From NCBI GenBank assembly GCA_951799425.1, contig OX637396.1, positions 38,980,401-39,044,400 on the forward strand: a stretch of DNA of 64,000 bases. The letters run 5' to 3'. This stretch comes from Ilex aquifolium (taxonomy: Eukaryota > Streptophyta > Magnoliopsida > Aquifoliales > Aquifoliaceae). The position numbers and the translations under genes are program-made. Under the pieces are notes generated by a model. That model had not been told where the DNA came from and searched no databases. It worked only from the letters and a program-made list of their open reading frames with translations. This document shows, piece after piece, positions 1 to 64,000 of the stretch; positions within the stretch are counted from its first letter, which is position 1; each line of letters starts with the position of its first letter.

Positions 1-222
1 ATTTTTGTGTCAATTTAACCCCTGAACTCAATTTTGCATCAATTGAGCACTCGGACTACCTAATTTGTAGCAATTTAGCCCTTCTGCTACAAATTAGGTA
101 GTTCGAATGGTCAAATTGATGCAAGAGCCAAATTAACATAAGGGTCAAATTGCTACAAATCAAGTAGTTCAAGAGCTCAATTGACGCAAAATTGAGTTCA
201 AAGGTTAAATTGACACAAAAAT
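1..222. repeat. Foldback (inverted-repeat) element at left window edge
   Basis: Positions 1-82 are repeated in reverse complement at about 140-222 with only scattered mismatches. Both arms carry the same run of phrases around CAATTTAACC, AACTCAATTTTG, GTCAATTGAG and ATTTGTAGCAATTT. The loop is about 55 bp and the whole stretch is AT-rich without a plausible ORF. This is the structure of a foldback MITE or of the end of a larger inverted-repeat element. The left end may lie outside the window, so no target duplication can be tested. Confidence 0.7.
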
Positions 223-882
223 TGTAGTTTAAGAGCCACATGTGTAATTTATTCTAACAATTTTTATCACCACCCACACAAACACGAAACAAATTTAGCA
301 TATGTAAGAATTGGACACAAATCCAAAGTACAAGAGCACAAACACGACACGACGACGTGATTGTAACATAAACATAGGATTAAGACCAAGAAGCCAATGA
401 AAAAAAAGAACAATAAGATCCTATAAGATTAGATATCAAAATGCCAAGCATCAAATTCTTTATTCGACACTACAGCTACTTTTAGAAATTCCCAAAATCA
501 ATTCTAATATTAATCTTCTTCGTCTTTACGAAATTTTTACCACTTTTCAGACACTACAAAGAACAATATAACAATTTCCAACTTTGACCTACCTGCAGCG
601 CTTAGATCAGTTAGTTTTTTTCTTCCAAACCTCAACACATCCACACAGGAAATACCCATTCTCACTCTACAAAGTCAAGGAACTCAACTCTCTTTCCTTT
701 TTTCCTTCCGAAATAAAATCAGAATCGACAACACGGGCACAGCACAGACGAACACCAAGAAATCAAAAACAGAGTAGAAGCGAAAGAGATGGAGGCAATG
801 GAAGATAATGCATCCAATGCCAACCTGGATCAATATGCTTATGAAATCCAATTTTCTGCTTACTGTCACTACCACTACTGTG
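223..882. other. Intergenic, 3' flank of ELMO gene
   Basis: AT-rich sequence between the foldback element and the ELMO stop codon. The last few hundred bases probably include the 3' UTR of the minus-strand gene. No other feature is supported. Confidence 0.5.
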
Positions 883-3800
883 TTATCGACTAAGAAGGCT
901 GTAAGATGGCAAGTCTTCAAGCCGTGTTATGTCTTCTTGCAGAAGCTCCCTTTCAAGCTGACGACGAGTAGATTTCATCACCGTCTGTGGGGAAAAACAC
1001 CAAAATAGGAGAGCAGAAGCAGAAAATCATAGCGAAAAAATAGAAAGAAGAAGAAAAATTGGTCCACATGGATGTTTTGTATATCAGGTAAGTTTTAGGT
1101 AAGTTAATCATAGGCAAAGTTAGAAGTTTTTCGAGGCCTTTGCAAGACAACTTCACACAAATTCATTAGAAGGTTCATCGTTAATAATGGCAATTACAAA
1201 TGCTGAACTAGGTCGTAGTTGTACCCATCCGCTTATTGTGAGATCTAAGAGAGGCATTACCTTTCATTGATTCCTAAGTGCAAACACATTTGTCTTTCTG
1301 AAACAAAACAACATCTATTGAGCGAATTTACAAGCTATAATCAGCGGGGAGGGATATACCATAAGCAGTTCTCTAATTAAATTGTTTCCTAGTAGTAATT
1401 CTCAAATTCACTTGCTTGTTTGCCAGTTAAGTCATATGGCATCCAAAGGCCCTCCTGTACTTGGTGTTTGCCATATGTGCAAACCTAATCACTCATCAAA
1501 TAGAAATATCATGTGGCTTGAACATGAAGTGCACAACAAATGTTCAGACACCAATGATGCAAGTGATCCAATGTAGAAAACACTAGGTCATTCATATGGT
1601 CACATGCTAGAGGACTTGAAGGTTGAAATTTAACTGAAGTGACCAATAATCTGGCTACCTGAAATTTCTTAAGAAGCACAAATTTGAAAACACACAATAA
1701 AAACACTCAAGGAAGAAGTCGTGAATCAGTGACTTCTATTATGGTAAGTAACTGTAATGGAAGAAACACGTACGTTGAAGTCCATGTAAGATGCGTGCAT
1801 GGCCAGCCATTGGTTGTCCATCAGCTTGAATGTGATGCAATATAGAAGGTCAAATGCAGATTCATTTTCTGATGGGCAAAAAGAACAGATTTAATCAGAA
1901 CATCCGTACATCACAAAAGTACAAGAAATTACACAACCAAATGGAGCAATAGTAGTTTGGCATCATTAAGCATTCAACTCAGCGGATACATTGGAACCCC
2001 CAAATTAACTAACTTGCATGAACAAATGCATATCTTTATGTACTATATGAATGTATTAGACCCAGATGGGCTCCAAACCTTCAAATCTAATTTCTTGAAA
2101 TATTGATTTTTATAATTTGCAAAAAATTTAAGTGTTGCCACTCAATTGGTCTCTTTCAATATTTTTGGATAATTTAATTCATAATTGGATAAATCTTTTC
2201 AACAGGATAAACTCATCTACTTACCCACTTCCCATAATTCTCTCCCACATCTCCTCCTTTTTCCGTCACCACTAAAATTTTGAGACCCACTAAGGCACTA
2301 CCTCCCTCTTCCTATTTCAAGATGGCAAACTGTTTCCATTTCAAAAGGTTGGATTTTGTGACTCGCCTTCTCCTGGTCACGAAGAAGATTGTCACTGAAA
2401 AAGTAATTAAAATTTCTGTACATGGTATGGTGAGTATTGGGTCTGTGAAAGTTGGGGCCTATATCTGTACATGGTATGGTGAGTTATTAGGCTTGGTGAA
2501 GAACTTACAGGATTCTTGCTATTAATTTGGTTTTGGGGACTAAACTTCACTGTGGGATACATACTTCACTGTGGGATACGAACTTCAACTGTAATGTTTG
2601 TTACTTCCTTGGTATCTAATATATTTTCATGTGTTTGTGTTGCTTAGGTACCACCAATTATTGGGAGAAAGCTTGACAAGCATTCTCTCCTCATTTTCTT
2701 TTTTTACAAATTCTTAATTTTTTTTTAATTTAACAAACTTGATTCTCTTAAATCAATTCCTTACACGTGGATCTTTTTAAAATTTCTCCACAATCTAACT
2801 GCTATCTCGAGGCAGTTACCCACTCCAACCCAATTTCCCCACTCCTCACTTTCCATGCCCTGGCACAACTTCCCATCCATGCGTTCTCTCTCCATCATCC
2901 ATTCTCTCTTCTTCTCTCTCAATTTTTTCTTTCCTCTCTCATTTTTCTTCTCTCTAACAGAAATACATTATGCTCTTAGGATCCTGAGAATTCTGAAGAC
3001 AGGTTCCAGAGTTTCTGATTGAGATTATATTAGAATTAAGAAATTTAATTACTTTTCTCCACTTGGTCATTATATATGTTTAAATATTTTGTTGTTCAGC
3101 ATTTTATATTAAACAAGTTTAATGTCATTGAACCTAAAAATTATTCATATTTTTGGTTGGATAACTGGCATGGGACTGCTACTAGTTAACCAATGTGTAT
3201 TTTTATATTTTATATCAATGTATAAACATAATTCATTGACATTTACAGAGAAAAAATGTATAGATCTCAAATTGTGGCCAAATAGTACCTGCAAGAAACT
3301 TCAAGAAGGTTGCTCCGACCATTGTTCGCGGTTTCACTGCAGAGTTGAAGTACAGAATTAGCTAATCAAAAGCATCAAATGCCTTCTAGTGATTATACAA
3401 CCACTTTAGTTTTCGTAACATGACTGCATTCAAACTCTAGAAAAAGTTCAATGTGTACACACGATGGACCATAGTTTGGATTTACAATGGATAGAAAATC
3501 ATTTGGATGCATAATAGGAACTCATCTCTCTTTTTATGTCTGTTGTTAGAAGATGACAGTCTCCTAAGAAGTCCAAAGAGTCCACATTTAGCAAGTGCCA
3601 CAAGCACAATAGTTAATAGCAAAGCAACCAAGGAAGCCACCCAAGAACTACAGAGAAAGGGTCGCAGAGAATACAAGTTTTGTATCGATAGCTACGAAAA
3701 GAAAAATGAGAACTTTCCATTGTAGTTTAAAATTGATTACTCAAAATCGTAGCAAGAAGTGGAGAAGAATATCACAAAAACCTGCTTCGAGATCAAGCAT

Positions 3801-6800
3801 CTGAATAAGCATGAATGTGATGTTCACACCAGCAACAGCAAATGGGTATTCCCACATGGCTCGATCACCTTCCTGCTTTCGGAGAAGATCTTGGAAGGAA
3901 TTCTGCAGGGGGAAAAAATTGGTTAATTTAGGAGGAAAAAAATTTAACCTCTGGGTCTTAGACCCCTAAAGAACAAATAATAACAAGAATTTACAAAATC
4001 CTAAAAAAAATATAGGGTAGAGAAGGAAAACATGGGCTTACACAAAAACCCCAGTTGGAAACAAGTCATGGTCAGATGTTACAGCTTTTTAGGGAACCAG
4101 ATACAAGGTCCGACATAAGTATAAATAAAATCTAACATACCTCACAAATGGCCCAGAACGGCCCTAAGTTTAAAAAGTCATCCAAATTATACCATTCAAT
4201 GCTTCAAAAACAATTTATCTTAACTCTTGTTACAACATGTAGCAGAGCATAATAGGAAGACAGAGATAAGCTTTTCATTTTACCGTCTTAACATAATTTT
4301 CTCTTAGCTTCCTGGGTTCACTTGAAATGAGATACGCAAGTACATGCATAAGAGTTCTGTACCAAAGAAGTGGAATACGTACAAGATAGGCATTAGGCAC
4401 AGATAGGGGGGAATAACCATCATATCTTGATTTGACTCAGACAGATCACAGCAAGACAAATGCAAGTTTAGCATTAATGTGCCTTTGCTCACAAGGACAA
4501 GGAACAAAAAGGCACATATTTATTTGTCATAACGTATCCAAAACCTTGTGGATAAATAAAATAGGATTTCTAGTAACAATTCATACCGTTGATTCTACAC
4601 ATTACCAGTCTAACATACTGTTGATTACACACGTGACCATTACATTATTGGAGAAGTGTTCAAAGTTCAAACCGAGATCTTTATTCATTGGAATATTTAT
4701 AATAAATGATAGAAAATATCAAGGGCCTCATAATTGCATAGCTGTGTTGTTACTCACTTAATAGAATGAATTTGCACTTCCTATGATGAATTTTTTGTTA
4801 ACCAGTAAGTTAAACTACGGTTTGAAATTCATACCGGAAAATTCCTAGCAAAATACAACAAGTTCTCCAGTGATATAAAACCACCACCCCTACAAGACAA
4901 ATCTTTGCGTTAAGGATAACAAATATAAGGGAAAATTTTGATCAGAAACCCAGAAATGCTCTTGAGAAAATAAAGGAAATACTGATATACCTAAAGTCTG
5001 TGGAAGGATCTTTTCCCTGCCAACCCATGTCCTTCCACTGCTCAGATATTAAACTTCGAAGTTGTTCTTCAGGAAAGGCAGCATTCCACAATGTCCTCAA
5101 AGCTTCCTACAACAACAGATAATTATAAGTATTAGTGAAACAACAGCCAAATAAATGGAGCCCCCAAACAAGTTAAACAAGTAAACAACCCAGAATAATT
5201 ACAAATCTAGACATTGATTTCAACTCCTTAAACTGTAAAAGTGTTTTGAATAGTTACAAATATCAACCAAGAAGTGTACCTGATGTTCAAGGATTGAACT
5301 ATCATAGGCAACATCTATACGGTTCTGTAGCCTTTGTAGGCATTCCTCCTAACAGCAATAAAATCAAACAAAACATCATACAATTAAGGTATTACTGTAA
5401 AAAATAGTTAAACCGAAAAGATAAAATGAGAGAGCATTTAGTACACAGTTTCTGTGCTTTGGTGGTTCTCAAATGATGCAGATACAGTGATTGCCCATAC
5501 ACTATGAATGCAAGCATGTATGTGTACAGTTTTACTAGCATATCGATCTATCTACGGCTGTAAATACCTGATTGAACCAACTACAGCAACAGAATTTGTT
5601 CCAACCACATCTGAAAGGAGCCTATGCTAGGGCACGTGGCCGAATGCTGGGAGTATCTATTCTGTCGATGAACTTAACAGACATAATACAGTTCATCAAC
5701 AGACAGATCTGTCACTATATCATTGTAAAGATGCAGGCCTAGACATCCACTCCAATGTTTATTCACTGCAATATTTTTCCATATCTCTATCTGTCATCCA
5801 TCCGATTTGGATTAATTCACAATAGCAACTTGGTATCTGATGTTCTCAATTAAAATACTCTGATCTATGTTGTCAATTCAGTGATTGGTTGGTGACCAAT
5901 GCACACATTAATAATGCTATACAATTGTTAGTTTCTATATTTGACATTCATTGCAGGGTCTTTTCTATCCATTAGATGTTTGTTTCAGAATAATTTAAAC
6001 CCTTCAAATGGTGTTACAATAATAGCGTCCTAATCAGGCCATATCAATCAGATTCACTAGCCGTCTACTGCTCTTCGTAATGTCTATCATGCAGTATTTC
6101 CCCTTCTTCCCCCACCCCAAAGAAAAAAAAAACCACAGAACAAAATGACACACAAACAGAGATAGCAAAAGCTTACTGGTCACAAAGTCACCATTACTAG
6201 TTTGCCAGTAAAAATAAAGTAATAGTTAAATAAAACGATAAAGATTCCCATCGAATAGCTGATACCACCAATCTTTAAAAATGTCATGAGAATGTTCAGA
6301 CAATGACACGCCTCAGATACGCAGGCATTTGAAATGCAAAAACCTTTCTGGCATGTTACAAAGTTTAACGATTCATTGAATGTGTAAATAACTAAAAGAA
6401 TGGTGCAAAGTTTGGGGGGAAAAATGGGTACAAAAAAGCTTGAATATTTCAGGTGAAGAAAAAAAAAGATGTCAAATAGTGGATGGATATTGGAAAACAG
6501 GGAAACATGAAAAATACAACATATTGACCTTGGAGAAATAAGTGCAACATTTATGCATCCTCATAAATCATATGGATGAAATCAGCATTATACACATGAA
6601 AACAAAACAATATTAATTCTGTTGAAAAAATGATATGCCAACTTTCGTTTTGAAGCGAATCTCCATATCGAGGGAGTTAATGAATGTCCAAAAATCACTA
6701 CAAAGGAGGGAAAAAGAATGAAGTCTCATACAATGGCTCCTAGCTTGAACTTTATTCATGCCAACAGAGGTTTCAGGGCAATACATAATACCCTGATAGT

Positions 6801-7929
6801 AAACAAGAAATCTATCACCAATCAATCACAAAGATATTACCTGGGAAGGGGTCAAATCAAATGATAGGCGAGCATCACTCTCTCTTCTTTGTGCACAAAC
6901 ACATGAAAGGCCTCTGCCAAGCCATGCTGCTGATCCTGCAACAACCTCCGCTGTAACAAAACAAAACCATTGGCCACATAAAATGGAGTTCTTATATACA
7001 AAAAACGCGATTTATCTTGACATCCAAATGTCATCAGAGGAAGTTAATATAAAATAAAAATGAAGCACCATAAACTTCATATGATTTTCTAGAGCAAATG
7101 TGTTCTTCGAACAAAACCACTTTGACATTCATGGATGAAGGTAAAATGGTAAACTGTGAAACGATTTAATAGTACAAAACGATTATGAAAACCTTACACA
7201 AAGAACGACCCAATTTTTGACAATTTCATATTTATATGATAGGTTTTTCAAGGAACTGCTACAAGTCTAGCAAGCATACAAGGCAATCCAAAAGCCTATC
7301 TCCATCAATCCATACAAAGACAAGGACATTGCTTTCATAACTCTGCCTGCATCTTAAAGGTAACTGAACTCACGTGTCCTGAAGTTCCAAATTTATAGCC
7401 AAAACTCAAACATTAGGTAAAAGCCACGGGAGGCCAATGCTCCCAAAGTTAAAGGCCTCAATTATTGGCAAAGTCTAATTGCCGCCAGAATACAGTTATG
7501 TTGTGTGAATGACTAAAGATCTCACTGTATCGAGAAACCGTACTCATATGTACGCATATGGATACACATATACACACAAACAAAAAGAAAAATGTGCGTG
7601 CGTGACAGAAAGTGATTAAGAAAACAAAAAGTCGAGGAGAGAATTATAACTACAACAGCTGACTCACCACAAATGTCAATGCAAGTAGGCATGAAGTATA
7701 AATTTAAATTCAATTCACAGATCCAAACTTCTACAATTCACTCCTGAGATAGAAATAGAGAGGAAAAATGCGAGGGAAGTGAAAATAATTAGGAGTAAGC
7801 TAGGTAAACAATGAGGAGTTCAAAGGAATAACTACCAGAAGTTGAATGGCAGGTGGTGTTGGTGTTGCCTCTCTCAAAACCTTGCGAAATCCTCCGTACA
7901 GCCACAAACGATCCACCTCTATCATCCAT
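883..7929 (-). CDS. ELMO domain-containing protein (nine exons, 269 aa)
   Basis: Nine coding exons read on the minus strand, in order: 7929-7836, 6950-6841, 5348-5280, 5106-4991, 4889-4835, 3902-3782, 3336-3289, 1868-1774, 984-883. All junctions are GT-AG and sum to 810 nt (269 aa plus stop). The protein starts MDDRGGSFVAV and contains AAWLGRGLSCVC, LISEQWKDMGWQGKDPSTDF, GGGFISLENLLYFARNFP and VKPRTMVGATFLKFLAENES, the hallmarks of the plant ELMO/CED-12 domain. It ends TRLEDLPSYSLLSR. The length fits the single-domain plant ELMO proteins (about 260-270 aa). In animals ELMO proteins work with DOCK factors in Rac activation; the role of plant single-domain members is poorly defined, so a signalling or cytoskeletal role is inference. 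No lesion was seen. The start ATG is supported by the family N-terminus. A CT-rich tract at 8316-8333 lies upstream, probably in the promoter or 5' UTR. Confidence 0.93.
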
Positions 7930-8315
7930 ATCCAAATTCCGAAAAATCAACACTAATAACCTTCCGAAAACACTCTCATTCTATCTACCTCCACCACTCT
8001 TTCGAATCTCAACCAAACTACAGCACCAGATGCCAAAAAACCGAATCAGAACCAGCAAGAACTGATTTGAGCCACCGAAGAGAGAGTTAACTCAGATAAT
8101 GCTTCGTCGAAAACTACACGAAAATATGTCAAATCCGGATCAAACCAACGGCTTCTTCGTTCGGCAACTGTTTTCTTGAAAGAAAAACACGAATGACGGT
8201 CGGTTCTTGAAGGAAACTAGCGAAATTGTTCGTGGAAGAAGAGCAAGGGAATCAAGATCTGCCCTGCAACAAGAACATCATGAGAGAGGCTGGGGGGAAG
8301 CTCAAGCAGTTGTTC

Positions 8316-8333
8316 CTCTCTCTCTCTCTCTCT
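8316..8333. repeat. (CT)n microsatellite upstream of ELMO gene
   Basis: Uninterrupted CT dinucleotide run, with further CT and CA runs at 8338-8400. On the transcribed minus strand of the ELMO gene it reads as GA repeats about 0.4 kb upstream of the ATG, a position typical of GA/CT tracts in plant core promoters and 5' UTRs. Confidence 0.8.
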
Positions 8334-8486
8334 ACTTTCTCTCTCTATATGTACAGCGGTGTGTGCAGATACTCTCTCTCTCACACACACACTTTTTCTC
8401 TGTTTTTCTCCTGTTGGAAGGGAGAGCCGGAGCGCGGGTGCGATTTTCGTGATGTGATTGGATTTTAGAGATCCGATCACGGACAA

Positions 8487-9409
8487 GGGTCTTTTATTTT
8501 GGGGTTAATTTAATTAGTAAATTAATAATAATTATTTATTTAAATGGAGATGTAACGTTTTACGTATACCTTTTATCCTGTTCGCCACTACTTTATCCTG
8601 TTCGCCATCACTTTATCCGGACTTACGTCAGGTCGGAAGTAAGATGGCACTATGTCCTATATTCGTTAAAGCGTAAGTTTAATCCAACCGAGTAATTATA
8701 GTTACCGAAATTTGAACTCAAATATTAAATAAAAAAATTTAAATTCTTACTCATTGAACGAACCGTTCGAGGACTTTTCTCACCACATTTCAACAATCTG
8801 TTAAATTACATAACTAAATTATTAAAAAATAATAATAATAAATAAATAGATTCACACGGGATAATTGGACATCCAAAGGAAAAAATATTACACGTAAATT
8901 CATAATTTAATAAAAATTCAAATCCGTTGAATGACATTTTTGGAGTTGAATTACATAAAAATTCCAAAAAATTCATTTACAAATAATATAAAAATAAATC
9001 AAAATTTATAAAATTTATTTCTTTTACATTTTTAGAGTTGAAAATTCCATTATAAGTCAAATGTTGAGTGTACTAACACAAGACTTGTGGTCTTCAATGA
9101 CCTAATCATTTCTTTATGCCAAATTTCATGAGCATAAAAAAATCATGAATTATGCTTTCTGCCCTAAAAGATTTAAAATATTTTATTTTGTACTCTTAAA
9201 GATTAAAATTATCACATTATACCCTTAATATATTAAAATTATTAAAATATACCTTTTTAGTTAGTTTTCGTTACTCATTCAATAAACGTCAATATTATAA
9301 TTTTTGAAAAATGAGTAACGAAACCTAACTCAAATATCAAATTGTAACATTTTTACTACATCAAATATACAAATATAAAAAATTTAATTTTTTAGTATAC
9401 ACTTCCAAA
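8487..9409. other. AT-rich intergenic region
   Basis: No gene or intact mobile element recognised. There is a short direct repeat around 8575-8615 (two copies of a TTTATCCTGTTCGCCA-like phrase) and long A/T-rich runs. Confidence 0.5.
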
Positions 9410-9455
9410 CCCCCCCCCCCCCCACCCCACCCCACCCCACCCCACCCCACCACCC
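9410..9455. repeat. Poly-C tract followed by (CCCCA)n
   Basis: Fourteen consecutive C (9410-9423) followed by about five CCCCA units, then an A-rich stretch. It is extremely strand-asymmetric. At least four C-runs of four or more lie close together, the pattern expected for an i-motif on this strand and a G-quadruplex on the other. Confidence 0.9.
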
Positions 9456-10967
9456 AAAGAAAAAAAAAAATAAAAAGAAATGGTCAATTAGTAGGCCTAA
9501 TTTTGGCATCTTGGAAAAGAGGGAAAAAAAAAAGTGGTCACATGGGATGTTTGACAAAGGTGGACCAAGTTATGATGGGAATAGTTCATTTAATTTTGAC
9601 CCCCAACACCACACATAATGACATAAACATCAATTTTGTACTTTGCGTGCGGTTACTTGTATCATGATCGACACCTCCAAATCAATGTCATGGGCCCCAT
9701 ACGCATGGGTGGGGCTCTCCAACAATTTTGAAAAGTTGTGGGGTTGTAGCTTTGCTTGAGAGGCAACTTTGCATGTATAACCCTTTCGAAAAAAACTTTG
9801 CATACATAACCAACGGGAATTTGGTCTAATGGTAATATTATCTTCTTGAGATGAATAATTCAAGTCTTTTAGGTGACAAAAACGTGATTGATTGGTAGGA
9901 CGGATCTCAATTGTTTGGACGGACCGTATCCAAATATTTGGTGTGGGTTCGAATTGTCACTAAAGCGTAAGTCTTGATTTAACTGGTGTATGAGTTGAAG
10001 GATCGATTCATGTACTCAGAATTTGTCATCGATTCTACTCAAATTCACGATCCTAAACAATATATAAGTACATTTCTACTCACCGAGAACAGACCAAAAA
10101 TTTCTCCCCGATACCCAAAAAAAAAACTTTGCATGGATATGCTTGCACCGGGAGTCCAGCAGTAAGAAGTTGATTTTGGACAAAAAAATCTATAATTTCG
10201 AAGCTTTAAGTTTGATTTTTTTTTTTAATTAAGATCGATCCAAAACAATAAATAAATTGTAATTTGGATAATTTTTAATTATTGATTGAAAAATAATTTT
10301 AAAAAAATTATTATTTTTTTGTAGACATATCATATTTTTATTCAATAAAAAATAAAATGAAGATGCCAAAAAAATATTTTTGGGTGATGGTGATGGATTA
10401 TACTGCTGGTTGTTGTTTTTGGGTATGAGTGGCATATGCAAGTATCTTTCTGGCAGTTATGAGAAAAGCTGGAAATGAAGCCGGCAACACTTATGCAAGC
10501 AATTGGACATTTGGCGAAAGCTACAAGCCTACAAAAAGCCTATATAGAGTGTCTCTAAGTCTTAGCGCCATTATTTTCTATATAGTATAGTACAAATATT
10601 TTATACTTTATGGTGCAACCATACGACAAATTAAAGTGGAACAAACTTAGATGTGCCTACCATGATGTACCGATCAACAACAAGATTTTTATGTGCCATA
10701 TATATATTTATAACATGATTGGCATACCATAAGTTTTTCAAAATCTTCATAGCATTGGTTTTTCGGATTTTCTCTTTGATTTTTCATGGAATTCTTCTTT
10801 TCTAGGACCTCCATTAATAGATATCTAATCTTTATTTTCATACTAAGTGGAAAAATTTAAAAGTTTAGAGGTTACAATTATAACATCTGAAGAGGTCACC
10901 ATTATTTACATGTGTCTAATGGCGCTTAACGTTTCACTAAGGGTCTTACTTGAGGTATCTGTTAGGG
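9456..10967. other. Intergenic region with possible SINE fragment
   Basis: No gene seen. Around 9830-9860 the phrase TTTGGTCTAATGGTAATATT resembles the tRNA-derived head of the SINE at 15386-15493, so a decayed SINE is possible. Around 9880-10090 a phrase with GTGGGTTCGAATTGTC looks tRNA-like but has no clear head or tail. The rest is AT-rich. Confidence 0.35.
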
Positions 10968-10975
10968 TTATGTGT

Positions 10976-11281
10976 AGAGATGTCAAAATATGAAACGACT
11001 CGTTAACAAGACATGAATACGACACAAAAACTAGAGGGTTTAGATGTTTCTTAAGCCATCTGTTTAGTAAATGAATGAACCCGATACGAAACGATTAATA
11101 AACGAATCGAATATGGGTGAAGTCAATTAAAAAAAATACACGACAAGATTCATTTATGTACCAATTATACACCGTTTATACACAATATGAATCTGATATG
11201 ACACAAATTAATAAACGAATCGAATATGAGTAGAATTTTTTGACATAAACTCACTTCACCCGATACGATTGACATGTTTAA
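10976..11281. mobile_element. hAT-like non-autonomous element, 8-bp TSD TTATGTGT
   Basis: The 306-bp segment is flanked by a perfect 8-bp duplication TTATGTGT (10968-10975 and 11282-11289). The ends carry a short imperfect inverted repeat built around ATGTCAA. Internally there are repeated phrases such as TAATAAACGAATCGAATATG and many GACACGA/GATACGA words. The size, TSD length and lack of an ORF fit a non-autonomous hAT element. Its right duplication abuts the target duplication of the neighbouring LINE. Confidence 0.6.
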
Positions 11282-11300
11282 TTATGTGTTAGATTCAATT

Positions 11301-11655
11301 TTTTTTTTGATCAGTAAGATAAAGAAATTCATTCAAGTAGGAAAATCTTGGTTACAGTCGGATGCAAAAGAAGCCTTAAACTCTAACGGGGGACAACTGA
11401 CCCAATTCACAACAATATAATTAGATAGTGTCGTTGCAGCCACCCAATGAGCTGCCCTATTAAGGGCTCTTGACTTGTGAAAAAATCTAAGATGTAGGTG
11501 TTTAGCATAAGCTCTAATGTTGTCCACAAAAACACTTATTTCTCAAGGAGGAACGTCTTCTGTTGAACTAAGCTTAATAGCATCCTGATTATCACTCTCA
11601 ATTGTACAAAATCGGAGGTGAGATATATTAGCAAGTAAGCAGGCCTCTCTTACTC
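11301..11655 (-). mobile_element. 5'-truncated LINE fragment (RNase H-like C-terminus)
   Basis: Read on the minus strand, this encodes the end of an RNase H-like domain: TIESDNQDAIKL, then VDNIRAYAKHLHLRFFH, NRAAHWVAA and NWVSCPP. These are typical of the RNase H region at the end of plant LINE ORF2. One in-frame TGA interrupts it at the position of an expected Trp (after EDVPP). The element ends in a poly-A tail (T-run at about 11301-11308 on the plus strand). It is flanked by a perfect 12-bp duplication TTAGATTCAATT (11289-11300 and 11656-11667). This is a dead, severely 5'-truncated insertion. Confidence 0.85.
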
Positions 11656-11667
11656 TTAGATTCAATT

Positions 11668-12766
11668 CATAGGCAATAAACTATTGAATTGCTTTTTAAG
11701 GGTTTAGTGGACAAGATCCGACACTATTGCTCTTAAAGGATTACCCTAATATACAAGGGTCACAGTACTCTATACTCCACCTATACTATTTCCTTGTTAA
11801 GGAGATCTTTAACTAGAAAGTAGGTTTGGTGGTTATAATAAAGAGGAGAGCGAAAGGAGGACCGAAGGTTGTTTCAACACGACGCAAGAGAAAAGTTGTT
11901 CCCTTTATCAGGTAACATACATATTCAATCATAAACAGGATGGGATGGGATGGGATGGGCATCTATACCAAACACCTTTTTATATACTTTTCATATTCCA
12001 ACTTATTCATAGTGGATAGATAGGTCGTACTAGTGACCAAACAACTTTCAAAGCCCAAGCAAAGATAACTGATTCATGCCTCCACGACTGAAGGAATAAT
12101 ATAATATTTATGTCATATTACCTCTAAATAGTTTAGGTCTTCAAATGAATGGTAGTTTAATATGATATGCGCATTGAAAATAAAGAATTTAGACAATTTA
12201 AATAAATAAGCACTAATTGCTGAATCCTTCTTCTAATGTTTGGCAGGGCCTTAAAGTAGTTTAGAGCCCAAAAGACTATTCCAGCAATACGAAGATGAGA
12301 AGTTGAGAAATGGTAGGTCAAGGAAGTTAGTAAGGATTCAAATCTCTTTCCAATCTTTTCCACAACTTTAATTGTTGCATGACTTCAATGTTCTAATCTG
12401 TATCCGTTTAAGAGTGGTAGAAAATTAGAAACTAATATAAACTGACTAAACCGTCTAACAATAGCTTAAACAAGGTATGCCAATATGTTCCCCACCTTAA
12501 TGCTCTGTTTTTGTTCCTAACTAGGAAGTGTTTGGGTTTATTAGAACTTCTGATTGAGCTTCTTGGGCATATACAACTAGCCGATATATACAAAGCCTAA
12601 CTTACATGCACCAATACAAATATACAATTACCAAGATAAATCTCTAGGGTGTCGTTGAGGAGAATCTCTAGCCTAGGACATCCATGCTTCCACATGTGTG
12701 ATTATTTTTTTGTTAGAAGTAAAAATGGCTATAGTGATTAATTTTTTGGAAACGTAATGATGGGAT
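11668..12766. other. Intergenic, 3' flank of BI-1-like gene 1
   Basis: No gene found. A short GGGAT tandem run lies near 11940-11957. From about 12320 onward the sequence matches the 3' flank of BI-1-like gene 2 (around 19265-19660), which marks the left part of the duplicated unit. Confidence 0.55.
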
Positions 12767-15700
12767 TCAATTCAACTTCTTCTTCTTCTTTCCCTTTCCA
12801 AATTTCGATGCTTTCCTCAGCTGCATCAACAAAGGAAAACAAGTAAACAACCCCATTAAGTCACTACTTTCACAAGGTGAAATAGAAGCAAGATCTTTAG
12901 TAGTGCTCACCAACATAAGGACAATTACGATGAGGATACCAGCAAAATAAACAGTAATGTCAAGAACATGATCCACATAGTCAATATCCCGAAATTGATC
13001 AGCTTGCTCAATCATCACCTGGCTATACACCACTACGCCAACAGTATAAATGATGGCCAAAAGGTAAAGCTGCCAAGAGTAGAAAAAAAATTAATCAACA
13101 GTCCTAATATAAAATTTTTCATGGATCCTTCTTCTAAGCTTTTCATTTTGTTGGGGGTGAGGGTGGGGGAAGTTTTGCTTCTTTGGACGCCCCATTTGTA
13201 GCATAATAAGTATGTTCTTGGAAAGTAGAAAATAGAAAAACAGGTATCACTTAAGGCCTAACAGTGGGCATGCCGAGCTCGGACGAGTGCGAAAACGTTC
13301 CATCACTATAGACTGAACCCACTATGAACCTTTTCAATAATATCCAGGCCCACCACTAGCTTGACTGGCCTAATCCTGATGGGCCTTTCTTGAAAAAAAA
13401 TTGAACGCAAATATAAATTTCGAGGGAATACACAAATTCATAAAGTTTAGGGTTTTGAAAAAAAAATCAAATCAGGCTTCGGCCAGCCTATTGGACCTTA
13501 AATTGGGCTGGACCATCTTTCAAGCCCAGACCTTACTCATTGCACTGACACATGGTGGCCCAGACTGCCCACCCTTGGCATCAATACTAGTGTAGTTTTT
13601 TTTTGAACTAGAAACTAGTGTAGTTTGTACTAAACAGAAAGTGTGGGACACAAGTTCTACCACATCTTTCTATAGAATCTTCAAGTGTTAAATACTGAAA
13701 AAGGAACTGAATTGGAGGTATAGCCAGCGTCACTTCAGCTCAGATAATTCTAGCGTATGTTAATTGGTGTACCTTAATCTCCCAATAAGCTGTATAGCCA
13801 CCAAAGACAATGGAAGCAAAGTGCAACCAAATCCGGATTAAGACGCTAGAGAAAATCAGGCTACCCAAGTAGATGTAACACCTACGTAGCGTCAGCATGA
13901 CAACTATTGAGAAACAACCATACAAAACGGCAATCGCCCCAATAGTGCTGACAATAACACTGCACCAGAGGAAGAACTTTTAGATCCAAGACAAAATTTA
14001 TAGCTTCAAATTTCATAAATCATGTCCGACAAAATCAAAAATCACATCGGAAAAATATCTAAACATTGGGTGACATACACCAAAAACAGGTCATACATTT
14101 ACCCCTTTTTTCATTTTAGAAGATAGATAAACCACTTTGTCAAGGCCTTTCAATGAAAGAATGGCCAAAATCAATTTTCCGTAAAAGGAAAAAGCCAATT
14201 AGCCAGATCAAATAGACAACGAACAAAAGGGTGCAAACAAATCAAATCATCAATTAATTAAACTAGTGGTCGAATATGTTCCACCTTTACACTAACTAAA
14301 TTTCCTCCAAATTGAGAAAATTATCAAGGAAATTCAGAATCTTAAACATACAAGGTTTGTAAAATAGGATATTAAATGTGTCATTCAACAATCTTAGTCC
14401 CAAGAAGCATAATAGTAACAATGGATCAGAAGTATTATACTGCAAGAAAGTTCCAAAGGTCATTTTCACTCTCAACCAGATATACCCTGGCAACCTATGT
14501 TTGGTAATGGAAAATACATCAAGACCAAAATGTAATGTATTTATTAATTGGTGTTAGACAAACACACAACACTCCCTTTATATTGTTCCTGAATTAGTAC
14601 ACTGCGACTGGAAGATAGAATTTCTTGCTAAGCCTTATCGTTTGAACTATAGACACACGATTCTCCTTAGATGGGAACACTAGCAGAGAATGGTGATTTT
14701 TGTCGGGCATCAAGTGCTTAATTTAAAACATAATAATAGAGATACGACTTACCTAAAAAATAATAACAGAGATATGACAACAACATACACAGATATAGTA
14801 AATTCAAGCTAGCAAGATTAGATGGTTGTATAAAAAAAAAAAAAGAGAGGTATACCCCGTATCAGTCATCACTATCAAGTTAATCAACGGACCAACAAAA
14901 GCCCCTCCACAAAAAGCAGCAACAATCAAGACAGCCACCCTTTTCCACTGCTTATTTGGAGATAAAGTAAATTCAAGCTAGCAAGATTAGATGGTTGTAT
15001 AAAAAAAAAAAAAAACTATCACGAAAAGTAACAAACAGAAGCGAGTTGTGGAATACCCTTGTCCATGTTTTTGTTAAGGCGAAACATGCTAAGGCCACGA
15101 TAAATGCAAGTCTTGTTACTAAGCCCCCAATGTTCCAAAGTTGATAGCAGTAGGCTCCAAAAGCCGCAGCCACGAGAATACAAAACAATGAGAGGTATAC
15201 CTGTTGCAACAGCCCCCCGAAAAAAGGATTATTTATCTTGCAAAATTTGGGTTCAATTAAAACATTCAAGCAAATCAAACATTAGGTCTGTCAAAAAAAC
15301 TAGCCAAAAACTATAACATCAGCAATTTACCGCTACCCAAACACTATATCCAAGAATCGAATCATAATGCATAATTCAAGAACAACTTTTTTTTTTTGGG
15401 AGGGGGAAGGAGGAGAGGAAATTGAATTCTTGACCTCAAGAAGGCAAAAACTTCAGAAGATAAGGAATACCATTAGACCAAAGATCCATTGGTCATAATT
15501 CAAGAACAAGAAATAATAATTCATACCAAAAACACAATCTAATTAAGCCCCAAAAATGATGAGAAAAATGGTGTAACAGAATCAAATTGGCACATTGTCA
15601 TGCATAGTAAACCAACAGAAAAACACTTTCCAAGAACCATTGGAAAAAAAAAGGTTTGAGGACTGAAACTCCTTTTGCGAGGCCCAAACAAATCAAGAGG

Positions 15701-16227
15701 GTTTGAGAAGATCAAACACAAATAATACCCTAGAAACAAGCATGACGAAGCATAAAAAACAAAGGATTTAATTCAATAACTATGAAATCTCATGATGATG
15801 TCAAACCTAACAAATATCAAGAGGGAAATCGACTGATTACTATCTTATTCTACTTTCTTGTGCATAAGAAATGCGCCTGTCAGATAGTAAGTATCAGAAG
15901 TTTACTGCACATTATTCTACTTTCTTGAACAATTAATTTTATTTTCTACATTTTCTAGACATCCAAACGGAAAATCTCAAGGACAAAAAAAGAAAAAGAA
16001 AAAAGGAAACATAAGTTCCGCAACGTTAAAATTGTAAATTCAGAAGCTTAATTCTCTCTAACTGTACTTTCTTTCCCGTTTTTCTGCATTTTCTTGGCAG
16101 TCAAACAGAGGATCCGGGAGAGAAAAAGAGAATTCAATACCTTTCTCAGGTGAATCTGAACAACTGCCGGAATCGTCGTGCAGTTCATTAAGGTGTCAAT
16201 GTCCCAATCGTCATCCATTGCATCCAT
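12767..16227 (-). CDS. Bax inhibitor-1-like protein, copy 1 (six exons, 240 aa)
   Basis: Six exons on the minus strand: 16227-16141, 15200-15057, 14947-14856, 13959-13773, 13069-12911, 12820-12767. They have GT-AG junctions and total 723 nt. Exon 1 ends VVQIHLRK and exon 2 begins VYLSLFCILVAAAFGAY then LWNIGGL, matching the start of plant BI-1 (TMBIM/UPF0005 family, ER membrane, suppressor of cell death). Exon 4 holds GCFSIVVMLTLRRCYIYLG and FASIVFGG; exon 5 holds YSQVMIEQA and DIDYVDH. Six to seven hydrophobic segments are visible. The tail is short and lysine-rich (KGKKKKKLN), as in canonical BI-1. Two aspartates conserved in canonical plant BI-1 (in DTQ and FTDF) are Tyr here, so calcium or pH sensing may differ. 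No disabling lesion. A SINE sits in intron 1. The start is the first ATG of the reading frame; a second in-frame ATG lies three codons later. Confidence 0.9.
15386..15493 (-). mobile_element. SINE insertion in intron 1 of BI-1-like gene 1
   Basis: The segment is flanked by a perfect 16-bp duplication CATAATTCAAGAACAA (15370-15385 and 15494-15509). On the minus strand it has a tRNA-like head (TTTGGTCTAATGGTATTCC), an internal box-B-like stretch (TTGAGGTCAAGAATTCAA), and a poly-A tail (T-run on the plus strand at 15387-15397). The paralogous intron of copy 2 near 22000 has a single uninterrupted target site, so it acts as the empty site. The element inserted after the two genes were duplicated. 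Confidence 0.85.
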
Positions 16228-16336
16228 GGTATTCCGAGTACTGAAGTTCGCAGAGAGAGAGAGAGAGAAGCAACGTAAAAGTTTTCAGTCCGAATGTGAG
16301 AAGAAGTGTGAATGGCCAACTGAATCTTGCGAGCTG

Positions 16337-16348
16337 TATATATATATA
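16337..16348 (-). promoter_or_regulatory. TATA box of BI-1-like gene 1
   Basis: Run of alternating T and A on the minus strand about 110 bp upstream of the ATG. The flanking words (GAGCTG on one side; AGTCTGTTATTCTAGAGAGA on the other, plus strand) are conserved at the other BI-1 copies. The upstream block to about 16610 is also conserved, including GGTTGTTCGCGGGAATGG and CCGTTGGATG. Confidence 0.7.
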
Positions 16349-16659
16349 GTCTGTTATTCTAGAGAGAGAGAGTCGAAATTTTACCCCTGCCGTTCACTTT
16401 CGGTTTTATTTATGGGATGGTTAACGTTGGTTTTATGGAGTTTATGGAACTTTTCAGGGGTAATTTGGGAACATAAAGAAATTGAACAGGTCGGTTGTTC
16501 GCGGGAATGGAAGAGATTCGAAAGAGATGAAACCGACTCAGATTGCTTAGCTGGAAGCTGGGAAATATCTCAACCGTTGAATTCAGAGAATTGCACCACC
16601 ACCGTTGGATGTGGAAATTTTGTGGACAGTGCAGCATCAGGACCGTGGCAATCACAGGA

Positions 16660-17258
16660 ATAAAGAAATGTAAATGTCCGACTCCTGTGATGTAAATTTG
16701 GCAATTTTGTTCGGTTTTTCACATTGATCAGAGGATATTTGAAGATAAGTGTTGAATATGTTTTATATTTATCTGATAATTAATAAAATATATGAATACT
16801 TTGTAAATATTTTTACATATGAAGTAAGATATATAATTTTTAATTTAATTTATATCCTCTTTTTTTGAGTTTTCATATAGTACAAAATATTAATAAAATT
16901 CTATTTAATTTTGAAAATTCGAGTGTTGTTTTAAATATTATCTACTATTACATGTCAAAAGAGTATAAAAAATGAATTAGTTATACCATAATTTTAAAAA
17001 CAAATACTTGTAGATAAACCAACTAGTTAATCGTTGATTCTGATTCCTTTAATTGGTCATGTTCACTTATTGAATATATCATAATGAGATAATATTTCAT
17101 ATTTTTCAATGTAAAAATTATTAATTTTGCTTACTATTGTTATATAATTGTTAAAAATTATCCTAATCGTAACAATATTCTATTTTTTTAAGTTTTTATG
17201 ATATCGTTGTATTCATAACTTATCGTATTGATACTTCTTATATCAATATTCATACTTC
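16660..17258. other. Distal upstream region of BI-1-like gene 1
   Basis: Very AT-rich and similar to 23160-23640 upstream of copy 2, so it belongs to the duplicated unit. No gene is visible. Confidence 0.55.
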
Positions 17259-17532
17259 TTAGCTCTTGTCTGTAAGCAAAATTGCCCATAACTGCAACCA
17301 CAGTGCCAAACTCGACGACAAACCGAGAACCAAACTGTTCAAGCTAGCAAAAGCACTGGTGACGCCGTTTTGTGCTGGTGGTGTAATTGCAAGGGTGCTT
17401 TTCATGGGCGGACTGCCCGGAGAAGTTGAGATAGAAGGCTGTGACGGGCAGCCATCTGCCAGTCCGGTGATTACTACCACAACCGTGGTTGCTGTTGTCG
17501 ACAATGAGCCTAAATTCGGAACTTATATATGA
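17259..17532. pseudogene. Unidentified ORF remnant X, copy 1 (both strands open)
   Basis: An island of higher GC is open on both strands. The plus strand gives an 88-aa frame with TPFCAGGVIARVLFMGGLPGEV (17266-17532 in this frame). The minus strand gives an 81-aa frame with STSPGSPPMKSTLAITPPAQ followed by a hydrophobic C-terminus rich in Leu. The minus reading resembles the Pro/Ser/Thr linker and tail of a GPI-anchored plant protein, possibly the end of an X8-domain protein, because it is preceded by TTATTVVVVITGLADGC. A paralogue at 23640-23935 is broken in both frames and a more diverged one lies at 62690-62850. The identity is uncertain and I treat it as a gene relic. Confidence 0.35.
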
Positions 17533-18550
17533 TGTACATTGGTCGGGTTACAATTGTTGTAGTCAACTAGACTGACTTGCTCCAGTGTATTCCTTTTTTT
17601 TTTTTTCTTAGCAGTTTGTTCTTTCTAAAGAAGCAGTAAATGATATCTCAAGTGGTAATATAGACGAGTTGTAAATTAAGACATCTTGAATTTGAATCTT
17701 GACAATTTTATGGGACGAGGTCATGAGAGATTTATCTCTCACGAATACCTTAATCTCGATATGAATAAATTGTCTTTGACTAGACCGAAAATAAAATTAT
17801 TCGAGGGACACGTATACTGATTGAGAAACCATGATACATGAAAAAGAAAAAGTGGTGATAATGTTCTTGGCTAGAACAAAGATTGTCATAAATCCCACTT
17901 TTTTCGTGCAGTAATTAAAGGGGACAATACTTTTGTTCACTTAAAAAAAAGGGGACAAAATTACACTTAACGCCCATGTAGCATGGTCTAGTTACATGTA
18001 GCTTTTTGTATTTGCTTTCTGGGAAAAAAAAATAACTTTTTGTATTTCGAGATAAATAAACAGGTCAACTCGCAACTCGACACGACACAATTAGTTAAAT
18101 GAGTTGAGTTAGGTTTGACTAATGTTTGACACAAACCCGTAATTACTCAATACGAATCTGACACGACACGACAAGACTCGATTGTCACCCCTAATCTTAG
18201 CCAGCACAAAAAAAAAATTTGTCATTTTTATTTTCCATCCATCCAACCAAATATAAATGAATGAAAGTGTATCATTCCTACTTTCCTTCCTTGAAGGATA
18301 GAAAATGTATCTCTCCTATTTTTCATCATTTCTACTTTCCATCCTTCATACCAAACGGAACATTAAGAAATGTGAGAAGGGATTAAACATAAAACCTCTT
18401 AATTGTCAAAACCAATCTCAACCACTGATTACCCCTAAAAATTAACGATTAACGTTCCCTAATGGTGATAGAAATTCAGTGAGCAGTCAACAATGAGTTT
18501 TGGGCTTGTAAGTGGTTCAATTCTCAACAGGGGGTGCTTTTGACCTGCTA
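17533..18550. other. Intergenic region after ORF remnant X
   Basis: No gene found. 17640-17830 has SINE-like words (CTCAAGTGGTAATATAGACG, then TTGAATTTGAATCTTG) but no clear ends. 18060-18190 has GACACGA-type repeats like those in the hAT-like element at 10976-11281. From about 18460 the sequence matches 23955-24130 of the second unit. Confidence 0.4.
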
Positions 18551-18889
18551 GAGCATCTTCAACCCACCTCTTTAAAATAGCTAGTCAAAATATATTTAAA
18601 TATTACATTTTTTACTTTAGTTAGCCATTTTTATAAATTCACTCTAACCACACTATCTATTTTAACTAACTACTGCATCCAACTTTCACTAACTTCCAAT
18701 AATTTAAAAGAAGTACAACATATATAGAGAGAGAGATGGAGAAAAAAATAGAGAATTTAGAGAGGCTAAATGACTCTCCACATTTGAAGAGCCATTTGGG
18801 TGAAATGAGAAATAGAGAGTGGGTTGGAGAAGATTTTTTGTATTTGGTTAGTTAAAAGAGAAGAAATAGAGAGTAGGTTGGAGATATTG
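18551..18889. mobile_element. TTA-type MITE (339 bp) with empty site in second unit
   Basis: The termini are GAGCATCTTCAACCCA at the left and an imperfect inverted copy ending TAGGTTGGAGATATTG at the right. The right flank is TTA (18890-18892) and the left flank CTA. In the duplicated unit at 24040-24050 the target is uninterrupted (CTATTACACATTTGGG), which defines the insertion precisely and shows it post-dates the duplication. The TSD and TIR style fit a PIF/Harbinger-type MITE; the superfamily is inferred. Confidence 0.75.
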
Positions 18890-18892
18890 TTA

Positions 18893-19859
18893 CACATTTG
18901 GGCCACATTCACCCAACTTGATGTAGTCCAAAGGCATTGTGGACCCCCAATTATTATTTTCTAAAAAGCTCTTCGTTGTTGACCTGAAGGAAAAAATTTG
19001 GAAAAGGAGACTTACCTCTTAATTAAATATAATAGCACAATTCTTAGGGGTAGTATAGTGGTTAAGTCTAATTTTTAGTAATTTAGAGGTCTTAGGTTTA
19101 ATTATTTTTCACATCTCCTAAGGACTAGCCATTTGTGTCTCTTCAGGGACATGTTTTAACTTAACTCAAGTCACGATAGCCAACCGTTGAGTTTAAAGGA
19201 GTAATCGACACAAGCTTGAACATTCTGTAACAGAAAAAAATAGAACACTAAGGTTTATTGAAAACTAGAAAGGATTCAAATCTCTTTCCAATATGTTCCA
19301 CGACTTCAATTGTTGCACGAGTTTAAAGTTCTAATCTGCATCCGTTTAGCAGTTTAAGAGTGGTAGAAAACTAGAAACCAATATAAACTAACTAAATTGG
19401 CCTACAGTAGCTCAAACAAGGTACGTTAATATGTTCTACACCTTAATGCTCTGATTTTGTTTGTAATTATGAAGTGTTTGGAACTACAAGAATATGCGGT
19501 TGAGCTTCTTGAGCATACATAACTAGCCGACATATACAATTAGCCTAACCTACATGAATTATACAATACCAAGATAAATCTTTAGGGTGTCGTTGAGAAG
19601 AATCTAACCTATGACATCCATGCTTCCACGTATGTGAGAGAGACAGAGAGATTTGAAAGATTTTTCAAGAAAAAGGAACAACAGATATGTTGGCATTCAA
19701 GAGCAAGTTTGCTATGCAAGCATGTACATCGTATCACAATTTGGTAACAAGCTATGAATTCTTGTAATATCAGTCAGAAGCTCATAGAAAAAAATGTTTG
19801 TTAGGAGTAAAAATGGCTATGGTAATTATTTTTCTAGAAATGTACTGATGAGATTCAAG
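18893..19859. other. Intergenic, 3' flank of BI-1-like gene 2
   Basis: No gene. 19045-19240 looks like a decayed tRNA-derived SINE (GTAGTATAGTGGTTAAGTCT head and a later GGTCTTAGGTTTAATT) and has a counterpart at 24230-24420, so it predates the duplication. From 19265 the sequence parallels the flank of gene 1. Confidence 0.45.
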
Positions 19860-22717
19860 TCAACTCCTTCTTTCCCTTTCAAATGCCGATGCTTGCTTTA
19901 TCTGCATCAACAAAGGAAAACAAGTAAACGACCCCATTAAATTACTATTTTCACAAGGTGAAATAGGAGCAAAAACTTTAGTAGTGCTCACCAAGGTAAG
20001 GACAATTAAGATGAGGAGACCGGCAAAATAAACAGTAATGTCGAAAACATTGTCCACATAGTCAACATTCCCAAACTCAGCCTGGTCAATCATCACTTGG
20101 CTATACGCCGCTAAGCCAACAATATACATGATGGCCAAAAGGTTAAGCTGCTAAGAGTAGAAAAAAATTTAATGAACAGTGGGGGGAGTTTTGCTTCTTT
20201 GGACACCATTTGTAGCATAATGAGAAGTTCGTTCTTGGAAAGTAGAAAATAGAAAAACAGGTAATTACTTAAGGCCACCTAACGGTGGGCATGCCGAGCT
20301 CAGGCCCACCACCAGCCTGACGGGCCAGTCATGATGGGCCTATCTTGAAAAAAAAGTAAAAATTGAACGCAAATGTAAATTTAGAGGAAATACACATTGA
20401 TAAGTGGGTTTTAAATTTAGCGCATCACTTCAGCTTAGATAATTCTATCATATGTTAGTTGGTGTACCTTAATCTCCCAAAAAGCTGTATAGCCACCAAA
20501 GACAATGGAAGCATAGTGCAACCAATTCCGGATTAAGATGCTAGAGAAAATCAGACTACCCATGTAGATGTAATCCCTACGTAGTGTCAACATGACTGCT
20601 ACTGAGAAACAACCATACACCACCGCAGTCGCCACAAGAGCACTGACAATAATACTGAACCAGAGGAACAACTCTTAGATCCTATACAAAATTCAAAGCT
20701 TCAAATTTCATAAATAATGTTTGACAAAACCAAAAATCACAACAGAGAAATATCTAAACATAGGGTGGCATATACAAAAAATAGGTCATACATTTGCCAC
20801 CCTTTTGTCAAGGTCTTTCAATGAAAGAATGGCCAAAATCAATTTTTTGTAAAAGGAAAAGGCAATTAGCCAGATCAAATAGACAACGAGCAAAAGGGTG
20901 CAAACAAATCAAAATACCAATTAATTAAACTAGTGGTCGAACATGTTCCACCTTTACACTAACTAAATTTCCTCCAAATTGAGAAAATTATAAAGGAAAT
21001 TCAGAATCTTAAACACACCAGCTTTGTAAAATAGGATATTAAATGTGTCATTCAACAATCTTAGTCCCAAGAAGCGTAATAGTAACAGTGGATCAGAAGT
21101 ATTATACTGCAAGAAAGTTCCAAAGGTCATTTAAAAAGAAGATATATTCACTCTCAACCAGATATCCCCTGGCAATCTGGTTTGGTAATGGAAAATAAAT
21201 CCTGAACAAAATCTAATGTATTTGTTAATTAGTGTTAGACAAACACACAACACTACCTTTATATTGTTCCTGAATTAGTACACTACAAGATAGAATTTCT
21301 TGCTAATCCTTATTGTTTGAACTATAGACACACGATGTCTGAGAACACTAGCAGAGAATGGTGAGTTTTGTCAGGCATCAAGTGCTTAATATAAAACACA
21401 ATAATAGAGAAATGAATTACCTAAAAAAATAATAACAGAAATATGACAACAAACCAAATAAATATTCAGTAATAGGTTTACCTTGTATCAGTCATCACCA
21501 TCAAGTTAATCAACGGACCAACCGAAGCCCCTCCACAAAAAGCAGCAACAATCAAGACAGCCACCCTTTTCCACTGCTTATGTTATGATACCGTAAATTC
21601 AAGCGAGCAAGAGATTAGATAGTTGTATCAAAACAAAAACTATCACGAAAAGTAACAAACAGAAACGAGTTGTGGAATACCCTTGTCCATGTTTTTGTTA
21701 AGATGAAACATGCTAAGGCCACAATAAATGCAAGTCTTGTTACTAAGCCCCCAATGTTCCAAAGTTGATAGCAGTAGGCTCCAAAAGCCGCAGTCACGAG
21801 AATACAAAACAATGAGAGGTAAACCTGTTGCAACAGCCCCCAAAAAGAAGGATTACTTATCTTGCAAAACTTTGGTTCAATTAAAACAAACAAGCAAATC
21901 AAACATTCGGTCTGTCAAAAGACACAGCCAAAAACTATAACACCAGCAATTTATCACTACCCAAACACTATATCTAAGAATCGAATCAAAAAGCATAATT
22001 CGAGAACAAGAAATAATAATTCATACCAAAAATACAATCTAATTAGGCCCCAAAAATGAAGAGAAGAATGGTGTAACAGAATCAAATTGGCACATTGTCA
22101 TGCATAGTAAATCAACAGAAAAACACTTAATTTCCAAGAACCACAGGAAGAAAAAAAAGGTGGAGGATTGAAACTCCTTGTGTGCCTCCCAAACAAATCA
22201 AGCGAGTTTGAGAAGATCAAACACATAATCCTCTGGAAACAACCATGTCGAAGCATAAAAAACAAAGGATTTAATCCAATAACTATGAAATCTCATGATG
22301 ATGTAAAAACTATCAAATATCAAGAGGGAAGTCGAAAGGTTACTACCTTATTCTACTTTCTGGTGCATAAGAAATGCGCCTGTCAGATAGTAGGTATCAG
22401 AAGTTTACTACACATTATTCTACTTTCTTGAACAATTTCGTACAATATTTTCTTGACATCCAAACAGAAAATCTCAAGGACAAAAAAAAAAAAAGAAAGA
22501 AAGGGAAACGTAAGTGCCGCAAAGTTAAAATTGTAAATTCAGAAGTTTAGTACTCTATAACTCAACTTTCTTTTCTGTTTTCCTGCATTTTCTCGGCAGT
22601 CAAACAGAGGATTTGGGAGAGAAAAAGAGAAATCAATACCTTTCTCAGGTGAATCTGAACAACTGCCGGAATTGTCGTGCAGTTTATTAGGATGTCAAAG
22701 TCCCAATCATCATCCAT
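19860..22717 (-). CDS. Bax inhibitor-1-like protein, copy 2 (six exons, 232 aa)
   Basis: Exons on the minus strand: 22717-22640, 21824-21681, 21573-21482, 20654-20468, 20147-19992, 19901-19860. All are GT-AG and total 699 nt. It starts MDDDWDFDILINCTTIP and continues VVQIHLRK, VYLSLFCILVTAAFGAY, LWNIGGL, TLRRDYIYMGS and YSQVMIDQAEF. It is the closest relative of copy 1, with introns also readily alignable. The protein lacks three residues at the N-terminus relative to copy 1. Its C-terminal tail is short (FERERRS) and has lost the lysine run. As in the other copies, YSQ replaces DTQ and VYF replaces the TDF aspartate. All junctions and the reading frame are intact. Expected location is the ER membrane, inferred from the family. 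Confidence 0.9.
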
Positions 22718-22827
22718 TGTATTCCGAGAACTGAATTCTGCTGAGAGAGAGAGAGAGAGAGCAACGTAAAAGTTTTCAGTCCGAGTGTGAGAAGAAATGT
22801 GAATGGCCAACTGAATCTTGCGAGCTG

Positions 22828-22835
22828 TATATATA
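22828..22835 (-). promoter_or_regulatory. TATA box of BI-1-like gene 2
   Basis: TATATATA on the minus strand 111 bp upstream of the ATG, in the same block context as gene 1. The conserved upstream block extends to about 23105. Confidence 0.7.
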
Positions 22836-23639
22836 GTCTGTTATTCTAGAGAGAGAAAGTCGAAGTTAGTTTTACCCGTCGTTCACATTCGGTTTTATTT
22901 ACGGGATGGTTAACGTGGATTTTATGGAGTTTATGGTACTTTACAGGGGTAATTGCGGAACATAAAGAAATTGAACAGCTCGGTTGTTCGCGGGAATGGA
23001 AGAGATTTGAAAGAGCTGAAACCGACTCAGATTCCTTAGCTGGAAGGTTGGAAAGATCTCAACCGTTGAATTCAGAGAATTGCACCACCACGGTTGGATG
23101 TGTAACTGTCCGACTCCTGTGATGTAAATTTGGCAACTCAAGAGGCAATTTTGTTCGGGGTTTTCACATTGATCAGAGGATTGAATACAATATGTATTAT
23201 ACGTATCTAATAATAATTAATAAAATATATAAATATTTTGTGAATATTTTTACACATGAAGGAAGATATATAATTTTTAATTTTAATTTTGAAGACACTG
23301 GTGTTTCTTTAATATTATCTACTATTACATGTCAAAAAAGAATACAAAATGAGTTAGTTATGTCAGCAACTAGTTAATCGTTGGTTCTAATTCTTTTAAT
23401 TGGTCACGTTTACTTTTTGAATATATCTTAATGAGACAATATTTCATCTTTTTCAATGTAAAAATTGTTAATTTTGCTTATTATTATTATACAATTATTA
23501 AAAATTATAATTTTTAAGTAGTTAAATAATAGTAAAATATAAAAATATTTTATTATAAAAGTATCTTAATCGTAATCGTAATCATATCTTATTTTTTTCA
23601 AATTTTATTGTATCGATGTATCTGTATCTTATCGTGCTC

Positions 23640-23935
23640 ATATTCCATATTCGTATCTACGCTTCATCCCTCTTGTCTCCAAGCAAAATTGCTCATAAAT
23701 GCAACCACCACGCCAAACTCGGCGACAATCCGAGAACCAAACGTTCCAAGCTAGCAAAGGCACCGGTGACTCCGTTTTGTGCTGGTGGTGTAATTGCTGG
23801 GGTAGTGCTTTTAATGGGTGGACTGCCTGGAGAAGTTTAGTATGAAGGCTGTGACGGGTGGCCGCCTGCCGGTGCGGTGATTACTACCACAACCGTGGTT
23901 GCTGTTGTCCACAATGGAGATGAAATAACGATTTA
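23640..23935. pseudogene. ORF remnant X, copy 2 (stops on both strands)
   Basis: It aligns along its length with 17266-17532. In the plus frame TPFCAGGVIAGVVLLMGGLPGEV is followed by TAG (23838-23840), after which homology resumes with ITTTTVVAVV. The minus frame also has at least two stops. It lies at the same distance upstream of BI-1-like gene 2 as copy 1 does of gene 1, so it is part of the duplicated unit and is not under coding constraint. Confidence 0.45.
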
Positions 23936-24420
23936 ACAACCTCAAAGGCTCTAATGGTGATAGGAACTCAGTGAGAAGTCAACAATGAGTTTTGGGCTTG
24001 TAAGGAGCTCAATTCTCAATGGGGCGTGCTATTGGACCTATTACACATTTGGGCCACATTCACCCAACTTGATGAAGTCCAGAGGCATTGTGGGCCCCCA
24101 ATAATCATTTTCTAAAATGTGGACCTTTTTTTTTTTTTACCAGCTAAAATGTTGATCTGAAGGAAAAAGATTAGGAAAAGGAGACCTACACATACCTGTT
24201 AAGTAAATAGAACATTGCACAATCCTCGGGGTAGTTGAGTCTGATTTTTAGTAATTTAGAGGTTTTAGATTTACTTCATTCCCACATCTCCTACGGGCTA
24301 TCCACCCTTGTTTCTTCGGAGACATGCTCTGATCTAACTCAAGCTGTAGTGGTCAATCGTTGAGCTCGTGAGAATAATCAATGCAAGCCTGGACACCCTA
24401 TAATAAAAAAAAAAAGAATA

Positions 24421-24720
24421 CTGCACGAAAAAAACCTGTTTGGCATTCAAGAGCAAGATTGCTATGCAAGCATATACATCATGTCAAAATTTGGTAACAA
24501 GCAATGAATTATTGTAAAGCTCATGGAAAAAAAAAGTGTTTGTTAGGAGTAAAAATGACTATAGTGATTGTTTTTCTTGTTTCCATTTCATATTCCGGTG
24601 CTTTCTTCACTTGCATCAACAAAGGAAAACAAGTAAACAATCCCATTGCCAAAATGTACAGCTGTAATATAAAATTTCCATGGATTCTTCTTCTAAGCTT
24701 TTCATTTTGTTGGAGTTTTG
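24421..24720 (-). pseudogene. BI-1-like 3' end relic
   Basis: This matches the 3' flank and last exon of the BI-1-like genes on the minus strand, including CATCAACAAAGGAAAACAAG at 24614-24633, which is the intron just upstream of exon 6. The exon-6 equivalent reads VKKAPEYEMETRKT but the acceptor has changed from GATGCAG to GATGCAAG. Just beyond, a deletion joins the intron to a stub of the exon-5 start (TACAGCTG at 24658-24665). Upstream exons are absent. This is the edge of a third, deleted unit. Confidence 0.7.
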
Positions 24721-24730
24721 ACGGTATCAC

Positions 24731-26166
24731 GTATCAAACATACAATTATTCCGTTAAAAACTTGATGGTCTGTCTATGTAGAGATCAAAATAACACGAAT
24801 TGAATACTTAAGAAATCAAATTAATAAAATTGTTATAATAAAAACTAAATTGATAAAAAACACATACTTTAGGAATAAAAAATACTATTACCCAATAAAT
24901 TAAGAGCGAAAATAATGATACTATAAACATTGATCAATCCTAAAATATTATGGTGATTATGAAAGTTATTATAACCTTTAAAGGTCAAGTTATAACTCGC
25001 AAAAGAAAAGCTACAACTGATTCGAAAAATTAAATTATCTCAATAAGTTGTAATTTTTTTTAAAAGTAATAACTTTAACTTTAAAAATAAAAAAATTTAA
25101 TACGATAACGATTTTTTTTAAAAAAAAAAGTATTGTAGTTCTATCATGTACTTTTTATTTAGCGTTTAGGCCTTTTTTTAATACAGTATTTATTTTATGT
25201 GTTTATTAACTAGTTGATATGATAGTTTTTTTAAAAAAAATTAATTAACTAAATTATATAGAGTAACAAATTAAATCAATAATTTAGATCTCAATAATAT
25301 TATTCATCAAAATTTGTAAAAGCATGGAAGACCACGAAACCACCTTGCTCAAATGACGGTGAGGTCTGTCGAACAAAATCCCAAAATTCAAAGGTGAGAT
25401 GCTCCAAACACCGATGCGCCGTGGGTGCCGCCAAAGATGGAGTCAATCTTATTTTAAAAAAGACAAGGAAGGTTTTAACAACCAAGTAATCTCTGTGTCC
25501 ATCGGATCGATGAGTAGTTGCAAAGTTAAAAATAATAGGAAAAAAAAAAAAAGAAACCGCGTTCATTTCCTCTAATATGTATATTTTTTTGATAACTTAG
25601 GAACCCCACCAACCGAGCCTATTTGGACCAATAGCCGATAGTCAACTTGAATTCACACGTAAAACCTCCTCTTCACGCGTAGGAATAAAATGTAGGGGAA
25701 GTGACCTTAAGGAGCATTTTCACCCTATAGTGTATTGAACTCTTGACCAATGCCAAATAAAGACATCTATCAATTTATTCACCTTCCTTCACATCATTAC
25801 CAACCCTTCAACTCTTTAATTCAAACATCCGGCTCACATTCCGAATCCCAACACCATCAATAACATTGACGTATGAAGACTCGTAACTTAAGAGGCAACT
25901 GACCTAACCCCGGCTCAATTTTATTAGATTGGAATTGGACCTCATTATTATTTGGGACGGTTAATGAATTAATAATTGTAATGTATAAAATTAACAAATT
26001 AAATTAATAAATTAAATTTAAATAATATTTTTGGTGTCGAAGTGACTTTCACCGGATCTATCCTACTGGCTGGATTGGATGCCACTAAGTCAACAATCAA
26101 GCTTTTGAGACACCGCATGTTCAAAATTGTAATTTTTCAAGTCTTTTTTTTTTCTCCAGAAATTGC
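24731..26166. other. Intergenic, left flank repeats of DC1 cluster
   Basis: No gene. 25340-25560 contains a block (CCAAAATTCAAAGGTGAGATG then CGCCAAAGATGGA) that recurs near 32000 and 43990, and an AATAATAGGAAAAAAA motif that recurs after each DC1 gene. It therefore marks the spacer of the DC1 repeat unit. 25575-25760 may be a decayed SINE in reverse orientation. Confidence 0.45.
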
Positions 26167-26174
26167 ATCAAGTC

Positions 26175-26756
26175 CAAGGGGGGAGCTAGAAATTAACATG
26201 AGGGCAGGCACTTAAATTAAAAATTATATCTTTTTCCTTTCAACTGACTAGAGTAAAAGATACAAAGTAAATTTTGGAAATCATATTTAATTCTTAAAAC
26301 TTTGCTAAACCCAAATGGCAAAAAACCGATATATGTTGGGTGTAATTAAAAATAACAAAAAAAAAAATTCTAATTCTAATTACCCATTTTACATAAAAAA
26401 AAATGAAACTAATTATAGTCTTTCACAATTAATCTCTAAAAAAGTCACCAGAGGGTCTCAATTGCCAAAGAGTCGCACTTACAATCTTAGCATTGCTCTT
26501 CTACAATTATTTTTTTCCCTGTTTTTATATTCTGTCTCAAAGTCTCATTAGTTTGTGCAGTGATCTAAGATGTATATGTGAATAAAATGAATAAATAAAA
26601 GGAGTTTTCATGAATCATGGGTGTGAGTACTGTTAAGTATTATTGATTCATTAATTCACGAGTGGGTACCAACAGTTAATTAATTCATAGAATATCTATC
26701 ATAGAATTTTGTTTTTAGGGTGGGCCAGTGCCCCGCCTATGACTGGCTCCGCCATG
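26175..26756. mobile_element. hAT non-autonomous element, TSD ATCAAGTC
   Basis: A perfect 8-bp duplication ATCAAGTC lies at 26167-26174 and 26757-26764. The termini are CAAGGGGGGAGCTAG and, inverted, CATGGCGGAGCCAGT. The interior is AT-rich without transposase. The target is the conserved DC1 leader block (ATCAAGTCTATAAGTAGAGAC-like). Confidence 0.8.
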
Positions 26757-26769
26757 ATCAAGTCTCTAT

Positions 26770-27178
26770 GGGGTTGTTTGTTATGTGAGTTTGGGTGGTT
26801 TTGGAACATAGGTTGAAAAATAAATTTTCTTAAACTCATGTTTGACAACTATGCATTTAGTTCAGAGTTTGAAATTCGGCCCGGTCATGAAACCCACATA
26901 CTTGGGTTTCATGAAACCCAAAGGGGGTTTCATATGTGGGTTAATGGATTTAACATACAAATGACATTTATACTCTCATATATACAAATTGGTTAAAGAA
27001 CACAATAATTATTTATATACAAAATATATTATCATAATAGTTATATATTTTTACGTATATCAAACATAGATATAAAAAATATTGAATGTTGAATTATATC
27101 TTTAAATTTTATCTTTAAGTCAAAGTCAAGTTTCAACAAATTAATTTAAACCTCTTCCAAAAATCATATCAAACGGCC
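26770..27178. mobile_element. MITE with GGGGTTGTTTG / CAAACGGCC ends
   Basis: The ends are imperfectly inverted. The interior shares phrases (GTTTGAAATTCGGCCCGG, TGGGTTTCATGAAACCC, ATACAAATTGG) with the element at 33129-33587, which defines one family. It is inserted inside the TATA-like part of a DC1 leader relic. The TSD was not resolved. Confidence 0.55.
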
Positions 27179-27380
27179 AATAAGTGGAGACATGTTAAAA
27201 GGATTGGGGAGAGAGTCAATACTGGCTGAGTTGACATCTGAGACAGAGAGAGAGAGATATTGTTAATTATTGAGTGGGTGAGGGCAACATGTAAAGACAG
27301 ATGGGCAGTGCAATAAAATATTCGAAGGGGACAAGGCCCGATGAAAGTGTATGGGGATTGCCACCCACCAATACCATATA
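27179..27380 (+). pseudogene. DC1 leader relic (promoter/5' UTR block without ORF)
   Basis: AAGTGGAGACATGTTAAAAGGATTGGGGAGAG followed by a GTCAATACTGG phrase and a GA-rich stretch is the sequence found just before the ATG of DC1 genes A, B and C, but no DC1 coding sequence follows. It is followed by a block (GAGTGGGTGAGGGCAACATGTAAAGACAG-like, 27271-27360) that recurs at 34985-35100 and 40050-40140. This is the remnant of a fifth DC1 unit. Confidence 0.6.
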
Positions 27381-27535
27381 CTTACAACTTCTTGACTAAA
27401 TGTTTTTAAGTCATTTTCTTTTCCCGCATTAAGTGATTCAAAGTTTAGAAGTACTGGCATGTTTAGAAGATGAGTAATGGTGTTAACACCTAAAAAATTA
27501 ATCTTATTTATAAATTTAATGATATAATAAATAAG

Positions 27536-27913
27536 GACGGAGCCATAAATTTATCTAAATGAGGCAAAATGTGAATACAAATAATTCAATAGCTGATACA
27601 AAATAAATTTTAAGTTCAAGCACGAAAAATAAGTAAAATTTAAAATCAAATTATTATATGAAATAATAAAATTAGTTTTTGATGATGCACAAAACTGTCT
27701 TCGTGCAAGATCAACAGTCAAGAATATCAACGGGTGTGATTAATGAGCAATTAGCATGTAATTAATGGCAATCAAGAGTAAAACAATAAATAACGGGTCA
27801 ACACAAGAGATTTATAGTGGTTCGGTCTCGAGTGACCTACGTCCACTCTTTCGAATGACAGTGTTTGCCGGTGTTCTTTATTGATGAATAACAATCAACG
27901 AAGTGTTACAGAG

Positions 27914-27949
<36 letters not shown>

Positions 27950-28783
27950 AGAGAGCAAGTATGTTGGGGATGTTTTCAGTCTCCCTTTACCCTTGAGAGG
28001 GCTTACATTATATAGCAATGGTGAGGCGGTGCCGTGAGGAAGAGGTCTTCCACTATTTTGGTAAGTGCAATCATGGTAGGAGTAGACCTCTTTGGTAAAC
28101 ACAAGTAAGGTAAGAGTAGATCTTCGCATCCCGTCATTCTCTCCCTCGTGTTCCTATTCAGTCGGAGGAGATTCCTGACTTGGATTGGACTTTAGGCTTG
28201 GACCTTGAGTTGAAATAGGAGTAGGAGTACTGGAGTACCAAGGCAAGGGAGCACCATGGGGGTAGGCGCCCAATGGTCGGCGCCCAATGGTGGTCATCCC
28301 ATTGGTGTCTTCTTAGGCCTTGACCTTCTAGTGCATTCTTCCTTGAGATATCATGGTATGAGGAGAGGGCAAGTGAGGAGTTGAGATGATGAGTGGGGAG
28401 CTCAACCAAGGGGTCGGCGCTCATGGGGCTGCCATAGTCGGCGCCCATAAGGCTTCGACTGTCCCTCGACTCCTTCGCCTCTTCTCCGTTCTCCTTAGAT
28501 GGGTGACCCGACTTGATAGGTTTTGGAGACTTGGATTAATCCCGGGGCCCATTGGTATTCGGGCCTTTCTCGACTTATTTTCATCGGGCTTAGCCCAGTT
28601 GAATTTGGACTCGTCAGTTTTCATTTTACCTAAACAAAATTTGAGTAAAAAAAATAAGACTAAATATATAATTGTTTAAAAATTTAGGGGAGTGCCAAAT
28701 TTGAGAAATTGAACAAAATTATGATCCAACAACATTGCATAGGTGAAGAAGATTCAAAGTGAAATTAATGTGGCTCCGCCACT
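27536..28783. mobile_element. Probable hAT element hosting a nested solo LTR
   Basis: The ends GACGGAGCC (27537-27545) and GGCTCCGCC (28772-28780) are inverted copies in the style of hAT CAGGGGCGGAGCC termini. The interior carries the solo LTR at 27680-28616. The flanking 8-mers match only partly (TAAATAAG and ATGATAAG), so the boundaries are approximate. Confidence 0.4.
27680..28616 (-). mobile_element. Solo LTR (937 bp), TSD GTTTT
   Basis: A perfect 5-bp duplication GTTTT (27675-27679 and 28617-28621) flanks a segment ending TGATGATGCACAAAAC at one side and GAATTTGGACTCGTCA at the other, a TG...CA structure. It is homologous in reverse orientation to the solo LTR at 46001-46755. It contains a long GA run (27918-27946), a GTGGTTCGG phrase and repeated GGCGCC words. 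No internal retrotransposon sequence remains. Confidence 0.85.
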
Positions 28784-28956
28784 ATGATAAGAGATGACGT
28801 CCCAATAAAATAGTTCAAGAATTACAATTAAGTTTATCCAACGTTCCTCTGACTAAAATTGAATAACGTCCTTTGATAGGGGCCAGTCAAGCAATCTTAT
28901 CTTACACTAACCCTACAGGTCCCCTTGTCTTGGATGCCACAAAGTCAACAGTGAAG

Positions 28957-28967
28957 TCTATAAGTAG
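28957..28967 (+). promoter_or_regulatory. TATA-like element of DC1 gene A
   Basis: TCTATAAGTAG about 50 bp before the ATG, within a leader block (GTAGAGACACGTTAAAGGATTGG) conserved upstream of genes A, B and C and pseudogene D. In C it reads TCTGTAAGTAG and in D TCTACAAGTAG, so its TATA function there is doubtful. Confidence 0.5.
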
Positions 28968-29012
28968 AGACACGTTAAAGGATTGGGGAGAGGGTCAATA
29001 CCGGCAAACTTA

Positions 29013-30875
29013 ATGGCAGATTTCACATCTAAGGGAGAGAGCTTGTTTAGCCATCTCCATCCACACCCACTAGTCCTGACAGATTCACCTACGTCCATGG
29101 ATTGCTCGGGATGTGGGAAAAGCTTCTTAGAATCAGTTTCTTACTATAGTTGCTCCGACGGGTGTTGTTTCGACTTGCACGAACGGTGTGCCGAACTACC
29201 CCGGAGTATTAGCCATCCCACTCACTCTCAACACCTTTTAACTCTCCATAAAGAACCACCAAATCGATGTTCGTATTTCGATTGTGATGTCTGTGGAAAA
29301 TTTTGGCAGTATTTTACATATTATTGTTCTCTCTGCGAGTTTAAAATTGACACAGATTGTGCATTTATTCAGGAATGGACCATCACAAACGCAAGTCATG
29401 ATAATCATGATTTGAATTTGTTAATGAAGCCATCTCTGTTTCTTTGTAATGCTTGTGGCGAGAAACGTGAAGACAAGTCCTATCAATGTACGAAATGCCA
29501 ATATTGGATCCATTACACTTGTGCTTTGTCTCCAGTCACCCTTGACTATACAGATCACCATCACCCTCTCACCCTTGCCTATAAGCTCCAGCGCTCATTT
29601 TCTGATTTCAGCCCCGTTTGCAATGTTTGCGATAAGGCTGTGACAGCACCGTATTGGTTTTATTTTTGTGAACAAGATTGTAGATATTTTGTTCATTTGA
29701 AGTGCGCTACATTAAATCCAAGGTTTAATGTTTTTTTTTTATGTTGTTTGATATATTTTTTGTTATTGTTTTTGATTGTGAATAATTTTTTTTTTTTTTT
29801 TCATTTCAGCGATAGTGAAAGCAATAGCGAGACTACAGAAGAAGGGTTGCAGCCTAATCTGAACCTAATGCATTTCCCAATGGATAATCCCTTAGATGTG
29901 ATAAGCCATTTTGTAGAGGAAATATGTTTAGCAGAAAACAAGGCAACAACTACAACAACAAAGCTCGACCATTTTGGCCACAACCATCTACTGCAGCTTT
30001 GCAACGAGCTGAATAATGAGACAGTGTGTGATAAAAGAATGCTATGTAAAGTCTGTGTGCTGCCAATTTCAGCTCCATATTACAACTGTGCTGACTGTAA
30101 TTTCTCTATCCACAAATTTTGTGGAGAGATACCCCGAGAGGTGACAGTGGAACATGGATGCGACCTCAATCACACGCTCTTCCAGTCCAACGGTTTCTTC
30201 TGGTGTAATGTCTGTGATAAACCGTTCGAAGGATTCAGCCTTAATTGTTCCAGTGGGTGTGAGGTTTCATATGATGTCAACTGTGCTGCTCTAATTAACT
30301 ATAACGTAAAACATGAAGCTCATAAGCACCACCCTCTCTTCCCAGGTGACGCAACAAACCTATTTTTCAACGACTGCAACGCTTGTGGTCTCTCTATCTC
30401 AGGCGAACGTGCATTTCTATGTGGAAGTGGAACTTGTGAATTCAAAATACACGTGAAGTGTGCCATGCTGCCACGCACAGTTAAGCACAGATGGGACAAA
30501 CATCCGCTTGTCTTGAGTTATCCTCCCTTTATCAACTATCCTGGAGATTTTTATTGCGAATATTGTGAGGAAGAAATAGATCCAAAGTTGTGGCTTTATC
30601 ATTGTTTTCCATGCGATCAATCTTTCCATCTTACATGCCTTCCTCAAGCAAAAGAGCTTTCAAATCTCAAGTATGAGGGCACCTTTAGGGTTCTTCAGCA
30701 CTCACATCCTCTCACATACGTGGAAAGCTCTGAGGATGAGTACCAATGCAACATCTGCGACAGAGGGTTTGTATGTTTCAATTTCTTTGAATGTCAACCT
30801 TGTAATTTTTATATGTGCGATAATTGTATTAAGGATCCAAATTCAAGGACCACCCAAGTCCATTTGAGTCCTTAA
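29013..30875 (+). CDS. DC1 domain (cysteine/histidine-rich C1) protein, gene A (591 aa)
   Basis: Two exons, 29013-29722 and 29810-30875, with an 87-nt GT-AG intron (AAG/gtttaa...catttcag). The spliced product is 591 aa. It contains about nine DC1 modules, four in exon 1 and five in exon 2. Each has a His-Pro-Leu start, paired CxxC motifs and a closing HxxCA..P: for example HPHPLVL...CSGCGKSF...LHERCAELP, and later CNVCDKPF and CEYCEEEIDPKLWLYHC. DC1 (PF03107) modules are C1-like zinc-binding folds in a large plant-specific family tied to stress and signalling; the ligand is unknown. The halves are joined by a conserved linker (PLDVISHFVEEICL). The ATG in TTAATGGCAGATTTC is chosen because genes B and C start at the same place. 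The intron is a multiple of three and has no stop, so an unspliced reading stays open (about 620 aa). This is the only undamaged DC1 gene here. Confidence 0.9.
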   Translation: MADFTSKGESLFSHLHPHPLVLTDSPTSMDCSGCGKSFLESVSYYSCSDGCCFDLHERCAELPRSISHPTHSQHLLTLHKEPPNRCSYFDCDVCGKFWQYFTYYCSLCEFKIDTDCAFIQEWTITNASHDNHDLNLLMKPSLFLCNACGEKREDKSYQCTKCQYWIHYTCALSPVTLDYTDHHHPLTLAYKLQRSFSDFSPVCNVCDKAVTAPYWFYFCEQDCRYFVHLKCATLNPRFNVFFLCCLIYFLLLFLIVNNFFFFFHFSDSESNSETTEEGLQPNLNLMHFPMDNPLDVISHFVEEICLAENKATTTTTKLDHFGHNHLLQLCNELNNETVCDKRMLCKVCVLPISAPYYNCADCNFSIHKFCGEIPREVTVEHGCDLNHTLFQSNGFFWCNVCDKPFEGFSLNCSSGCEVSYDVNCAALINYNVKHEAHKHHPLFPGDATNLFFNDCNACGLSISGERAFLCGSGTCEFKIHVKCAMLPRTVKHRWDKHPLVLSYPPFINYPGDFYCEYCEEEIDPKLWLYHCFPCDQSFHLTCLPQAKELSNLKYEGTFRVLQHSHPLTYVESSEDEYQCNICDRGFVCFNFFECQPCNFYMCDNCIKDPNSRTTQVHLSP

Positions 30876-31119
30876 GTCCGGTGTAATTGGAGTTGTGAAA
30901 GAGTGAATGGATTTTTTAGGATGGTGGAACAACGTGAAAGGAATAAAAGCGCAGTTTATGAAATTGGTTGGAAGGGTTAATGAAATGTTATTTAGAGATT
31001 TCTTGCCATTGTCGAGCCTCATTATTAAGTTTATGTAATAGAAAGTTACAATGGTTACAATTTCCTGTAAATGCTTCTCAAATCTTTAATATGTACTAAA
31101 TTTTTTAGAAGATGAATAA
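30876..31119. other. 3' flank of DC1 gene A
   Basis: Probably 3' UTR, with AATAAA-like words near 30941. Nothing else seen. Confidence 0.4.
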
Positions 31120-31524
31120 TCTATATAATAAAACTGGATCAATTTTGAATTCCCTAATTTAACTTAGCATAAAAATGGTTAAGATTCAGTCAATCTAATG
31201 GTTCAAAATCATCAGAAAAAAATTCACCCCAAATCAGTCCGTACATTTTCACGCTAATTAAAGCCAAATTTTCCTCAAAGTTGAAAATTTTACTCACCCT
31301 ATATATTTTCAAGCTAATTAAGGCCAAATAAAGTCTTCTCTCTCTTATCTCTTTCTTTTCTCTCTCCCAATTTTTTTTTTAAATGGTGGGACGAGAATAA
31401 TTTTGAATTGTGTAATTATAAAGAATGAAGAAAATATGTATTTTTATTTCATATATTTATACTATACGACTGATGTTCGATTTATTTGTGTTATCTAGTG
31501 TCTTTAGACACGGATTATTACTAG
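31120..31524 (+). mobile_element. Non-autonomous Helitron (405 bp)
   Basis: It starts TCTATATAATAAAAC and ends CTAG, inserted between host A (31119) and T (31525). A hairpin with stem GTGTC/GACAC and a TTTA loop (31498-31511) lies 9 nt before the terminal CTAG. A 5' TC, a subterminal hairpin, a 3' CTRR and A/T insertion with no TSD together are diagnostic of Helitrons. No Rep/helicase ORF. Confidence 0.85.
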
Positions 31525-32964
31525 TGCTATTATAACCTAAAAAAACTGAATTAATTATATGGTAAGTGATAAAGTTTTAATGAAAGCGTTCAAGAATTAC
31601 AGTCACAAAACTACATTTGAATCACGTCATTCCTACATTATTAGGTTCCATTAATATTACTGTTATAAAGTTTGGGAAAAGTGGGTCATCAACGACAGAC
31701 TCGACATCTCTTGGAGAGAGCAAAAAAAAGGAGAGAGATTAAATTAAACTAAAAAAACAAGCTCGCTCGCTCGTAAACTTTCAAGGGAACTTCGATAGAG
31801 ACACTCATAAGTTGCCTCTTGCCATTATAGATCAACCTAGTTCGAATGGACTTTGAGTGTTTATCAAATAAAATTAAATAATGTTGTTGAAATTTAAAGC
31901 AAATTAATTTTATATGTTGATCTAATGATGTAGTAATGACATACTTTAATAGTTTTGTTATAACTTTAACTTTTGAATTTTTTTTTATTGAAAATAGGTG
32001 AGATGCACCAAACACTGATGCGCCCTGAGTGCCGCCAAAGATGGATCCGAGCACATTTAGATTTGTTATTTGATTAAATGGTTGACTAAATACAATCATT
32101 ATTTCCATGTTAAGTGGGTCAACTAATAACCACAAATTATAAGAAATCTTTTTTTTTTTTTATTTCGAGTATTGTATTCAGGAGTAGTCGAATCTGCTTA
32201 CCTGTATATTGACAATCATCTCATTAGTCTGGTTAAAGACAAACTATCTACACCGAGACTAAAGAATTTATGAGAGATAAATTATGGTCTGAATCTACGA
32301 TAATTGTCAAGTTTCGAACTCAATACGTATAAGTTTACAACTCATACATGTCTCCACTTTGGGGGTTAATTATAAAAAACTCTTTGTGTCGATTGCAGGG
32401 ATAAGTAATTGCAAGATTAAAAATAATAGAAAAAAAAAATTTGTTGCTTTAATATTCCACCGATTAAATCAATTACAATTTTTAGATTCCACTCATTTTC
32501 TAGATTTCATCATTTGGTATGGCTTTAATGTCATATACAATTAAAAATGACAACAATATTGATGGGCAAGTTTACAAAATCTGAATTCAACGGTGGTTTA
32601 AAGGCTCCGCACTCTATCGTTAGACCGATAGGTAGTGAGTTTGAACTTCATCGGCTCCTCCCTTATAAACTTTGCAATAGTAACCAAAAAAAAAATAAAA
32701 AATAAAGATTTACAACACTCGCTTTCCTCTATCGTTTCACCAATTAAATCAATTACAATTTTCAGATTTCTGCCAGCCAATTTCCTAGACCCTATATGTT
32801 TGGTAAGCTTTAATGCAATATTAACACAATTAAAAATTTTCACATTGATATATGAAAAGTGAAGACATGTTTGTTTGACAAATTTCTTACTTTTCCCTTG
32901 AAAATTTTTCCTACCTAAAAACCTTATTTGTTGTAGACGTTGCTGATCACCTAAAAACGACGTA
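31525..32964. other. DC1 spacer with internal direct repeats
   Basis: No gene. It contains the CGCCAAAGATGGA block near 32030 and two tandem versions of a block built on ACCAATTAAATCAATTACAATTTT (32455-32545 and 32735-32830). Versions of this block also occur near 42960-43640. Between them (32590-32700) lies a stretch with tRNA-like boxes and an A-run that may be a decayed SINE. Confidence 0.5.
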
Positions 32965-32967
32965 GTA

Positions 32968-33846
32968 GAGCATCTCCAACAAGGTTTTATATTTTAACTA
33001 GCTAAATGTGTATTTTTTCTATTTTAGCTATTCACTTTTTTAATATATATTCCAATAATTTTTTTTATATTTTAACTATTTCTTTTAAATATTATTTCTC
33101 ATATTTTATACTTTTGTTGGAACTATTAGGGGCTGTTTGATAAGTGAAATTGGGGGGGCTTTGGAAGATGGGTTGAGGAAAAATAGTTCAAATGACACAC
33201 TAAACCCATGTTTGACCAAATATTTGAAGTCTGAATTACCAAACCCGGCCCGCTATTGGCCCGGACCTTAAATCCCAGATCATAGGTTTCATCAAACCCA
33301 TGGGGGGAGGGGGGAGTTTTGGATGAGGGTTAATGGATTCAAGATAGAAAAAGACAATTATACCCAATACGTATACAAACATGAGTTTGGATTAGATTGG
33401 TGAAGGGGCACAATAGTCATTTATATACAAATATATTATCATAATAGTGATATATCCGTGAGCATACCAAACATGAGTATTGACTGAATTCAATGTTGAA
33501 TCTCATATTTGTAAATAGGGGTTTGAGTTTGGAAGAGTTTGGGAAAGTCAATTCAAACCTTTCCAAAAAATTCATCCAAACAAGCCCTTAAAGGGGGAGA
33601 GATAGAGATAGAAAATGGAGGGAAAGACAAAGAGTGAACAAAAGTGGTGAGAAATGACAAGAGGAGAGAAAATATATTATAAACTATTTATACATAATGT
33701 TACAATGATATTCTAAATATAGAATATCACGCTAGCAAAAATTTATTTTATCTATTCTAAACATTTTTTGTTGAAGCATGTTTTTTGTCTTTAAATAAAT
33801 AAATTTTAGTTATTTTAAAATTTTATATGCTCTGTTGGAGATGCTC
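32968..33846. mobile_element. TTA-type MITE (outer) with GAGCATCTCCAAC TIRs
   Basis: GAGCATCTCCAACA at 32968 and its inverted copy TGTTGGAGATGCTC ending at 33846. The flanks are GTA and TTA. The paralogous DC1 spacer at 38625-38660 is uninterrupted (CGACATATTAGAAGGAATC), which supplies the empty site and supports TTA as the original target. It carries a second MITE nested inside. Confidence 0.75.
33129..33587. mobile_element. Nested TTA-type MITE with GGGGCTGTTTG TIRs
   Basis: TTA target duplications at 33126-33128 and 33588-33590 flank GGGGCTGTTTGATAAG at the left and CATCCAAACAAGCCC at the right. The interior is shared with the element at 26770-27178. Located inside the MITE at 32968-33846, so it is the younger insertion. 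Confidence 0.75.
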
Positions 33847-33849
33847 TTA

Positions 33850-35187
33850 GAAGGAATCTTTGTGTCCATTGCATGGATCACAAAGATTAAAAATAATAGG
33901 GAAAAAAAAAAGGAAAACGTAAAAAAAGAAAAAGAAGAAGCAATGAGTGGTTAGTTCATAGAAATCAAATTTCTTTCTCGTTCCACCTATTAATTTACTT
34001 ATAAGTTTGGGAGTCCAGCCATTTTGTAAACCTCATATGCAAAATGTCAACGTTTATAGAAGCAAGTGACCAACCCCGGCCCCATTTCAAACAAAGCATG
34101 TCGGTGATATTGTTGTTAATTCAGCGGGTGAGGTCAACAAGTAAAGACGTATGGCGCTCGAGTCTTTGTGTGGAGTCGTCGATCGAATTTCTCATTTCTG
34201 AAATTAGAGATTTAAGTCTTGAAATCTAAACATTAAGGGTTAGTAATTAATTGCTATGTTAACTTAATTAGTTTCGTTTTTAAGAGATATGATGATACCT
34301 AGAAAAAAAGTTCTAAGGGTGAGCACGGGCACGGAGGTCAGACACAATAACTAGGGCTCCGCAATCCAGACCTCAACTCTCCTCAAAGAAAAAAAATGGG
34401 AAATTGAAAGGGAAACAACTGGCTGGTGAATGACATCCTCAAAACAATGAAAAGCTATAATCAAGACACAAAACTCTCAACTAACTAAGATTCTTTCCCA
34501 AAAATCAAGGAAGTTCCCACAGATGAAGGGCAAAGATCTCGGTGAAAATCCCTTAGAAATAAGAATTACACTATAAATACTGTACAACGCCTCAATCAAG
34601 AGGCAGAGGACCATACCGGTATCAAGGGCTTCTTGTACAACATTTTCTTGAGAAAGACAGTTTCTAGGAGCAAGAGATTCCATTGAAGAGTGGACTAGCC
34701 AAGCTTAATAGCCGGTGAACCACTATATTTCTATGTGTTACACACACTGCACCACAGATAACTAGAGTACTCACCCACAATTTCACGAGCCTCGTAGCTC
34801 AGATCCATCACATACCATTGAACTCAAACTCATTGCTCATTCGTGTAAAATAACACCATCAAGATATAACAGGGATGATAAAGAATTTTATAATCCCACC
34901 AATAAAAACTTATGGAATAATCTCTAAACACTCTATTTTATCACCACCCTTTTATTAACCATCAAAAAAGAGATATGCATTCAAATTCAGTGGACAGTGG
35001 GTGAGGGAAACATGTAAAGACAGCTGGGCAGCTCAATAGAATATGGGAAGGGGACAAGGCCCGTTGATAGTGTATGGGGATTGCCATTTGCCACCCACCA
35101 TATGCTTCCAACTTCTTAATTATTTAAGGCACCGCATGTTCAAAACTGGAATTTTTCATTCTTTTTTCTGCAGTGACTGAATCTAAG
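33850..35187. other. DC1 spacer upstream of gene B
   Basis: No gene. It contains the recurring AAGGAATCTTTGTGTCCATTG block, an A-rich run, and a second recurring block (GGGGACAAGGCCCGTTGATAG-like, 34985-35100) that also precedes gene C and follows the leader relic at 27.2 kb. 34300-34930 shows no recognisable feature. Confidence 0.5.
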
Positions 35188-35198
35188 TCTATAAGTAG
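35188..35198 (+). promoter_or_regulatory. TATA-like element of DC1 gene B
   Basis: TCTATAAGTAG in the same conserved leader block as gene A, but only 33 bp before the ATG. The 5' UTR would be very short, or translation starts further down. Confidence 0.45.
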
Positions 35199-35230
35199 AG
35201 ACACGTTAAAGGATTTGGGAGAGGGCACTA

Positions 35231-37235
35231 ATGGCAGACTTGACATATGAGAGGGAGAGGGAGAGCGAGAGGGAGAGTGGGTCAGCTGAGAGAGAGAGAT
35301 TGTTTAGCCCTCTCCATCTACACCAACTAGTCCTCACGACAGATTACCGTGGACCAGTTAGTTGCTCGGGGTGTGATGAAACCTTGTACGAATCAGACTT
35401 ACCTTACTATACTTGTGAAAAGTGCATTTGTGCCTTGTTTCACAAACGGTGTGCCGAACAACCCCGGAATATTTACCATTCCAGCCACTCTCAACACCTT
35501 TTAACTCTCCATCCACAACCATCATATCCATCTCCGGCATGCATGTGTCATTTCTGTGAAAAAATGGTGTTTATGGCATGCTACCATTGTTCCCTCTGTG
35601 AGTTTATCATTGACATCAATTGTGCATTTCGGGAGTGGACCATCAGACACGCAAGTCATGATCATGATCATGATTTGAATTTGTTAGAGAAGCGATCTCT
35701 GTTTTATTGTGATGCTTGTGGCGAGAAACGTGAAGACAAGTCCTATGTTTGTACGAAATCGAAATGCCAATTTTGGATCCATTATTATTGTGCTTTGTCT
35801 CCAGTCACCCTTGAATATAGAGATCACCCTCACCCTCTCACTCTTCACTATGAACTCCAACCCTCATATTCTGCTTTCAGCCCCGTCTGCAACATTTGCG
35901 ATGGCGAAGTGAAGGCACCGTACTGGTTTTATTCTTGTGGACAATGTAGATATTTGGTTCATCTCAAGTGCGCTACATCAAAACCAAAACCAAGGTTTGT
36001 TTATCTTTTTTTGTTGTTTGACATATTTATTGATATTGTTTTGGATTTGTCGTCAATAAACTTATCAACTATATTTTTATTGTTTCCATTTCAGCGATAC
36101 AAAAGAAGAGTTGGATGCTATTGCTAATCTTAACCTAATGCATTTCCCAATAGATAACCACCTAGATGTGATAAGTCATTTCGTCAAGGAAATAAGTTTA
36201 GGAGACAACAAGACCATAACTACTACGACAAAACATTTTGGCCACAGCCATCTACTGCAGCTTTGCAAAGAGCTGAATAAGGAGGCAGAGAATGATAACA
36301 TAATGCTATGTAAAGCCTGTGTGCAGCCCATTTCAGCTCCATATTATTACTGTGCTGAGTGTAGTTTCTCTCTCCACAAATGTTGTGCAGAGATACCCCA
36401 ACAGGTGAAATTGAAAGCTCAATGCGAATACGATCACACGCACTTCCAGTCCAATCAGCTTGATGTTTTCGGTTTCTCCTGGTGTAATGCCTGTAGGAAA
36501 CCGTTCAAGGGACTCAGCCTTAATTGTTTCAGTGGGTGTAATGTTTCATTTGATGTCCATTGTGCTGTTCTACTTAACACTAACCTAAAACATGAAGCTC
36601 ATAGGCACCCCCTCTTGCCAACTAACAGCAGATTTTTCTATTTTAAAGCGGATTTATGCTGCAATGCTTGTGGTGAAGGGATTGCGAGCGACACCTTTGG
36701 GCTTGTATGTAAGAAGTGTGATTTCAAAATACACGCGAAGTGTGCCATGCTGCCACGGAAAATTTGGCACAGATGGGACAAACATCATCCGCTTCTTTTG
36801 AGTTTTCCTCCTTTTATCAACTATCCTCAAGACTTTTATTGCGATTATTGTGAGACAGAAATTGATCCAAAGTTTTGGCTTTATCTTTGTATTGAGTGCG
36901 ATCTGTCTTTCCATATTGCATGACTTCCTCAAGCAAAGGAGTTTTCAAATATGAAGCATGAGGGTACCTTCAGAGTTCTTCAGCACTCACATGCTCTCAC
37001 ATACGTGGAACGCTCTGAGACTCACAACCATTGCAACATCTGCAGCAAAGGTTGGATAACCAAGAATTTCTTAGAATGTCAACCGTGTAATTTTCATATC
37101 TGCTATCAATGTGTTGAGGCTTCCAATCCAGGGACCCGAATAGTTGATCCAATCATGACCCCAGAAAAAAAACTTGTTCAAAAGAAAAAGAAAAAGAAAA
37201 AAAAAAAGCTTGGAGGCCCAGGCGAAAATTGTTGA
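35231..37235 (+). pseudogene. DC1 domain protein, gene B, with premature TGA
   Basis: Exon 1 is 35231-35994, the intron 35995-36094 (100 nt, GT-AG) and exon 2 from 36095. The frame is intact through roughly eight DC1 modules, then TGA at 36921-36923 replaces the Cys codon (TGC in gene A, HLTCLPQ) of the penultimate module. Beyond it the same frame continues to 37235 with the last module (CNICSKGW...CNFHICYQC) and ends in a lysine tract from an A-rich run. The product would be 530 aa instead of about 634. The N-terminus carries a low-complexity RERESERESG stretch made by a GA-repeat that is absent from gene A. It may be a recent pseudogene or a truncated but expressed protein. The splice junction is in frame (CCA AG/C GAT), unlike gene C. 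Confidence 0.8.
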
Positions 37236-38753
37236 TTCGGCCTTAAATTATTTTTAGATGAAAATTTTGTTATTTTTGTTTTCAATTTGAAATCTTTAAA
37301 TTCATATCTTTTTTATTTTTTTTAAATTTCTCGTTGCCAAATTCATGTCTTTTAGCATGTATATTTAACGTTGAAAATAACTTACAAAATAAATACATTG
37401 TGTGAATAATTATAATAAGATCAAAGGTGGAGCCGGGCCTGTCTAAATTTCAGTGAGAACACCCCATCTACTACATATGACGAGATAAGTTAGAAGCTAT
37501 GATTGAAATAAAAATGACATATAGGTCTTGAATCTTTAATTCTTTATGTAATTGGTGGCATTATTAAAAATTTTGAACTATATTTTAGTTGATTTTTGCT
37601 TGGATTCAAAATACTTTAACCCCTATAGTTTAGAGTCAACACGCTTATGGGCTAAAATACGAAGGTGAACGGCACTAATGTGAAAAAAAAAAGAAAGAAA
37701 GAAAAAAGACTAAAAGTAGTGATTCTATTAAAAAATGATCGATCCTAAAATATTATTTCGATTATAAAAATTACAATCTTTAAAGGTTAAGTTATAACTC
37801 TAAAAAAAAAAAGATACAATTAATTCGAAAAATTAATTTCCGGTCACAATATTTCATTATCGCTCATGAATTATCTCAATAAGTTATAGTTTTTTTGTTA
37901 AAAGTAATAACTGACTTTAAAAATATTAATTTTTTTGTTGCAGTAATGGATTTTTTTTTTAAAAAAAATAACGTAGTTCTATCCTTTTTTTCAATACCAT
38001 ACTTATTTCATTTGTTTATTAACTTTTCGATATGACAATATTTTTAAAAATTTTAATTAACTAATTTATATAAAATAACTAATTAGAGATTAAAAGGTAA
38101 AGTTATAACTCGCAAAAGAGAAGTTATAACTAATTCAAGAACTTAATGATAGTTCACAATATTTTATGAATTATCTTAGTAAGTTATAATTTTTTTAAAA
38201 ATAATAATTTTTAATACGGTAACGATTTAAAAAAAAAAAAAAGCAATGTAGTTCTATCCTGTCCTTTTTACTTGGCGTTTTGGTCATTTTTAATACAGTA
38301 GTTATTTCATTTGTTTATTAACTTTTTGATATGACAGTTTTTTAAAAAATTTAAAATTGACTAGACAATTAAATTTTACTGTATAGAATCGGAACTCTGA
38401 CGAGTAGAGCACTAGAGCCTATGTGATACTTAAGCAGACCTTCCGCAACAAGAGTAAGAAATAAATTATGAGTGAACATTAAAATTTATTAGTTGTGGTG
38501 GTGGCAAACAACGAAGGGTGTCACCTTTTACTCTCGATGTGAAAACAATCAAAATAAATTATTTGACATAAAAGTTGATAAAATAAAATCATCATTTCCA
38601 TATTAAGTTGCTCAACTATAAACGACATATTAGAAGGAATCTTTGTGTCCATTGCATGGATCACAAGATTAAAAATAATAGGAAAAAAAAAAAAGAAAAA
38701 CTTAAAAAGAGAAAAAAAGAAGAAGCAATGAGTGATTAGTTCACAGAAACCAA
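37236..38753. other. DC1 spacer after gene B
   Basis: No gene. It has two similar AT-rich blocks (about 37740-38060 and 38085-38360), each with a TTATAACTCG/CTC phrase and a GTAGTTCTATCCT phrase. Related blocks occur at 24950-25260 and 49330-49640, so this spacer repeat is shared across the DC1 cluster and its borders. Confidence 0.5.
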
Positions 38754-39888
38754 GGGCCTGTTTGGTTTGCATCTCAAAAAATAATTTCTGAAAATTATTT
38801 TTAGAAAGAGTTTTAAGAAAGTGTTTTTAAAAAATTTTAGATTACAAAACCTGTTTGGTTATACATTTTTTAAAATAGTTTTAAAGAACAAAAATGATAA
38901 AACTTGTTTGGATAATAATTCACAATTCCCACTTCTCCCTTCAACTCTCTGTCTCTCTCTCTCTTCAACTCTCTGTCTCTCTCTTTCACCACACAAGAAC
39001 CCACAACCACCCAAAAACACCACCACCGAACCACCAAAAAAACCCAAAACAACCACCACCGAACCACCCAAAAAAACCACCACTGAACCACCCAAAAAAT
39101 CACCACCGAATCACCACCGAAACCCACAACCACCGAACCCACCACCATCGAACCCACAACCACCACCAAAACCCACGACCACCGAACCCAGAACCACCAC
39201 CCAACACCCACAACCACCACCATGAGCCACCCAAATCGAGAACCACCACCGTGAACCACCCAAATCGAAAAACCATAACCACCGAAACCCACAACCACCA
39301 CCCAAAACCACAATCACTATCCAAAACCACAATCACCACCGTGAACCACCCAAATCGAAAACCCACAACCACCCAAAACCCACCACCATCGAAACCCACA
39401 ACCACCACCCAAAATCGAGAACCACACCAGTGTTTTGAACCCAGATGTAGGGAAAAAAAAAAGACATTGGAAAGGATGGAGAAGACGCCGGAGAAGAAGC
39501 CGGAGAAGACGCTGGAGTTCTTGAAATGGTCTGTGTTTTCGTCTGGATTGTGTCGTTGCATAGAGAGAGAGAGAGAGAGAGAGAGAAATAGAGAGTGTGG
39601 AGATGGAGAAAGATGCAGGGAGTTTATACTTCAACCAAAAAAAAATGCATTTTGTTGCTAAGGAAGTTTGATGGGTAGACCTCATTCAAGAGGAGGGACT
39701 GTTTTCCTTGTTTTCTATTTTACCCTGAAAACTCAAAAAACATCATTTTGTTGTTCTCTAAAATCACATCTCAATTCTCAAAATTTTCTAAAATTTGGAG
39801 AACAAAAAAGCTAAACAAACAGGTTTTGGGTGTTTTTGAAATTTTGAAAACAAAAAACAGTTTTCGAAACGCAAACCAAACACGCCCC
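38754..39888. mobile_element. Non-autonomous TIR element (1135 bp) with CCACC-rich cargo
   Basis: GGGCCTGTTTGGTTTGC at the left and its inverted copy GCAAACCAAACACGCCCC at the right. The related spacer at 33950-33980 lacks it (ACAGAAACCAA joins GTTTCTTTC there, allowing a base or so), giving an approximate empty site. The interior holds the CCACC-rich array (39000-39430), then a GA run (39561-39585) and a stretch reading LERMEKTPEKKPEKTLEFLK. No transposase. The remnant at 55558-55720 resembles its end. Confidence 0.7.
39000..39430. repeat. Degenerate CCACCACCGAACCC minisatellite
   Basis: Irregular tandem array of short units made of ACCACC, CGAACC and CAAAACC words. Every frame is open for long stretches: Thr/Pro-rich or His/Asn/Pro-rich on plus, Gly/Val/Trp-rich on minus. 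These ORFs are a by-product of the composition. It lies entirely inside the transposable element. Confidence 0.8.
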
Positions 39889-40618
39889 AAGTTTCTTTCA
39901 CGTTCCACCTATCAATTTACTTATAATTTTCAAAGTCCAATCAATTTGTAAACCTCACACTTGGGTAAGTTCTTAATGTCATGGAGTAGACAAAAATGTC
40001 AACGTTGATGTATGGAAACATTGAGAAGCAAGTGATATTCTTGTTAATTGAGTGGGTGAGGTGAACATGTAAAGACAGATGGGCAGTGCAATAGAATATT
40101 CGAAGGGGACAAGGCCCGATGATAGTGCACGGGGATTGCCAAAGTCCATTAATTATGCTCGATACAACGTTCAAAGTCCATGCGAATGAGGTTGATCTAT
40201 AAAAGCAAGAGCCAACTTATTGTGAGTCTCATTTTAAGCTCCCTTTGAAATCTAAAAATTAATTTAATTTGTTCGACGCAATAATTTAACTTTAACATGG
40301 TCTATAATTATGATTTTGTGATGTAACTGTTGGAATTCTTCAATTGGAATGAGGTGGGTCTTAATAACAACCAAGGATGTCAACCCTCTACAACATGTAC
40401 TGTGTGAAAAGACTTGGATTAGTTATTTGATAAAAAGGTTGATTAAATACAATAACCAAAATTGGACAACGTCCTTTGATAGGGGCCAGTCAAGCAATCT
40501 TATTTTATCCTACAGGTGCCCTTGTCTTGGATGCCACTAAAGTCAACAATGAAAAGTCTGTAAGTAGAGACACGTTAAAGGATTGGGGAGAGGGTCAATA
40601 CTGGCAAACTTGACATCT
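39889..40618. other. DC1 spacer and leader of gene C
   Basis: Recurring block at 40044-40140, then a leader from about 40450 that matches 28850-29010 before gene A. The TATA-like word reads TCTGTAAGTAG (40556-40566). No separate gene. Confidence 0.5.
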
Positions 40619-40641
40619 GAGAGAGAGAGAGAGAGAGAGAG
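40619..40641. repeat. (GA)n in the 5' leader of DC1 gene C
   Basis: Pure GA run ending 7 bp before the ATG of gene C. The equivalent GA-rich stretch is inside the coding sequence in gene B and nearly absent in gene A. Confidence 0.85.
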
Positions 40642-40647
40642 TCGCTA

Positions 40648-42554
40648 ATGGCAGATTTCACATCTAAGAGACAGATATGGTTTGGTCATCTCCATCCACA
40701 CCCACTATTCCTGGGGGTGGCAGGTGAACATGACAAAGATCATTGCTTTGGGTGCAGGGAAAACCTAGGATCAGGCCCTTACTTTCTTTGCAGGTGGCAG
40801 ACGTGTTCTTTCTACTTGCACAAAGGGTGTGCCGAACTACCCAGGAGTATTAGCCATGCCAGTCACTCTCAACACCTTTTAACCCTCCATCGAAAACCAC
40901 CAAACCCATCTTCGTCAGGCAAGTGTGATGTCTGTAGAAGAAGATGGAAGGGTTTTACATACCATTGTTCCCCCTGTAAGTTTAGCGTTGACTTACTTTG
41001 CGCATTGGAGGAGTGGACCATCAGACACGCAAGTCATGATCATGATTTGAATTTGGTGAAGAGGCCATCTCTGTTTCTTTGTGATGCTTGTAGCACCAAA
41101 GGTGAAGAAGACAACTCCTATCTGTGTACCAAATGCCTATTTTGGATCCATTACACTTGTGCTTTGTCTCCGGTCACCCTTGAATATAGAGAGCACCATC
41201 ACCCTCTCACCCTTGCCTATGAGGTCCCACACACACTTTCTGATTTCAGCCCCGTCTGCAACGTTTGCAATGAGGAAGTGAAGGCACCGTACTGGTTTTA
41301 TTCTTGTGCACAATATTGTAGATATTTTGTTCATCTCAAGTGCGCTACATTAAACCAAAACCAAGGTTTGTTTAGCATTTTTGTTGTTTGATATATTTAT
41401 TGTTATTGTTTTGGATTTGTCAATAAACTTATCACCAATATTTTTATATTTTTCATTTCAGTGATACTATCGTGGCTACACAAGAAGAATTGGAGGCTAA
41501 TCTAAACCTAATTCCTCTGCCAACAGATAACCCCTTTGATGTGATAAGCCGTTTTGTAGAGGAAATATGTTTAGGAGACAACAAGGCAACAAGTACAACA
41601 ACCACCCTCCAACATTTTGGCCACAACCATCTACTGCAGCTTTGCAAAGAGCTGAATAACGAGACAGAGCGTGATAAAAGAATGTTATGTAAAGTCTGTG
41701 CGCGGCCAATTTCAGCTCCATATTACAACTGTGCAGAATGTAATTTCTCTATCCACAAATGTTGTGCAGAGATACCCCGAGAGGTGGAAGTGGTATATGG
41801 ATGCTACTATGACAATCACCCGCTCTTCCAGTTCAAACTTGATGTTTTCGGTAACTCCTGGTGTGATGCCTGTGGAAAACCGTTCAATGGACTCAGCCTT
41901 AATTGTTCCGGTGGGTGTGAATTTTCATTTCATGTCGAATGTGCTGCTGTACTTAGCAGAAACCTAAAACATGAAGGTCATAACCACCCCCTCTTTCCAA
42001 CTAAACGCTATAAATTTCTTTTCAAAACGCCACGGTGCAAAGCTTGTGGCGGTCACTGGAGCATGGGCAACTGGTTTGCGTTTCAATGTAGAAAACCTAC
42101 TTGTGGTTTCCAAATACACGGAAAGTGTGCGATGCTACCACGTACAGTTAAGCATAGATGGGACAAACATCCGCTTGTCTCAAGTTATCCGCCTTTTACC
42201 CACCACCCCGAAGAATTTTATTGCAAATATTGTGAGAAAGAAATAGATCCAAAGTTGTGGCTTTATCATTGTAATGATTGTGATCAATCTTTCCATCCCA
42301 AATGTCTCCCTCTGGAAAATGAGGGTCCCTTTAGGGTTCTTGAGCACCCACATTCTCTCACATACGTGGAACGTGCTAAGTCTGGCCGCAAATTCAAATG
42401 CAACATCTGCAAAATCGTGAGGAAGAAATATTTCCTTGCATGTCACCCCTGTGATTTTCATATGTGCTCTGGATGTGCTGAGCCTTACGAATTCAGGACC
42501 CCAATAGTTGAGGAGCCATGCATAATAGTTGAGTTCGCAGACAAAAGTTGTTGA
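40648..42554 (+). CDS. DC1 domain protein, gene C (frameshift at exon junction)
   Basis: Exon 1 starts at ATG 40648 and exon 2 is 41462-42554. Both exons are otherwise clean: four DC1 modules in exon 1 (HPHPLFL...CFGCREN...LHKGCAELP and so on) and five in exon 2, ending near CSGCAEPYEF. With the donor used in A and B (CAAG/gtttg, exon end 41365) exon 1 leaves one overhanging base instead of two, because an A is missing in the run around 41353-41360. Exon 2 is then read out of frame and stops after about 15 codons. A GT four bases downstream (exon end 41369) would restore the frame and give 604 aa. Function would be as for gene A. The gene is either a frameshifted pseudogene or is rescued by the alternative donor. 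Confidence 0.7.
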
Positions 42555-43029
42555 TGGCCCTAAATTATTTTTGGATAAATAATTTGATTATTTTTGTTTT
42601 TAATTTCAAATATTTAAATTTATATCTTTTAATAGCTTTCGTTCATATCGCCATAGGTGAGTGCAATGTATGTCTTCCATCTCCACTGCATTAGCCAATG
42701 GTTCAAAACACATCCAGTGTGCATAAGGCTGACATAAGGTTGATTGAAAAAAAATCATTATTTCCATTTAGTTCGGACAGCTAATAACGGTATATTATAA
42801 GGAATTATTGTGTTAGTTGTAAGATTAAAAATAATAGGGAAATAAAAAAGAAGAAAAAATTGCATTCCTTTCATATTTTGTCCATTTTTTAAATTTTAGT
42901 CATTTTCTAGATATTATCCTTAGGTATGACTTTATTGTCCTATACAATTAAAAATGACAATATTGATGGGTAAATTTACCAAACCCGCTTCCTCTAACGT
43001 TCCACCAACTAAATCAACCACAATTTTCG
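42555..43029. other. DC1 spacer after gene C
   Basis: No gene. It has the recurring AAAAATAATAGGGAAAT motif (42829-42844) and the ACCAACTAAATCAACCACAATTTT block that is interrupted by the hAT element. Confidence 0.5.
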
Positions 43030-43037
43030 GATTTTAG

Positions 43038-43631
43038 TAGGGGTGCAACTTGAGCGGGCTAACCCAATTTTAACCTGAGCCCAACCCGAAAAATTAGGGC
43101 TTAGGCTAAGGTTTTTAATACTTGGGTCAAAAAATCTTAACCCGAATTCAATTTAGGCAGGCCTCGGGTTGAGTCATCGGGTTCACGAGTTGAACCCGAA
43201 TATTAAAATCGGGTTCAACCTGATTTAATGCCTCACTTTGGGGTTCTATTCTTGGGGCATGTAGTAACTATGACAGTATGTCTATTGGAGAAATTGCAGT
43301 CAGACACCTATTTAATATAGAACCTGAGAAGTCAGTAAACTATGTGGTTCTAGCAAGCATGTATGTTGCACCTGGATTGTGAGACAGTGCATCAGGTTTA
43401 GAACAACAAGCTTATTTTGGGCTCAACCCGTACTCAACTTGAATTGAACCTGTAAAGTAACCCAAAATCATTAACCCGAATTCAACCGGAATTCGCCCGA
43501 ATTAAACTCGGGCAGTGCTTGGGTTGAGTCCCTCAACCCGAGATAAGGTTAGAGTTAGAGTTAGGGTTGAAGATTATATACCTAGGATTGGGTTAGGGTT
43601 GATTGTCCAACCCGTCTGAGCTGCACCCCTA
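43038..43631. mobile_element. hAT element carrying a PPR gene fragment
   Basis: The element runs from TAGGGGTGCAACTTGAGCGGG to the inverted copy ending GCTGCACCCCTA. It is flanked by an 8-bp duplication GATTTTAG / GATTCTAG (43030-43037 and 43632-43639, one mismatch). The subterminal parts are made of repeated AACCCGA/GGGTT words. The centre (43236-43397) is captured pentatricopeptide-repeat coding sequence. The host spacer sequence resumes on both sides. Confidence 0.8.
43236..43397 (+). pseudogene. Captured PPR-protein fragment
   Basis: The plus-strand frame reads LWGSILGACSNYDSMSIGE, then HLFNIEPEKSVNYVVLASMY and VAPGL followed by a TGA where Trp is expected. This is the E-motif region at the C-terminal end of a plant PPR protein (usual form: WGSLLGAC..H...LGE...L..LEP...NYVLLSNIYA). 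About 54 codons; no start and no more of the gene. The cargo of the surrounding hAT element. Confidence 0.8.
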
Positions 43632-43639
43632 GATTCTAG

Positions 43640-44530
43640 CAATGTTTTAATGTTATATACAATTAATAACGACAACACGCGACTCAACGCTCTTGGATTC
43701 AAAATACTTAAACCCATAGTTTAAAGTCACCAGCGACTCAACGCTCTTAACGGGCTAAAATACGAGGGTGAACAACAATAATGTGTACACACACAAAAAA
43801 AAAAGAATGGTAGTAATGATTCTGCAAAAAATAACATGATCGATATCAAGATTTTATGGCGATCCAGCCTTGATGGTCGATCATTGAATTAAAAGTATTA
43901 ATTTTTGGTATAGTATCGATTAATTTAATTTATCGAATATAATAATGACACCGTGTAATAGTATTCACGTGATGAGAAAAAAAAGTCCCAAAATTCAAAG
44001 GTGAGATGCATGCTCCAAACACTGAAGCGCCAAAGATGGATCTACTCTTATTTTAAGAAAGATGAGTTATAAAGAATCTTTCGTGTCAATTGGATGATGG
44101 GTTAGTATTATAATTCAATTCAAATGTATTATTGTACATATTTATTACTATAATCTCACGATAGATAAAATTAATTATCAACGTAACAAACACTTTGACG
44201 CACTGATTGAGAGTATTTTTATTAATGTAACATTAAAATGATCAAATAATTTTCTAATCAAACAACCGATTAAATTAAATAACAATTATCCAACGCTTAT
44301 ATTGTGTATTATCAAACACTAGATAAAATTACGTATTTAATCTTGTCAATTGTTATCAGTATTATATTAGACTATATCATTTTATCTAATCTATCTATTT
44401 TTAATACGACAACCAAACGAATTCATATGTTCAAAAACTGAAAATTTTAAAGTCTCTTTTTATTTTTCCCAACCAACTGAATCAAGTCTACAAGTAGAGA
44501 CACATCGAAGGATTGGGGAGAGGGTCAATA
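43640..44530. other. DC1 spacer before pseudogene D
   Basis: No gene. It has the CCCAAAATTCAAAGGTGAGATG block near 43987 and the leader block GTAGAGACACATCGAAGGATTGG at 44494-44516. Confidence 0.5.
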
Positions 44531-44642
44531 ATGGTGGACTCCAAAGCTACGAGATATAAATTGTTTGGCCATCTCCATCCACACCCACTAGCCCTGACGG
44601 ATAAAATCACCAAATGCATCTTCGTGTCATGTCAGTAGAAAT

Positions 44643-45214
44643 TGATGATGCACAAAATTAAATTTATGCATCACCTGTCGAATAATTGATATAGGTAATA
44701 AATGCAGTAAATATACGGAAGAGATCAACACAGACAACACACAAATATAGAGTGATTTCGGTCAAATTGACCTATTCCACTTTGAAGGCAGCAACGATAG
44801 CTGGAAAACTTTATTAATAAAGTAAAGGTGTGAGAGTGGGAGCAAATGTAAGCTCTATGAGAGGTTGGGTAGCTGTGAGAGAGATAGTCGTGTAAATGGT
44901 GTGTAGAGAGATGCTCCTCTCATGTAGAGAGTGCTTATAATTTATAGACATAGAGCCTTAATTGAGGCGGTGGCGTGAAGGAATAAGTAACTAGCTTATC
45001 GGAGAGGATAGTTACAGTTAAGAATTGGTACAATTATAGATAGTCTTCATCTAGGAGAGTGACTATCCTGATAATTACTCTCCACGTGCGCTAGTTCTTC
45101 CTGGATTCCTTGGACTTCGGACCAGGCCGAATCCATGAGCTGGGTTTGTCCTGTCTTTTAGTTGATTTGGGTTTATTTCATTAATTGGGTCTGACTCAAT
45201 TAGATCTGGGCTCA
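44643..45214 (-). mobile_element. LTR-like insertion in pseudogene D
   Basis: It begins TGATGATGCACAAAATT like the solo LTR at 27680 and ends with a diverged GATCTGGGCTCA. It shares internal words on dicot LTR promoters and GA-rich runs, and it interrupts DC1 exon 1 after module 1. No clear TSD (GAAAT versus TAAAA), so it is older or rearranged. Confidence 0.6.
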
Positions 45215-46000
45215 TAAAAAACAGTTAGGAGTATCTATCATACCATTGGTCCCTCTGTGAGTTTAACATTGACCTAAATTGTGCATTTCAGGGGCTCACC
45301 ACCATCAAACACGCAAGTCATCATGATCATGATTTGAAGTTGTTAGATAGGTCATCTCTGTTTTGCTGTGATGCTTGCGGCACAGAACGTAAAGACAAGT
45401 CCTATGTAAGTGGGAAATGTCAACTGTGGATCCATTACACTTGCGTTTTGTATCCAGTCACCCTTGAATATAGAGATTATGACCCTCATCACAGAACGCG
45501 GTGATGGACTATTAATTCAAGAGAAGAGTTGGGGGCTAATCTAAACCTAGTGCATTTTCCAATAGATTACCCCTTTGACGTGATACGCCGTTTTTTAAAG
45601 AAAATATGTTTGGGAACTACTAAAACAACGCTCAATCATTTTGGCCACAACCATCTACTGTAGCTTTGCAAAGAGCTGAATCACGAGACAGAGTGATAAA
45701 AGAATGTTATGTAAAGCTTGTGTGCTATCAATTTCAGCTCCATATTACAACTGTGCTGAATGTAATTTCTCTATCCACAAATGTTGTGCAGAGATTGCCC
45801 GAGAGGTGACAGTGAAACATGGATGCTATGGCAATCACACTTTCTTCCAGTCCAACCAACTTCATGTTTTCGGTTTCTCCTATTGTGATGCCTGTGGGAA
45901 ACCATACAATGGACTCAGCCTTAGTTGTTTCAGTGGGTGTGATACTTCATTTGATATCAAATGTGCTGCTCTACTTAACACTAACCTAAAACATGAAGCT

Positions 46001-46755
46001 TGATGAGTCCGAATTTGACAGGACCAAGCCCGATTTAAATAAACCAAGAAAGCTCAAAGAAAAGTCCAAATCAAGGCTGGGTCAACCCTTCAAGAAGGAG
46101 GCCAAAGCACCAAGGGAATGAAGAGACAACACCAAGGATCCCCAAATGGGGGGGGGGGGGGCGCCGCCCATATGGTCTCCAAGTGGGCGTCGCCCATGGC
46201 TTGCCTCCCTGACCCTTTTCTCCCTTCTTCACTCCAATGCGAGTCCGTGTTCAGCCCACTCCAGACTAGGTCCAGACTCAGGAAGATCAAGCCCAATCCA
46301 ATCAGGATCATTCTCCGGCGAAATAAGAACACGAGGGAAAGAATATTAGGATACAGAGATCTAACCCTACTAAAGTTGTACTTACCAAAATAGTAGAAAC
46401 TCTCTCCCTCACGTCACCGTCTTACCCTAATTATATAATGTACGTCCTCTCAACAATAAGGATACGCTTCCAATACCTCACATATCTCTCTATGCATATT
46501 GCTCTCTCTCTCTTCCCCAAGCATTGTAATACTCCCGGAGCAACTCTCCTGGCTACATTGTTCATCAATAAAACACCTCCGGTCACTGCTGTCGTTTTTT
46601 AGAGTGGAGTAGGTCAACCGGATCGAACCACTATAATTCTTTGTGTTTTCTGTTATTCATTGCATTGTCTTTAATTATCTGTTTATTGCTCGTTGACTGC
46701 ACCTATTCGTATTCTTGACTGTTTATCTTATGCAATATCAATTTGTACATCATCA
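46001..46755 (+). mobile_element. Solo LTR (755 bp), TSD AAGCT
   Basis: A perfect 5-bp duplication AAGCT (45996-46000 and 46756-46760) flanks TGATGAGTCCGAATTTG...TACATCATCA. Removing it restores the DC1 reading ACATGAAGCTCATAGGCACC seen in gene B. It contains a TATATAA word (46432-46438) and an AATAAA (46567-46572), plausible LTR promoter and poly-A signals. A run of G at 46147-46160 precedes GCGCCGCCC. Same family as 27680-28616, in opposite orientation. Confidence 0.9.
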
Positions 46756-47114
46756 AAGCTCATAGGCACCCTCTTTCCAATCAACGGAGGTTTCTTATGG
46801 ACCTCTAAACTCTGCAATGCTTGTGGTAAAGGGATCGAGCACTGCTCCATTGGATGTGACAGTTGTCGTTTCAGAATACACATGGAGTGTGCGATGCTGC
46901 CACCTACAGTTAAGCACAGATGGGACAAACATCCGCTTGTCTTGATGGATCCTCCTCATATCTTCCATCGTGAAGAATTTTATTACGAATATTGTGAGGA
47001 AGAAATAAATCTAAAGCTATGGATTTATCATTGTACTTGTTGTGATCAATCTTTCCATCTCACATGCCTCGGTGAAGCAAATGTGTTTTCAAATACAAAG
47101 CATGAGGGCCCTTA

Positions 47115-48030
47115 AGAGCATCTCTAACCATGACTCAAATTTAGACTCAAATTTAAGTAAAAAGCTTGATTTGGTATAGAGTACTTTAATGGACAAAATC
47201 AAATATCTACTTAAATCTTTTAAAAAAATTTCTTATTATCCTAAAACTCATTTTTTTTGTCATTCAAATCATAATATTTAATAAAATAAATGAAACTTTC
47301 ATCTCTCCACAAATGAATAATTCAAAAAAAATAATAAATATGTATACAACACTACATGAAAATAAAGAAACTATACAGGAATTCTAAGATTATTCTAATC
47401 CCTTATCATTTTTTATAAGTCTAAATAAAGAAAAAAAAAATAGTTAACATGAGCATGGTCTGAAGAACACAAAAACATACATTTTTAACAAAAATGGAAG
47501 ATTGAAGAAATAAAATGATAAATTTTCTAAATTTGTGGGTACCGAAGGTTTAAAACTTCAGGAAGAATTGGTGGTCTGAAATTGTACTACTGATAGTGTT
47601 TAACTCGAAAAAATCAAAGAAAAATATGATGGGTAGACTTAGGATTTATATAGTATCAAAGATGGGTGAGATTAGGGTTTTGAAAAATACAAGAAATTAA
47701 GAAAATGGAAGATGAAAAACAAAAAACTTAACTACAAGCCTTCAAATGATTTATGAAAACTTCGGTGGTGGTCGGCGATGGAAGCAGTGTAGTAGAGAAA
47801 GGTAAGAAGAGACAGAGAACAAGTAGTCAAAGAAGTCTTTTAGTTTTGGATAGGTTAAAAAATTACCGTTAGAAATTTGGTATAGAATTTGAGTTTGTTT
47901 CAATTTGGGTCCAGAATAAGGTCTGTCTTGATTTGGTATAGGTTTGAGTCCAAGGTTGGAGAAACTTTTTAGGCAATTTTGACTCAAATTTAAATTTGAG
48001 TCTACATTTGAGTCAATGTTGGAGATGCTA
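47115..48030. mobile_element. TTA-type MITE (916 bp) in pseudogene D
   Basis: TTA duplications at 47112-47114 and 48031-48033. The termini are AGAGCATCTCTAACCATGACTC and an inverted copy ending TGTTGGAGATGCTA, with subterminal repeats of GACTCAAATTTA on both sides giving a TIR of about 40 bp. Excising it restores GGGCCCTTAGAGTTCTTC, matching the DC1 genes. No transposase. Confidence 0.85.
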
Positions 48031-48615
48031 TTAGAGTTCTTCATCAATCACATCCTCTCACGTACGTGCAACTCGATAGGTTTAAATGCTTATGCGACAT
48101 CTGCTACAAAAACGTATACGAGCACTACAACCTCGACAAATTTTTACAATGTCAAACGTGTAATTTTAAAATTTGCCTTAAATGTATTGAGGATTCCAAA
48201 TTCAGGCCCGAATAGTTGGGGTCTAGGCGAAAATTGTAGATGGGACCCTAAATTATGTTTAGATGAATAATTTGATTGTTTTTGTTTTGAATCTCAAATA
48301 TTTAAATTCATATCTTTTAGTTGGTATATTTTAAGGTTGAAAACAACTCGCAAAATAAATACATTACGTGATGATTATAATAAGATCAAAATTATCTCAA
48401 CAATTATAATTCAAGCCTCATTTGCCCAAGAGTGGAGCCGACCCTGTCCAAATTTCAGGTAGAACACCCCATTTACTACAAATAACGCTATGCGTTGAAG
48501 CTATGATTGAAGTAAGCAGGACATTTAAGTCTTGAATCTTTATGTAATTGGTGGCAGTATTTAAAATGATGAAGTGTATTTTACTTTATTTTTGCTTGGA
48601 TTCAAAATTCTTAAC

Positions 48616-49232
48616 CAGGGGTGGCCCGAAGCATTTTGAGGCCTAAAACGAAAACGATAAATGACGTTTTTTTATTTTTAATATTAATAACAAATTTAAT
48701 TTTAAATTTTTTTAAATAAAAAAATATTAATTAAATTTTTATATTCAAGTTTTTGTTTCCATATTTGAACTTAATAGTAAGAGAGAGAAAGAATAATTGA
48801 AAAATGATGATGGTAAGTTAAACTTGACTTTTTTGGGGGTTAAAACTATATTTTTTAATAGATTTAGTTTTACTGTTAATTGTTTTTTCTTTATTTAAAA
48901 AAATAAATTTTAGGACCTTTTAATTTTACGGCTGAATTAATAGGTCTAATCTATTTAAGTTGAAATATTTTGTTTAGGCATGGATTTAAATTTTTTGTTT
49001 GAACTATTACTGTACACCTATAAATTATGGATCTTCCTTGAAGTGAGGCCTTAATTTTTTTTTTCTTTTTGATTGGACTTGTATTTTATAAGGCCTTTTT
49101 GTAGGGCTTAAAATATTTATAGATTTAATTTTTTTTACATTGACTATTTATGATATTTAAAAATTTGGGACCTTCTTTAAAAATGGGGCCTAAAGTCCAA
49201 GCTTTTTTGATAACACTGTTGAGCCGCCCCTG
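48616..49232. mobile_element. hAT non-autonomous element, TSD TTCTTAAC
   Basis: A perfect 8-bp duplication TTCTTAAC (48608-48615 and 49233-49240) flanks CAGGGGTGGCCCGAAGC at the left and GTTGAGCCGCCCCTG at the right, the classic hAT terminus. The interior is AT-rich with remnants in both directions and no intact ORF. Confidence 0.85.
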
Positions 49233-49240
49233 TTCTTAAC

Positions 49241-50391
49241 CCCTTGGTTTAAAGTCAACACGCTTATGGACTAAAACACGAAGGTTAACGACACTAATGT
49301 TTACACAAAAATAGAATGATTCTATAAAAAACCTTGATTGATCCTAAAATATTATGACGATAATGAAAATTACAACCTTTAAAAGTCGAGTTACAAAAAA
49401 AAAAAAAAAAATACCAAAAATTTGAGAAAATAATGATCAATTATTATATGTCATGATCACTCACGAATTATCTCAATAAATCATATTTTTTTCTTAAAAT
49501 AATAACTTCATCTTTAAAAATAATAATATTTGGTACGGAGCCCATTTTTTTTTTAAAAGTAACGTAGTTCTGTCTTATTCTTTTTATTTGATATGGAATT
49601 TTTTTTTTAAAAAAATTAATTAACTTTCCCTCTTAGAAAAGTTACTTAAAAGTGACTAAACAATTAAATTTGCAGATATAAAATCAGAATTCTTACCAGT
49701 AGAGTCTATGTGATATGTATGCAGACATTCCACAGCAGGAATAAGCATATTAGAACACTCGACTGCTTGGGCATATACAATTTGCCTGAATTACATGCAC
49801 CAAACAATTACCAAGCCAAATATCTATATTGCCATTTAGGAAAATCTAACTTAGGATATTCAAACTTCCACACATGCATCTATGAGACAGCACCTTAATA
49901 TTCAAAGTATTGATACAAGTAGACCAACTCGACAACTTTCAAGTCGATATTGTTAATAGATTATGTATAAATTTTGAATCTTGGTCGAGTTCGAATTAAT
50001 TCCGAATCGCCGAGTTATTGTTATTGAATCGATCAATACGGTTTTATGACACCGCGATATGAGCTGAATTTCTCGTCAAGTTCAACCTTCTCTTTTATAT
50101 CATATCACCGGATACCAAGATTTTGAACCATGAGAGAGAGAGATTTGTAGAACTTTTCAAAAAAGGAAAAACCATGTAGCATTCAAGCAACAAAATGGCA
50201 TTGCTATGCAAGCATATGTACATCATATCAGTATTTTTTAACAAGTTTTTGAATTCTTGTAAAGGGGGTCCTCCCCAGATTTAGTATCAGTCAGAAGTTA
50301 ATAGAAAAAAATGTTTGGGGATGAGAAATGGCTATAGTGATTATGTCTAATGTGCATGCAATGCTTATAGCTAGAGACGTACTGAGGGGAT
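49241..50391. other. Intergenic, 3' flank of BI-1-like gene 3
   Basis: No gene. 49330-49640 is another copy of the AT-rich spacer repeat seen after DC1 gene B. From about 49750 on, words such as GGCATATACAATTTGCCT resemble the 3' flank of the other BI-1 units. Confidence 0.5.
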
Positions 50392-53300
50392 TCAATTAAA
50401 CTCCTCTTTTTCCTTCTCCCCCTCATGAACATAGTCGGGTGCTTTATTCTCCTGCACAAACAAAGGAACAGCTACCACCTGCATCGACAAAAAGAACAAC
50501 CACGTTAAATCACTCCTTTTCCACAACTCACAAGGTGAAGAAGTAGAAAGCAAAAAACTTCAGCGGTGCTCACCAATACAAGGACAAGTTGGATAAGCAG
50601 ACGAGCAAAATAGAGAACAAGCTTGACAACATGTTGCACATAGTCAGCATCCCCACGGCTAGCCTGCTGTACCACCACCTGGCTATACCGGACTATGCCC
50701 CCCAAATACATCCAGGCCAAAACGTACAGCTGCCAGGAATACAAATATTTACTCAACACAACTAATTATATTAAACTTTTCCATGGATTCTTCTTCTACC
50801 TTTTCCTTTTGATGTGGTGAAGGTGGGGGAGTTTTGCTCTTTGGACTCCATTGGTAGCATAATAAGAGTGTTCTTGGAAAAATGTAAAATAGAAAAACAG
50901 GCATTACTTAAGGGTCTGCACTGCTAGACTACTTGGGTTTTGACAAGGTTGGACCAGTCTAATAAATTGGAACTATCATCCAGCCCATCGTGGTATTTGG
51001 TAATAAAGTTATAATCCCAGGCTCTACACACATGGCTAATGGTTACCCACACACAGGCGATCTACACACATGGCTACCCATTACACTTGGTGGGCCAGTC
51101 TGCCCATAATGCATTTTGTACTAAACAGAAAGTGGTGGACACAAGTTCCACCACATCGTTCCAAAGAATCTTCATGTGTTAAATACTGAAAAAGGAAATT
51201 AATTAGAGGTTTAGCTAGCTGTACTTCAGCTCGGATAATTTGTGATGTGCTAATTCTATTCTATTATATATTAAATGGTTTACCATAGTCGTCCAAAAAG
51301 CTGTCAAGCCACCAAAGATAGCAGAACCAAAGAGCAACCAAATTTGGATTAAGGCCATAGAAGAAAGCACGCCGCCCAAGTAGAGGTAATCCCTACGTCG
51401 GGTCAGCATGACTGCCACCAAGAAACAACCATAAGCCAAAGCGATGGCCAGGGAAGTGCTGACGAAAATACTGCAACAGAAGAAGGGGCTCAGTTTAATA
51501 AAAGTTTTATAGTTTCAAATTTTATATGTCATGCCAAACCAAACAAAAATAACACTAATAAATATTGGGAGGCAAACACTAGAAACAGGAAATACGGTTG
51601 CCTCTTTTTTCATTTTGGAAGAAAGATAAACCGCTTAGTCAAAGATCATTTAAAGAGAAAGTGCCCATCAATATCCAGCAAAAGGAAAAGGCGATCACCT
51701 AAATTAAAATAAACAATGAATAAAAGGGTGCAAACAAATCCAAAAATTAGTCAATTAAACTGGTTGTAAAACATGTTCCACCGTTGTCCTAATTAAATTT
51801 CCTCCAAATTGAGAAAATTGTAAAGAAAATCTCACATCCTAAACACACTCGGAGGGGTAAAATATATCATTAAATGTGTGTGCTGTCAAAACATCCACAA
51901 AAAATATATCTTCACTCTCGACCAGATATCCCCATGCAACCTAAGTTTGGTTGTGTAAAATACATCGTGATCAAAATCCACCGCAGTTGTAAGTGATACC
52001 CAAATACACAACACTACTTTTATAATTGTTTGTGAACTAGGACACTAAGAGATAGAATTTCTTGTTAAGCATCCCTGTTTTACATATGGACACATGATTT
52101 CCCTTAGATTGGAACACCAGCGAAGATTAGTAATTATTGTCAGGCGTCAATTGCTTAATGTACAACAATGTTAGAGATGCGACAACAACATACAAAGGTA
52201 AGCCAAATAAAAACTGAAATGCTAAATAAAATAAATCAGTAAACAAAAAACCATGCAGGATGCAGCAAGTTTACCCCGTATCAGTCATCATAAAGAAGTT
52301 AATCAACGGACCAATCGAAGCCCCTCCCAAAAAAGAAGTAACAATCAAGACCTTGACCCTTTTCCACTGCTCAAAACAAGATACAGAAAATTCAAGATAA
52401 GTAAGATTAGATAGTTTATCAAAACAATATTATCACGAAAAAGGTAACAAACACAAACGGGTTGTAGAATACCTTTTTCCATTGTTTTTTCAAGATGAAA
52501 CACGCTGAGGTCGCAATAAAAGCAAGTCCTGTTAAGAAGCCCCCAATATCGAGAACGAGATCGAAATAGGCTCCAGATGCCGAAGTCATGAGAATACAAA
52601 ACACTGAGAGGTAAACCTGTGGCAAAAGCCCCCGAAAAAGAAGGATTATATATCGTGCAAAACAACAGTAACATGCATGCAAAAAGCAAAATCTGATACC
52701 AGAAATGGAGAATGCTAACGATAATTTAACAGGAGAGTAGACATGAAAAGCAAGCATATAATGGAACCAATGCTTCAAAGTACTAGGATCTGATGCAAAA
52801 TTTCATTTACAGCCCATATATACCAAGATACAATCGTTTCTATTATGACAAACAAGCAAATCAAACATCTGGTCTATGAAAGAAACCAGCCAAAAACTAT
52901 AACTGACACCAAGCTAAAGAATACTTACAAAAACATCAGCATTTTACCATTAAACGATTGCACTATATGAAAGAACCAAATCAAGATGTAGATTTCGAGA
53001 ACAAAAGATTGAAGGTCGCACCACAATCTTTTGCACAGCTGCTATCAAATACAGCTATGCAAATAGGGAGTGTGCAACACAGCAACCCACATAGTAGCAA
53101 AGCAAACCAGTCAAGGAACCATACCTGCACACTGGATAGCCTAACCTCCATCACAGCTGATGGAAATCATCCATAGGGAAGCAAGAGTAGGAATAGGATG
53201 AATTTACTTTGTAAACATGCTATCTTTATTTGAATGAATATTTATATTTCGACCAAAAAAGGTCGCACCACACTGAATACTTAATACATCCCAAAACTAC

Positions 53301-54074
53301 AATCTAATTAAGCCCCAAAAGTAAAGGAAAAAATGGCATAACAGAAAGGGGGAAAACTGAAATTTCTTTTGTGCCTCCCAAACAAAACATGAAGGTTTAA
53401 GAAAATCGAACAATATGATCCCCTGACAACATCCCTGACAAAGCATAAAAAAGCTAACAAATATCAAGACGGAAATCAAAAGGTTAAACTGAAGAGCAAT
53501 CAATCGATCACAAGCAAATTTGCTCTACTTTTTCCTTTTCCTGCATTTTTCTCAGAAACCGAACAGGCACTGGGGAGAAAAGAAATGCTCCGGTCAGATA
53601 CTTTCTTATATATTTCATTCATTTTCTCAATGGACAAGAAGACAATCGTAAGCAAGAAAAAAGACATTATCATATAAATTTCGTTTCAAATGTTCCACAC
53701 CATTAAAACTACTCAGAAGTCTAATACACATTATTCTCTACTTTCTTTCTCATTTTCCTACATTTTCTAGACAGCCAATCGGATGATCTCAAGGAAAAAC
53801 AGAATCAGAAAAAGAAAAAGAAAAATCAGATTCAGATATTTTTTTGTTTCCACAAGTACTACGAAGTTAAAATTGAAAATTCAGAAGCCTAATACTCTCC
53901 AGTTCCAACTCCACTTTCTTTTCAGCTTTTCTTCATTTTCTCGGCAATCAAACAGAGGATTTGGAAGAGAAAAATATTATTCAATACCTTTCTCAGGTGA
54001 ATCTGAGCAGTTCGCGAGATTGTCCCAAAATTCGTTAGGGATTCAAGGTTCCAATCCTCATCCATTGCATACAT
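50392..54074 (-). CDS. Bax inhibitor-1-like protein, copy 3 (six exons, 241 aa)
   Basis: Exons on the minus strand: 54074-53988, 52616-52473, 52366-52275, 51470-51284, 50729-50574, 50451-50392. All are GT-AG and total 726 nt. It starts MYAMDEDWNLESLTNFG and contains AQIHLRK, VYLSVFCILMTSASGAY, TRRRDYLYLGGVLSS, FGSAIFGGL and YSQVVVQQA. The RRRDYLYLGG motif is closest to canonical BI-1 among the four. The last exon gives an acidic/mixed tail (HEGEKEKEEFN). An upstream acceptor (after GTCGATGCAG at about 50479) stays in frame and would add nine residues (VVAVPLFVQ), matching the position used in copy 4. Intron 1 holds a retro-insertion at 53026-53260. No disabling lesion seen. Confidence 0.88.
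53026..53260 (+). mobile_element. Retro-insertion with poly-A and 12-bp TSD in intron 1 of copy 3
   Basis: A perfect 12-bp duplication GGTCGCACCACA (53014-53025 and 53261-53272) flanks 235 bp that ends in a short A-run after TATATTTCGACC. The paralogous intron of copy 4 has the target once (ATCGCACCACAG near 58650). It is probably a 5'-truncated LINE tail or a processed-transcript fragment; the source was not recognised. Confidence 0.75.
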
Positions 54075-54168
54075 TCTGAGAGAAACAATAGACAGAGAGA
54101 GAGAACGTAAAAATTTTCAGTCCAAGTCTGAGAAGAAGTGTGAATGGCCAACTGAATCTTGCGAGCTG

Positions 54169-54176
54169 TATATATA
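54169..54176 (-). promoter_or_regulatory. TATA box of BI-1-like gene 3
   Basis: TATATATA on the minus strand 95 bp upstream of the ATG, in the GAGCTG...AGAGAGAGAAAGTCGA context conserved with the other copies. The conserved block extends to about 54440. Confidence 0.7.
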
Positions 54177-54540
54177 GTATATTATCTAGAGAGAGAAAGT
54201 CGAGTTCTACCCCTGACATTCACTTTGGGTTTATTTACCGGTAACTTAACGCGGGTTTTTGTGAAGTTTATAGAACTTGTTAGGGGTAATTGGGAAAATA
54301 AGAAAATGAATAGGTTCGGTTGTTCGCGGGAATGGGACAGATTTTGAAAGAGATGAACGGACTCAAATTGCTTAGCTGGAAACTTGGAAAGATCCGACCG
54401 TTGAATTCGCGTCATGCACCACCACCGTTGGATGATATGGAAATTTGTGGCAGTGAAGCATCAGAAGATTCAGAACTTCTGGCAATCACACGACAAATGA
54501 TTTTCCCACGAAATTTAAATTTGAGCAATCTTAATTGAAC

Positions 54541-55049
54541 TAAATTTTTGGACATAATTTATTGATTTAATTATTTATAATAATTGAATTGACAAGAAAT
54601 TTCAATATCTATTGAAATTTGTAATTAATTTAATAATTATGATAGATTAAATTAATAAATTATGTTCAAATAACATTATTTATAACAATTTGACAGTATT
54701 GTGATAAAAATTGAATTCTCAACTTTATTTTGCAAAATAAGAAAATTTTAAATGGGACGGGGGTAAGAAAAATTTTTGGAAATTAGATTAAGGATAAGTA
54801 AAGATGGCTAGTTCTGATCAAGGCGGATTTACACCGGAGGTAGGGAGACAGTTGTTTTAGTGTAATCTCTATCACAACTTGTAATATCACTATTGTCGTT
54901 AAAGTGCTCTCGTGTCAAAATAGTAAAAAAGACATGTTATTTGAATTTAATTTACTGGTTTAATAATTTATTATTATTAAATTCTAACAAATGAATAAAT
55001 TATGTGTAAATAATGCATTGGTTTTTCCCCTCATTTTAAAATATTTTCA
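54541..55049. other. Intergenic between BI-1-like gene 3 and inverted relic
   Basis: AT-rich. Short phrases (AATTTATTGATTTAATTA, ATAATTTATTATTATTA) are repeated. No gene or bounded element seen. Confidence 0.4.
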
Positions 55050-55552
55050 TTCCCGCGAACATCCCAGCCATTCTGTTTCCTTACTTTCCCAAATTACCCC
55101 TAAAACATTTGATAAACTTCACAAAAACCGCATTAAGCATCCAGTAAATACAACCGAAAGTGAAGGGCAGGGGTAAACCTTGACTTTCTCTCTCTAGAAT
55201 AACAGACTATATATATACAGCTTCGCAGTATTCGGTTACTTGTTCGTTTCACTTCTTCTCGGTACTCAGACCGTTGAGCTTTCACGTTCCTTTCACTCTC
55301 AGCAAAATTGAAGCTCTCAATTGTTAAAGCAATGAATAGGCATGTTCATAGGGATCGGAACGATGAAGTCGGGAAGATCACGTCATTTGTTCAGATCCAC
55401 CCAATAAAGGAAATTTTCTCTCAAAATCTTGTGTTTGGATGCCGAGAAAATGTTGAAAATGGGGACGAAACAAGTAGAGTTACGAGTATGAAGCCTCTGA
55501 ATTTTCAATTTTTTAATTGTGTGGAAATAATGGAAACAAAAAAAATCTGAAA
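55050..55552 (+). pseudogene. Inverted BI-1-like promoter + exon 1 relic
   Basis: On the plus strand this reproduces the conserved BI-1 upstream block (TTCCCGCGAACA, CCCAAATTACCCCTAAAA, TCTCTAGAATAACAGAC), a TATA run at 55208-55217, and an exon-1 equivalent from ATG 55332 (MNRHVHRDRNDEVGK...VQIHPIKE). The following intron-1 equivalent resembles copy 4 (FSQNLVFGCRENVENGDE versus LSQIFCLTSEKMQENGKE when both are translated). The exon-1 donor has changed (AAG/GTATTG in the others) and no further exons follow. It is head-to-head with copy 3. Confidence 0.75.
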
Positions 55553-55557
55553 TTGAT

Positions 55558-55720
55558 GGCCCTGTTTGATTTCTGTTTTTTGTTTTCAAAAATTTCTCAA
55601 AAAAAAAGCTGTTTGGGTTGTTATATTTTATAAACTGAAAAGAAAAACTGGTTAGATTTTAGAGAACAAGTTAAAGTTATTTTATGTGTTTTTTAAAATA
55701 ACATTTCCGGAATTTAGAAA
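55558..55720. mobile_element. Remnant of a GGCCCTGTTTG-type TIR element
   Basis: GGCCCTGTTTGATTTCTG followed by a GTTTTCAAAAATTTCTC stretch and AGAACAA words resembles one terminus of the element at 38754-39888. The opposite end is not seen. Confidence 0.35.
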
Positions 55721-56203
55721 ACACCGCCGCCACCACCACATTTCCACATCTGAATCCTCTGATTTTTTTTCGCTAATTAGGAAGTGTCTGGGACTATTAT
55801 AACACCCGACTAACATTCTTGGGCATATACAATTAGCCCAACCAACACACATCAAACAATTACCAAGATAAATCTATAGAGTGCCCTGGTGTGAATCTAA
55901 CTCAGAACATTCATACTTCCACACAATGAATATATGAGAGAGAGATGTAAAACTTCTCAAATTAGGAAAAACCTGTAGCATTAGTAACAGGTTAGGATTG
56001 CTATGAAAGCATATGAACATCATGTCACAAATTCGTAACAAGTTTTGGATTCTTGTAAAGGGGATATCCTCCCTAGATTTAGTATCAGTCAGAAAGAACT
56101 TCACTTACAAAAATGTTTGAGGATGAGGAATGGATATAGTGATTATATGTAAGGTGCATACAATGTTTATGGAGACGTACTGAGGGGATTCAAATCAACT
56201 CCT

Positions 56204-59200
56204 CTATAATTCCTTCTTGATCCCCTTATAATGCATAAATGCTTTCTTCCCCGGCTTTAACACCATCTGCATCAGAAAAAAAAGAACAACCAAGTTAAAG
56301 CACTCGTTTTACAATATTATGAAGTAGAAAAGAAAGAACTTCAGTGGTGCTCACCAAGATAAGGAAAATTCTGATGAGGAGTTGAATGAAAACAAGTCTG
56401 AGAACATCGTCCACATAGTCAAAATCCTCAGGGCGAGCCTGCTGAACCACCGCCTGGCTGTATAACCGTATGCTCCTCACATACATCATAGCCACAAGGT
56501 ACAGCTGTCAGGAATAGAAACTCATGTTACTCACTCTTTTGCAAACTTCATGTTTTTCTTTTCTGTGGGGGTTGGGATTTGGGGGAGTCTTGCTGTTTGA
56601 ATTAGGCTGTTTGGATTTAGTTTCACGAGTGGTGAATAGGGAAATGATCCGTTAAGGTAAATAGGGGTAATAATTCTTGTGTTAATACTGAAAAAGGAAA
56701 TTAATTAGACTTTCAGCTAGCAGCATTTCAGAGAATTTGTAATTAATTAAATTCTAGCATATACTAATTGGTTACCGTAAAAATCCAAGTAGCTGTTAAG
56801 CCACCAAAGACAATAGAAGCAAAAAGCAGCCAAATCGGGATTAAGGCGAAAGAAGAAAGCATGCCACCCAAGTAGAAGTAATCCGTGTGCGACGTCAGCA
56901 TGGATGCCACCGAGAAACAACCATACGGCAAAGCAACCGCCACAGAAGCACTGACAATAACACTGCAATGGTGGAACGACTCTTAGTTCAATAAATAAGC
57001 TCATAATTTCATATTTCATTAGTCACCCTTGACAGAACAAAAATCAAAAGGTCAAATACATAGACATTGGGGGGCATACACCAGAAATAGGTCATACATT
57101 TGCTTCCTTTTTCATTTTGGAAGAAAGATAAACCACTTAGTCAAGATCATTTAGAGACCATTCATAAATTTCCAGCAAAAGGAAAATGCAATGAGCCAGA
57201 TTAAAATAAACAATGAAGGGGTTGAAAACAAATCCAAACCTTGATTAATTAAACTGGTTGTGACATGTGAAATGTTTTCCACAATTTTTTAATGAACACT
57301 TCCATACAAATTTTTAACATAAAATGTTTTCCACCTTTACTCTACTCCAATTAAATTTCTTTCAAATTGAGAAAATCCCAAGGAATATCTCAAATCCTAA
57401 ACACACTAGGTTGGTAAAATCTGTCATTAAATGTCTGTGCTGTAAAAACATTCAACAATCTTAGTCACCCCAAGAAGCGTAGTTTTGACCGTGGATCCAT
57501 CGGTGCTAGACTGCAAGAAAGTTCCCAACTTCCAAAGGTGATCCACAAAGGAGATATCTCCACCAGATACTCACAGACAACCTAAGTTTGTAGTGTAAAA
57601 TACATATGATATGACCCAAATTCCTGTAGTTGTTAATTTGCAATATACAAAGTTACAAACGCACAACACTACTTTTATATTGTTTGTGAATTAGTATGGA
57701 CACTCTCAAATCCTAAACACAGAATTTTGTGTTAAGCATCCTGGTTTTACATATGGCACACGAAGTCCTTGCAGTGGAAAAACTAGCAGAGATTGGTAAT
57801 TTTTGTCAGGCATCAATTGCTTAATATACAACATAATGTGAGAGATACCGTAACAACATAAAACCATGAGCCAAATAAAAACTAAAATGCTGAAGTAAAT
57901 CATTTAGGAAAAAATATACACAGGATGCAGCAATTTTACCCAGTATCAGTCATGATGGACAAGTTACTCAAAGGACCAATTGAAGCCCCTCCCCAAAATG
58001 CAGTAACAATCAAGATCACCATCTTTTTCCGCTGCTCATAAAGACGTATAATAAATTCAAGGTAGTCAAATTTAAATAGTTTATCAAAACAAAACTGTCA
58101 CGGAAAAGGTAATAAGCAAAGATGGGTTATGGACCTGTTCCCGTGGTTCTGTTAAGGCGAAACACGCTGAGGTCACAATAAATGCAAGTCCTGTTAATAA
58201 GCCGCCAATGTTGCAAAGGAGATGGAAGTAGGCTCCAGAAGCCAAAGAGATGAGAATACAGAACAATGACAGGTACGCCTATGGCAAAACCCCCGCAAAA
58301 GAAGGATTATTTATCTTGCAAAAGCAAACAATGATCTAACAGAGAAGCCAGACTTGAAAGGAAACAATATAATGGAACCAATAATTCAAAGACATGAAAA
58401 GCAACAATAAAATGGAACCAATCATTCAACGTATCACGAATACAGAATTTCATCTACAAATGATCCCAAGATGCAATCATTTCAATTATAACAAGCGAAT
58501 CACACATTAAGTCTATTAAATAAACCAGCCAAAACTATAACTGACATCAAGATAAATAAAAGAATCCTTACAAAAACATCACCAAAATACCATTACACTA
58601 CATCACAGAGTCAAATCAAGATGCATATTCAAGAACACAAAATTGAAAATCGCACCACAGAATAAAAATTCATGCCAAAACAACAATCTGATTAAGCCCC
58701 AAAAATAATGAAAAGAACAAGAAAAGCAAGAATCAAGCACAACTGTCATGCATAGTAAACCTACAGAAAAACAATTTCAAAGAACCACAGAAAATACAAA
58801 AAAAGGTAGAAAACTGAAACTCCTTTTGTGCCGCACAAACAAATCATGGCGGTTTGGGAAAATAACACTATTATCCCTGAAAACAATCCTGACAAAGCAT
58901 CAAAAATAAAGGATTTAATCAAATAACTATCCAAATCTCATGAATGTGTAAAACCTAACAAATATCAAGACAGAAATCGAAAGGTTAAACTGAACTAGAA
59001 CTTCAGAACTTAGAAGTTTAATAAACATTATTCTACTTTCTTTATCAGTTTCCTACATTTTCAGGGCAGCCAAACCGAAAATCTCAAGGAAAGCAAAAAA
59101 GAAAAAAGAAGCATCAGTTTCAGACATTTTTTGTTTCCACAAATTCCACAAAGTGAAAATTGAAAATTCATAAGCTTAATACTCGTAACTCTAATTTCTT

Positions 59201-59327
59201 TCCCGTTTTCCTGCATTTTCTCGGAGGTCAAACAGAAGATTTGAGAGAGAAAAAGCATATTCAATACCTTGCTCAGGCGAATCCGAACAACCTCCGGGAT
59301 GAACCCAACATTCCTATCCGGATCCAT
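56204..59327 (-). CDS. Bax inhibitor-1-like protein, copy 4 (six exons, 231 aa)
   Basis: Exons on the minus strand: 59327-59268, 58278-58135, 58031-57940, 56962-56776, 56504-56355, 56266-56204. All are GT-AG and total 696 nt. Starts MDPDRNVGFIPEVVRIRLSK, then AYLSLFCILISLASGAY, CNIGGLLTGLAF, YGCFSVASMLTS, DYFYLGGMLSSF, FASIVFGGL and LYSQAVVQQARPEDFDYV. It is the most diverged copy. The RR pair before DYFYLGG is replaced (TSHTDY), exon 5 is two codons shorter, and the tail is MHYKGIKKEL. Exon 2 uses an acceptor CATAG/GCGTAC where the others have CAG/GTNTAC. Exons 2-4 have the same lengths as in the other copies, which supports the model and suggests coding constraint. Confidence 0.87.
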
Positions 59328-59449
59328 TGCATTGACTGTATTCGAAGAAGCAGTAGAGAACTGTATTTCGCAGAGAGAGAGAGAAGCAACGGGAAAGCTT
59401 TCAGTCCGAGTGTGAGAAGTGTGAATGGCCAACTGAATCCTGCGAGCTG

Positions 59450-59457
59450 TATATATA
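59450..59457 (-). promoter_or_regulatory. TATA box of BI-1-like gene 4
   Basis: TATATATA on the minus strand 123 bp upstream of the ATG. The conserved block with GGTTGTTCGCGGGAATGG and CCACCGTTGGATG extends to about 59722. Confidence 0.7.
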
Positions 59458-59862
59458 GTCTGTTATTCTAGAGAGAGAAGGTCGAAGTTAGTTGTACCCG
59501 TCGTTCATATTCGGTTTTATTTACGGGATGGTTAGCGTGGATTTTATGGAGTTTATGGTACTTTTCAGGGGTAATTTCGGAACATAAAGAAATTGAACAG
59601 GTCGGTTGTTCGCGGGAATGGAAGAGAATTGAAAGAGATGAAACCGACTCAGATTGCTTAGCTGGAAGCTTGGAAAGATCTCAACCGTTGAATTTAGAGA
59701 ATTGCACCACCACCGTTGGATGTTGTGCAAATATGTGAACAGTTGGCAAGCACATGAAAAATGATGTTTAAAGCAATTTTTACCAAGAAATTAAATTTTA
59801 CAGCATTGTGATTTAAATGACGAATGCCACGTGGATTTAAAATGTTGACTTGCCGTTGTAAA

Positions 59863-60191
59863 GACCAATTTTCGCTTTCATTGACCAAGTATTGGAACGG
59901 TTAGTGAGTCATTTATTCTATTGTTTCTTTGATAAATATTTTGAATATAATAAGATTCAGATTGTCCACACGAAAAAACAACTTCCACTTGTCTTTTTGG
60001 AACTTTTGTCTAGAAAGATGTCATTTGGATTATGTAATGCTCCAGTTACCTTCCAACGATGTATAATGTGTATCTTCGATGATATGGTGGAAAAAATAGT
60101 GGATGTGTTCGTGGATGACTTCTCTGTTTTTTGTGACTCTTTCGAGAGATACTTGGAGAATTTAGAAAAGGTATTGGTACGATGTGAGGAG
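59863..60191 (+). pseudogene. Ty3/gypsy reverse transcriptase fragment
   Basis: The plus-strand frame reads AFIDQVLERLVSH, then MSFGLCNAPVTFQRCIM, FDDMVEKIVDVFVDDFSVF and LENLEKVLVRCEE, the core of a Ty3/gypsy (Athila/Tat-like) reverse transcriptase. The FVDDF motif holds the catalytic aspartates. Only about 110 codons survive, the segment between the first block and the LCNAP motif is shortened and diverged, and a stop lies just upstream. A dead fragment inserted about 140 bp beyond the upstream block of BI-1-like gene 4. Confidence 0.8.
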
Positions 60192-60234
60192 GACCACAAC
60201 ACCTCCATAAAAGGGGACAACAAGGGTAAATAAG

Positions 60235-61080
60235 CTAGAGAAGACTGTGGAGGCACTGGTTCATCAGAATTAGCAAATCATTCAGATTCTCACCAACCAG
60301 CATCATTCGGAGAAGGTTCTATCCCAAATCCAGGAGCACGGAGACAACAACCATGGGAACGAAGTGCATAACCACAACGAAGTTATCCGACCACATATCA
60401 CTGACCAATGGGAACGAAAGTTCCAAGAAGTCAATGAGAAGCTGGGAATATTGTGGAAGATCAAGTTCCAGAAGTTGTGGAAGCTTTGGCACAACACACT
60501 GAGTCCCCATTCACCCAAGATGTCTCAAACTATCCTCTCCTAGAGAGGTTTAAAATGACAGTAATGGAGAGCTTTGATGGTTTGAAGGACCCCCTCGACC
60601 ACTTGGAGACTTACCGACCCCTTATGATGCTCCACAGTGTCCTAGATTAGATCATGTGCAAAGCTTTCGTGACCACCTTAAAGGGAACAACGAAGCACTG
60701 GTTCAACAAGCTTAAGACCAGCTCGATTAGCTCATTTTAAGAGTTAAGCACGTCCTTTATCTCTCATTGGCAGTCGAGCTCATATGAGACCTCCCACTTA
60801 CCTCCTCAATATAAAACAAACCAAGCATGAAACACTCAGGAGCTTTGTTGGCCAATTTACCACGAAGTCATTACAAATTGACAATGTCGATGATAAGGTG
60901 GCTCCAACTACTTTTATTTGAAGCCTTCAATCATCTCAGTTTCTCTTTTCCTTGTCCAAGGATCCACCCCAGAACATGACTGAGCCCCTGTCGATAGGCT
61001 AGAGTCAGATGAATGCTGAGGACACTCTCCTAGCATGGAGAAATCAAAAAGAGAGACATGAGGACAATAAAAGGCGTACC
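60235..61080 (+). pseudogene. Retrotransposon gag fragment
   Basis: The plus-strand frame around 60540-60780 reads FDGLKDPLDHLETYRPLMML, then IMCKAFVTTLKGTTKHWFNK and SISSF, with in-frame stops at 60648 and 60738. These are the YDG..DP..HL..Y and F...L...A..W...L signatures of plant gypsy-type gag (retrotransposon gag family). Further down VQGSTPEHD is out of frame. It lies downstream of the RT fragment, the reverse of the normal gag-pol order. Confidence 0.75.
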
Positions 61081-61330
61081 CAGGCTCTTGGAAGAGTTCT
61101 TGAGACATGATGGACTCCGACAGTGAGGCGTGTTTAAATCCCAACCATATAACGGTTCTTTGGCGGTTACATCCACACGAACAAAAATGCCATTTCCCAA
61201 GGCACTAACAGACAAAAACATTAAATGCGGAATAAGTGTAAGTCATGTCGAGTTAAACTGTGGGCAACTAATAAATAGGGAATAGCTCCAGCTAGGAGCC
61301 TAACCATTCTCTAACCTCCTAGAGCTCGCC

Positions 61331-62369
61331 AGAATTCTGAATCTATTACCAAAGTACCCATTTTTCTAAACTTAATTACCAATTTACTGTCGTTTTCAAC
61401 TTATTTACCAAACTATCGTTGTTTTAAAAGCGGATTTAGCAAATCCGACTTCATGGGGAAAGCGGATTTGGCAGATCCGACTTCGTGGGAAAAGCGGATT
61501 TGGCAAATCCGACTTCGTGGGAAAAGCGGATTTGGCAAATCCGACTTCATAGCAATAAGATAACCCAATTCTGATGGTATTTCTCCAGAAAAAAAAAATT
61601 TCTTACTCTTAAAGAAGGGAAGTCCATATTTTTTTTTTATCTTTTTATTTATTTATTCATCTCTACAGTAAGATAGGAATGAAGTTGATTTTTTATTTCT
61701 TATATATTTTCCTCCAAAAAATATTACCTCACTCAATTATATTATATGTTCAATTATTTAATATTTAATTAATTTATAAGTTAACATAATCTTTATTTCA
61801 TACATTGTCCATATATAATAGTGTATACATGTTAAAAAAAATTTATCGAGTTATGCATTTTGAAAAAATTTTGATGCTATTTTTTAAAAAATAATATGTA
61901 AAAAATAATTTTAAATGATGTAATTAAAGAAACAAAGAAATGAAAAATTACTATTTAGTATAGTAACTAATAAAGGTGAGTAATTGATTCACAAATAATA
62001 GAATCAGAGAGACCAAACGTATTCAATAAATAGTCAAATACTCTTTTGGCGATCAACACAATTATATATAAGTCAAATTGGCTTGCACCTTGGATTTGGC
62101 AAGTCTGCTTTCCATATAAAGGCGGATTTGATATGTCTGCTTTCCCTATGAAGTCGGATTTACCAAATCCGCTTTCCCTATGAAGTCGGATTTACCAAAT
62201 CCGCTTTCCCAATGAAGTCGGATTTGCCAAATCCGCTTTCCCCATGAAGTCGTATTTGCCAAATCTGCTTTTAAAACAGCGGTAGTTTGGTAAATAAGTT
62301 GAAAATGGCAGTAGATTGGTAATTAAGTTTGAAAAGGCGGGTACTTTGGTAATAGATTCCCAGGATTCT
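61331..62369. mobile_element. Foldback element with palindromic tandem repeats in both arms
   Basis: The outer ends are inverted copies (AGAATTCTGAATCTATTACC at the left; the complement of GGTAATAGATTCCCAGGATTCT at the right). Each arm then has ACCAAAGTACCC, a phrase with ACTTATTTACCAAACTA, and an array of 32-bp units of the form GCGGATTTGGCAAATCCGAC plus TTCRTGGGRAAA. There are four units at 61430-61557 and about six in inverted order at 62090-62272. Each unit holds the palindrome GGATTTGGCAAATCC. The 530-bp loop is AT-rich and has no ORF. No clear TSD (flanks GAGCTCGCC and ATCCTTAAG). Confidence 0.85.
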
Positions 62370-62486
62370 ATCCTTAAGGGACCCATATTTTGTAAGACAA
62401 ATATTGCACAATGTAAGACTTCATATTTTGTGTAAAGTAAAAGTCTTTTGTGATTGAACACATAGACTTCATATGCATATGAAGTT

Positions 62487-62511
62487 GAGAGAGAGAGAGA
62501 GAGAGAGAGAG
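62487..62511. repeat. (GA)n microsatellite
   Basis: Pure GA run of about 12 units just outside the foldback element. Confidence 0.85.
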
Positions 62512-62689
62512 GACAACACATGCAAGTTTGAGTTTAGAAATTTAACATGAACAACATGAGGTTGTATTTAGTGCATACCAGTTACGTTTGCAATAAGAAT
62601 TGACGTAGATAAATAGTAAATAGTAATATCTCATTGAAGAAAGTTAGACTTTTTTTAGTTGATAAAATTGGTTAATCTAATCTACTATT

Positions 62690-62850
62690 GGTGTGCATTG
62701 ATAGCGGTTTGTACTGGTGGCGTAACTTTATTAGCGGTGGTGGTTGTCAAGAGTGGACTGCCCGAAGAAGTCGAGCAAGATGGCGGTGTCGGGGTGGCGT
62801 CCACCTCCAACAGGGGTGCTTGCTGCCACAACATTGACTGCTAGCTTCAT
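62690..62850. pseudogene. ORF remnant X, copy 3 (diverged)
   Basis: The plus frame reads VCTGGVTLLAVVVVKSGLPEEVE, aligning with FCAGGVIARVLFMGGLPGEVE of copy 1 (17360-17430). DNA similarity extends to the ACCACAAC/GCCACAAC phrase near 62825. It has no start or clean end of its own. The position suggests it is the X relic of BI-1 unit 4, pushed away from its gene by the gypsy fragments and the foldback element. Confidence 0.45.
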
Positions 62851-63106
62851 GCCTTACCCACACTGACCAAATGAAGGACATATGAAGCACAATGACTCGA
62901 GTGATTTCAGGCTAATTGTTGTTTGGCCACCACTATAGTGTTGGAGATATAAGATCTCGTGAATCACGGGATTAGATCCATCAAGAAGGCAGCAGACTTT
63001 GAAGAAAATATAGCCGCCATTATTTTGTGAACATTTTTACTTACATACAACAATCACAATGTAAATAGTGTATCAATAAGAGTGATAAAGCCCTTCTGGG
63101 CAGTTA
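62851..63106. other. Intergenic
   Basis: No feature recognised. Confidence 0.4.
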
Positions 63107-63114
63107 GTTAGTAG

Positions 63115-63599
63115 TAAGGGTGTTCAAATTTCTGATTAGCCGTAATTTCCTATCCTACCCGATCCTATCCGACCCTATGGAACGGCTAGTCGAAAAAATT
63201 GCGTTGAAATACGGAAGAGTTTTTGGTCTTTCAATTAAATCGGGTAGGAATGTAGAATAGTTATTAATTTTCGTATTCCTACTCTACGTGCAACAATTAT
63301 AATGAATTGATGTTTATGTTTTCTTGTATTTTATTATAATTGTTTTAGATTTTAGTGTTATTGGTTTATTGTGTTTTTAAATTAGTGTATGTTATTTAAT
63401 TGAATTATTAAAATGATCCAAAAATTAATAACTACAAAAGTGTTCACCCGATTTCCTACCCGATTAATTTGGCCGGAAGTCGGGTAGGAATACCACACTT
63501 GATCCGATAGGGTAGGTCAAGAAAAAATTCTTCCGTAAAGTATCGGATAAGAAGACGAAAGATCATATTTCTTATCCGTAGGATAGGTGAACACACATA
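63115..63599. mobile_element. hAT non-autonomous element, TSD GTTAGTAG
   Basis: A perfect 8-bp duplication GTTAGTAG (63107-63114 and 63600-63607) flanks TAAGGGTGTTCAAATTTC at the left and a right end of GGATAGGTGAACACACATA. Subterminal repeats of TACCCGAT/ATCGGGTAGG words occur on both sides. No transposase. Confidence 0.85.
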
Positions 63600-63607
63600 G
63601 TTAGTAG

Positions 63608-64000
63608 ACGTAGACCTGAATAAGCCGAACTAAGTAAATCCTCTGTGTTCCTCCTCATCTCCCATTATTTAGTGAAAATTTTTATTTACATATTTGACTG
63701 TTATTCTTAACTGAAAAATAACGATTAACTGCAATTCAATCAAAAGGAGATCATTTGCATGATTTTGAACCATATGGTGGTTATGTAGGACCTATGCTAA
63801 TGATGAGCGTATAAATTGGAATTTCCCCTTAAGAACAGGGTATGTTCCTCAGAGTTTAAAAGAAGCATGATAGTTTGCAAGGAGAGAGAGCTCATCTACA
63901 GCAAGGTGTCAATGTGAAAGTGATTAATCATGAGAAGAAAGGACCCAAAAAAACAAGAAAGATTTTATATTTTACAGAGACTTACAACCATTCGAATTGT
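63608..64000. other. Right-edge intergenic sequence
   Basis: No gene or element recognised. A short GA run occurs at 63881-63889. Confidence 0.4.

Follow-up and report, generated by a model that had tools for sequence, protein, structure and literature searches.

A 64,000-nucleotide stretch of chromosome 6 of English holly (Ilex aquifolium), here called the window, contains four open, six-exon BI-1-like genes on the minus strand between positions 12767 and 59327, and an aspartate is absent from both pore positions in every one of them. What kind of protein might such genes encode once the aspartate pair has gone, and what would keep their reading frames open? To our knowledge, it is unsettled whether BI-1 protects cells via its calcium leak or via protein contacts, and genes of this kind bear on both possibilities.

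Gene structure of the four copies

The exon models were chosen by eye on the sequence and joined by script. Copy 1 (16227-12767, 240 aa) has exons at 16227-16141, 15200-15057, 14947-14856, 13959-13773, 13069-12911 and 12820-12767, and copy 2 (22717-19860, 232 aa) at 22717-22640, 21824-21681, 21573-21482, 20654-20468, 20147-19992 and 19901-19860. Copy 3 (54074-50392, 250 aa) is composed of exons 54074-53988, 52616-52473, 52366-52275, 51470-51284, 50729-50574 and 50478-50392, and copy 4 (59327-56204, 231 aa) of 59327-59268, 58278-58135, 58031-57940, 56962-56776, 56504-56355 and 56266-56204. Against the Pfam Bax1-I model, with its curated cut-off of 34.1 bits, copies 1-3 score above the threshold (46.3, 45.4 and 41.6 bits) and copy 4 falls just under it (33.1 bits). 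All 20 introns are bordered by GT..AG and all four frames are open, which bears out the original prediction of four cleanly spliced six-exon genes with equal exons 2-4. These exons measure 144, 92 and 187 nt in each copy, and because the same lengths are found in both regular holly BI-1 genes, they represent the ordinary gene structure of the family.

In copy 4, an out-of-frame ATG lies 5 nt upstream of the start adopted. The C-terminal tails vary widely: that of copy 1 is lysine-rich, while those of copies 2, 3 and 4 are altered, with copy 3 carrying a longer and rather acidic tail and copy 2 a tail replaced through what looks by eye like a 1-nt shift of frame, relative to copy 1, within its final exon. 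A simple hydropathy scan gives seven hydrophobic peaks in each of the four copies and five in a BI-1-like gene on chromosome 5 (C5:5252323-5254873), and hydropathy is preserved only moderately better than expected under neutrality. The copies are accompanied by fragments. An inverted, decayed BI-1-like relic of about 70% identity, comprising a promoter, exon 1 and the start of intron 1, occupies 55024-55587 on the plus strand, and its splice donor appears by eye to have changed from GT to GA; another relic lies at 24568-24713, and a further partial relative is located approximately 8 kb outside the window.

The aspartate pair and the probable order of its loss

The aspartates of the DTQ and TDF motifs correspond to the di-aspartyl pair Asp171/Asp195 of BsYetJ in a multiple alignment, on which this mapping depends; it runs via the aspartates common to holly BI-1, YetJ and human BI-1. 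A profile comparison with YetJ gave no convincing match (probability 2.2%), and neither regular BI-1 nor the profile retrieved a TMBIM structure when solved structures were searched by sequence, no YetJ chain being among the profile's matches. At the first position, the predicted change from DTQ to YSQ is correct for all four copies: Tyr185 of copy 1 (codon TAT, 13025-13027, placed by alignment) and, from the gene models, Tyr182 of copy 2 (20103-20105) and the tyrosines of copy 3 (50685-50687) and copy 4 (56460-56462), all on the minus strand. At the second position, TDF had rightly been read as VYF in copies 1 (Tyr211, codon TAT, 12947-12949, by alignment) and 2 (Tyr207, 20028-20030) and as LYF in copy 3 (50610-50612), again on the minus strand. 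The reading FIQ in copy 4 is less apt than that of a 6-nt, two-codon in-frame deletion at 56390-56391 (minus strand) that took the aspartate position with it. When aligned with canonical BI-1, copies 1-3 thus read Tyr/Tyr and copy 4 reads Tyr/deleted, with no equivalent aspartates. Copies 1 and 2, which read VLDITVYF, have an aspartate four residues upstream of the lost second one; at that position copy 3 has K and copy 4 has R.

The pair is not the only conserved feature to have gone. Among 90 positions common to holly, Arabidopsis and human BI-1, all four copies have lost 31 and all four have kept 26. With so many shared positions gone, the losses do not single out the aspartates, whose absence is unsurprising in itself. 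Elsewhere in holly, both aspartates are kept in the two regular BI-1 genes and in four of four other Bax1-I (TMBIM) loci, where they were found by motif in the exon that was read. The chromosome 5 gene has lost the first aspartate (Ser) and kept the second (ADF). At a third BI-1-like place, on C13, the second aspartate is also missing (TTF), and a relative on C4, seen as two near-identical fragments, has two residues fewer in the stretch where copy 4 has its deletion.

Copies 1-4 form one group in the codon tree (bootstrap 100), and a BI-1-like clade that includes the chromosome 5 gene and a fifth copy is recovered in the protein tree (bootstrap 99); grouping with the Arabidopsis sequence has weak support (62%). 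The view of these genes as a distinct duplicated subfamily without either aspartate is supported by both trees. Four independent losses had been considered unlikely and are so, given the single clade and the codons TAT AGC that all four copies share at the first site. Because only the first aspartate is missing from the chromosome 5 gene, the simplest history suggested by these sequences is a stepwise loss in a single lineage rather than four events. The chromosome 5 gene, which reads TCT AGC, may nevertheless have lost its first aspartate independently.

Selection on the copies and how they may be explained

The BI-1-like clade has a dN/dS of 1.01, indistinguishable from 1, compared with 0.107 in the regular BI-1 pair, and forcing a single value on both costs a 2dL of 46.2. 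Among the four copies, pairwise ratios range from 0.63 to 1.01 (NG86) or from 0.84 to 1.57 (YN00). A wrong dS is an unlikely source of these values, given that intron distances are near dS. A ratio near 1, if joined by a lack of transcripts, had been taken in advance as a sign of decaying copies; the ratio was found, but the decay is not what the frames indicate. In 2000 runs of an intron-calibrated neutral simulation over 206 codons, approximately 3.5 stops per copy were expected and all four copies were never open together. Similarly, 5.5-10.6 frame-breaking indels per pair were expected in exons 2-5, to which the count was confined (the apparent frame change in the last exon of copy 2 falls outside it), and none was observed in any of the six pairs. 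Because the predicted stops and indels are absent, neutral decay is excluded, and frames open over the length of exons 2-5 demand sustained selection. That the copies are decaying tandem pseudogenes, open by chance, is therefore very improbable and already largely refuted, despite the ratio near 1 and the relics that adjoin the copies; the intact splice borders likewise speak against it. When copies 1-4 are compared with one another and with the chromosome 5 gene, the proximal 350 nt upstream are also more alike than the introns in all ten pairs. Four UPR promoter patterns were found upstream of none of eight genes, regular BI-1 included, and are hence uninformative.

Whether the amino acid changes were themselves favoured is less clear. 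The comparison of M2a with M1a gives a 2dL of 23.65 for the exons (20.0 after trimming gap flanks), above all six sets of introns cut into pseudo-codons as a control (2.8-13.8, one with p=0.001), and that of M3 with M0 gives 47.9 (37.5 after trimming) against 8.5-37.3 for the introns. Because the intron controls are inflated too, positive selection on the copies is only suggestive, and no clear case for it is claimed. It is a realistic possibility, though short of probable, that constraint was simply relaxed, so that some weak or undemanding residual function kept the duplicates open while their amino acids, the aspartates among them, drifted almost freely. The mean ratio, the inflated intron tests (the trimmed M3 value barely exceeds the highest intron value) and the widely divergent tails are in line with this. 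So is the fit of a free-ratio model, which brings no significant gain over three ratios (lnL -3356.80 vs -3363.04, 8 extra parameters), leaving branch-specific values past three classes without significance. Relaxation is harder to reconcile with exons 2-5 free of stops and frame-breaking indels, which needs sustained selection, or with an exon M2a result above every intron set. An alternative is that the copies are still channels whose gating or selectivity was changed when tyrosines replaced the acidic pair. The seven preserved peaks, the aspartate about one helical turn upstream in copies 1 and 2, and the raised single-channel conductance of viral GAAP D219N, described in PMC4416878, are consistent with this. 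Nevertheless, altered ion handling is unlikely, as the residue that matches this nearby aspartate is Lys in copy 3 and Arg in copy 4, copy 4 has the adjoining two-residue deletion, and US21 needed its Asp195-type residue for calcium conduction (D201N lost it, D178N kept it), according to PMC10470750.

The explanation that we favour, with moderate confidence, is that the copies constitute a working BI-1-like subfamily, fast-changing but maintained as open frames, predicted to be silent as channels and to act via protein contacts. BI-1 would have been duplicated, and one lineage would have dropped the Asp171-type residue first and the Asp195-type residue second, arriving at tyrosine for both in copies 1-3 and expanding in tandem on chromosome 6. 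If translated and folded in the membrane as expected, the proteins should remain seven-helix membrane proteins. Because the pH-sensing pair is missing, regulated BI-1 calcium leak should be absent, and copies 1-4 are probably without a di-aspartyl calcium leak. They would most likely work by protein-protein contacts with a partner in ER cell-death and defence control, conceivably modulating, competing with or replacing BI-1. Their sequence changes quickly while the frame persists, as do the splice sites and the proximal promoter. Loss of the pair could also just weaken folding, as in the unstable TMBIM5 D326R (PMC9206080). It is doubtful, though conceivable, that the copies are diversifying, channel-dead "pseudo-channels", their gate swapped stepwise for tyrosines, that serve as decoy or dominant-negative BI-1 partners in a defence arms race.

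Comparison with known systems

Among the matches listed in a search of the open-licence literature, neither holly BI-1 nor plant BI-1 paralogues lacking the aspartate pair were found. Holly would offer a natural series in one genome, with both aspartates in the two regular genes, the second only in the chromosome 5 gene and neither in the cluster, so that leak and contact could be tested against each other by expression in BI-1-deficient Arabidopsis or yeast. The cluster further suggests that a conserved regulator of cell death can spawn tandem copies that keep their frames open even as their amino acids change at a neutral rate.

The copies resemble plant BI-1 of the TMBIM6 type in their six exons, equal exons 2-4, nearly full-length Bax1-I match and seven hydrophobic peaks, and are 39-42% identical to regular holly BI-1 over 206 codons. 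They differ from it in missing both aspartates, in their clade's dN/dS (1.01 vs 0.107) and in the 31 of 90 shared positions lost, and only copy 1 has a similar form of the lysine-rich C-terminal tail. According to PMC2738916, BI-1 protection needs a charged C-terminal tail. The nearest full-model relative outside the cluster, the chromosome 5 gene, likewise lacks the first aspartate and has the AGC Ser codon next to it, but it carries Ser rather than Tyr there, retains the second aspartate and has a long N-terminal extension, a 156-nt exon 2 and fewer hydrophobic peaks. Where the bacterial calcium channel BsYetJ has its Asp171-Asp195 pair, the copies have the tyrosines or deletion described above. 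In the cited papers, each of the six mammalian TMBIM members has the Asp195-type residue and GAAP D219N abolished protection from apoptosis (PMC4416878), while TMBIM5 D294R/D325R impaired calcium uptake (PMC9206080). These mutants and US21 D201N resemble the copies in that corresponding pore aspartates are changed, although they were engineered to Asn or Arg, whereas the holly copies are natural, carry Tyr or a deletion and belong to a duplicated plant lineage. If the copies did act as pseudo-channels, they would be the membrane-channel counterpart of pseudoenzyme decoys.

Gene structure and relatives in the holly genome

The four BI-1-like genes on the minus strand (copies 1 to 4; 16227-12767, 22717-19860, 54074-50392 and 59327-56204) each consist of six exons, with frames open over 240, 232, 250 and 231 codons, respectively, when splice sites are placed manually on the sequence and the exons joined by script. 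The window corresponds to C6:38980401-39044400 and so lies on holly chromosome 6. All 20 introns of the four genes are bounded by GT..AG. Exons 2, 3 and 4 do not differ in length between the copies (144, 92 and 187 nt), as first noted. This identity is real but is not a special mark of the copies, and because both regular BI-1 genes of holly (chromosomes 2 and 13) have the same lengths, it is the inherited gene structure of the BI-1 family. Against Pfam Bax1-I, the copies score 46.3, 45.4, 41.6 and 33.1 bits with near-complete profile coverage, and seven hydrophobic peaks are found in each. All four are members of the BI-1 gene lineage and, with copy 4 slightly under the 34.1-bit cut-off, of the Pfam family. 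Between the two gene pairs lies a cluster of DC1/C1-type zinc-finger genes (28968-47112, plus strand), with Pfam C1_2 in six of six reading frames tested. A short minus-strand relic (24568-24713) resembles the 3' part of copies 1 and 2, with 85-87% identity.

Relatives were sought with Pfam Bax1-I, Arabidopsis BI-1, copy 1 and copy-4 DNA; only the best candidates were scored, and the resulting census is a lower bound. At least two regular BI-1 genes are present, and both keep DTQ and TDF. Four further Bax1-I loci, which we take by motif to be LFG-type, all have both aspartates within the exon read, as judged by a motif script rather than by alignment. A third BI-1-like place near the chromosome 13 BI-1 gene (L011 1652-1813; C13:28830654-28830815) keeps DTQ and has TTF at the TDF site; a run of N starts about 1 kb off and may contain its remaining exons. 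An intact gene on chromosome 5 (C5:5252323-5254873) reads SSQ and ADF at the aspartate sites; its exon 2 is 156 nt, and it has a long N-terminal extension (L013 2324-2530) that is absent from the other full copies. A fifth cluster copy lies about 8 kb outside the window, with exons 1-3 readable and the remainder in N. All other matches in the census are fragments. Two loci on chromosome 4 (L018 and L019, about 200 kb apart) are 96% identical duplicates that carry the final two exons of a relative not seen elsewhere, which reads YNQ.

Pieces of copy 4 (56562-59183) recur at about 96-100% identity per aligned piece on chromosomes 7, 3, 9 and 11 (L014, L015, L016 and L017). Three of the four stop at one base, 56562, and a 3' part is common to all. 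On chromosomes 7 and 3, the pieces are embedded in a common element (about 3.6 kb; 94% identity) bounded by short, imperfectly inverted ends (GGGCGTTTGG... and ...CCAAACACACCC). The pattern would fit capture of copy 4 by a transposable element that then spread. Sequence from copy 3, covering exon 1 and the beginning of intron 1, is found again with 98-99% identity at C17:8167000-8174000 (L020) and C4:16427000-16434000 (L021), which also have flanking sequence in common.

The two aspartate positions

The copies were aligned with holly BI-1, with provisional sequences of Arabidopsis and human BI-1, and with BsYetJ, whose sequence is identical to PDB 4pgr. The first and second aspartates of canonical BI-1 (the D of DTQ and of TDF, the di-aspartyl calcium-leak pair) align with BsYetJ Asp171 and Asp195. 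At the first position, all four copies have TAT followed by AGC; at the second, copies 1-3 have TAT, whereas copy 4 has a deletion. Both conserved aspartates are thus missing throughout, as first noted (Tyr/Tyr in copies 1-3, Tyr/deleted in copy 4), and the copies do not belong to the di-aspartyl group. Of the 90 residues that holly, Arabidopsis and human BI-1 have in common, all four copies retain 26 and all four lack 31; therefore, the aspartate loss is part of a wide divergence, and it is notable through the role of these residues and not through its probability. Four residues before the second site, copies 1 and 2 have Asp, copy 3 Lys and copy 4 Arg. The nearby Asp in copies 1 and 2 leaves room for an ion path that is changed instead of absent.

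The proposal of a distinct duplicated subfamily is supported by phylogeny. In the codon tree, copies 1-4 group together with support of 100, as do copies 1 and 2, while copies 3 and 4 pair at 71; the protein tree adds the chromosome 5 gene and the fifth copy to copies 1-4 with support of 99, and branching within the clade is weaker (54-80), except for copies 1 and 2. In the simplest history, the first aspartate would have been lost before the chromosome 5 gene split off, the second would then have been lost on chromosome 6, and the second-site spot would later have been deleted in the copy-4 line; the L018/L019 relative is also two residues short there, as in copy 4. A separate loss of the first aspartate in the chromosome 5 gene is conceivable as well.

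Open frames at a neutral rate of protein change

In branch models, run with our own code that matches the IQ-TREE one-ratio likelihood (-3393.89), omega is 0.107 in the regular pair, 0.236 on the stem and 1.01 within the BI-1-like clade. A model with the clade's omega fixed at 1 fits equally well (2dL 0.008), while forcing one omega on clade and regular pair costs 2dL 46.2. Mis-estimated dS is probably not the source of the clade value, because introns diverge about as far as synonymous sites (NG86; 0.106 and 0.136 between copies 1 and 2, 0.276 and 0.351 between copies 3 and 4). Among the five exons compared, mean dN peaks in exon 5 (0.377; dS 0.339), which contains the last two helices.

A dN/dS near 1, together with a lack of transcripts, had been set out beforehand as a sign of decaying copies. 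The ratio is indeed near 1, but decay does not follow from it, as the frames are open beyond neutral expectation. Under intron-calibrated neutral substitution, about 3.5 stops per copy are expected in 206 codons; in simulation, a single copy stays open with a chance of 2-3%, and all four do so in none of 2000 runs. Judging from intron indels, each pair should have accumulated 5.5-10.6 frame-breaking indels over exons 2-5; none occurs in any of the six pairs, the indels present there being 3 or 6 nt. This count leaves out exons 1 and 6, and the last exon of copy 2 has an apparent 1-nt frame change. Together, the missing stops and frame-breaking indels speak strongly against neutral decay: some force holds the copies open while their protein changes at the neutral rate. 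The upstream 350 nt are more alike than introns in all ten pairs among copies 1-4 and the chromosome 5 gene. For copy 4 (59328-59677), they are 87-95% like those of copies 1 (16228-16577) and 2 (22718-23067), against 69-70% for introns, which may reflect promoter gene conversion or strong constraint. The open frames and the upstream likeness point to genes that are held open and probably transcribed.

Positive selection may act on the copies. In exons, M2a vs M1a gives 2dL of 23.65 (four copies), 30.97 (with the chromosome 5 gene) and 20.0 (gap-near codons removed), exceeding every one of six control sets in which introns were read as pseudo-codons in three frames (13.8, 2.8 and 4.2 at full length; 5.9, 3.6 and 3.5 thinned to 206 codons; one nominally significant). 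With M3 vs M0, five of the six intron sets are significant at 0.05 (maximum 37.3), and exons give 47.9 and 37.5. The site tests are clearly inflated in these genes.

Proposed mechanism and known systems

Most likely, the proteins of copies 1-4 would be ER membrane proteins that lack the di-aspartyl leak and would act through contacts with BI-1 or BI-1 partners. In viral GAAP, a change at the second-aspartate position is reported to have abolished apoptosis protection (PMC4416878); for US21, the account in PMC10470750 is that changing the second aspartate abolished calcium conduction, whereas changing the first did not. We infer that the holly copies may make contacts such as those reported for Arabidopsis BI-1, which interacts with calmodulin via its C-terminal domain (PMC2738916) and with RTP1 in Phytophthora defence (PMC13291311).
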